Part shown: positions 1 to 28,425 of the stretch, in pieces | Position numbering within the stretch: position 1 is the first letter of the stretch | Layout: every line of letters starts with the position of its first letter | Source of the DNA: a virus | DNA length: 28,425 bases | Direction: 5' to 3' (one strand) | IMG/VR virus record: IMGVR_UViG_3300006925_000100 | Location: 1 to 28,425 of that record | Position numbers and translations under genes: made by a program | The notes under the pieces: generated by a model | The model's input: only the letters and a program-made list of their open reading frames with translations | Databases searched by the model: none | What the model was told of the DNA's origin: nothing

Positions 1-475
1 CTTTATCAGGACTTACATCTTCGTTATTGTTAGTATAGTATTCAGGGTATTTTGAACCTGCATTTAAAGATAAATGGTCTATTAACCTGTCGGTATAATA
101 CTGTGCTGTATTTCTTTCCTTTTCTAGTAAGTAATCAACCTCATCTCTTGATGCGTTTTCAGCATTCTCTGAACTATGTTTAAACACTCCTTTATTTGCA
201 ATGCTATAAGCTGCAAAAGGTAAGTACTCCACCATTGCCCAATGAATTAAACAAGGTTTTACCCATTCGTTTACTAAGGTTAAATAATCACCTGCTAAAT
301 CATCATCTATTATATGTTGCTTTATCTTGTCTATCAAATCTGAACCAAGATAGTTTTCTATGTGTTTGTCTTGCGCAATCTTAATGTATTGTATAAACTT
401 GTCAGTATCTACATTACCACTCATCGCAGTAAACTTTACTATATCCTTTCGTGTTACTAATAGTGCTTCTGCCAT
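1..475 (-). CDS. Head-tail connector-like protein (DUF6712-like), 3' end outside window
   Basis: The reading frame opens at an ATG at 475 and stays open for 158 codons to the window edge, so the C terminus is missing. The N terminus (MAEALLVTRKDIVKFTAMSG), followed by a helical NVDTDKFIQYIKIAQDKHI segment, resembles a DUF6712-type family that I recall from Bacteroidota phages and that is usually placed among head-tail adaptor proteins. The middle contains EWVKPCLIHWAMVEYLPF, and the tail of the visible part is charged and Asn-rich. It starts 3 bases after the portal stop codon, so it is the last visible gene of the portal operon. A connector next to a portal is a sensible pairing. The family assignment is from memory of sequence pattern; the role is inference from family and position. 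Confidence 0.7.
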   Translation of the reverse strand, partial: MAEALLVTRKDIVKFTAMSGNVDTDKFIQYIKIAQDKHIENYLGSDLIDKIKQHIIDDDLAGDYLTLVNEWVKPCLIHWAMVEYLPFAAYSIANKGVFKHSSENAENASRDEVDYLLEKERNTAQYYTDRLIDHLSLNAGSKYPEYYTNNNEDVSPDK

Positions 476-478
476 TTC

Positions 479-2236
479 TTACTTGTTTACAAATCCTTGA
501 TTAGGCATATCCTTTGGTCTTGTTGCCACTTTCTTATCATTTACCTCTGGTTTAAACCCTTCCTTTTTTGCTTTGTTTACCGATATTTCTGCGTTTGGGT
601 TTGTAGCATCTGGTTTAACTCCTTTACCCATATATGTCTTACGCATCCAAAAATGATGACAAGCACCACCGCCTTTGTATAACCATATATCGTAAGTATC
701 TGCACCGTTTAAACCCCACCCTGCATTAACTGCACGTTGGCTCATTTGCATTATATCTTCTTTGCGGTATATCTTTTTTGATGACACCATCTTCTTGCAG
801 AACTCCCTGCTGTTTGCTTGGGTTTTAAGAGGTGCGTATTGGTAACGTACCTTAAATTTTAAACCATCTGCCTCACCATCTTGCTCACTTCCTGCATTAG
901 GTCTTGCAGTTCCTGTACTAGCTAACCCAATCATTTTGTCTAAGGCTTCTTCTTGGTCGTAGTCCACAGGTCTTTCATCTACTAATTCCCACTCGTCTAA
1001 ATCTTCATCTTCTCCAAACTCTTCTAACAAGTCAAACATCTTGTCATCATCAAAAGACTCTTCCTTAGCCAATTTAACGCCTGTTTCTTCCTCTCTTGCT
1101 TCGTCTGTGATGGCATTATCAGTTTCTATAAATTCAAGCGGTTGTAGGGTCTTAAAATAAAGTTTTAAACTTATTCCATTTACACCTAAAATATCATCAA
1201 TAGCTTCAATTATTAAGTCTTGATAAGGTCTAATAGTAATGTTGTGGAATAGTAGCGATGCTGTTTTAATTTCGTCTGCGTTGTTTCCTAGTCCACTATT
1301 CCCATCTCTAATACCTAAAAGCAAAGGTGATGTTACCCTGTGTGCTACCATTAATTTAGTAGAACATTCAGTAGATAGATATTCGTAGTGTGCAGGTGCA
1401 TCATTTAACGGTACGTCATCAATAGTAGTTTTACTTTCTGCATTGTTGTTAAATGCTATAATTACTTTTTCACCTCTTGCACCTGTAAGTTTATTCATCA
1501 CATCATTCTTGATGCTCATTTGTTTTTCTCTATCTGGTACACCGTTGTTAAAGTTTACAACCTTAGTTCCGCTAAATCCGTTTTGAACGTCATTGATTAA
1601 GTAGTCTGATATTTCTGATTCTAATTCACTATATGCTAACCCACCTTGATAATCGACAGGGCAGTAGTAGTCGTACCCAGATACATAACGCTTTACCATT
1701 TTTATTTCTGGTTCTTTACCGTTACCGTACCCAAATGCTGCTATCCTTTGTGGTTTGTCAGCAGGTTTCTTATTTCCCCAATCGTGATGGTAGTAATAAC
1801 CTTCAATCTCACCATCTTCATTACATTTCTCTGCTCGTAGTGTTTGTCTTGGAAAGTGTTCACCTCTTACTACTTTACCATCTTTGTATAAGACTTGAAA
1901 AGATGCTTCACCTAGTAATTTAAGGTCAAGAGATATTTTACGCAAACAGTTATCGTGAAAGATAGAACGTAGTGCAGCATACTCATTTGTTTTTGTACTG
2001 CTGTCTAAGGCATCTAAACCTTTTCCGTATATCATATTGCTAACACCGTTTATAATAGCGTTAGAAGTCGTTGAATTAGTGTATAGGTCTATAAGGTATT
2101 GGTAGTAATTGTTATCGCTACCATAAGCTACCCAATCTTTCTTTTTGTCCTCTACAACTTTAGGTCTATTGTAAGAAGATAAACTAACAACGTGGATGCT
2201 GTCTGTATTAGCTTTTATTTTGTTATTTCTTGCCAT
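479..2236 (-). CDS. Portal protein
   Basis: This 585-residue protein has the size and character of a phage portal, the dodecameric ring at the capsid vertex through which DNA is packaged. Visible portal-like features are the early SDNNYYQYLIDLYTNSTTSNAIING segment (about residues 40-65), a mid-protein stretch about choosing small-subunit contacts (VTSPLLLGIRDGNSGLGNNADE, about 300-325), and a following long helix with FHNITIRPYQDLI. The C-terminal third is acidic and then becomes basic and probably forms an appended domain. The ATG overlaps the stop of the upstream 113-residue gene in a TAATG, which suggests translational coupling. The connector follows 3 bases later. The portal sits at the far end of the late region rather than next to the terminase, which is unusual. 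Confidence 0.82.
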   Translation of the reverse strand: MARNNKIKANTDSIHVVSLSSYNRPKVVEDKKKDWVAYGSDNNYYQYLIDLYTNSTTSNAIINGVSNMIYGKGLDALDSSTKTNEYAALRSIFHDNCLRKISLDLKLLGEASFQVLYKDGKVVRGEHFPRQTLRAEKCNEDGEIEGYYYHHDWGNKKPADKPQRIAAFGYGNGKEPEIKMVKRYVSGYDYYCPVDYQGGLAYSELESEISDYLINDVQNGFSGTKVVNFNNGVPDREKQMSIKNDVMNKLTGARGEKVIIAFNNNAESKTTIDDVPLNDAPAHYEYLSTECSTKLMVAHRVTSPLLLGIRDGNSGLGNNADEIKTASLLFHNITIRPYQDLIIEAIDDILGVNGISLKLYFKTLQPLEFIETDNAITDEAREEETGVKLAKEESFDDDKMFDLLEEFGEDEDLDEWELVDERPVDYDQEEALDKMIGLASTGTARPNAGSEQDGEADGLKFKVRYQYAPLKTQANSREFCKKMVSSKKIYRKEDIMQMSQRAVNAGWGLNGADTYDIWLYKGGGACHHFWMRKTYMGKGVKPDATNPNAEISVNKAKKEGFKPEVNDKKVATRPKDMPNQGFVNK

Positions 2237-2577
2237 TATAATACTATAAATTCGTTTTCTTCGCTATGTTCTGTATAGTCGGTATTGTTTATGCTGTAAC
2301 TGCTTATTGTTTGGTTAGTGCAAAATATTTTATCTCTAAATATTAGTTCACTTCCTGCTTTAATTTCTAAAGTGTACATTGTATCTTCTACTAGTGTAAA
2401 AGTGTCTGTATGTTGGTAGTAATAGTCAGCCAACACAAAGCTAGTTACATCGCTACTGTAAATTTCTTTGTTTGTAGTTTCGTTCACAATCTTAATTGTG
2501 TAAGTTGTACCATCTACATAAGAACGTGGTATAAAACTGAATGTTTGGTCGCTATCTAAATTTTGTAAGACAATCAT
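2236..2577 (-). CDS. Small beta-rich virion-associated protein, unknown function
   Basis: This 113-residue protein opens the portal operon. It is rich in alternating polar and hydrophobic residues with many Thr, Tyr and Val (for example TTYTIKIVNETTNKEIYSS and DTMYTLEIKAGSELIFRDK), which suggests a small beta-sandwich. No catalytic motif or membrane segment is seen. I recall similar short proteins beside portals in Flavobacteriia phages, but I cannot name a family. Its ATG lies five bases downstream of a late-type promoter element at 2583-2610. Its stop overlaps the portal start by one base. A structural or head-joining role is likely from context only. Confidence 0.6.
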   Translation of the reverse strand: MIVLQNLDSDQTFSFIPRSYVDGTTYTIKIVNETTNKEIYSSDVTSFVLADYYYQHTDTFTLVEDTMYTLEIKAGSELIFRDKIFCTNQTISSYSINNTDYTEHSEENEFIVL

Positions 2578-2582
2578 ATATA

Positions 2583-2610
2583 TACAATAAATCTTTTTGT
2601 TTTTTGTTAA
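2583..2610 (-). promoter_or_regulatory. Candidate phage-specific late promoter (portal operon)
   Basis: On the minus strand the element reads TTAACAAAAA, 11 bases, TATTGTA. The first half ends at 2610 and the TATTGTA occupies 2583-2589, exactly 21 bases from start to start. The same spacing is found at 4854-4881, 6264-6291 and 16539-16566, with a weaker copy at 14378-14405. Only five bases (TATAT) separate TATTGTA from the ATG at 2577, so a normal start site would give a leaderless or nearly leaderless mRNA. It follows the terminator at 2620-2647. Confidence 0.6.
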
Positions 2611-2619
2611 TTATAAAGC

Positions 2620-2647
2620 AAAAAAAAGGGCATCATTTCTGACACCC
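2620..2647 (-). terminator. Rho-independent terminator with GAAA tetraloop
   Basis: The minus-strand RNA folds as GGGUGUCA, loop GAAA, UGAUGCCC, an 8-bp stem with two G-U pairs, followed at once by eight U. It lies 22 bases past the stop of the tail-tube-like gene and just before the late promoter of the portal operon, so it closes the scaffold-capsid-tube unit. The design matches the hairpin at 14405-14434. Confidence 0.85.
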
Positions 2648-2668
2648 CTTAATCAAGTCAAATTCTAA

Positions 2669-3217
2669 TTAAGCATTAGTTCCCTCTGTGATTGTTGCAG
2701 CTGCACTTGGCATACCTGCAAATGGGTCAGCAGCAGTAGGTGAATCTACAAAGTTCGCAGGTTTCAACTCCTGTGCATTAAAGGTGAGCGTGTAACCAGA
2801 TAAATCAGCCATTGCTGCACCTGTTACGATTGTTCCACCAGTTACCTCTGCACCGTGTTCTAATCCCATAACGAAGACATTTCCGTTATAGTCTTCAACA
2901 GCGATGTGTGGTCTTCCGTAAGCTAATAGTTTTACTTCTTTGTTATCTTCTTTAGATAGTTTCTTAAATGTGATATTTAAGGTCTGGTCAAAGAAAGTCG
3001 TTCCGTTTTCTCTTGATGAGGTTACAGCTTGTTCAAAACTGCTGTTCCCTTTTAGTTCATATTTATAAGCAGTAAAAGTACCTGACATATCTGTAATTTC
3101 GTCATCCGTTTGGGTTACAGTTCCGTAATCTCCGAAATCTGTAAAATATACCGCACGAATCCCACCAACTACATCTTTGCAAGGTTCTTTTCTACCACGT
3201 GTTAAATCACAAGCCAT
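2669..3217 (-). CDS. Probable major tail (tube) protein
   Basis: The 182-residue protein lies between two terminators, downstream of the major capsid gene. The start MACDLTRGRKEPCKDVVGGI and the pattern of beta strands (FTAYKYELKGNSSFEQAVTS, TFFDQTLNITFKKLS, EVKLLAYGRPHIAVEDYNG, GLEHGAEVTGGTIVTG, YTLTFNAQE) read like a phage tail-tube subunit, which has a beta-sandwich and polymerises around the tape measure. The C-terminal 30 residues are Ala/Pro-rich and low complexity. No enzymatic motif is seen. There is no visible promoter in the 20 bases after the terminator at 3232-3263, so it is probably expressed by read-through from the capsid operon. The alternative is a head decoration protein, because it directly follows the capsid gene. 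Confidence 0.55.
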   Translation of the reverse strand: MACDLTRGRKEPCKDVVGGIRAVYFTDFGDYGTVTQTDDEITDMSGTFTAYKYELKGNSSFEQAVTSSRENGTTFFDQTLNITFKKLSKEDNKEVKLLAYGRPHIAVEDYNGNVFVMGLEHGAEVTGGTIVTGAAMADLSGYTLTFNAQELKPANFVDSPTAADPFAGMPSAAATITEGTNA

Positions 3218-3231
3218 AGTTTTTTAGTATT

Positions 3232-3263
3232 AAAAAAGGGTGAGTAGGCTCATTGGCTCACCC
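3232..3263 (-). terminator. Terminator or attenuator after the major capsid gene
   Basis: The minus-strand RNA contains GGGUGAG and CUCACCC separated by 12 bases, giving a 7-bp GC-rich stem followed by six U. It sits in the 72-base gap between the major capsid gene and the tail-tube-like gene. Only about 14 bases separate the U run from the next ATG, and no promoter element of either class is visible there, so it may act as a partial terminator that sets a capsid-to-tube ratio. Confidence 0.75.
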
Positions 3264-3289
3264 ACCCTCTTAGGTTATTTAATTAATTC

Positions 3290-4243
3290 TTAGTTTGCAG
3301 AGTTAGTGATTCCGTATGTTACGATATCTTCTACAATTCCGTACTGTACACCTGCGGTAAATCGCATTACTACACGTACGTTGTCAGAACCATCAAGGTC
3401 AGACATATCTAAAACTTTAACTTCGTTATGGTCAGCTAATAGCCCTGTTCCAAAGAATAAGTTAGATTTTTCAGCAGCAATAGCCGTGTTGTCAGCTAAT
3501 CCGTTAGCTACGAATAATTTAACACCATCAAAAGAAAGTGAACCGTTATTAAACCATTGAGTACCTTGAGCGTTTGTACCTGCTGCTCCTAATCCTGAAG
3601 CACCAAAGCCTCCTAATGCTCTAATATATGCACGAGCGATGTTCTGTGATACATAAACGTTTAAGTCTTCACTTCCGTAAAGTGCAGAAGGGATAGCATC
3701 AACAATGCTTCCTAATTGTGCAATTACGTTTGAAGAATCAACAGTAGTTCCTGCAACTTCTTGTGCGGCAGGTAAAGCAGCATCAAGAGCAATTTGTGTA
3801 GTAAGTCCGTTGAATTGTCCGTTGTTAGAAGTATCTCCTGCCCAGATAGACTGTTCTGTTTTTTGAGCAACTTTAGCCGCTACGTGAGCAATTAAGAAGT
3901 CAGAAAACGAAGGTGGTAAATCGTGGTGTGCAGAATATCCCATCTGAATAGCTTCCCAATCTGAAATAAAGTCTTTCTTACAAAGTTGTAAGTTCACTTG
4001 TTGATATTCAGGTTGTAAAACTCTTTCAGTAAGTGTAATAGTAGAAGTAGGGTCAAAATCACAAGTTGCATCTTTTACGATTGCATCAGTAGATAATTTC
4101 TTGATTACTTCTTTAAACTTTACGTTTGGTTTAACAGTAATACCACCGTTGTCGATAGTAGAACCGCTTAATAAAGCAGCAGAGATGTACTGTCCTGCAC
4201 TTTCTCCTGCATAAGTAGTTGTAATACTAGTTGTTGTTGCCAT
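3290..4243 (-). CDS. Major capsid protein (HK97-like fold expected)
   Basis: This 317-residue protein follows an acidic scaffold gene and a capsid protease, the normal order for a head module. Visible features are a Thr/Ser-rich N terminus (MATTTSITTTYAGESAGQYI), a central helix-rich segment with DLPPSFSDFLIAHVAAKVAQ (a long spine-helix candidate), a Gly/Ala-rich loop (GGFGASGLGAAGTNAQG) and a C-terminal beta region (DNVRVVMRFTAGVQYGIVED). These are typical of major capsid proteins of Bacteroidota phages that I recall. It starts 7 bases after the scaffold stop behind an A/T-only leader without Shine-Dalgarno sequence. A hairpin at 3232-3263 follows. Proteolytic trimming of the N terminus is possible given the nearby protease, but no cleavage site can be read. 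Confidence 0.85.
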   Translation of the reverse strand: MATTTSITTTYAGESAGQYISAALLSGSTIDNGGITVKPNVKFKEVIKKLSTDAIVKDATCDFDPTSTITLTERVLQPEYQQVNLQLCKKDFISDWEAIQMGYSAHHDLPPSFSDFLIAHVAAKVAQKTEQSIWAGDTSNNGQFNGLTTQIALDAALPAAQEVAGTTVDSSNVIAQLGSIVDAIPSALYGSEDLNVYVSQNIARAYIRALGGFGASGLGAAGTNAQGTQWFNNGSLSFDGVKLFVANGLADNTAIAAEKSNLFFGTGLLADHNEVKVLDMSDLDGSDNVRVVMRFTAGVQYGIVEDIVTYGITNSAN

Positions 4244-4250
4244 TTTTTAT

Positions 4251-4847
4251 TTATTTATTAAAATTTCCAATTTTTCCGAGCACTCTATCAAATGTAGTAG
4301 CTACTCTTTTTTGTGCAAATAGGTTTAATTCTTTCTTTGCACTTGCTTCAGGGTTATGGGTGATTTTCTCAACAGGTTCTTCTGCTGATAGTTCTTCCTT
4401 AACTTCTTCCACAATATCTTCAACCGCTTCTTCTGCTAATTCTTCTGCGCTCATTTCTTCTTTTGGTTCGAGCATAGATTTAATTTCTTCAACCATTTCT
4501 CTGATTTCAGAAAGTTCAGCTTTAGTAGCGTATTCCATTTCTTCTTTTTCTTCCTCTGCTGCTTCGACTTCTTCTTCGGCAGGGGCTTCTTCTTCCTCTT
4601 GGGCTTCACCAATAGAAGCAATAATACCTTCCTCTTCTACGATTAAGGCTTGACCGTCTTCTAACTTGTATTCACCCACAGGTAAGGCTACCTTTTCATC
4701 ATCTGTAATGATAAAGACTTCTTTACCTGCTGCCATTTCTTCAGCTTCGATTACAGTACCATTTTCCAAAGTAGCTTGTGCTAACTTCACTTCTGTTTCA
4801 ATAGAAAGAAGTTCTTTTGCTTTTGATAAAATTTCTTGTGCTTTCAT
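4251..4847 (-). CDS. Capsid scaffold-like acidic protein
   Basis: The 198-residue product is dominated by Glu: residues about 85-105 are nearly all Glu and Ala, and a second acidic helix (EELAEEAVEDIVEEVKEELS) follows near 140. A beta-rich N-terminal part (ATLENGTVIEAEEMAAGKEV, then KVALPVGEYKLEDGQALIV) precedes this. The C terminus is basic (KKELNLFAQKRVATTFDRVL), the arrangement expected of a scaffold whose basic end binds capsid protein. It lies between the head protease and the major capsid gene and has a late-promoter element ending six bases before its ATG. The role is inferred from composition and gene order; I did not recognise a specific family. Confidence 0.72.
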   Translation of the reverse strand: MKAQEILSKAKELLSIETEVKLAQATLENGTVIEAEEMAAGKEVFIITDDEKVALPVGEYKLEDGQALIVEEEGIIASIGEAQEEEEAPAEEEVEAAEEEKEEMEYATKAELSEIREMVEEIKSMLEPKEEMSAEELAEEAVEDIVEEVKEELSAEEPVEKITHNPEASAKKELNLFAQKRVATTFDRVLGKIGNFNK

Positions 4848-4853
4848 ATATTA

Positions 4854-4881
4854 TACAATAAGTTATTAATTATTTTGTTGT
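4854..4881 (-). promoter_or_regulatory. Candidate phage-specific late promoter (scaffold-capsid operon)
   Basis: TATTGTA lies at 4854-4860 on the minus strand. Starting exactly 21 bases upstream is ACAACAAAAT, which keeps the AACAAAA core of the other copies but has lost the leading TT. The ATG of the scaffold gene begins seven bases downstream, after TAATAT. Confidence 0.55.
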
Positions 4882-4885
4882 GTTT

Positions 4886-5254
4886 TTAGTTTGCTGCTTC
4901 ACATTCTGCACAGTCATCGTATTGAACAGATGCAGTATTTATATGCACCCCTTCTGAAGATAGTGTAGAAGTTATTGTGTAACACTCGTTGTGATTGTTT
5001 TCTAAAGTAAGATAATATACTTTACCAACCGTTAATTCTGTATCGTGCATATGTACGTGCCTAGTATGTTGGTTTGAACAAGCTGTTGCTAAATATCCAT
5101 ACCAAACACCTGTAAGGCTTTCTCCTGTAATATTACCTATACCTTGTGCTTGGAAACTTCCATCACAACATCTTCTGCTGTATGTTCCGTCATCACATAA
5201 ACAACCTCTTTTGTCGTTTTTAGGACTTGGCGCGTAATGTTCGTAATCTCTCAT
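4886..5254 (-). CDS. Cysteine-rich small protein, unknown function
   Basis: From the ATG at 5254 the product is 122 residues; a TTG start at 5269 would add five. I prefer 5254 because it forms an ATGA overlap with the protease stop. The N-terminal part holds a dense cysteine cluster (RGCLCDDGTYSRRCCDGSF, about residues 16-34), and the C terminus has a second pair (DDCAECEAAN). The middle looks beta-rich and includes a His-rich patch (NQHTRHVHMHD). The two Cys pairs and the His patch could bind a metal or form a structural knot. I recall the CLCDDGTYSRxCCDGSF pattern in other Flavobacteriia phage genomes beside the head genes but know of no assigned function. Context suggests a head decoration or head-completion protein. 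Confidence 0.62.
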   Translation of the reverse strand: MRDYEHYAPSPKNDKRGCLCDDGTYSRRCCDGSFQAQGIGNITGESLTGVWYGYLATACSNQHTRHVHMHDTELTVGKVYYLTLENNHNECYTITSTLSSEGVHINTASVQYDDCAECEAAN

Positions 5255-6258
5255 TTTATAGGAACGCAATTAGGTACTCTTTTACCGTTTTTCATCTTAA
5301 AGCCTATCATCTCATATCCTGTTTGACAAGGCTTCTTTAAATCAGCTTCTAACAAGTCTAATTCTTTTAACTTACTACCTGCCCATCTAAGTCCTGCTTT
5401 ACCGCCCCACAATAAGTAAGAAATAGTACCACAGGCTTCGCTGTTTCCTTCATCGTAATATTCTTGCGCCCTACTTAGGTAGCTGAACATCCTTTTTATT
5501 GTTTCTACACTTACAGGCTTTCCTTTTGCAAGTTGAGTAGCTCTTATCTTGCCCACTTGCGTTGCACACTTGTTGTTTACCTTCTCGTTTAATTCTATTC
5601 CTCTTTTAGCGTTGTTAGATACTGCATCTGGATAGTCTGAATATGAATCTAACTCAACTCCAGATAGGACGGTCTTTAATTCTTCTAATAAAAAATCTTC
5701 TTCTTGTGATTCCCATTCACTTAAATTATTTGGTTCGTTAGGTCTTTCTAACTTGTCAGCAAAGTACCCTTCTATTGAAAACCCTTTTACCTTGCCTGTT
5801 TTAACGTAGTTATTCCAAACATCATCATTTAGAACTTTCATTGATAGCATCCAAGTACCTAATGGCATATCCATACCGTAATGACTTGACTTGTCTTTGT
5901 CTTTATTTTCTACAATCCAAGACTCAACCGCTACTAACCCTTCTAAAGGCATTTGATGTTCTAGTGTACTCTTGTTGTGGTTGCCTCTAATAAAGAATAA
6001 CTCACTTGCTTTACGGACTGTATCACGTGAGAAGTAAATGTAGTATTCGTTTTCTTCACTTCTTCTATAAATAGGTTTATTAGGAATTAAAGCAGCACCC
6101 ATTAGAATACGCTTCTCTTTGTTCACTTCTGCAAATTTAAACTCTTGGTTTTTTAATGCTACGAAATCTTCTTCAATTGCAGGGTTTTCTACTATTGATA
6201 CTGCTTCGATTCCTGAAACATCGTCATTCTCATCTATAAATAGTTCTATAATGTCCAT
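5251..6258 (-). CDS. Capsid maturation protease (XkdF-like) with fused C-terminal domain
   Basis: This 335-residue protein begins with the pattern of XkdF-type phage serine proteases: ELFIDENDDVSGIEAVSIVE near the start, GAALIPNKPIYRR (about 54-66), a His-containing loop (GNHNKSTLEHQMPLEGLVA, candidate catalytic His near 101), GTWMLSMKVLNDDVW (134-148) and GKVKGFSIEGYF (155-166, candidate catalytic Ser161). After a charged linker, residues about 214-300 form a second domain with NNKCATQVGKIRATQLAKGK and SYLSRAQEYYDEGN, a segment I recall as a separate helical module in Bacteroidota phage proteins. The protease would process the scaffold and capsid encoded immediately downstream. A late promoter ends five bases before its ATG. 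Catalytic residue assignment is tentative. Confidence 0.75.
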   Translation of the reverse strand: MDIIELFIDENDDVSGIEAVSIVENPAIEEDFVALKNQEFKFAEVNKEKRILMGAALIPNKPIYRRSEENEYYIYFSRDTVRKASELFFIRGNHNKSTLEHQMPLEGLVAVESWIVENKDKDKSSHYGMDMPLGTWMLSMKVLNDDVWNNYVKTGKVKGFSIEGYFADKLERPNEPNNLSEWESQEEDFLLEELKTVLSGVELDSYSDYPDAVSNNAKRGIELNEKVNNKCATQVGKIRATQLAKGKPVSVETIKRMFSYLSRAQEYYDEGNSEACGTISYLLWGGKAGLRWAGSKLKELDLLEADLKKPCQTGYEMIGFKMKNGKRVPNCVPIK

Positions 6259-6263
6259 ATAAG

Positions 6264-6291
6264 TACAATACTTTTTTTGTGTTTTTGTTAA
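6264..6291 (-). promoter_or_regulatory. Candidate phage-specific late promoter (protease operon)
   Basis: On the minus strand, TTAACAAAAA ends at 6291 and TATTGTA lies at 6264-6270, with starts 21 bases apart. The TAA of the upstream half is the stop codon of the tape-measure gene. TATTGTA is followed by CTTAT and then the ATG at 6258, identical to the junction at 14378. Confidence 0.62.
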
Positions 6292-7853
6292 CCTAGTGAA
6301 GCAGAATTAACAATGTTTCTATCTAAGGCTTGGGCGTTTGTTACTTCGTTAGATACAACAAAGGCTTTTACTGGCTGCGCATCTCTCCCGTTTATCGCTT
6401 CTGCTAATTGATTTGTGCCTGATGCTCCTACTACGTTAAATGCAGGTGCTTGTGCTGCGGATGTACCACCACCGCCACCGCTTCCAACTCTAGGACTTCT
6501 TGCTGAAAATCCTGATTTGTTTGGTTTTGGTGTAGAAACTATACTTTTAATTTGTGATGCACTAAAAGCTGCTGCCAATCCTGCTTGTACTATTGGGTAT
6601 GCAGGGAAAAAAGCTGTTATTGGTGATTTTTGTGCAGTTGAGTAAGCATTTTGCACACCTTCAATACCACTAATAGTAGCAGAAGTTACTGCTGCTGCTT
6701 TACCTAATGCACTTCCTTCACCCGCTAACTCAACAATAGAATTTAATGTGTTTACGCTGTCTTGAATTTTTGCTTCTGCAACGGCTCTACTTAACGCTAT
6801 TTGTTCTTCTGCTGCTTCTTTAGCTTTCTCCTTTTCCTCATCAATTAAATCAAGTCTTTCACGCTCTAAAGAATTTATATTCATCAACTGCTCTGAACGG
6901 AATCCTTCAATCTGTGCTAAAATACCCTCACGTTCTGCTTTGGCTTCTAGTAATGCAATTTGATTCTCATCGTTTGCGTTCTTGTCAAACTGTGCTTGTG
7001 CTGCTGCTATAACCGCATCTGCATTAGCCAACATTAATCTTTCTTGCTCATTTAATACTGCTGCAAGTTTGTTGTTAGCTTCTATGCGTTCTTCAATAGT
7101 CTTGCTTTCATCATCTCTGATTTGACGTAACTTTTCAGCTTCTCTATCTTTCTGCTCTAAGATGATTCTATTTTGTGCAATACCTACTTCTGCTTTTCTG
7201 TTTAGGTCTACTATTGATGCTGCACTATCTATTGTGCTTTTAGTATAATCTACTATTGCCTTTGTTGCATTAGTTACTGTTTCAACAGATTTATCAAAAG
7301 TATTATCTACTCCTGTAAGTACATCTAATGATTCTTTTCCTGCATTTTTCACATCTTCTAATGCACCTGCAAAATCATTGCTAAATACCTTTTTAACCGC
7401 ACTTGCTAAATACCCAAGCGTGTCTAGGAAACTATTGAAGCGTTCTGTTAAGTTTTCTTTGATACCGTTGCCGAAATCTATCATTGCTTGTTTAGGGTCG
7501 CTAAAAATACCCTTAAAATAGTCTATAACAGTACCTACGTTAGAATCTAAAAATTTAAAAAAGTCGTTAAAAGCTAAAGACAACCCTTCAAACGCTATAT
7601 TAAAAGCATTAGCTACTTTTTGGTTTTGGTTAAACACCTCACCTAGTTTTGCAAATGCTGCAATAGCTAAACCAATACCTGCTGCTTTTAAAGCATTACC
7701 TATCCCCTTAACACCTTTTGCTACACCGCTTGAGGTATCTTTTACTTCCTCTAGGTTTTTGTCAATCTTTTGTACGCTCTTAGCAACTCCATCAAGGTCT
7801 TTTTCAGCTTTATCAACCCTTGCTTCTATTTCTATTGTTTTCTTTATAGACAT
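6288..7853 (-). CDS. Tail tape-measure protein
   Basis: The 521-residue protein is mostly helical with long coiled coils. It has an N-terminal heptad region (about 5-45), a hydrophobic segment (ALKAAGIGLAIAAFAKLGEV, about 54-73), a central Glu/Lys/Arg-rich coiled coil (about 215-350), and a second hydrophobic Ala-rich region with FFPAYPIVQAGLAAAFSASQ (about 415-440). A Gly run (GSGGGGGTSAAQ) precedes the C terminus. This pattern is typical of tape-measure proteins of Bacteroidota siphoviruses. At roughly 1.5 angstrom per residue it would suit a tail of about 80 nm or less. It follows the tail chaperone and fibre-base genes. No lytic domain is visible. An internal virion protein is the alternative if the phage is not a siphovirus. 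Confidence 0.75.
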   Translation of the reverse strand: MSIKKTIEIEARVDKAEKDLDGVAKSVQKIDKNLEEVKDTSSGVAKGVKGIGNALKAAGIGLAIAAFAKLGEVFNQNQKVANAFNIAFEGLSLAFNDFFKFLDSNVGTVIDYFKGIFSDPKQAMIDFGNGIKENLTERFNSFLDTLGYLASAVKKVFSNDFAGALEDVKNAGKESLDVLTGVDNTFDKSVETVTNATKAIVDYTKSTIDSAASIVDLNRKAEVGIAQNRIILEQKDREAEKLRQIRDDESKTIEERIEANNKLAAVLNEQERLMLANADAVIAAAQAQFDKNANDENQIALLEAKAEREGILAQIEGFRSEQLMNINSLERERLDLIDEEKEKAKEAAEEQIALSRAVAEAKIQDSVNTLNSIVELAGEGSALGKAAAVTSATISGIEGVQNAYSTAQKSPITAFFPAYPIVQAGLAAAFSASQIKSIVSTPKPNKSGFSARSPRVGSGGGGGTSAAQAPAFNVVGASGTNQLAEAINGRDAQPVKAFVVSNEVTNAQALDRNIVNSASLG

Positions 7854-7990
7854 AATTCCAATTTAAACTGTTTATACGCTTCTTTAATAGTTTCTGGGTA
7901 TTTGTACTTACCTAACGCTATATGGGTGTATTCTCCTATCTTATTTTCTCGCTTTGCTAATTCTAGCATTTGTAATATATTTTCTACCAT
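7844..7990 (-). CDS. Small protein (48 aa) upstream of tape measure
   Basis: An ATG at 7990, four bases after the upstream tail gene, opens a 48-codon frame that reads MVENILQMLELAKRENKIGE and continues with YTHIALGKYKYPETIKEAYK to a stop at 7844. The frame overlaps the tape-measure start by 10 bases and exactly fills a gap in an otherwise gapless operon, which supports it being real. The product is charged and probably helical, with no recognisable domain. A role in tail assembly is possible only by position. Confidence 0.55.
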   Translation of the reverse strand: MVENILQMLELAKRENKIGEYTHIALGKYKYPETIKEAYKQFKLELCL

Positions 7991-7993
7991 TTC

Positions 7994-10144
7994 TTAGAAT
8001 ATTATTATTGTTGCATCTGCTGTTTTAGTAGTTGTATCTGCTGTAACAAGTCCAGTATCTATTGTTACTATTAAATCTTCTTGCACTTCAGCAGGGTCGT
8101 ATTCTAAGTCTTGTGTTACGTTTATTAACTCTAAATCCGAAATACCTGTTTCAAAATTAGTAGTCAATTTATTTATCTTGTAAGCATTGTCGAATATTAC
8201 AACCTTGTCATTCAACTTTATGTTGCTAATTATACTTACAGGTAAAAAGGCTTTAAAGGTGAATAATCTTCTTGATATATCAAACACTTCTTCTATGTAG
8301 TTCTTGTAATAAGTATAGAACAAAGAGTTTTCTGAATATACACCTGTGTATTCATTCTTCTGCCCACCAAAATGTAAACTTTGTGAATCGTTATCTGTTG
8401 GGTCAACGTTGTTAGCAGGTATATAGTAGTCATCAATCTGGTGTGTTGTACCACCTACTGTTTCAGAAAACTGTATTGGTGTTCCATCGGTAACTTTGTG
8501 CGCATAAAATAATAACGGTTTACCTAAGTAGGGTTCTTGTTTGTCATCTGCAGACCATCCCCATTGTGCTGTTGTGCCTAAAAACCTTTCAAACTTATGA
8601 TGCTCAAACGGTACTGATATGTCATAAGTATCAGATGTAAAGTCTGTATTGTTACTATATAATACAGAACCCCATTCTTGATTGAAATATGTACTATGGA
8701 ATTTACTAAAGAAAGAATCTAATCCTTGATACTTAAAAGATATTTCTTTAAATGGATAGGCTATTTGTACTTTTGATTGTGAATTATCTAAGTACTTTGT
8801 AATGTCATAGGTGTTGTCTGAACCTGCATAATAATCATCTAAAGGCAATACTTGTATCTGTTCGCCATCAAAAAAAGCGGTAAGATTAAATAACTTAAAT
8901 AAAGATGTTACAAAATCAATTAACTTCATTTTTGGCATTTCGTCTTTCACAGTAGTTCTTAACGATGTACTAGAAGTGTAATCAATTTTTGCATTTGCGT
9001 TGCTATCACCATCAAAGACATTGACGTGTAATGTAATTATTGAATTTGAATTTGACTGTACCGATATATAAAACCTTCTGTCCCTGTCTTGTCCACCTGT
9101 CGTGTAAGACTGTAACATTTCTAAATCCACTGCTGTAGATTGGAAATCACCAGTACCTTCATACTCACTATCGTGTAACACTTTAAAGTATTCAGTAACC
9201 TTAATAGAAAATTTAACTCCTGCAGGTGCATTTACACTTATGCTCATATACCTTTTACGGTTAGCGTCTATGTTATCATAGTACCCACCTGTTCCAAAGC
9301 CTTCTCTTAAGTTTGTTGATGTTCCTACTTTATCATACCAATCACCCGCAAGAGCATTTAACGCTAAATTGTTTGTAGATATATCATTTTCGTTAGGGTC
9401 AACTCCACCTTTCTGTTTATGTAACCACAAGTAGATATTGTAATAAGGTAGGTTAGTTGAGTTAAAGAAATCCCTTGAAAAAGATATACCAAACTGTTTT
9501 TCTATTGCTAGTATAATAGCGTGTATTCTTACAGCTGGTTTTAATTGGTCAAATACTACACCGTGATTGCTACCACTAGCATACAAGTTATACGTTCCTG
9601 CTGTGCTGTCAGTATTATCGTAAACCAGTCTATTCTTACTTGAAATTAAAGGGTATATAAAAGCATCTTCTAATACATTAGCATCAATCTCAAAGTCTTG
9701 TCCATCTTGCATTGTGCTTAATACAGTAGGTGCATCATATAATAATGAGGTGTCTAATTCAGATAAGTCTTGTAAACTAGCGTCTTGTAATATTTCTTTA
9801 AACTGTATTGTATTTCCTAGAAACGTGATGCGGTAATTAGAAGGCTCACCGTTTTTCATTTGTACGCTTTCGTTTTTTATTCTACCTACTTTTAATGGTT
9901 GATAGTTAAGGTGCAGTACTGCCTCCCTTGATACTTGAGTATTTGTGTTTACAACCGCAGGGTTATAATAGTGCTTAAATATCTTATTATTGTTTTTTGA
10001 GGCAGGTACGTTAAATGTACGTGAGTAATCAGTGAACACCTTTTGTACGTCTAATATATCCTGAAGCGTTTGAGTTAATACAATACTCTCGTTTTGATGT
10101 AACTCTACTTCTTGACCTTCTATAAAAAGTTGTAGGTGTAACAT
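7994..10144 (-). CDS. Large tail/baseplate protein
   Basis: The 716-residue protein begins with MLHLQLFIEGQEVELHQNES and a DYSRTFNVPASKNNNKIF segment (about residues 39-56) that I recall as a hallmark of large tail-tip proteins in Flavobacteriia phages. The N-terminal 110 residues resemble a beta-barrel distal-tail domain. The remainder is rich in Tyr, Asn, Ser and Asp with many short strands, as in baseplate or receptor-binding structures. The C terminus ends in a Thr-rich stretch (TIDTGLVTADTTTKTADATI). It sits immediately before the tape-measure gene and overlaps the upstream 326-residue gene start/stop by one base, suggesting coupling. No enzymatic motif was seen. The exact position in the tail is uncertain. 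Confidence 0.6.
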   Translation of the reverse strand: MLHLQLFIEGQEVELHQNESIVLTQTLQDILDVQKVFTDYSRTFNVPASKNNNKIFKHYYNPAVVNTNTQVSREAVLHLNYQPLKVGRIKNESVQMKNGEPSNYRITFLGNTIQFKEILQDASLQDLSELDTSLLYDAPTVLSTMQDGQDFEIDANVLEDAFIYPLISSKNRLVYDNTDSTAGTYNLYASGSNHGVVFDQLKPAVRIHAIILAIEKQFGISFSRDFFNSTNLPYYNIYLWLHKQKGGVDPNENDISTNNLALNALAGDWYDKVGTSTNLREGFGTGGYYDNIDANRKRYMSISVNAPAGVKFSIKVTEYFKVLHDSEYEGTGDFQSTAVDLEMLQSYTTGGQDRDRRFYISVQSNSNSIITLHVNVFDGDSNANAKIDYTSSTSLRTTVKDEMPKMKLIDFVTSLFKLFNLTAFFDGEQIQVLPLDDYYAGSDNTYDITKYLDNSQSKVQIAYPFKEISFKYQGLDSFFSKFHSTYFNQEWGSVLYSNNTDFTSDTYDISVPFEHHKFERFLGTTAQWGWSADDKQEPYLGKPLLFYAHKVTDGTPIQFSETVGGTTHQIDDYYIPANNVDPTDNDSQSLHFGGQKNEYTGVYSENSLFYTYYKNYIEEVFDISRRLFTFKAFLPVSIISNIKLNDKVVIFDNAYKINKLTTNFETGISDLELINVTQDLEYDPAEVQEDLIVTIDTGLVTADTTTKTADATIIIF

Positions 10145-11124
10145 TAGCGTACATTGTTTATCTTGTTAAAGGCAAAGTCAAAGTCTACTGTATAATCAAT
10201 TAACTTATCATTCAAGGATGTTTTTTGTGTAAATGATTTTGTCTTTGGTATAACTGGTAGTGTTTTGCCTTCAAATCGTATCCATACATTTTCAGATAAA
10301 AACAATTCTTCTATTGTGCTAACCGCTGTTTCTTTTATGAATCCTGTATTAAGTTTTAAGCTACTTTGACCATTAACGTTATATCGTTGCTTTTGTCCTT
10401 GATTTGTTCCGTATGTTAAACTAGCTGTGCTTATGCTGTTTATTTGATAGCTGTCATCATTTATACTAAAGGTCTCCGTTGTACGCTTAAAAAAGTAAAC
10501 GTCTTGGTAAGCACCAAACTTATTTACAAATGTTACTTTATATGGTGTAAATTTAGGCTCACATATATTATGTACGGTTATTGTTTTGAGTAACGTTGTA
10601 TCATCAGTATCATAAACCTGTATAGTGCTACTGTCAGCAGGTATTGTTATATATTGTATCTTTTGGTTGCTGTTACCGCTATCTGTTATTTGCGTGTCAG
10701 TACTATCTATTGTAACCTTCCCTACCCCCTCTGCAAAGACAGGGAGCTTCCCTGCTGTATTTTCTGGAAAGTATATATCGTTGGTACTCACTAAAGCGTT
10801 ATCGGATAGCTGTGGGTTAATTTCGTCTTCATAATTACCATAACCGTCGAGCAACACAAAGTTCTCTACAATAGGTGCATATACATCTTCTGTTGCTGCA
10901 TCTATTATATCTTTTGTAACTGTTACCCATTTTGTGTTACAAGGGTAATCATCATTGAAGTTATGCTCTATGTAATCTCTAACTAATTCAGATATTTCAA
11001 AAACAATGTTGCTCTTACCTGTTATCCTGTCTTTAGATAATGTGTACTTTAAATCACCATTTGAGTAACTGCCTACAATACCTTCGTAAATATATATTTT
11101 TAAAGTTGCGCTCTTTATTGCCAT
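10144..11124 (-). CDS. Tail tip structural protein
   Basis: The 326-residue product starts MAIKSATLKIYIYEGIVGSY and is beta-rich throughout (KSNIVFEISELVRDYIEHNF, KFTPYKVTFVNKFGAYQD-like strands, and QKTSLNDKLIDYTVDFDFAF near the end). The combination of an N-terminal strand set with ELVRDYIEH and a central NKFGxYQDVYFFKR motif recalls a distal tail or minor tail component conserved in Bacteroidota phages. It lies between the repeat-containing 517-residue protein and the 716-residue tail protein in a gapless operon, with stop and start of the latter overlapping by one base. The function is inferred from position; I do not know a named family. Confidence 0.5.
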   Translation of the reverse strand: MAIKSATLKIYIYEGIVGSYSNGDLKYTLSKDRITGKSNIVFEISELVRDYIEHNFNDDYPCNTKWVTVTKDIIDAATEDVYAPIVENFVLLDGYGNYEDEINPQLSDNALVSTNDIYFPENTAGKLPVFAEGVGKVTIDSTDTQITDSGNSNQKIQYITIPADSSTIQVYDTDDTTLLKTITVHNICEPKFTPYKVTFVNKFGAYQDVYFFKRTTETFSINDDSYQINSISTASLTYGTNQGQKQRYNVNGQSSLKLNTGFIKETAVSTIEELFLSENVWIRFEGKTLPVIPKTKSFTQKTSLNDKLIDYTVDFDFAFNKINNVR

Positions 11125-11127
11125 TTC

Positions 11128-12681
11128 TTAATTGTTAAATTGAAAACATTCTCCCTGTGTACAGTTCACTTCTTTAACTTCTGATATATAACCGAATCTG
11201 TCTATTTGAATTACTGTATAGCTTGTGCCAATATCGCCACCAGTACCTCCAAACCTTCTTGAGCCAAGCCACCAAAAATCACCTCCGTTAAACGGGTTAC
11301 CTTTGTCGCACACTATACCTCCTACTTGTAAATTTGTAAATATTGGGTATGTTGCTTGTTCTACTCTACCACAATGGTCGCAAGGGTTTGTTACACCTAT
11401 TGTTGATATATAGTATTCCCTTAATACAACACCATTTTGAACTTGCGTAACGCAATCACTTTCTATTGGTGGTTGCTGCCTTTGAATCGTACAACTTAGT
11501 GTATTTCCTACACCAAGATAGCCAGTTGGTATTGTAATGTCTACACCAATACTTCTATCAGTAGGACTATACACAACAGGAAATGTAGAACCTGAACCTA
11601 CTCCTAAAGTGTTTGCTGTAAACTCTGCTTCTATACCGTCATATAATACTTTAGATTCACCTACGACTATATCGCCTGTTGTGGCTATTCTGAACCCTTG
11701 AAATACTAACCTATCATCACCACAACCTAAGTTGTTGAGCGGTAAAGTTTCAGGTCTTTGTGTAAATGTTTTATCACATTCTATTTCACTTCCCCCATTT
11801 GTATAATGGTCTGGTACATTAAAAACAAAGGTTAATGTTACATCTCTGTCGTTTACAGTAGTGTTTGCACTATATCCATCTGTAACCTCTACACCGTTTT
11901 CATCTTCAATGCGTACTATTCCTCCTAACGTGTTAGAAAATGACGGTCTGTTTATTGTACCATCTCCTGCTAATGAACCGCCTGTTAGTGCTATTGCATC
12001 GTTGTTTGCATCATCTGTCGTACAGGTTAGTGTTGTCGTTGGACATTCAGCCGAAACCGTAAATGTATTACTAGTTGCTCTACAAGCATCAGCACTACTC
12101 TTTGCCTTTATCGTTATACTTGTTTGAACGCAAGTTTTGTCAGTAGCAAATGTTAACGTTTGATTTGGCATTGTACCAGTTGGTTCATCAAAAGTAATCC
12201 CTAAACCTCCTGATTGAATAATTTCGTATCTTTCTATTCCTGCACCAGAACCTGCTGTAAAATATGTCCCTAAGGATATACTTGAGCCTGTTTCATCTAG
12301 GTTAGCAATGTTAGGTATTGGACCTGAAAATGTTGGACAGTTGTTATTTTGTGTAGGGTCCTCTTGTGCTGATTGAGTAGGTTGGTCAATTGATTGTGGA
12401 CATATAATAGTTGCGTCATCTGCATTTGGATAGCTAGCGGGTATTAATATAGTGTAATTGACGGTTCTTGGTATGCTGCTTCCGCTTGTGTTTGATGCAA
12501 ATGAATCTGTATCCCTACTCAATATTGTGCCTTTTGCAATAGACGGGTCTGTTATTGTTCCATCACTGCTTACAGCGAAACCTAGTAGATTTGCAGTTGT
12601 ACAAGTGAAAGTACCTAGCGATACCGTAGGCTCTACTGCTTCTATGTAAAATGGACTTCTTGCGTTTATTTTTGTACTCAT
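11128..12681 (-). CDS. Repeat-containing tail adhesin-like protein
   Basis: This 517-residue protein contains at least three related modules of about 90 residues. Each starts with a Leu-Thr/Gly-Cys pair, has a GTI or GDI turn, and ends with a strand of type I-x-I/V-P-x-x-Y followed by C and a Q-x-P motif (VNYTILIPASYPNADD, TFVFNVPDHYTNGGS, GVDITIPTGYLGVGN). A different Ig-like segment (about 115-210) is inserted between the first and second. The C terminus is distinct: Gly- and Trp-rich with Cys pairs (NPCDHCGRVE, GGDFWWLGSRRFGGTGGDIG). The paired cysteines and Ig-like repeats fit an extracellular virion protein that contacts the host surface. It overlaps the upstream gene by four bases. I infer an adhesin or tail-fibre role. 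Confidence 0.5.
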   Translation of the reverse strand: MSTKINARSPFYIEAVEPTVSLGTFTCTTANLLGFAVSSDGTITDPSIAKGTILSRDTDSFASNTSGSSIPRTVNYTILIPASYPNADDATIICPQSIDQPTQSAQEDPTQNNNCPTFSGPIPNIANLDETGSSISLGTYFTAGSGAGIERYEIIQSGGLGITFDEPTGTMPNQTLTFATDKTCVQTSITIKAKSSADACRATSNTFTVSAECPTTTLTCTTDDANNDAIALTGGSLAGDGTINRPSFSNTLGGIVRIEDENGVEVTDGYSANTTVNDRDVTLTFVFNVPDHYTNGGSEIECDKTFTQRPETLPLNNLGCGDDRLVFQGFRIATTGDIVVGESKVLYDGIEAEFTANTLGVGSGSTFPVVYSPTDRSIGVDITIPTGYLGVGNTLSCTIQRQQPPIESDCVTQVQNGVVLREYYISTIGVTNPCDHCGRVEQATYPIFTNLQVGGIVCDKGNPFNGGDFWWLGSRRFGGTGGDIGTSYTVIQIDRFGYISEVKEVNCTQGECFQFNN

Positions 12682-13184
12682 CTCTTAAGTGTAAATTCTA
12701 ATAATTCTTCTACGTCTAATCCGTATGCTTCTATAATTTCGTCTGGTAATTTCTTGAAACCTTGTTCAAATGGTTTAGTAAAGAACAGACTTGGTTTTAT
12801 ACCTTTCTCAAATATGCTTCTTTGTATTAAGAACGACATACTCTTGTAGGACATAAACTTTCCTTTCTTATCTCTAAATTGAAATCTGCGTTTGCTAATC
12901 CACTCTTCTAATGTTTTGCGTGGTGGTCTTTTAGAGGTGTAGCTAAATGGTGTATTATACTTCTTCTTTGTACCGCTCACCCCTTTATCTTGATACACGC
13001 CATAATCTTCCATAAAGAACGTTAGACTAATTGAATTAGAACTAACCTTTACATCACCATCAATACTGTTGTAAAGTTTCTTGTTTACGTTCTTTCTGCT
13101 CTTAGTAAGTCTGCTGCGTGATTGTTGTATCACAAACTTCTTGAAGGAATTTAAGGCTTGATATGTGTACCCCTTTGTTAGCAT
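12678..13184 (-). CDS. Tail completion / neck protein (HK97 gp10-like)
   Basis: The 168-residue basic protein has a Lys/Arg/Ser-rich N terminus (QQSRSRLTKSRKNVNKKLYN), then a strand with FFMEDYGVYQDKGVSGTKKK (about 56-75) typical of gp10-like head-tail joining or tail completion proteins, where the x-YGxYxDxGVxG core recurs. A central PPRKTLEEWISKRRF helix and a C-terminal GIKPSLFFTKPFEQGFKKL segment complete the usual pattern. It sits after the tail-terminator-like gene (overlap of seven bases) and before the repeat protein (overlap of four). The assignment is from pattern and order; a minor tail protein is the alternative. Confidence 0.6.
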   Translation of the reverse strand: MLTKGYTYQALNSFKKFVIQQSRSRLTKSRKNVNKKLYNSIDGDVKVSSNSISLTFFMEDYGVYQDKGVSGTKKKYNTPFSYTSKRPPRKTLEEWISKRRFQFRDKKGKFMSYKSMSFLIQRSIFEKGIKPSLFFTKPFEQGFKKLPDEIIEAYGLDVEELLEFTLKR

Positions 13185-13633
13185 ATGGTCATATCGTTTT
13201 CTACTACTACATCAAAGGTGGCTACCCACCCTGCTAACTTGTTTTCAAACCTATCTACGAATGGTTCACAACCTACTGCACCTATTACTTGGAATTTGTC
13301 TGTATAAACATCACCTCTTTGTAAAATTGCTATTAGTCTGTTAAGGACTGCAAGTTGTGTATTCATTACATCTTGCTCATTGTCGTTTCCTACAAAGTTA
13401 TCTTCTACTTCTTCTTTGCTTTCATCTACTATGTCCATTGCAAGTACACTAATGTTAAACGTTAGCGTATTGTTTGCAACGCTGCAGTTGTTTACTATCA
13501 AGTGTGATAATGGAAATATAGTTTGCTTGTTTAAATCAACATCGTCTAGGCTTCCATAGGTAACTGTATTCACAAATGGTTCTGCTGCTAATGTATCTTT
13601 GATTTTATCCGTTACGTTGTAGAATCCTGTCAT
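13178..13633 (-). CDS. Tail terminator-like protein
   Basis: The 151-residue protein reads MTGFYNVTDKIKDTLAAEPF, then a VDLNKQTIFPLSHLIVNN segment (about 33-50), then FNISVLAMDIVDES, a helix with MNTQLAVLNRLIAIL and a final strand GWVATFDVVVEN. The helix-strand layout, the length and the HLIVNN-type strand are those of tail terminator or minor tail proteins that cap the tube. It begins with an ATGA overlap on the second-frame tail chaperone, so translation is likely coupled. Position between the chaperone and the gp10-like gene supports a role in tail completion. Confidence 0.55.
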   Translation of the reverse strand: MTGFYNVTDKIKDTLAAEPFVNTVTYGSLDDVDLNKQTIFPLSHLIVNNCSVANNTLTFNISVLAMDIVDESKEEVEDNFVGNDNEQDVMNTQLAVLNRLIAILQRGDVYTDKFQVIGAVGCEPFVDRFENKLAGWVATFDVVVENDMTIC

Positions 13634-13884
13634 CTTCTTTTAATCTGTTGTCTTTCTAGTTCTATTTTTTCTTTTTCAAATGCTAAGTAAACCAAACATT
13701 CGTGAACATTCAATTTAGTGATATTCTCAAACTTGGTAACATCTCCCTTAGCAATTCCATAGATGCTTTGATACCAACCCCACTTTTTTCCAAATGTTGA
13801 AGCTGCTGTGTAGTCATCTCCTTGCCCACTTCCTGTTCCAAAAAGTTCAGGGTAGTTTTCAGCAACTCGCTGTTTAAAGTCCAA
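13630..13884 (-). CDS. Tail assembly chaperone, second frame (made by -1 frameshift)
   Basis: This 84-residue segment has no ATG; its first codon is a TTG that lies inside the T9 run of the upstream chaperone gene. It is therefore best read as the C-terminal part of a frameshift fusion (163 residues from the first frame plus these 84, total 247). The sequence YPELFG near the start, then ASTFGKKWGWYQSIYGIAKG and VTKFENITKLNVHECLVYLA, then a Lys/Glu-rich end, closely matches the usual C-terminal extension of tail chaperones in Bacteroidota phages. By analogy with lambda gpG and gpGT the fused form would bind both the tape measure and the tube protein. It overlaps the first-frame ORF by 175 bases, and both frames look protein-like. 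Confidence 0.78.
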   Translation of the reverse strand: MDFKQRVAENYPELFGTGSGQGDDYTAASTFGKKWGWYQSIYGIAKGDVTKFENITKLNVHECLVYLAFEKEKIELERQQIKRR

Positions 13885-14372
13885 AAAAAAACCATTGCCC
13901 CCATTACAACATCCAGAGGCATCTTCTTCATTCGTTCTGCGTTGTCTAAGCCATCGTAGTCTTCTATCTGATACCTATCAGCTTTGCTTAGTTTAATCGG
14001 TCTAAAAAGAACCGCCATTGCTTTGTGCATACGTTCCCAATCAGTAAAGTTTTCATCAAGGTCTACATACTCACCTAAAGTCATATCATCAAGCACAGGA
14101 ATGAATCCATACTCAATGCCACCCATTGTGAATCTAGGAATCAAATCTTGCTTAGGTTCAAATAGTTTGTTTATGTCGTTTAGTATCTCTTGGACGTAAG
14201 TGTATTTAATTTTTGCAATATCTTTTAAATCAAGGTTGCAAAATATTTCAACAGTCTTATGCATTAAGAATCCTGTATCTGAATTATCTTCTGTGTTAAT
14301 CTTAGAAAATTTTTGATACTGCTCTAATGTAACTTCACTAAGGCTGCTTGGTACAAGTATATCTACTTTCAT
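13710..14372 (-). CDS. Tail assembly chaperone, first frame
   Basis: The 220-residue protein (MKVDILVPSSLSEVTLEQYQ) is the first-frame product of a two-frame tail chaperone gene and opens the tail operon. It is acidic and helical and contains the FTMGGIEYGFIPVLDDMTLG segment (about 111-130), which I recall from chaperones of Bacteroidota phages. At residues 161-163 (Val-Phe-Phe) the mRNA carries the slippery T run, and downstream of it two frames are open: this one continues for 57 residues, and the -1 frame encodes the 84-residue extension. A late promoter ends five bases before the ATG, with a terminator just upstream. In vivo the short form would normally be in excess over the fusion. Confidence 0.78.
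   Translation of the reverse strand: MKVDILVPSSLSEVTLEQYQKFSKINTEDNSDTGFLMHKTVEIFCNLDLKDIAKIKYTYVQEILNDINKLFEPKQDLIPRFTMGGIEYGFIPVLDDMTLGEYVDLDENFTDWERMHKAMAVLFRPIKLSKADRYQIEDYDGLDNAERMKKMPLDVVMGAMVFFWTLNSELLKTTLNFLEQEVGKEMTTQQLQHLEKSGVGIKASMELLREMLPSLRISLN
13884..13890 (-). promoter_or_regulatory. Slippery heptamer for -1 ribosomal frameshifting
   Basis: The minus-strand coding sequence reads G GTT TTT TTT TGG in the first frame. It contains a T9 run (13883-13891) and the canonical X-XXY-YYZ heptamer T-TTT-TTT at these positions. A slip of one base back places the ribosome on TTG GAC TTT, the start of the second-frame ORF. The homopolymer could also allow transcriptional slippage. No downstream pseudoknot was worked out. 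Confidence 0.75.
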
Positions 14373-14377
14373 ATAAG

Positions 14378-14405
14378 TACAATAAAATAAGTTGAATTAT
14401 GTATA
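14378..14405 (-). promoter_or_regulatory. Candidate phage-specific late promoter (tail operon), weak upstream half
   Basis: TATTGTA lies at 14378-14384 followed by CTTAT and the ATG at 14372, the same junction as at 6264. The upstream half at the fixed 21-base position reads TATACATAAT, which shares only six of ten bases with TTAACAAAAA. It starts in the U tract of the terminator at 14405-14434. Confidence 0.45.
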
Positions 14406-14434
14406 AAAAGAAAAGGGCAGTATTTCTACCACCC
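14405..14434 (-). terminator. Rho-independent terminator with GAAA tetraloop
   Basis: The minus-strand RNA folds as GGGUGGUA, loop GAAA, UACUGCCC, followed by UUUUCUUUUU. It closes the three-gene mini-operon (15014-14481) and insulates it from the tail operon. The 8-bp stem with two G-U pairs and the same loop repeats the design at 2620-2647. The gap 14373-14480 holds only this terminator and the tail promoter. Confidence 0.85.
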
Positions 14435-14480
14435 TTAACCAATGTTTAACTAAATTATCTAAATGAAAAATATTTCCTTA

Positions 14481-14720
14481 CTAAGATATAAATTTTTTAT
14501 AAATATACAAGTACATCTCATTTATTTTTTCTTCTAGTTCTTTACTGTTCTGTTTATACGAATCTGTTCCCATCTTCTTAAAGCCCTGTAAGTCCATCAC
14601 AAGCTGTACAGGATAAGGCTTACTGGACCAACCCCTTCCCATAGGGTGCTGCTCTACAAAGAAACCTTTATTCCAACAAGCCTTCCTGACTTGCCAATCT
14701 TTTAAAGTTTTACTATCCAT
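14481..14720 (-). CDS. Small protein (79 aa), unknown function
   Basis: I place the start at the ATG at 14720 (MDSKTLKDWQVRKACWNKGF); an earlier frame-open start at 14786 would add a stretch that merely mirrors the upstream gene. From 14720 the overlap with the preceding 55-residue gene is 19 bases. The protein is Lys-rich, with two Trp and a GRGWSSKPYPVQLVMDLQGF core, and ends in an amphipathic helix (SKELEEKINEMYLYIYKKF). I do not recognise the family. It is the last gene of the host-promoter mini-operon and is followed by a strong terminator. Confidence 0.55.
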   Translation of the reverse strand: MDSKTLKDWQVRKACWNKGFFVEQHPMGRGWSSKPYPVQLVMDLQGFKKMGTDSYKQNSKELEEKINEMYLYIYKKFIS

Positions 14721-14869
14721 AAAAAGAAGTAAATAAATGCGTACATACCTGCGTACACCGTTCCCATTGCAACAGGTACTTGCCACAATGCTTTTCTAAG
14801 TAGTTGCTTGTTTTCTTCCGATGTTAATTGTTTAACGATTCGGTACTCTTCTGTTTCTTGTATTCTCAT
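14702..14869 (-). CDS. Small membrane protein (55 aa)
   Basis: An ATG at 14869 opens 55 codons beginning MRIQETEEYRIVKQLTSEEN. The N-terminal half is charged. The C-terminal half (VPVAMGTVYAGMYAFIYFFL, then WIVKL) is one hydrophobic segment long enough to span a membrane, so the protein is likely a single-pass inner-membrane protein with its charged part in the cytoplasm. It starts 10 bases after the zinc-ribbon gene and overlaps the next gene by 19 bases. Its role is unknown. Early membrane peptides of phages often affect superinfection or host envelope physiology, but nothing here proves it. Confidence 0.6.
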   Translation of the reverse strand: MRIQETEEYRIVKQLTSEENKQLLRKALWQVPVAMGTVYAGMYAFIYFFLWIVKL

Positions 14870-14879
14870 AGTTGTTGTT

Positions 14880-15014
14880 TTACATTAAATATGCTTCAAA
14901 GCAATCGCCATTGCAGAAGTCTTTTTCTGTTGGTCTGCCACAAGTTGGGCAGGGTGCATCACATTCGCCAATGCGCTGTAAGTGTCTTTCGTATTCCTCT
15001 ACTAAATAATCCAT
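14880..15014 (-). CDS. Small zinc-ribbon protein (44 aa)
   Basis: The product from the ATG at 15014 is 44 residues (MDYLVEEYERHLQRIGECDA and onward). I chose this start because it directly follows the leader AAAACAAACAAT, shared with other host-promoter operons, and because the alternative at 15062 would lie inside the promoter. The C-terminal half has CPTCGRP and FCNGDCFEAYL, with Cys22, Cys25, Cys34 and Cys38 spaced as in short treble-clef or ribbon zinc fingers (CPxCG...FCxxxC). It could bind RNA polymerase, DNA or another protein. It is the first gene of an early-type operon wedged between terminase and tail genes. Confidence 0.65.
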   Translation of the reverse strand: MDYLVEEYERHLQRIGECDAPCPTCGRPTEKDFCNGDCFEAYLM

Positions 15015-15032
15015 ATTGTTTGTTTTACTCTT

Positions 15033-15062
15033 CAAAGATATAAACTTTTTATTAACTACCAA
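15033..15062 (-). promoter_or_regulatory. Host-type promoter, exact Bacteroidota consensus
   Basis: The minus strand reads TTG (15060-15062), 19 bases, TATCTTTG (15033-15040). This matches the Bacteroidota primary-sigma consensus TTG-N19-TAnnTTTG at every defined position. The upstream TTG lies one base past the terminase stop codon. The ATG of the zinc-ribbon gene is 18 bases downstream of the -7 box. Confidence 0.75.
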
Positions 15063-15063
15063 A

Positions 15064-16233
15064 TTAATAGATAAAATAATTTCCTTTGTGTGGGTTCTCT
15101 AATGTATCAGTCAAGATGTAACGTGCAGCATCTATACAGTCAGGGTGTTCTCCTGTTGGTTTCTGTAAGGTGTTCCCCTCTTTGTCCTTTGCCCATATAT
15201 ATCCTTGTAATTCCCTTTTTAGGTTCTTGCTTCTTGATGTTATATAAAGTTCGTTTTGGTTCATTAGGTTGATTCCATATACTACTGAATCCCTACCCTT
15301 GCTCACAGGTGTTACTGTATGCCCATACCCTTGTAGTTCTGCAATACTCTTTGGTTCAGCTGAATCTGCTACAATAGCTTCTGTGATTCCGTTAGAAGAT
15401 AAAAACCTGCTTATATCTCTATTAAGCATCCCCTTCTTATATAACACCTCATCGTATATGTAGGCATCATTCCACTTATATAATGCTATTAGTGTGGTAG
15501 GGTCTACCGAATATCCAAAGTCCATTCCATAGCCAAGCAGTCTAGCTTCGACAGGAACTGTATCAATCTCTTTCCAATCAGGAATACAAACCCCTTCAAG
15601 GCTTCCTATTTCACCTAGTCCATAAACCCTCCACCAGTTCGCCCAATAGGTTGAGGTCTTAGCTTTGTCTTTAGCTTTTTCTATTTCTCTTACGATTGTG
15701 TCTGGTAGTGAATCGTTATCCTTGTAGGTTAGTGTAACAAAGTCTGTATCTTCTTTTCCTACTAATTCCTTATCAACCCAGAATAGTGCAGCAGGGTTAT
15801 AATCTAACCAAATGTTTCCACTTGTTCTTACTACTAATTGTTGGTAAGCATCAAAGGGTACATTGTTACACTCATTAATGTATAAGTCTGTTCTCCTTGC
15901 ACCTCTTAGTTTGTCAGGTTGGTCGGTTGAAAAGAACTCTATATAACTGCCATTTGTAAACGTGTATTTTAAGGTGGACTTGTTTAGTTGGTTATCCTTA
16001 TACCTATTCATACCCTTTAAGATGCCTAAGAAGTCCTTGTATGCGCCTCTACGCAGGTGTGGTATGCTTTCACTTACTACACTAATTTCTTTGCCATCAT
16101 TTCTTATAGCGTAGTCAATCAAGATAAGCAATATGCAAATAGTCTTTCCTGCTGATGTACCACCACGTACAATCTTGACCCTGCTGTTGAGGTTTCTTAA
16201 TTTGGTAAGTGCTTCTGTTTTCTTTATCTGCAT
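15064..16233 (-). CDS. terL: Terminase large subunit
   Basis: The 389-residue protein has both domains of a large terminase, the motor that packages DNA through the portal. The ATPase domain shows a Walker A at residues 24-31 (GGTSAGKT) and a Walker B at 116-121 (DLYINE, with catalytic Glu121). The C-terminal RNase H-like nuclease shows three acidic sites: GMDFGYSVDP with Asp238, AIVADSAEP with Asp290, and HPDCIDAARY with Asp365 or Asp368. The length is on the short side but complete. It starts 29 bases after the small-subunit candidate in one operon behind a late promoter. Its stop is followed at once by the host-type promoter of the next operon, and I see no hairpin between them. Confidence 0.93.
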   Translation of the reverse strand: MQIKKTEALTKLRNLNSRVKIVRGGTSAGKTICILLILIDYAIRNDGKEISVVSESIPHLRRGAYKDFLGILKGMNRYKDNQLNKSTLKYTFTNGSYIEFFSTDQPDKLRGARRTDLYINECNNVPFDAYQQLVVRTSGNIWLDYNPAALFWVDKELVGKEDTDFVTLTYKDNDSLPDTIVREIEKAKDKAKTSTYWANWWRVYGLGEIGSLEGVCIPDWKEIDTVPVEARLLGYGMDFGYSVDPTTLIALYKWNDAYIYDEVLYKKGMLNRDISRFLSSNGITEAIVADSAEPKSIAELQGYGHTVTPVSKGRDSVVYGINLMNQNELYITSRSKNLKRELQGYIWAKDKEGNTLQKPTGEHPDCIDAARYILTDTLENPHKGNYFIY

Positions 16234-16262
16234 ATATTTTACAGATAGGGTTTAGGTTATCC

Positions 16263-16505
16263 CTAGTCTATAAACAAAGGTACATCTTCGTTGATAGAGA
16301 TGTCTTTAGTTTCTTTTGGTTTCCCAAGATAGTAGTTAAGATAAAGAGTAACCCATTTAATATCTCCTGACTTTACACCTTCTGCCATTGCAGCTAATGC
16401 ATCATCTTCTAATGGGGATAAACGTTCTACAAGCTGTATTTCTTCAGCCTTAGGTTTTCTACCTGCTCCTGCTCTTGCACCACCGTTAAACTTTCTTTTA
16501 TCCAA
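16263..16505 (-). CDS. Probable terminase small subunit
   Basis: The 80-residue protein begins with a basic Gly/Arg-rich segment (KFNGGARAGAGRKPKAEE), then a helical region with ERLSPLEDDALAAMAEGVKS, then DIKWVTLYLNYYLGKPKETK and an acidic end. This pattern is common in short DNA-binding proteins directly upstream of terL in Bacteroidota phages, so a DNA-recognition role in packaging is likely. The first codon is TTG (16505); an in-frame stop lies 15 bases further upstream and no ATG occurs between, so the non-ATG start is forced unless the reading frame begins later. The late-promoter element is 33 bases upstream, the only copy with a normal-length leader. Confidence 0.6.
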   Translation of the reverse strand: MDKRKFNGGARAGAGRKPKAEEIQLVERLSPLEDDALAAMAEGVKSGDIKWVTLYLNYYLGKPKETKDISINEDVPLFID

Positions 16506-16538
16506 TTTGAAATATATTGATTATTCAATGTCTATATG

Positions 16539-16566
16539 TACAATAAGATTTAAACTTTTTTGTTAA
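16539..16566 (-). promoter_or_regulatory. Candidate phage-specific late promoter (terminase operon)
   Basis: On the minus strand TTAACAAAAA ends at 16566 and TATTGTA lies at 16539-16545, again 21 bases from start to start. The TAA of the upstream half is the stop codon of the 26-residue ORF. Unlike the other copies, 33 bases separate it from the start codon, so this copy argues that the motif is a promoter and not a translation signal. Confidence 0.6.
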
Positions 16567-16643
16567 TCCTTAAAGTATTCGTACACCGCTGCTGCTAGTA
16601 ATCCAAAGGATGTGATAGCAAATAACATTATTGAGTATTCCAT
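16563..16643 (-). CDS. Tiny membrane peptide (26 aa)
   Basis: The ATG at 16643 shares one base with the stop codon of the DnaA-like gene (TAATG), and the frame runs 26 codons to a TAA at 16563. The peptide is MEYSIMLFAITSFGLLAAAV followed by YEYFKD: one hydrophobic helix of about 18 residues with short charged ends, so probably a single-span membrane peptide. The coupled start and full use of the gap favour a real gene. The function is unknown. A chance ORF in a short gap is the alternative. Confidence 0.45.
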   Translation of the reverse strand: MEYSIMLFAITSFGLLAAAVYEYFKD

Positions 16644-17134
16644 TACACTTCTGCGTATTTCTCGTATGCGTTAGGTTCGTACTTACTGAAGAACTTTAGC
16701 ATATGGTTATGTTTCTTTTTTAGGTCTAGGTATTGGGTGTTTATGTCTTGGTATATTTTAATCACCTCTTGCTTTTCTTTTTGCAATCTTAGCTTCTCTG
16801 CTTTTACTTTCTCAATCAGTGTAGATGGGTTCTTGTCTGATTCATCGGTATACACTTCCATAACTTTGTTGTAGATTGATAGTTCGTATGTATAGTATGA
16901 TTTCTGCATTAAAAACGCATCAAATATTCTTACACCGTGCAATACAGTTGCGTGGTCTTTATTCAACATCTTACCTATGTCTGTTAATGATGAATTGGTT
17001 ATTTCTCTACATAGCTTATAGTATACTGCTCTTGCGTAAACGTACTCTTGTTTTCTTGTCTTTGCGTTTAGGTTTAAGTTGCATTCTTGTTCTACTATCT
17101 TCCTAATCTCTTTCAGTATCTTCTCGTTTCTCAT
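16643..17134 (-). CDS. DnaA domain IV-like replication protein with coiled-coil tail
   Basis: The 163-residue protein carries the DNA-binding domain IV of the bacterial initiator DnaA without the AAA+ ATPase domain. Residues about 28-68 hold the family pattern: QEYVYARAVYYKLCREIT, then the helix-turn-helix SLTDIGKMLNKDHATVLHGV, where KDHATVLHG matches the DnaA signature that contacts the DnaA box. Residues about 100-150 form a Lys/Glu-rich coiled coil (KVKAEKLRLQKEKQEVIKIY). In DnaA this domain binds TTATCCACA-like boxes. Here it may bind the phage origin, recruit the helicase encoded at 22182-23096, or compete with host DnaA. It overlaps the upstream gene by 32 bases and belongs to the ParB/Mom operon. 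Confidence 0.82.
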   Translation of the reverse strand: MRNEKILKEIRKIVEQECNLNLNAKTRKQEYVYARAVYYKLCREITNSSLTDIGKMLNKDHATVLHGVRIFDAFLMQKSYYTYELSIYNKVMEVYTDESDKNPSTLIEKVKAEKLRLQKEKQEVIKIYQDINTQYLDLKKKHNHMLKFFSKYEPNAYEKYAEV

Positions 17135-17315
17135 TGATGTTTGTTATTGTATCGTGTCTTGTTTCGTTTATTGCTTTTAGTATTCCTGCACAGGCTTCGT
17201 AGTCTTCTACATCTTCATAGAGTTGTATTATATCTTCTAGTTCCTGTATGCTTACTCCTTCTTTTATGTCTAGTAAGGTAAGCAAATAAAATTCTTCTAT
17301 TATGTCTTTATTCAC
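17103..17315 (-). CDS. Small acidic protein (70 aa), unknown function
   Basis: The frame starts at a GTG at 17315, overlapping the Mom-like stop by eight bases, and ends inside the DnaA-like gene (32-base overlap). The product (EEFYLLTLLDIKEGVSIQEL, then EDIIQLYEDVEDYEACAGIL) is strongly acidic and helical with a more basic tail. No domain is recognised. Tight overlaps on both sides mark it as part of the operon. Small acidic phage proteins can be DNA mimics or inhibitors, but that is speculation here. Confidence 0.55.
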   Translation of the reverse strand: MNKDIIEEFYLLTLLDIKEGVSIQELEDIIQLYEDVEDYEACAGILKAINETRHDTITNINEKREDTERD

Positions 17316-18003
17316 TGTAATGTTTTGGATATGGTTGTTCCACTAAAAGACATTTCTTCTTTTCCCTTTTGTCTATGAATTTAATGTACCTAAATTGTCT
17401 TAGATTCATTTTCTTTGCACGTTCTTTGTTTTCTTGGAGGTACTTAGCCGCACCCGCATATCTTTTTGAATCTTTTGATACGGTCATTTGTATGTTATGG
17501 TACACAATACCATCAAGTTCCCAAAAGTCGCTTTTATGTTCGCCATAATAACCAAAAGAACACGCTTGGTACACTATTCCAAAACCGCCACATCTTTCAT
17601 CTGCAAATGATTGAATCCATTTTATACTTGGGTATCTTCTTCTTATGTATTTTATAGAATAACTTATTGCCCTGCTTTCGGGATATTTACCTACGTTGTC
17701 TGCAATCCACATTCTGTTAAGTTCCAAGTATTCATTCTTTTGCGTACCCTCTACAACGCTCCCACAAGATGCTGGGTTCATAGCATATCCATATTGCAGA
17801 ACGCCCTTTATATTAGCATCAACGAAAACCCCTAAATGAATATACGTTGCATTGTAAAATTTACCGCTATAATGGTTTTTCTTTATTATGTCATTTGCTA
17901 ACTTTCTATCTATCTCTTTTATATAGAAATCATCGCTACCGAAGCCAAGCAGCTCGGGGTCTCCCCATAAGCTGCTTTGTTCTGAATAAAGGTATTTCTT
18001 CAT
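17308..18003 (-). CDS. Mom-like DNA modification protein (GNAT-type)
   Basis: The 231-residue protein matches the pattern of the phage Mu Mom family, which converts adenine in DNA to an N6-carbamoylmethyl-type form that resists restriction. Visible motifs are KKNHYSGKF (41-49), HLGVFVDANIKGVLQYGYAM (56-75), YLELNRMWIADN (92-103), ESRAISYSIKYIRRRYP (109-125) and QSFADERCGGFGIVYQACSF followed by GYYG (131-154), in the usual order for Mom-like acetyltransferase-fold proteins. The C terminus is basic. It overlaps the ParB-like gene in an ATGA, so the two are translationally coupled. An antirestriction role would fit expression from a host-type promoter. Substrate and chemistry are unproven; another GNAT activity is the alternative. 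Confidence 0.75.
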   Translation of the reverse strand: MKKYLYSEQSSLWGDPELLGFGSDDFYIKEIDRKLANDIIKKNHYSGKFYNATYIHLGVFVDANIKGVLQYGYAMNPASCGSVVEGTQKNEYLELNRMWIADNVGKYPESRAISYSIKYIRRRYPSIKWIQSFADERCGGFGIVYQACSFGYYGEHKSDFWELDGIVYHNIQMTVSKDSKRYAGAAKYLQENKERAKKMNLRQFRYIKFIDKREKKKCLLVEQPYPKHYSE

Positions 18004-18809
18004 TGTATGTTGAGGTATTTTTTAAATGATGGCTCTACTGCATCTCTTGCGTAAGTGCAACTTGCGTTTGAATTGTAATGATATATGGTAAAGTCTATCA
18101 TCATATCCAATACATCTTTATTTGTAAAGTTATCTAAGCCTTTTCTGTGGCTAAGTATTCTAAGAAAAGAAGCGGTTGATGTTCCGTTTAGTCGCATCTT
18201 ACCACCATTCTTTTCTGTATGTGCTAATAACTTACCGTTTAACAAATAGTTTTGACCAACATATTCAACGACTTCTAAAAGTTTCAAATAATCTTTTGGC
18301 AGTTTTGCAACACCCTCTCTCACCGTTTTATTATTACCCAAAAAAAGGTTAATCAATGATGGAACGGTAAACAACTTTCCGTGTACTTCGTTTGCTTCTT
18401 TTTCGTTTTTAGGACTTTGCATAACTTCTTTTAAGAAACGTTGATATGTTTTATTTCCACTACCAGCATAACTAACAACATAGTCAATGGTGTTTAATGT
18501 CTTACCTCTTGTGTTAAAAGAGATAAATGTTTTTCGTGCTTCTTCTTCGTTCTTTACAAGTTTTTCAAGCACTCTTATCTTTCTTGACTTAAGATGGTTT
18601 GTCATAGCATCAACAAGGTGTGCGCCATCGGTTAGCCATCTTGTACCTTCCGTTGTTGCACAAACTAGAACATCTCTCATTTGTCCGTTTTCTAATACTG
18701 CTTCGGCTAAATCTTTAACGTTTTTTTGGTTTCTCCACCTTTGCCAAGATGGTGTAATTACAGTTGCAAAATCGTTTTTAGTGTAAATTGTTCTTCTAAT
18801 TGTATTCAT
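18000..18809 (-). CDS. ParB/Srx-fold protein coupled to Mom-like gene
   Basis: The 269-residue protein has an N-terminal ParB-like domain: WQRWRNQKNVKDLAEAVLEN (22-41), then a strand-turn TRWLTDGAHLVDAMTNHLKS (56-75), where DGAHLVDA takes the place of the ParB box (GxHRxxA type), then FISFNTRGKTLNTIDYV (95-111). The C-terminal half is helical and unassigned. ParB-fold proteins bind nucleotides and include partition CTPases and an ATP-dependent serine kinase. The ATGA overlap with the Mom-like gene suggests a joint role in DNA modification, for example preparing the donor group or choosing sites, but this is inference. Chromosome or plasmid partition is less likely because no ParA is seen. Confidence 0.65.
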   Translation of the reverse strand: MNTIRRTIYTKNDFATVITPSWQRWRNQKNVKDLAEAVLENGQMRDVLVCATTEGTRWLTDGAHLVDAMTNHLKSRKIRVLEKLVKNEEEARKTFISFNTRGKTLNTIDYVVSYAGSGNKTYQRFLKEVMQSPKNEKEANEVHGKLFTVPSLINLFLGNNKTVREGVAKLPKDYLKLLEVVEYVGQNYLLNGKLLAHTEKNGGKMRLNGTSTASFLRILSHRKGLDNFTNKDVLDMMIDFTIYHYNSNASCTYARDAVEPSFKKYLNIQ

Positions 18810-18867
18810 AATATAATTGTTTGTTTGCCTACTCTATTGGGTTTTCGGCTTACCCCTTTTTACTTTG

Positions 18868-18897
18868 TAAATATATAACCTTTTTTTTAATTAACAA
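18868..18897 (-). promoter_or_regulatory. Host-type promoter of the ParB/Mom operon
   Basis: The minus strand reads TTG (18895-18897), 19 bases, TATATTTA (18868-18875), one mismatch from the TAnnTTTG consensus in the last base. The leader to the ATG at 18809 is 58 bases and ends with AAACAAACAATTATATT. The gap 18810-18914 holds only this promoter and leader. Confidence 0.6.
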
Positions 18898-18914
18898 GTT
18901 ATAAACTATTTTTT

Positions 18915-19682
18915 TTATAATATGCCTCTCATTACATATTGGTCAAGGTCTGTATCGCCTTGAAAAAAGTACTTGTAGTTGTCTACTGCTCTATGGAATT
19001 TGTCCTCGCCTCTTGCTATAAATTCTTCTGTTGTTTCAAAGATGCCAATATCACAACTACCTTTGTCTACCACCAAGAACTTAAAGTCATTTGCCTTAAA
19101 CATTCTCTTGTACATATAAGCCTGTAAATCGTAACCATACTTATCTGCACTATACTTAAATGTAGAAAGGTCAGCAGAAGTCTTTAAATCAATTATGGTG
19201 TCTCCTTGTATAATATCTGCCTTACCTCTAAAAGGTAACCCTTCCATCATTTCTATTGCAGGTATCTCAAACTCTGATTTGTTTAGCAGTTTAAGTGCTG
19301 CTTCGTTTCTTAGAACTGCATCCGCTACACGCTCTGCTTGACTTCTTTCTTTGTTTAGAAACACTTCACCATATTGTGCTTTAGCTTCCTTATAAACCTT
19401 TGTGCCTTTTGTTGATGGTTCTATAAAGTGTAACTCATCTACCTTGTGCGGCTCTAATATCATCCAATGTACTAACTTACCTTGTGCAAGTGCAGGACTA
19501 TCTGAACTAGGGTCTCCATACTTAGTTACGTTTCTATAAGTCTTTGGTGATTTAAGTATCATCTTTAGACTGCTGCTGCTTAAAGCGTGTTTTCCTAGAT
19601 GTCCATAGTAGAAGTTATCATCGTACATCTCTGCAAGGATTTCTTCCCTTGCCCACGTTTCGTTATTTAGTAGTGTTATCAT
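18915..19682 (-). CDS. PD-(D/E)XK exonuclease (RecE/PDDEXK-like)
   Basis: The 255-residue protein shows the core of the phage exonuclease branch of the PD-(D/E)XK superfamily: SSSSLKMILKSPKTYRNVTK (35-54), AQGKLVHWMILEP (66-78) with the family His72, FRGKADII (151-158) with Asp156, IDLKTSADL (164-172) with Asp165 and Lys167, and YDLQAYMYKRMF (184-195) with the Gln/Tyr motif. Such enzymes resect double-stranded ends and pair with annealing proteins; here the ERF protein is encoded about 4 kb away rather than next to it. The start overlaps the upstream 53-residue ORF by 20 bases. No hairpin terminator is evident after the stop. Confidence 0.82.
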   Translation of the reverse strand: MITLLNNETWAREEILAEMYDDNFYYGHLGKHALSSSSLKMILKSPKTYRNVTKYGDPSSDSPALAQGKLVHWMILEPHKVDELHFIEPSTKGTKVYKEAKAQYGEVFLNKERSQAERVADAVLRNEAALKLLNKSEFEIPAIEMMEGLPFRGKADIIQGDTIIDLKTSADLSTFKYSADKYGYDLQAYMYKRMFKANDFKFLVVDKGSCDIGIFETTEEFIARGEDKFHRAVDNYKYFFQGDTDLDQYVMRGIL

Positions 19683-19824
19683 TTCTTCTTAGCTTTAATT
19701 CTTTTAAACATCTTGCTGCGTGTGCAGGTAGATATTGATGTCTGTTTTGAATGGTAAACATTAAACGGTCATTAGTCATAGAACCGTACTCTTGTTTTAT
19801 CCAATCGCTTTCTTGATATATCAT
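19663..19824 (-). CDS. Small protein (53 aa), unknown function
   Basis: The ATG at 19824 follows the leader AAAACAAACAATT, and the frame runs 53 codons: MIYQESDWIKQEYGSMTNDR, then LMFTIQNRHQYLPAHAARCL, then a basic end. It overlaps the exonuclease start by 20 bases. It is probably the first gene of the exonuclease operon behind the host-type promoter at 19859-19888. The single Cys and two His do not form an obvious metal site. No family is recognised. Confidence 0.6.
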   Translation of the reverse strand: MIYQESDWIKQEYGSMTNDRLMFTIQNRHQYLPAHAARCLKELKLRRNDNTTK

Positions 19825-19858
19825 AATTGTTTGTTTTATTATTATGATGCTAATTACG

Positions 19859-19888
19859 TAAACATTTTGGATATAAACAAATTATCAA
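19859..19888 (-). promoter_or_regulatory. Host-type promoter of the exonuclease operon
   Basis: The minus strand reads TTG (19886-19888), 19 bases, AATGTTTA (19859-19866). Two of the six defined -7 positions differ from TAnnTTTG, but the spacing equals that of the three other host-type promoters and the following leader carries the shared AAAACAAACAATT. The TTG lies in the last codons of the 38-residue ORF. Confidence 0.45.
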
Positions 19889-20001
19889 CTATCTTTTTCT
19901 TCTACACCTTCTAATTTTTCCAATCTAAGAATAACAGCAACTAATACTTTTTCCATATTAGCTACCCTATTTCTCATCTGTATTAATTCGCTTTCTTTCA
20001 T
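19885..20001 (-). CDS. Small coiled-coil peptide (38 aa)
   Basis: The ATG at 20001 forms an ATGA overlap with the MazG-like stop, and the frame runs 38 codons: MKESELIQMRNRVANMEKVL followed by VAVILRLEKLEGVEEKDS. Hydrophobic residues recur with heptad spacing (for example M9, V13, M16, L20, V23, L25, L28), so it is likely a single amphipathic or coiled-coil helix. The coupling to the upstream gene is the main support. No function can be assigned. Confidence 0.5.
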   Translation of the reverse strand: MKESELIQMRNRVANMEKVLVAVILRLEKLEGVEEKDS

Positions 20002-20267
20002 TTCTGCTGTTTAAGTTTCTCAATGTATAGTGTAGCATCCATCAGTTCTTCTTGTAAGTGATTTAGGAAGGCATAGAAGCCATCAGGAGAGTCGTGTAGT
20101 GTTGTACCATACTTTTCTATTCCAAGTTCACTACGTTGCTTGTATTTAGATATAACATTTTCTACTATCTTGTCTGTCTGTCTAAGGTAGACAGGTTGTG
20201 TAGTATCTGCATTCTCAAAATACTTTGTTACTGAATCACTCATTTGATTAAGTTTTTCCAAGTCCAT
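19998..20267 (-). CDS. MazG-like nucleotide pyrophosphohydrolase-family protein
   Basis: The 89-residue protein has the short helical pattern of phage MazG-like proteins: KIVENVISKYKQRSELGIEK (33-52) followed by YGTTLHDSPDGFYAFLNHLQ (53-72) and EELMDATLYIEKL (73-85). The EKYGTTL segment and the HLQEELMDATLYIEKL helix with its acidic pair are common to a widespread phage family related to all-alpha NTP pyrophosphatases. Full MazG enzymes have two ExxE/D motifs binding magnesium; here only part of these is evident, so catalysis is not certain. It may adjust nucleotide or alarmone pools. It is followed by a coupled 38-residue ORF. Confidence 0.6.
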   Translation of the reverse strand: MDLEKLNQMSDSVTKYFENADTTQPVYLRQTDKIVENVISKYKQRSELGIEKYGTTLHDSPDGFYAFLNHLQEELMDATLYIEKLKQQK

Positions 20268-20326
20268 ACTATAAAAAACTCTATTGTTCTAAATAGAATA
20301 TATCCTACTAATAATTTTTGCATCAT
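20240..20326 (-). CDS. Tiny membrane peptide (28 aa), tentative
   Basis: The ATG at 20326 makes an ATGA overlap with the stop of the 108-residue gene. It encodes MMQKLLVGYILFRTIEFFIV followed by WTWKNLIK, a hydrophobic helix with basic ends that could span or lie on the membrane. It overlaps the MazG-like start by 28 bases in another frame. Without it the gap is 55 bases. Evidence is limited to coupling and composition, so a chance ORF remains possible. Confidence 0.35.
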   Translation of the reverse strand: MMQKLLVGYILFRTIEFFIVWTWKNLIK

Positions 20327-20649
20327 AATCCAAGTTCTTTTGCTTTCTTAAATACTGCTAGTTCTTTCTCTAGTTCGGCAATCTTTTCTTCTGCTTTCCT
20401 AGCACGTTCTATCGACCTTGTTGATTGGTTTCTATATTGGTCAATCGCTAAATGATATGTTCCCCTGTCTAGCTGTAACTTGTTTGTGATAAAGGTTACG
20501 TTTAATAATGCTTCCCTTACTTGCTTTAGTTGTTCGTTGTCTGGTCTTGTATCGCACCAACCTTTTACACTCTCCTGCATTATCAGAAGTGAATTAGTTA
20601 GTTTAAGGTCATCAAGGTTGTCAAACTTCTTTTGCATTGTATCTCTCAT
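20323..20649 (-). CDS. Coiled-coil protein (108 aa), unknown function
   Basis: The protein starts MRDTMQKKFDNLDDLKLTNS with an alternative Met at residue 5. It is helical throughout; the last 40 residues (STRSIERARKAEEKIAELEK and following) form a clear charged coiled coil. A conserved-looking centre reads SVKGWCDTRPDNEQLKQVRE. The start overlaps the nuclease stop in a TAATG. No catalytic signature is visible. A structural or DNA-metabolism accessory role is possible by neighbourhood only. Confidence 0.55.
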   Translation of the reverse strand: MRDTMQKKFDNLDDLKLTNSLLIMQESVKGWCDTRPDNEQLKQVREALLNVTFITNKLQLDRGTYHLAIDQYRNQSTRSIERARKAEEKIAELEKELAVFKKAKELGL

Positions 20650-21065
20650 TAGAATCTACATTTTTTGTTATTCCATTTCTCGCCTAAGTTATTGATAAAT
20701 TCTATAAAATCATAAGGCTCTTTTAAAAAATGCCATCCAACCTTAGGTTCATACCAAGCTGTTACCTTACATTGTTCCAAAGGAATGTTTTTGGAATCAT
20801 CATCAAACTGATGTTCTACCTTGATAGCTATTGACTTCTCGCCCCAAGCATCACAAATGCGTTCTAGTATTAGCTTTTGTCCTGTGGGAATACGGTTGTA
20901 CTTCCTTTTGACTTCTCCAAGTATTAGTATCTCATTGTCAAACTCTAATACAAAATCTATATCACTTGGGTGAAGTTTTCCATTCTGTACACCTGTAAAG
21001 TCAATCACTTGCTTTACTTGGTTTCTATTTCTTATTAGACTACCCAAGATATTCTTTATAAACAC
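20649..21065 (-). CDS. PD-(D/E)XK-type endonuclease
   Basis: The 138-residue protein has a compact nuclease core: VIDFTGVQNGKLHPSDIDFV (20-39) with Asp35 and Asp37, and ILILGEVKRKYNRI (46-59) with Glu51-Val-Lys53, the spaced D and ExK of PD-(D/E)XK enzymes. The small size and early HPSDIDFVLEF motif recall VRR-Nuc or Holliday-junction-resolvase-like proteins of phages. The first codon is GTG (21065), overlapping the upstream gene by 26 bases; no ATG follows before the core motif, so a non-ATG start is required. It probably resolves or trims recombination intermediates made by the ERF/SSB/exonuclease set. Confidence 0.68.
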   Translation of the reverse strand: MFIKNILGSLIRNRNQVKQVIDFTGVQNGKLHPSDIDFVLEFDNEILILGEVKRKYNRIPTGQKLILERICDAWGEKSIAIKVEHQFDDDSKNIPLEQCKVTAWYEPKVGWHFLKEPYDFIEFINNLGEKWNNKKCRF

Positions 21066-21456
21066 GTTCTAACTTCTTCCATACCCCATTTAAAAAACAA
21101 GTACTACAACCTGTTAATTCTCTGTTGTCTTTAAAAACCCTATTGTATATTACTAACAAACGTTTTTGTTCTTCAGGTGTTACCTTGTTAAGTTTACCTA
21201 CACGGTCTGACAAATAATTAAATTCATCTTCTGTAAGGCAATTTGGCTTTTGATAGGGGAATAAGTAGTTAAGTTTGTCTTTGCGTTCATCGCATCCACA
21301 GTCCTCACCCAATGCCCACTTAGCTACTTTAGCTACACCTGTCTTTTTAAATACTTTCTCTACAGTGTCTCCTACCCCTGTACTTGTTTGTTCGTGGTTT
21401 TTAACCCACTCTTTGTAGGCTTTAGTCCTTTTGTCTTTTGGTGGTAATTCGCTCAT
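21040..21456 (-). CDS. Conserved Cys-motif phage protein (138 aa)
   Basis: The protein has a basic N terminus (MSELPPKDKRTKAYKEWVKN), then a KVAKWALGEDCGCDERKDKL motif (about 43-62) followed by NYLFPYQKPNCLTEDEFNYL, and a second Cys pair GCSTCFLNGVWKKLERVYKE (116-135). I recall the GEDCGCxxRKxKLNxLFPY pattern from many Bacteroidota phages, without a known function. The Cys pairs could form one zinc site (CGC plus CSTC). It overlaps the sigma-like gene by 35 bases and the nuclease by 26, so all three are likely co-translated. A DNA-packaging or transcription accessory role cannot be decided. Confidence 0.6.
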   Translation of the reverse strand: MSELPPKDKRTKAYKEWVKNHEQTSTGVGDTVEKVFKKTGVAKVAKWALGEDCGCDERKDKLNYLFPYQKPNCLTEDEFNYLSDRVGKLNKVTPEEQKRLLVIYNRVFKDNRELTGCSTCFLNGVWKKLERVYKEYLG

Positions 21457-22024
21457 AATCTTTTAATTTATAATCTTCGTAATCTTCTTGTAATTTATTT
21501 CTTAGGTCTTGCTTTAGGTGTTTGAGGCTGTTGTATATGCTTACCCAGCTTATCTTAGTTTCTGCTGCTAGTTTTCGCATACTCATATCTGTTTGGCTAT
21601 ATAGCTTCCACAGTTTTCTATCGTACCAGTTCCACTCATCTGCAACTCCATCTACAAGTTCACAGATTCTATTGAAAGCTTCGTTTTCTTCTATACTATC
21701 TTGGTGGGGAATTTGTAGGTAATTATCATCATCATCAATACTGACCTTTCGTACCTTCTTCTTTTTGTTGTAGTATTGGTAATAAAGGCTTCTTAAAGTA
21801 AAGAACATATATCCCCTGCTTACTTTATCACCTTTGATTATCTTTTCAGGTGTGGCATACTTGATAAGGCAGATGTAAGCCTCCTGCACTATATCTTCAC
21901 AGTAGTTGTATTCGCCAAAGCTGCGAACTATTGTAATCCAATCATCGTGCTGCTTAGCTACGATTTTTAACCATCCGTATTCTTCTGCCATATTACTGTA
22001 ATGCTTACCACGAAGATACAACAT
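21422..22024 (-). CDS. Sigma-70 family (ECF-like) RNA polymerase sigma factor
   Basis: The 200-residue product has the two-domain layout of ECF-type sigma factors. Region 2 is visible as GEYNYCEDIVQEAYICLIKY (37-56), followed by SRGYMFFTLRSLYYQYYNKK (69-88), the -10-recognition and core-binding part. An acidic linker (DDDDNY) follows. Region 4 is the helix-turn-helix DRKLWKLYSQTDMSMRKLAA then ETKISWVSIYNSLKHLKQDL (135-174), expected to read the -35 element. An internal start at Met12 would shorten the overlap with the upstream membrane-protein gene from 58 to 25 bases; a GGAAGG sequence about 13 bases before the first ATG mildly favours the longer form. It is the best candidate to read the late-promoter motif. 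Confidence 0.75.
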   Translation of the reverse strand: MLYLRGKHYSNMAEEYGWLKIVAKQHDDWITIVRSFGEYNYCEDIVQEAYICLIKYATPEKIIKGDKVSRGYMFFTLRSLYYQYYNKKKKVRKVSIDDDDNYLQIPHQDSIEENEAFNRICELVDGVADEWNWYDRKLWKLYSQTDMSMRKLAAETKISWVSIYNSLKHLKQDLRNKLQEDYEDYKLKDYERITTKRQKD

Positions 22025-22185
22025 TGTAAAGTGTATTCCCTTCCTTCCTCGTAATCTTGGAAAGAGTACAAAGCACCAACAACAATTCCTATCATTGGTG
22101 CAATGCTAATTTCTGCATCATTGATTTGACCCCAATATAACATAAGGATAAATATCAACAACAATGTAATTATTAGTTCAATCAA
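21967..22185 (-). CDS. Small membrane protein (72 aa)
   Basis: The protein begins with a hydrophobic segment MIELIITLLLIFILMLYWGQ (1-20), then a second (APMIGIVVGALYSF, 28-41), then an acidic DYEEGREYT loop, and a third weakly hydrophobic stretch (LQCCIFVVSITVIW). Two or three membrane spans are likely. It overlaps the helicase stop in an ATGA and the sigma-like gene by up to 58 bases. It lies far from the lysis cassette, so a holin role is less likely than an effect on the host envelope or anchoring of replication or sigma proteins. No family is recognised. Confidence 0.6.
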   Translation of the reverse strand: MIELIITLLLIFILMLYWGQINDAEISIAPMIGIVVGALYSFQDYEEGREYTLQCCIFVVSITVIWQKNTDG

Positions 22186-23096
22186 AATAGTATCTCATCA
22201 ACTTCTGTTTTTTTACTATGTAGAATATCCTTTCCAAGAAATTCAAAGCCTACATTGTTTCGGCTCATCCTCAATTTAATGGGCTGTTCAAAAGGTGTAC
22301 ATCTGCCACCTGTTTCTGTTTCTTTTATTTTCAAAACGTGCAGTTCAGAATACATCCACTCATTCGGATGGTTTGTCATACGGTGTACACAAAATACATC
22401 GTCTGCCCTGTTTCCCCATTTACCACCCCCCTCAACTTGCGACATTGACAAAGGCTGTGGAAGATGAGCATATTCGTGGTCTTTTGGATATGTTCTACGC
22501 ATTGCTTCTGTTACGCCGTGAGCATTTAAAAATACAGTAACGTTTCTATGTTTTGCAAATAATCTAAATTCAGAAGCTATTTGGTAGTCGTATTCGTGTC
22601 CACCTAAATTTCTCATTAGCTGCTTATCTTTTGCTAAAGAATTGTATGGGTCAATCATTATTGCATCGTAATCCCAAGCATCTTTAATAGCGTTTGCCTC
22701 ACTCAATAGTTGTTTATAGGTAACTAAATCTTCAACGTCTATTATCTTAAAATAAGTATCGCACCATTTTACAGCTTTGTCAATTTCTTCTTCTGATGCT
22801 GTCTGTATAGGTTGCCCCATTTTAAATTCAATAATCTTTCTAACTATACTTTGTGGTGTATTCTCGCTTGACCATATTAAAAACTTTAGTTTGTGCTTTA
22901 TTGCCCATACAGTAAACAAGTAAGTTAGTACTGTTGTCTTTCCAACATTAGCGTGTCCTATTAGTAAATTAAAGTTTCCGTGCTTAAATCGTAGGTACTC
23001 ATCCATTTCTTTAATATCAATCTTCAAACCTTCTTTAACCCTACCGTGCTTGATGTCTAATATTCGTTCCTTAATTGTTTGTGCTTGTGTTATCAT
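22182..23096 (-). CDS. DnaB-like replicative helicase (RecA-fold only)
   Basis: The 304-residue protein is a RecA-fold ATPase of the DnaB/T7 gp4 helicase type. Walker A is GHANVGKTT (47-55), SSEN (76-79) holds the catalytic Glu position, Walker B is DAIMIDP (144-150), and VFLNAHG (188-194) is the sensor region. Near 222-241, QVEGGGKWGNRADDVFCVHR fits the loop and arginine-finger region. The N-terminal DnaB domain and any primase domain are absent, so it must work with host primase and loader or with other phage proteins. It starts in an ATGA overlap with the 52-residue ORF and is followed by the membrane and sigma genes. The DnaA domain IV protein may help recruit it to an origin. Confidence 0.8.
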   Translation of the reverse strand: MITQAQTIKERILDIKHGRVKEGLKIDIKEMDEYLRFKHGNFNLLIGHANVGKTTVLTYLFTVWAIKHKLKFLIWSSENTPQSIVRKIIEFKMGQPIQTASEEEIDKAVKWCDTYFKIIDVEDLVTYKQLLSEANAIKDAWDYDAIMIDPYNSLAKDKQLMRNLGGHEYDYQIASEFRLFAKHRNVTVFLNAHGVTEAMRRTYPKDHEYAHLPQPLSMSQVEGGGKWGNRADDVFCVHRMTNHPNEWMYSELHVLKIKETETGGRCTPFEQPIKLRMSRNNVGFEFLGKDILHSKKTEVDEILF

Positions 23097-23251
23097 TTAT
23101 TTGGTATTGGCATTATTCCGTATTTGTTTTGTTCTTTTGCTGTGTTTCTTCTTGGTTGTTCAAACTTGTAGCCTAGTATTGGATTTACATTGTAGTTCCA
23201 AAAATCATAAGGCATTTGTTCGCCATCTTTTAACTCTATAAGTTTTCTCAT
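23093..23251 (-). CDS. Small protein (52 aa) upstream of helicase
   Basis: The ATG at 23251 opens 52 codons: MRKLIELKDGEQMPYDFWNY, then NVNPILGYKFEQPRRNTAKE, then a Lys/Asn-rich end. The stop overlaps the helicase start in an ATGA. Only about eight bases separate the ATG from the U tract of the terminator at 23260-23283, so it depends on read-through or on a promoter I cannot see. No domain is recognised; coupling and the full use of the gap support it. Confidence 0.6.
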   Translation of the reverse strand: MRKLIELKDGEQMPYDFWNYNVNPILGYKFEQPRRNTAKEQNKYGIMPIPNK

Positions 23252-23259
23252 TAAGGTAC

Positions 23260-23283
23260 AAAAAAAAGGGGCTGTTACACCCC
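23260..23283 (-). terminator. Terminator or attenuator between SSB and helicase genes
   Basis: The minus-strand RNA reads GGGGUGUAACAGCCCC followed by eight U, giving four G-C pairs plus a U-G pair. It lies eight bases after the SSB-like stop. No promoter of either class fits between it and the next ATG, so part of the transcription must pass it to reach the helicase and sigma genes. Confidence 0.72.
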
Positions 23284-23290
23284 TCTTAAA

Positions 23291-23611
23291 TTAAAATGGT
23301 AAATCTACTTCTCTCGCTTCGTTCTGCACTGCATTTGTAACTTCGTTATCTTTCTCCGCTATACTTACTCCTTCATCACTTATCCATCTTACTGCTGCGT
23401 TTCCTAATGTAATTGAGGGCGCTTTGGCTTCTCTTTCTTCTTTGGTTAAGGATTGAGTAACCCATACATTGTTACCGTAGCTAGATTGGTTCTGCACCAT
23501 TGCAGTAAAGTTAAGATAACTCTTACCATTTTTGCCTTGAATTAATTTTGATTTGTCAATTGAAGTAAGGTCGATACTTCCTGAAATAATTGCTGTTGTC
23601 TTTTTTTCCAT
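23291..23611 (-). CDS. ssb: Single-stranded DNA-binding protein-like (OB-fold)
   Basis: The 106-residue protein begins with TAIISGSIDLTSIDKSKLIQ (6-25), then GKNGKSYLNFTAMVQNQSSY (26-45), then WVTQSLTKEEREAKAP, a short OB-fold pattern I recall for phage ssDNA-binding proteins of Bacteroidota. The C terminus, EAREVDLPF, ends in an acidic then D-L-P-F tip, the same kind of tail by which bacterial SSB recruits partner enzymes. It is shorter than a bacterial SSB and has little linker. It follows the ERF gene by 54 A/T-rich bases in the same operon, consistent with protecting single strands during annealing. A terminator follows its stop. Confidence 0.7.
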   Translation of the reverse strand: MEKKTTAIISGSIDLTSIDKSKLIQGKNGKSYLNFTAMVQNQSSYGNNVWVTQSLTKEEREAKAPSITLGNAAVRWISDEGVSIAEKDNEVTNAVQNEAREVDLPF

Positions 23612-23665
23612 TTTACTATATATTTATAATTATTAAATTCTCCTTTGTAATATACTGATTTTACT

Positions 23666-24184
23666 TTACAGTTTTGATAACTCATCTTGTACCTTTTTTG
23701 AAATCTTGTACTTTGATTTAATAGCTGATAAGTCCCCACCACCTTGTAAGTACTCTATTGCTTTTGAGTATTCAGGGGTGTTAGCGTTTAACCAAGCCTT
23801 TTCTACTTGTGAAACGTTTCCACTTGCTGCATTACCATCATCATCTTCTGCTTGTAATCCTAATAAAGAAGCTAACGTGTAACGTCTGTAATAAGTAATA
23901 CAAGAACCTAACTTCTGTGGGTCTGATATTTGTGGTAATTCTAAAATAGATACAGCTACTTGTTCTGAATCAATACAAGTGATTTTAGTTTCAACCGTAT
24001 TACCTAACAAGGGTTGTGTTAAAAGAAGCCTGTTCTTTTCTAGTAATTTGTCTAGTTGTTTAATTAGTGAATTGATGTCAAAATATTTCGACTTGTAAAA
24101 TGGGTTACTAGCATCCTTGCTAATTGCACCAATTTCTTTTCGTAAATTAAATAGCTTCTGACTTAGTGTTAATTGTTTGCTCAT
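23666..24184 (-). CDS. erf: ERF-family single-strand annealing protein
   Basis: The 172-residue protein has the ERF pattern: LFNLRKEIGAISKDASNPFY (11-30) followed by KSKYFDINSLIKQLDKLLEK (31-50), then LLLTQPLLGNTVETKI, then DPQKLGSCITYYRRYTLASL (86-105) with the conserved LGSxITYxRRY motif, then LGLQAEDDDGNAA. The C-terminal third is helical and likely a partner-binding tail. ERF proteins anneal complementary single strands for phage recombination, genome circularisation or repair. It heads an operon with the SSB-like gene behind a host-type promoter, so it is probably made early. Confidence 0.85.
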   Translation of the reverse strand: MSKQLTLSQKLFNLRKEIGAISKDASNPFYKSKYFDINSLIKQLDKLLEKNRLLLTQPLLGNTVETKITCIDSEQVAVSILELPQISDPQKLGSCITYYRRYTLASLLGLQAEDDDGNAASGNVSQVEKAWLNANTPEYSKAIEYLQGGGDLSAIKSKYKISKKVQDELSKL

Positions 24185-24204
24185 ATTAATTGTTTTAATT
24201 TATG

Positions 24205-24234
24205 TAAAGATACACTTTTTTTTTATAAAAGCAA
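24205..24234 (-). promoter_or_regulatory. Host-type promoter of the ERF-SSB operon
   Basis: The minus strand reads TTG (24232-24234), 19 bases, TATCTTTA (24205-24212), one mismatch from TAnnTTTG. The TTG is part of the U tract of the preceding terminator, so the two signals overlap. The leader to the ATG at 24184 ends with AAAACAATTAAT. Confidence 0.6.
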
Positions 24235-24254
24235 AAGGTGGACATAAATCCACC
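24225..24254 (-). terminator. Rho-independent terminator after ninG
   Basis: The minus-strand RNA forms GGUGGA, loop UUUAUG, UCCACC, with the flanking G-U pair possible, followed by UUUUGCUUUU. It ends the NinG unit and partly overlaps the ERF promoter. Confidence 0.7.
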
Positions 24255-24260
24255 CTTCAC

Positions 24261-24280
24261 AAAACAAACAATTAAAAAGA
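24261..24280 (-). other. Sequence complementary to early leaders in ninG 3' untranslated region
   Basis: On the plus strand 24261-24274 reads AAAACAAACAATTA, so the ninG transcript carries its complement, UAAUUGUUUGUUUU, between the stop codon and the terminator. The plus-strand form is also the leader sequence of the 53-residue gene at 19824 (14 bases identical), of the ParB-like gene (13) and of the zinc-ribbon gene (12), with 10 bases shared with the ERF leader. Whether this pairing matters is unknown. Confidence 0.4.
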
Positions 24281-24294
24281 ATATAAAGAAATGT

Positions 24295-24711
24295 TTAGGA
24301 AAGTCTTTTAAGTTGCGTAGAGTAAAAGTCAATCATTTCCTGTAATTCTACATTTGTAAATTTAGTGATTTCTCTACTCTTTTGATACAATTCATCTGAT
24401 AAGTTACTACCAAGATATAAACTATATTTGTATTGTTCCCCTGCCCTATATACATTACAAGCTACGCATTGAGGTTTTACGTTACGCTCATCCCACCTTG
24501 TGCTATAATGTTTCCTAGAAATAAAGTGTCCTGCTTGTATGCCTCCTGTTTTCCAATGTCCCTGTTTACCACAAGTAACACAAGTGCAAAAACCTCTACT
24601 ATCAGCATTGCTTAACCTTACCCATTGACTAAAAACAACATCTAATTTTTTTACTAGTTTACTTCTTGTTGGTTTCTTAGCTGTTTTAGGCATAGTCTTT
24701 TTTTTAATCAT
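24295..24711 (-). CDS. ninG: NinG-like recombination protein
   Basis: The 138-residue basic protein matches lambda NinG (Rap), which acts on recombination intermediates. A Lys-rich N terminus leads to SKLVKKLDVVFSQWVRLSNA (17-36), then a zinc-binding core CTCVTCGKQGHWKTGG (42-57), IQAGHFISRKHYSTRWDERN (58-77) and VKPQCVACNVYRAGEQYKYS (78-97). Cys42, Cys44, Cys47, His62, Cys82 and Cys85 are candidate ligands, in an HNH-like arrangement. The start overlaps the upstream 77-residue gene by eight bases; Met7 is an alternative start. With the ERF, SSB-like protein and two nucleases it forms a recombination set. Confidence 0.88.
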   Translation of the reverse strand: MIKKKTMPKTAKKPTRSKLVKKLDVVFSQWVRLSNADSRGFCTCVTCGKQGHWKTGGIQAGHFISRKHYSTRWDERNVKPQCVACNVYRAGEQYKYSLYLGSNLSDELYQKSREITKFTNVELQEMIDFYSTQLKRLS

Positions 24712-24937
24712 CTAAACAATCTAGTAACATACTACCAGATACTTCATCAATACCTTTTATTTGCTTGTAAATATGTTTACTGTTTTTTTTTACTTCTTGC
24801 TTTTCTTTCTTTAAAGAATCAATACCTAAATTAGTGTACATCTCACAATCAAGTTTTAATAAAGCATCTGTTCTTTGTTTAATGCTTAGTTGGAAGTCTG
24901 TTGCTATTTTTTCTGCTAGTTGTTTAATGTCTTTCAT
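24704..24937 (-). CDS. Small protein (77 aa), unknown function
   Basis: The product, MKDIKQLAEKIATDFQLSIK and onward, is helical and charged, with a Lys-rich centre (SLKKEKQEVKKNSKHIYKQI) and an acidic end (SGSMLLDCLDD). No known domain is visible. It is coupled to ninG by an eight-base overlap. An imperfect host-type promoter may lie 36 bases before its ATG. It could be a NinG partner, by position only. Confidence 0.5.
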   Translation of the reverse strand: MKDIKQLAEKIATDFQLSIKQRTDALLKLDCEMYTNLGIDSLKKEKQEVKKNSKHIYKQIKGIDEVSGSMLLDCLDD

Positions 24938-24972
24938 ATAGTGTAATTTACATATTATTAGCCTCCACCCAC

Positions 24973-25003
24973 CAAAGGTCGGACATTTTTTTTAAAAAGT
25001 CAA
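24973..25003 (-). promoter_or_regulatory. Weak host-type promoter candidate before the ninG unit
   Basis: The minus strand reads TTG (25001-25003), 20 bases, GACCTTTG (24973-24980), which matches TAnnTTTG except for the first base. Spacing differs by one base from the other four. The 84-base gap 24938-25021 has no convincing GC hairpin, only an A/T palindrome. Confidence 0.3.
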
Positions 25004-25021
25004 TAGAAATAATTATTTTTT

Positions 25022-25441
25022 TTACTTATGGTTCTTGTTACCCATAACTTTTTCATAAGACCTACCCCCAAAGTACCCTGCAAAAACTACAAATAGAAGT
25101 TCTTTAACGATTGATAAACCGTCTATTTGCATATACCACCCTACAACAAAAGATACCGTTAAAAAGATTAATGTAAGGGGTCTAACGTTTTGTGGTAACC
25201 AAGACTGTGAACGTGAATCAGCCACCCATCTTCTAGTAATGCCATCAAACTCGTGTATTTCTTGCTCTAGTTTTTTAAGTGCAATCTGTTTATCTTCATC
25301 TGTAAGCTCACTACCACCAATAAGAGCGCGTACGACACCACCAACGGGACTATCATCAGCAAGACTGCTAACAACTGAAGGAATCTTATTAAGTAAGAAT
25401 TGACCAACCTTAGTATCTTTGAATTTTTTTTTACCACTCAT
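25022..25441 (-). CDS. Holin (three-TM gene-transfer-agent type)
   Basis: The 139-residue protein has a soluble N-terminal part with VGQFLLNKIPSVVSSLADDS and a helix LTDEDKQIALKKLEQEIHEF, then SRSQSWLPQNVRPLTLIFLT (76-95), VSFVVGWYMQIDG and IVKELLFVVFAGYFGGRSYE (111-130). The WLPQNVRPLTL motif leading into two strong membrane segments is typical of the three-TM holin family seen in gene transfer agents and many phages. Holins open the inner membrane so that endolysin reaches the wall. It lies 20 bases after the endolysin gene, which supports the call. Confidence 0.8.
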   Translation of the reverse strand: MSGKKKFKDTKVGQFLLNKIPSVVSSLADDSPVGGVVRALIGGSELTDEDKQIALKKLEQEIHEFDGITRRWVADSRSQSWLPQNVRPLTLIFLTVSFVVGWYMQIDGLSIVKELLFVVFAGYFGGRSYEKVMGNKNHK

Positions 25442-25461
25442 TTAATGTACTTCCTGCTGTG

Positions 25462-25830
25462 TTAGTAAAGCCAGACAGATGGGTTCTTGTCAGGGTCATT
25501 GTCTGCGTGGATAAAAGTTTTGGCGATTCCAATTCTTCTAAACCCTGCTTCAATAAGGGCATTAAGTATAATCTCCCTTGCTGCTCCGCTTGTGCAAGCA
25601 ATATCTGCTGCATACCCAAACAAGTGTGAACTTCCTTTGCTTTTAAGTCCTGCTTGTACCCCACCAACATAGGCGTTATGTGATGGCGTTCTAAATCCAC
25701 TTGTGATTTTAAAAGGTATGCCTGCCCATCCTCTTGCATCGTCGAGCATCTCCAAAAAAGTAGCATCCATATTAGACCCACTACCAACCTCATCAGGCGA
25801 ATCAAATTCACTAAGTTTAAAGTATTTCAT
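25462..25830 (-). CDS. Peptidase M15 family endolysin
   Basis: The 122-residue protein matches small phage M15 peptidases that cut peptide bonds in peptidoglycan. Visible motifs are ITSGFRTPSHNAYVGGVQAG (42-61), then KGSSHLFGYAADIAC (65-79) with zinc ligands His69 and Asp76 in the H-x6-D spacing, and KTFIHADND (104-112) with the third ligand His108. No signal peptide or wall-binding domain is present, so it probably needs the downstream holin for release. It starts one base after the stop of the membrane coiled-coil gene. The order membrane protein, endolysin, holin marks the lysis cassette. Confidence 0.88.
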   Translation of the reverse strand: MKYFKLSEFDSPDEVGSGSNMDATFLEMLDDARGWAGIPFKITSGFRTPSHNAYVGGVQAGLKSKGSSHLFGYAADIACTSGAAREIILNALIEAGFRRIGIAKTFIHADNDPDKNPSVWLY

Positions 25831-25831
25831 A

Positions 25832-26176
25832 TTATTTATTTAATATTGATTTAAACGCTTCGCTTCCTGCGTTAATAATTTCCTTCTGTAAAGTTATCAT
25901 CTGTGCCTCGTAAGCATCTTTTTGTTCTACTAAGCTATCTATATGCTTCTGTTGGCTTTCTACCTTACTTTGTAATTGATTTACTTCGTCAGGGTTGCGC
26001 CCTATGATAGCATAGATAACAACTGATAAACTTCCTACAATCATCCCCACGATAGACACAATAATATCCTTGTTTTCTCTAGGAATAGAATTATTAGCTA
26101 AATATAACAATAATAAAATTACTAGAACAAAAATTCCTGCTGCTCCTGAATAGTGTATTAAGTCTTTCTTTTTCAT
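25832..26176 (-). CDS. Membrane protein with coiled coil, lysis cassette
   Basis: The 114-residue protein has a basic N terminus (MKKKDLIHY), a membrane span GAAGIFVLVILLLLYLANNS (11-30), a second span IIVSIVGMIVGSLSVVIYAI (38-57), then a long coiled coil (DEVNQLQSKVESQQKHIDSL and onward to about 100). Two spans plus a coiled-coil domain fit a holin-associated or spanin-like factor, but the second span is unusual for an inner-membrane spanin. It starts in an ATGA overlap with the 48-residue membrane ORF and ends just before the endolysin. Lysis role is inferred from position. Confidence 0.62.
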   Translation of the reverse strand: MKKKDLIHYSGAAGIFVLVILLLLYLANNSIPRENKDIIVSIVGMIVGSLSVVIYAIIGRNPDEVNQLQSKVESQQKHIDSLVEQKDAYEAQMITLQKEIINAGSEAFKSILNK

Positions 26177-26319
26177 TTTATCTGTTTATAGATTTTAGTT
26201 ATGGTATAGATTATGGTTAAAATTAAAACGACCGTTTGTAGTTGCGCATTTATATTAGGCAAACTACTAAATACTACTGCTGCTATGTTCAATCCGTATA
26301 TTCTTAAATCTTGTATCAT
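26173..26319 (-). CDS. Small membrane protein (48 aa), lysis cassette
   Basis: The ATG at 26319 opens 48 codons: MIQDLRIYGLNIAAVVFSSL, then PNINAQLQTVVLILTIIYTI, then TKIYKQIK. Two hydrophobic stretches (about 9-20 and 27-42) may give one or two membrane spans, with a basic C terminus. The stop shares an ATGA overlap with the 114-residue membrane gene. It sits 26 bases after the LamG-type gene. A small holin or antiholin role is plausible; nothing specific shows it. Confidence 0.6.
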   Translation of the reverse strand: MIQDLRIYGLNIAAVVFSSLPNINAQLQTVVLILTIIYTITKIYKQIK

Positions 26320-26345
26320 TGTCCCTCGTTATATATAGTATCAAT

Positions 26346-27062
26346 TTAATATCCGTAATTTGCTTTATCTTCATCAAAAATAGCTGTTATTTCTGTTGAT
26401 GTTAAAACTTTATCATAAACCTTAAATTCAGAAACTTTACCATCTAAATTACCGCTATTATCGTTTCTTCTACCTAAGAAAATTGAACCAGTTAAATGTT
26501 GATTACTCGTATAGTGAGACCACGTTGTATTTGTACCTACTAAAGAACCATTTAAATATATTTTTACATCTTGATTTGACCAATCAATTACCCCCATAAT
26601 ATGATACCAAGTGTTAGCACTAAGACTAGAATTTGATAGAGCTATTGCAACAGCAGAGCCAGTTCTTCTATAAAAAATATATCTCAAATTATTACCACTA
26701 CCTTCTAAAACCTGAAGTTCATAATTAGTGTTAGTCCCTTTAGACCAGAATGTCCCCACGTTTGTGTTGTCTTTTCTAAACCATCCTCCCATAGTGCTAT
26801 CGTTACCATTAGGAGTGATTTGAGTTGTTAAACCATTAATTTCAACACCACTATTAGAAGCTCCAGTTACATCAAAGTACCCTGCAGGATTCCAAGTTGC
26901 TCCGCTTATAGTTCCATCGTTACTATTACCACTAATGTCCGTCCAAGTAGTTCCGCTCCCACCATAAGAAGTAGAATCGTTAGCGTCTAAATAAAGTACT
27001 AAGCCTTCTTCCCCTGCAGTTGATGGCACTTCTGTATCTATAAGTCTTTCGTTAATCGCCAT
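26346..27062 (-). CDS. LamG/concanavalin-like domain protein (appendage)
   Basis: The 238-residue protein consists mainly of a LamG or concanavalin-A-like jellyroll: EGLVLYLDANDSTSYGGSGT (19-38), the TWTDISGNSNDGTISGATWN segment (40-59), STMGGWFRKDNTNVGTFWSK (about 89-108), NTWYHIMGVIDWSNQDVKIY then LNGSLVGTN, and the closing KVSEFKVYDKVLTSTEI strand. Such domains bind carbohydrate and often occur on phage tail appendages. The N terminus is short, with no attachment domain visible. It follows two fibre-like genes, so binding of host surface glycan is the likely job. Confidence 0.75.
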   Translation of the reverse strand: MAINERLIDTEVPSTAGEEGLVLYLDANDSTSYGGSGTTWTDISGNSNDGTISGATWNPAGYFDVTGASNSGVEINGLTTQITPNGNDSTMGGWFRKDNTNVGTFWSKGTNTNYELQVLEGSGNNLRYIFYRRTGSAVAIALSNSSLSANTWYHIMGVIDWSNQDVKIYLNGSLVGTNTTWSHYTSNQHLTGSIFLGRRNDNSGNLDGKVSEFKVYDKVLTSTEITAIFDEDKANYGY

Positions 27063-27071
27063 ATAAGGGAT

Positions 27072-27584
27072 TTAAAATTTAATATCGTACTTCAATATAG
27101 AATCCTTTGTAGTAAGTGCGTTTATTTCGCCCTCTTTAGTTGTTACAATCGTTCTTATACCGCTTCTTTCCGTTACTACGTCAGAAGGGATAGCAGTGCC
27201 GTTTTCAGCCTTTCTAATAGCGTACCAGTCTGTTGTAGCTAGTTTATCATAGGCTACTTTTTTAAGTTCGCTTATACGCTCTGTTTTAAGTTGCGCTACC
27301 GTTTCGCTAATTACCTTAGTCTTTACATCGTAAATAAAAACTTCTCTAATAATATCACTACCATCAACATCAGTATCTGCATAAGCGTTGTCAAAGTGTA
27401 GGTTATATATTACCTCTGTTATAGAATCATAATCTGGCACAACAACGTCAAAGAATCCGTACTCTTCTAGTTTTTCTGTAGGTAAGTTTCTACCACCACC
27501 TAAAACTAATTTTGTACTTGCTTTAAAACTGTTTGGGATAGTACTGTACTTTACAATCTTTCCGTTTTCTATTCTTGCTTTCAT
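27072..27584 (-). CDS. Tail fibre-associated protein, unknown detailed role
   Basis: The 170-residue protein starts MKARIENGKIVKYSTIPNSF and ends with SELKKVAYDKLATTDWYAIR, followed by KAENGTAIPSDVVTERSGIR. The C-terminal helical part resembles the end of phage tail-fibre or fibre-assembly proteins in which a TDWYxxRxxE motif recurs. The N-terminal half is beta-rich. The ATG overlaps the stop of the upstream 160-residue gene by one base. Virion appendage or chaperone is inferred from this pattern and position. Confidence 0.5.
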   Translation of the reverse strand: MKARIENGKIVKYSTIPNSFKASTKLVLGGGRNLPTEKLEEYGFFDVVVPDYDSITEVIYNLHFDNAYADTDVDGSDIIREVFIYDVKTKVISETVAQLKTERISELKKVAYDKLATTDWYAIRKAENGTAIPSDVVTERSGIRTIVTTKEGEINALTTKDSILKYDIKF

Positions 27585-28066
27585 TATACCGCTACTTGTG
27601 AAATTGTTAAAATAAAGCTATTTACCGCAATGCATTGAACTTGAATGTAGTTTACCGCTCCCGATGTTGCTGAATAATCTCCGTTTAGTTTTACAACTGT
27701 ATTTGATGTGGTATCAAATGTCAAAGATGAAGTCCCCCCCGAATCTGTTACGATTATAGTTTTTACTTGCCCTATTTCAGCGCTTGTAAAGTTTAAATCC
27801 ATTGCGATAGCCGACGTGGTAGTAAATACCGCTGCCGTACTAAAGTTAATGTCTAAATCGGTTGCTGCTGTTAATGGGCTAGAAGTAGTAAACTCTGCTC
27901 CTAGTTCTGCTTGTCCAACAATGTCATCATTCAGCATTGCGTTAGTAACAAAGTTGTTACCGTACACCTCATCAAAGTTTTCATTTAGTTTGTTAAATGC
28001 AGTTCTTAACGGGTCTCCTGTACCGTCGTTAGCTGCTGTTCCTAAATTTACTGTCTGTTTAGCCAT
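27584..28066 (-). CDS. Tail appendage protein with fibre-type N terminus
   Basis: The 160-residue protein begins with VNLGTAANDGTGDPLRTAFN and KLNENFDEVYGNN, a motif common at the N terminus of phage fibre and neck-appendage proteins. The rest is Thr/Ser/Ala-rich with alternating strands (TVVKLNGDYSATSGAVNYIQ), likely a trimeric beta structure. It lies six bases after the upstream 107-residue gene, behind the leader AACAATATG. Its size suggests a short fibre or a fibre base. No enzymatic motif is seen. Confidence 0.55.
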   Translation of the reverse strand: MAKQTVNLGTAANDGTGDPLRTAFNKLNENFDEVYGNNFVTNAMLNDDIVGQAELGAEFTTSSPLTAATDLDINFSTAAVFTTTSAIAMDLNFTSAEIGQVKTIIVTDSGGTSSLTFDTTSNTVVKLNGDYSATSGAVNYIQVQCIAVNSFILTISQVAV

Positions 28067-28072
28067 ATTGTT

Positions 28073-28396
28073 TTAACTAAAGTTATGTCCTGCAAATGTA
28101 TGTACTCCATTACCTTCTACTTCTATTTCTTTAGATGCCCAACCATAAGGGGAAGATTCTAAATCATTCCAAAGTACGTCTACTGAATATTTAGTACTAC
28201 GCACTCCTGCTGTTAGTTCCTCACCATCTTCATCGTATGTAGGCTCTGTGGTGTACAGATACCCTAATTTAACGATAGTATGTTTGTGGTTTGGTACGTT
28301 ATTACCATCTTCGTCTTGAACGTGCGGCAGAGCGTCTATTTTAGACTGTGCCTTTGCTTCGCTGTCAAATTCGTATTTTTTAAATAAAGTTGCCAT
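28073..28396 (-). CDS. Small structural-type protein (107 aa), unknown
   Basis: The product (MATLFKKYEFDSEAKAQSKI and onward) contains TIVKLGYLYTTEPTYDEDGE, then KYSVDVLWNDLESSPYGWAS, and a Gly/His-rich end (GVHTFAGHNFS). I recall similar short proteins near the fibre genes of marine phages, without assigned function. It is the first gene visible on the right, and its ATG follows an A-rich leader (ACAACATAATT). Whether it opens an operon cannot be seen because the upstream region is outside the window. Confidence 0.55.
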   Translation of the reverse strand: MATLFKKYEFDSEAKAQSKIDALPHVQDEDGNNVPNHKHTIVKLGYLYTTEPTYDEDGEELTAGVRSTKYSVDVLWNDLESSPYGWASKEIEVEGNGVHTFAGHNFS

Positions 28397-28425
28397 AATT
28401 ATGTTGTTAGTGTTTCTAATTCTAC

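Follow-up and report, generated by a model that had tools for sequence, protein, structure and literature searches.

A predicted late promoter class matched to a phage-encoded ECF-type sigma factor in uncultured marine phages

A bipartite motif that recurs at a fixed spacing before the virion operons of an uncultured phage raises the question of what the motif does and which protein reads it. The locus lies in a 28,425-nucleotide stretch of DNA (IMG/VR record IMGVR_UViG_3300006925_000100), the whole of which is referred to here as the window. The initial annotation had described TTAACAAAAA, 11 bases, and TATTGTA on the minus strand and had proposed a phage-specific late promoter class. We propose, with a probability of roughly 0.85, that the motif comprises the -35 and -10 elements of a phage late promoter read by the phage's own ECF-type sigma factor.

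Late promoter sites in the window and in related phages

All five sites of the initial annotation are present where it placed them, on the minus strand, the one that encodes the window's genes:

16539..16566, minus strand: predicted late promoter of the terS-terL operon; TTAACA-N15-TATTGTA; predicted +1 at 16533, giving a leader of ~28 nt to a TTG start at 16505
14378..14405, minus strand: predicted late promoter of gp220, tail-region operon (13710-14372); TATACA-N15-TATTGTA, 5 nt, ATG
6264..6291, minus strand: predicted late promoter of the head maturation protease (5251-6258); TTAACA-N15-TATTGTA, 5 nt, ATG
4854..4881, minus strand: predicted late promoter of the scaffold-like (4251-4847) and capsid-like (3290-4243) genes; ACAACA-N15-TATTGTA, 6 nt, ATG
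2583..2610, minus strand: predicted late promoter of gp113 (2236-2577) and portal (479-2236); TTAACA-N15-TATTGTA, 5 nt, ATG

Genes were annotated with PHROGs and Pfam. Portal, protease, and terminase were matched directly; the labels "scaffold" and "capsid" come from position and from the initial annotation, their families having no named function. Two side observations concern neighboring genes. An 84-aa ORF in another frame overlaps the 3' end of gp220 (13630-14372, minus strand), with a run of nine T residues at ~13891, and is a candidate for a programmed frameshift of the tail-assembly-chaperone kind. A Mom-like DNA modification gene and an adjacent ParB-like gene (17308-18809, minus strand), found in 2 of 20 full relatives, are an accessory module.

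The exact pattern TTAACAAAAA-N11-TATTGTA occurs three times on the minus strand of the window (2583-2610, 6264-6291, and 16539-16566) and never on the plus strand, with an expectation of ~0 per strand in a first-order Markov simulation; with up to three mismatches, there are 4 matches versus 1.04 expected from dinucleotide shuffles. TTAACA-N15-TATTGTA, which is shorter than the 17-base pattern first described, is the better strict core. Rewritten in this way, the two sites that had seemed weaker become ACAACA-N15-TATTGTA (4854) and TATACA-N15-TATTGTA (14378), and one geometry is common to all five. The generalized form, which was picked after the sites had been seen, has five occurrences on the minus strand and none on the plus strand, with 0.017 per strand expected in the window. 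A weight matrix built from relatives and run over both window strands detected no strong site in coding DNA and none before early genes or on the other strand, in agreement with the claim that the motif belongs to late operons only; the single weak match in coding DNA falls within the LamG gene. The motif had also been set apart from the Bacteroidota primary-sigma consensus, TTTG/TAnnTTTG (PMC6847099). Indeed, it has neither TTTG at -33 nor TAnnTTTG at -7, and no late site in the window carries TAnnTTTG in register.

Relatives were collected by scanning IMG/VR with the terminase, which yielded 80 loci at 80% identity or more. Upstream of terS, ~255 to 310 bases before terL, TTAACA (or ATAACA)-N15-TATTGTW/TATTATA is present in about nine-tenths of the loci that cover the region. 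Across the 80 loci (813 kb), the exact core TTAACA-N15-TATTGT is found 60 times on the gene strand and 0 times on the other, and it is absent from the gene strand at spacers of 11 to 14 and 16 to 18, which bears out the constant spacing noted originally. A second spacing peak, TTAACA-N19-TATTGT (11 hits), proved to be conserved coding sequence of gp151 and not promoters. Unique sites for the relaxed motif number 182 on the gene strand and 2 on the opposite strand.

In full contigs (~30 kb), the motif precedes the same genes as in the window, namely, terS, gp220, the protease, scaffold, and gp113, as well as a gene ~0.56 kb after portal that would fall outside the window. The 14378 site, first described as weaker, is real and has the same spacing; it is a TATACA variant kept at gp220 in all full relatives except the L clade and G057. 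Three promoter types can be distinguished. G-type promoters combine TATTGTW with TTAACA, ATAACA, TATACA, or ACAACA; in the A type, G029 and G035 carry TATTATA at each of their five promoters and have unchanged -35 elements; and L-type promoters combine TAAACA, AAAACA, or AATACA with TATTWTT, TATTTTA, or TATTAAT. Single promoters with A replacing G occur in a few G-type phages, and the assignment of L-clade scaffold promoters is unclear. No promoter was recognized in G057, the most divergent relative (sigma 38 to 43% identical), and no nucleotide similarity to isolated phages was found for the window.

The promoter identity of the motif is strongly supported, and strand, fixed spacing, late-operon position, and recurrence before the same genes in relatives all favor the phage-specific late class proposed at the outset. 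A repeated motif of fixed geometry, ahead of late but not early operons, is likewise in keeping with phage sigma-dependent late promoters. The description of this class as new is consistent with the open-access literature searched, and it may have been described elsewhere.

A phage sigma factor and its co-variation with the promoters

The candidate reader of the motif, a gene that the initial annotation did not connect with it, is encoded in the window as follows:

21422-22024, minus strand: ECF-type sigma factor gene in the replication operon; ISWVSI is the predicted region-4 recognition helix, and Arg70 tracks the -10 guanine

The conserved start of the protein is probably Met12 (21991). All 23 sigma homologues examined match TIGR02937 (sigma70-ECF), and 20 of the 23 match phrog_1740, "RNA polymerase sigma factor." By the sigma-70 ECF models, which span regions 2 and 4, the protein belongs with the ECF sigmas (group IV), the window protein itself scoring 35.7 bits (E 6e-9) against TIGR02937, under the curated cut-off of 42.9. 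The structural model contains only sigma-2 and sigma-4 domains, as in ECF sigmas, and is of moderate confidence (pLDDT 71), with domain placement uncertain. Its top Foldseek hits are all ECF sigmas (SigL, sigma-E, AlgU, and SigH structures), and residues 115 to 183 fit region 4 of E. coli sigma-E on -35 DNA with an rmsd of 2.0 A over 69 residues (2h27). Searching the PDB by sequence with the sigma profile returned antibody chains at weak E-values, which were dismissed as chance. The assignment of ORF 21422-22024 as an ECF-type sigma factor is thus well supported by sequence and model, and its promoter specificity is predicted.

The gene is found in 26 of 42 terminase-derived contigs, which were found via the terminase and not via sigma, including all that reach 27 kb or more; most contigs that lack it are short or end before that region. 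It is also present in 20/20 full contigs compared, ten of which had been picked via sigma. A tblastn search of 50,697 isolate phage records gave 0 matches. Directly downstream of sigma lies a 138-aa Cys-containing protein (21040-21456, minus strand; CGCDER and CSTCF motifs) that is kept in 20/20 full relatives and is possibly a partner or regulator of sigma. No recognizable anti-sigma was found.

The promoters and the sigma factor vary together. Residue 70 of sigma is Arg in 28/28 G-type phages, whereas it is Gln (2), Lys (11), or Glu (1) in the 14 others. Of 46 columns that do not vary among the 28 G-type sigmas, this is the only one to differ in all 14 others. G029 and G035 have TATTATA at five promoters, with both the -35 elements and ISWVSI unchanged, and in the L clade, -35 and -10 are both altered and the region-4 helix reads ISLISI. 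For L307, the TATTATA promoters led us to expect a non-Arg residue before the sigma was read; residue 70 is Glu. One exception is G061/L246, which keeps Arg70 and mixes TATTGTA with TATTATA/TATTAAT; G061 was scored as G-type in the residue-70 count. In the model, Arg70 is the first residue of helix 70-88, in the region corresponding to 2.3/2.4, and may contact the -10 guanine. Promoter type follows sigma clade even where the terminase is unrelated: it is not explained by terminase lineage, because the same L-type promoter occurs in L-clade contigs with 33%-identical and 65%-identical terminases. Since sigmas without Arg70 occupy only three places on the sigma tree, the co-variation could partly reflect shared ancestry.

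These observations bear on what else might read the motif. Specificity could come from another phage protein acting on one half-site, with host sigma on the other. The protein with a DnaA_C domain (16643-17134) would be one such factor: its gene lies just before terS and is present in 19/20 full contigs. We consider this version of a late promoter very unlikely, given that the DnaA-like protein shows just 27 to 34% identity among phages that share the motif (window versus G006, G017, and G026) and that both half-sites co-vary with the corresponding sigma domains; the motif is presumably not a DnaA box either. More unlikely still is that a host alternative sigma reads the motif and the phage sigma has another role. 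In its favor, ECF sigmas are numerous in the hosts of this group, but each phage's promoters all shift along with its own sigma. We retain the phage sigma as the probable reader, a protein that matches these promoters both by its presence and by co-variation, as phage sigma-dependent late promoters would require.

Start codons, early genes, and host

At four of the window's five sites, an ATG follows TATTGTA by 5 to 6 nt, a feature that the initial annotation did not mention. Among IMG/VR-wide matches to the exact motif, the ATG is exactly 5 nt away at 81/86 sites in relatives and at 0/24 sites in unrelated contigs that share the 17 bases. At the terS promoters, whose leaders are 25 to 31 nt long and where no ATG stands at this distance, the ATG register is occupied by a conserved T (0.96) and then a purine (0.93); T followed by a purine is the usual -1/+1 step. 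Because of the fixed 5-nt distance and this step at the same register, we predict that +1 falls on the A of the ATG and that most late mRNAs are probably leaderless. The -10 element lies ~10 bp before the start codon, and the +1 predicted from sequence falls on the ATG, as in leaderless genes. Leaderlessness is not universal, since ~15 nt separate the motif from the ATG at the L-clade gp113 and gp220 sites. The least credible explanation is that the motif serves translation or packaging as a signal close to start codons and is no promoter. This would account for the fixed ATG distance at most sites, but the same motif lies 25 to 31 nt before the terS start codon, most genes lack it, and two elements held apart by a rigid spacer are unlike a ribosome signal.

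Leaderless mRNAs are rare in Bacteroidota: leaderless genes were reported in 1/37 Bacteroidetes/Chlorobi genomes (PMC3160421), and 87% of predicted transcripts in F. johnsoniae have leaders of >10 nt (PMC6847099).

As a separate observation, the terS leaders (16505-16533 in the window, plus relatives) fall into three A/T-rich classes, TTGAA..TTCAA, AATCA..TGATT, and TTAATT..AATTA, each of which could fold into a short hairpin ahead of the start codon. This has weak statistical support: a 5-bp stem precedes the start in 14/42 leaders versus a mean of 7 and a maximum of 14 in shuffles, and the hairpin was set aside as unconvincing.

The early genes are preceded by a site of another kind:

24970..25003 (approximate), minus strand: site resembling a host-type promoter, ahead of the early operon; TTG-N20-GACCTTTG, a single base different from TAnnTTTG

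TTG-N19/20-TAnnTTTG is also found before the early operon (gp77/NinG) in G006, G015, G035, and G060. A host-type promoter for the early genes is only suggested, because host-consensus-like sites show no overall excess on the gene strand (33 versus 45). Upstream of NinG in G046, G047, and G048 (L309-L314), an inverted repeat, TTAACA-N4/5-TGTTAA, lies beside the host-type TAnnTTTG and looks like a repressor operator.

Primary-sigma promoters of Bacteroidota (PMC6847099) are the probable host background, and several relatives carry sites like them ahead of early genes. Together with the nearest terminase relatives, which are Flavobacterium phages (51%), and one contig from a Bacteroidetes MAG, these early sites indicate that the host is probably in the Bacteroidota. 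A firm host is precluded because the sigma was found in just two bacterial contigs, one labeled Thioglobus and the other the Bacteroidetes MAG. The former, L307 (JAOMMB010000017.1), is a phage contig of the same family in an assembly labeled Candidatus Thioglobus, a gammaproteobacterium, and represents either contamination or an unexpected host.

Proposed mechanism and known phage sigma systems

The scheme proposed here starts from what the sequences show: the motif with its strand and spacing, the genes that it precedes, its conservation, the homology of sigma, and the co-variation of sigma with the promoters. Binding by sigma, the start sites, the lack of leaders, and the timing are its predicted parts. 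Early in infection, host RNA polymerase with the primary sigma would read the replication operon from a host-type promoter, and this operon would supply the ECF-type sigma factor. The phage sigma would then steer the host's core polymerase to the late promoters, five or six in number, that precede the virion operons; region 4 would read TTAACA and region 2 TATTGTA, with a rigid spacer of 15 bp between the two elements. The -10 guanine may be read, directly or indirectly, by Arg70, which begins the region 2.3/2.4 helix. Transcription would start six nt beyond TATTGTA, at the step from T (-1) to purine (+1), and at all late promoters except that of terS, +1 would be the A of the ATG or lie within a base or two of it, producing leaderless virion mRNAs.

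Late promoters driven by a phage sigma are a kind already known from phiEco32 and 7-11. According to the available text of one report (PMC8948821), a phage sigma and bipartite late promoters have been proven by experiment in phage 7-11. Its sigma, SaPh711_gp47, is like the present one phage encoded and equipped with region 4, and its late genes are also preceded by bipartite promoters, GTAAtg-16-aCTA. The host sigma serves its early genes, and transcription starts 6 to 9 bp from the element, both of which resemble what is predicted for the present system. However, 7-11 has other promoter sequences and is a Salmonella phage of another family, and that text makes no mention of a leaderless pattern. 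The same text describes phiEco32 gp36, likewise a phage sigma for middle and late genes, with promoters tAATGTAtA; there, a single -10-like element is used by a sigma without region 4 homology, whereas two elements and region 4 are found here. The present sigma shares with ECF sigmas such as sigma-E, SigL, and SigH the two-domain layout, region 4 fold, TIGR02937 match, and near-constant -35/-10 spacing, but it differs in being a phage gene in a replication operon, in its A/T-rich elements, and in having no recognized anti-sigma. By this comparison, the present system appears to work like that of 7-11, and what is new is the sequences, the ECF-type sigma, the host group, the start-codon overlap, and the co-evolution series.

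On balance, we lean toward a broader conclusion: that a phage clade, probably with Bacteroidota hosts, expresses most of its virion genes on leaderless mRNAs through its own ECF-type sigma, and that its natural variants make up a readable series of sigma-promoter co-evolution, with the -10 base determined by one arginine and the -35 by the region-4 helix. The analysis provides a genome-based late-transcription program, with factor and sites named, for a widespread group of uncultured marine phages, and its predictions can be checked at the level of single bases and single residues. The matched sigma and promoter variants amount to a natural experiment in DNA recognition by ECF sigmas and may find use in orthogonal expression systems. 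Should the late mRNAs prove leaderless, the phage would bypass the usual leader-dependent initiation of its host for the proteins in highest demand.

Follow-up and report, generated by a model that had tools for sequence, protein, structure and literature searches.

A ParB-fold gene overlapping a Mom-family DNA-modification gene forms a recurrent pair in phages

What does a ParB-like protein do beside a phage enzyme that modifies adenine? The question is raised by a 28,425-base virus record (the whole stretch analysed here, hereafter the window), in which the end of a gene for a ParB-like protein overlaps the start of one for a Mom-like protein. An initial annotation of this DNA had proposed a hypermodification system in which the ParB-fold partner binds or hydrolyses a nucleotide and so supplies or activates the donor group used by Mom, or in which it sets Mom's choice of sites.

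The two genes of the pair

Both open reading frames lie on the minus strand with an ATGA overlap on the coding strand, as the initial annotation had placed them. They are flanked by genes for a RecE-like exonuclease on one side and a small DNA-binding protein on the Mom side. The features, in window coordinates, are:

5251-6258, prohead protease
15064-16233, large terminase
16643-17134, minus strand, small protein with the DnaA C-terminal DNA-binding domain
17103-17315, 70-residue gene overlapping the end of Mom
17308-18003, minus strand, Mom gene, 231 residues, family of GNAT-fold DNA adenine modification enzymes (evidence: PF25680, Mu Mom, 8bv8, dN/dS)
17563-17604, minus strand, motif ADERCGGFGIVYQA, Mom residues 134-147, with A134, D135, G139, G142, Y145 and A147 invariant
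17710-17724, minus strand, motif ELNRM, Mom residues 94-98, with E94, L95, N96 and R97 invariant in 13 diverse Moms
18000-18003, minus strand, ATGA stop/start overlap coupling ParB to Mom, read directly on the coding strand
18000-18809, minus strand, ParB/sulfiredoxin-fold partner gene (of the family we call parC), 269 residues, DUF262/DGQHR-like (evidence: Mom neighbourhood, GmrSD_N, fold)
18504-18809, minus strand, predicted ParB/Srx-fold domain, residues 1-102, by VIA-align on the predicted model
18513-18527, minus strand, FxxxN motif (FISFN, residues 95-99), followed by TRGKTL, with F95 and N99 invariant
18615-18629, minus strand, altered P-motif DGAHL, residues 61-65, with D61, G62, H64 and L65 invariant in 17 relatives
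18915-19682, minus strand, RecE-like exonuclease
22182-23096, DnaB-like helicase
23666-24184, ERF recombinase
24295-24711, NinG-like protein

In related phages, too, Mom often has the protein with the DnaA C-terminal domain as its neighbour on the downstream side.

We identify the 231-residue protein as a genuine Mom with high confidence. It matched PF25680 over profile positions 1-202 of 202 (E 5.2e-68; 229 bits, cut-off 27.1) and PHROG 1384, 'Mom-like DNA modification protein' (E 2e-55), and it aligned end to end with PDB 8bv8, 'Methylcarbamoylase mom', the solved Mu Mom (E 4.8e-61); its identity to Mu Mom is 48.6% over 91%, and that to the Mom of phage D108 is also about 48%. The ELNRM, ESR and ADERCGGFGIVYQA motifs by which the protein had originally been recognized are all present, and the residues invariant across an alignment of 13-14 diverse Moms (HYS, ELNR and AD..CG..G..Y) are all kept. 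The deposited 8bv8 chain reads EARAISY where both Mu Mom and the window Mom have ESRAISY, so the serine at this position may be important. Purifying selection is evident in both genes: in comparisons of close pairs, Mom has a dN/dS of about 0.05 and ParB one of 0.08-0.13. The product of Mu Mom is an N6-carbamoylmethyl (acetamido) group on adenine. Like Mu mom, with which it shares 48-49% identity and the ELNRM and ADERCG blocks, the window gene stands beside a regulatory element; unlike Mu mom it has no Com gene in the window, and is instead preceded by the ParB-fold gene and an RNA leader of the DUF805b type. Only one Mom was found in 149 Flavobacteriaceae genomes, in the genome used as centre, and the pair is therefore phage-borne and no common prophage gene there.

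The ParB-like partner is of an unusual type, and its place in the ParB/sulfiredoxin fold holds by family and predicted structure. On its own, the window protein matched both PHROG ParB families (E 5e-5) and GmrSD_N (PF03235/DUF262) weakly, the latter at E 0.0035, with 17.9 bits against a Pfam cut-off of 33.2; GmrSD_N was, however, matched by 18 of 24 aligned parC members at E<=0.1, the best at 1.8e-5. It had no match to the PF02195 ParB_N domain at E<=1 and none among the known defence systems of PADLOC, which ruled out membership of either. A profile of the core parC family alone found no ParB among PDB sequences; PDB ParBs were reached by a wider parC alignment and by fold. In an AlphaFold2 model (mean pLDDT 84.7), residues 1-102 superposed on ParB, PadC, Noc and sulfiredoxin structures, among them 6ryk, 7bm8, 3cyi and 1xw3, with Z of 9-11 and rmsd of about 2.7 Å; the helical remainder had no clear structural match. 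The fold given in the initial annotation is thus backed by the GmrSD_N matches of the family and by the predicted structure.

The altered box DGAHLVDA, also noted originally, is present, with Leu65 at the position of the arginine of ParB, Srx and DGQHR proteins. QR, DGQ(H/Q)R and FxxxN motifs are listed for GmrS/DGQHR proteins (PMC4619093); the window protein has the QR pair, DGxH and FxxxN, and lacks the final arginine of DGQ(H/Q)R. It resembles GmrS/DUF262 and DndB-type DGQHR proteins in its QR pair, DGxH core, FxxxN(TRG) block and weak but repeated GmrSD_N matches, and differs from them in the leucine, in having no HNH (GmrD) half and in having Mom as its partner. Mutation of the P-motif arginine to alanine abolished NTP binding in the ParB-fold proteins tested (PMC12704722). 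Because this arginine is an invariant leucine in the window branch, nucleotide use there is doubtful and may be lost or altered, and a strict CTP-clamp mechanism is likewise doubtful.

Recurrence of the pair and its exceptions

A scan of viral contigs that used only the parC family, and took no account of Mom, yielded 53 loci, in 51 of which Mom adjoins parC. Of the two exceptions, L214 starts at a contig edge, and its closest relatives have Mom on that side; L181 is a genuine one, with a TSPPY-type methyltransferase two genes downstream. The non-redundant pairs number 41 (38 in the order ParB-Mom and 3 Mom-ParB) and occur in several flanking contexts. Among 31 spacings in the window clade, -4, that of the ATGA overlap, was the commonest (16/31).

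A separate Mom clade gave the same association with a different ParB. Psychrobacter phage vB_PmaS_Y8A (OQ059336.1), a cultured phage, has a ParB/Srx gene (ORF16) overlapping a Mom gene (ORF17) by 8 nt; its authors named the ParB and left the adjoining ORF17 hypothetical. A scan with this Mom gave a clade of 81 loci, and a PF02195-type ParB lies directly upstream of Mom and overlaps it in all 80 that could be evaluated, the 81st being cut by the contig end. As in the window, then, a ParB/Srx gene overlaps a Mom gene, and unlike the window ParB that of Y8A is of the PF02195 type. The ParBs of this clade, in loci found through Mom, have a conserved C-terminal tail in common, which among 50,697 annotated phages occurred only in Y8A. 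A third ParB family, parE, precedes a window-type Mom (86-88% identical) in four loci (L008, L009, L011 and L012) and a more distant Mom-like protein in L373-L375. We saw no fusion of ParB to Mom.

Conserved ParB-Mom pairs, whose absence from other phages the initial annotation had said would refute it, were found, and the pairing is a recurrent module of two known families that extends beyond the immediate lineage and draws on non-orthologous ParBs. We have high confidence in a functional link of the parC and Y8A-type ParBs with Mom. The pairing is apparently undescribed, as had been supposed; no account of it as a system was found in the literature searched, a largely open-access body that includes neither Iyer et al. 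2013 nor the principal papers on Mom.

Several loci are more elaborate. Y8A has a second Mom-like gene, ORF69, annotated as Mom. Some Y8A-type loci have second, tandem Moms with no ParB of their own. In L122, L125, L136 and L151 a PAPS-reductase-like gene (SGGKDS motif) comes after a ParB-Mom-Mom array, and several of these loci then have a ParB-methyltransferase-like fusion as well. Three others (L163, L129 and L114) have two tandem tailed ParB genes before one Mom. A distant family of Mom-like GNAT proteins occurs in L016 (1453-2133, with YELNRL and SYAD motifs, in tandem with Mom), L186 and L373-L375.

Mom also occurs without ParB, and ParB without Mom. Mu-type Moms had an adjacent ParB in 0 of 32 viral loci and for 0 of 81 Moms in genome loci. 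Of the 50 rows in the clade of the window Mom, 23 show a neighbouring ParB and 24 show none, and on the tree of this clade at least 10 changes of the parC label are required on starred branches. The Moms of L036 and L039 are 98% identical; L039 has a ParB between the exonuclease and Mom, and at exactly this place L036 has none. Of 14 ParB-less records of the window clade, many of them fragments, 13 had no ParB_N or parC protein at any position. Conversely, ParBs of a further family, parY, stand without Mom in 13 of 15 loci and those of parE in 5 of 10, and there is no Mom near the Y8A-like ParB of an E. coli plasmid (L331) or the ParB of a Bradyrhizobium plasmid (L332).

The leader of the cassette

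Upstream of the ParB gene we found two further features, the first of them overlooked in the initial annotation:

18826-18858, minus strand, cis-regulatory RNA in the leader, Rfam RF02914 (DUF805b), 47.1 bits (gathering 35.6), E 7.5e-13
18868-18897, minus strand, Bacteroidota-type promoter-like element TTG-N19-TATATTTA, nearly identical in L005 and weak alone

Three of the four pairs of the DUF805b stem have changes on both sides. A model of the leader RNA built here and run over the 81 sources of our first set (648 kb) gave strong matches that all (14/14) precede Mom-adjacent ParB genes, of two ParB families, with the score falling from 42 to 12 bits between these and the next match. All ten parE genes have the element in front of them, those without Mom included, and the leader RNA therefore belongs to the ParB gene; its candidacy as a regulator of Mom was dropped, since it stays with parE genes that have no Mom. 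DUF805b is found in 70 of 120 Flavobacteriaceae genomes, before diverse and often secreted proteins, and being so common there the leader appears to have been borrowed by the phage from its host.

The host-type promoter with a 58-base leader to which the pair had been ascribed fared less evenly. The element is there, at a position that suits a leader of about 55-58 bases, and it is near-identical in L005, where dS is saturated; the loose promoter pattern, however, is barely above chance in the AT-rich window (14 found against about 10 expected), and the element is absent in L004, L019 and L022.

What the ParB-fold protein may do for Mom

ParB domains are joined to DNA modifiers other than Mom. 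The ParB domain of PSYG_00039 of Psychrobacter phage pOW20-A is 79% identical to that of the Y8A ParB and is fused to an N6_N4 methyltransferase, so that a near-identical ParB domain has been swapped between methyltransferase and Mom; the Y8A pair and the pOW20-A fusion both lie just upstream of terminase genes, and in L109 a ParB-methyltransferase fusion is immediately upstream of ParB-Mom. Phage ParB-methyltransferase fusions are widespread (PMC12704722). They resemble the window pair in joining a ParB/Srx-fold domain to a DNA base modifier; they differ in that the window has a separate, coupled gene, Mom chemistry rather than SAM methylation and another ParB subfamily. In dPreQ0 insertion, DpdB, a ParB-like ATPase, serves the DNA base-modifying enzyme DpdA (PMC12839542). 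By that published description the two systems are alike in having a ParB-like protein serve such an enzyme and unlike in that DpdA is a TGT homologue and Mom a GNAT. As non-orthologous ParBs recur with Mom and a 79%-identical domain is fused to a methyltransferase, ParB may be seen as a swappable companion, which suggests that viral DNA-modifying enzymes use ParB-type proteins as interchangeable helpers.

We therefore favour, with a probability of roughly 0.45, a two-gene antirestriction cassette for adenine modification in which the ParB-fold protein targets, loads or gates Mom. Mom would add an acyl-type group to the phage DNA, so that the window phage would carry a modified base and be protected from restriction; the ParB/Srx-fold protein, produced in step with Mom through translational coupling, would bind DNA, physically contact Mom and, as a targeting, loading or gating subunit, set the sites or the timing of its action. 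Other ParB domains of phages plausibly play an equal role for N6/N4 methyltransferases with which they form fusions. Our confidence in the exact role of ParB is moderate to low. The frequency of ParB-less Moms, even among near relatives, counts against targeting or gating, as do the many parE and parY genes in the same slot without Mom, the missing P-motif arginine and the lack of any ParB-Mom fusion.

An unlikely reading makes the ParB-like protein a regulator that, in the manner of DndB, represses or limits its own operon and so keeps Mom from acting too early or too much, as Mu mom needs tight control. DndB, of the DGQHR/ParB superfamily, has been reported to regulate DNA modification negatively at the level of transcription (PMC10853773), and Mu mom is under post-transcriptional control by Com (PMC6483171); ParB is moreover the first gene of the cassette, with a cis-regulatory RNA in its leader. 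A regulator leaves unexplained why near-identical ParB domains are fused to methyltransferases, and the frequent ParB-less Moms must be controlled otherwise. The pattern of presence and absence might also reflect nothing but position, with ParB-like genes and Mom as independent accessory genes that share a slot between the exonuclease and DnaA-C genes and the terminase, their adjacency being mere hitchhiking. This is rather doubtful and still a live rival, because two related ParB families are often without Mom; about half of the window-clade Moms are also without ParB, and the RNA leader tracks the parE gene whether or not Mom follows. Shared cargo alone nevertheless leaves unaccounted for the adjacency of parC and Mom in 51/53 loci, which holds for either gene order and across several contexts, and that of the Y8A-type clade in 80/80 with translational overlap.

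Supply of the donor, the role first suggested, would have ParB make or activate the donor group of Mom by binding or hydrolysing a nucleotide. Members of the ParB/Srx fold do include kinases and NTPases, for example a free serine kinase (5x0b, Z 7.2), and a ParB-acetyltransferase fusion binds GTP (PMC12704722). The idea is made improbable by the Mu-type Moms without an adjacent ParB, by near-identical Moms both with and without one, by the change of the P-motif arginine to an invariant leucine and by the pairing of ParB with SAM-type methyltransferases, whose donor is known; that ParB sets the site choice of Mom, the other role suggested, is possible and is preferred. Least probable, and very much so, is counter-defence, in which the protein would be GmrS/DUF262-like and would, as a decoy or an inhibitor, counter the Type IV (GmrSD) enzymes with which a host would attack Mom-modified DNA, or would be a nuclease against unmodified competitor DNA. 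The GmrSD_N resemblance, the QR, DGxH and FxxxN motifs and the lack of an HNH half would suit it; the other partners of Mom, however, are ParBs of the PF02195 type and not GmrS-like, and loss of the arginine of DGQ(H/Q)R argues against catalysis.

The retention of ParB with Mom in dozens of unrelated phages gives a handle on how Mom finds its sites and is controlled outside Mu, and the presence of the pair in Y8A places it in a cultured phage. A wider proposal, which we put forward only tentatively, is that phage DNA modification draws generally on ParB/Srx-fold proteins as a swappable chassis, a DNA-bound helper that fusion or translational coupling links to modifiers of unrelated chemistry: SAM methyltransferases, Mom and perhaps an ABC-GNAT protein. 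The Bacteroidota-phage cassette would then be under a host-type DUF805b RNA switch. If ParB modules are indeed interchangeable between methyltransferases and Mom, viruses would share this principle in disguising their DNA, and ParB neighbours would help to predict new DNA modifiers. The ABC-GNAT protein is that of Pasteurella phage Pmp13 (L296, 1983-3628), in which a ParB gene overlaps one for a 366-residue fusion of an ABC ATPase and a GNAT domain, just before the terminase genes; it is possibly a third chemistry coupled to ParB.
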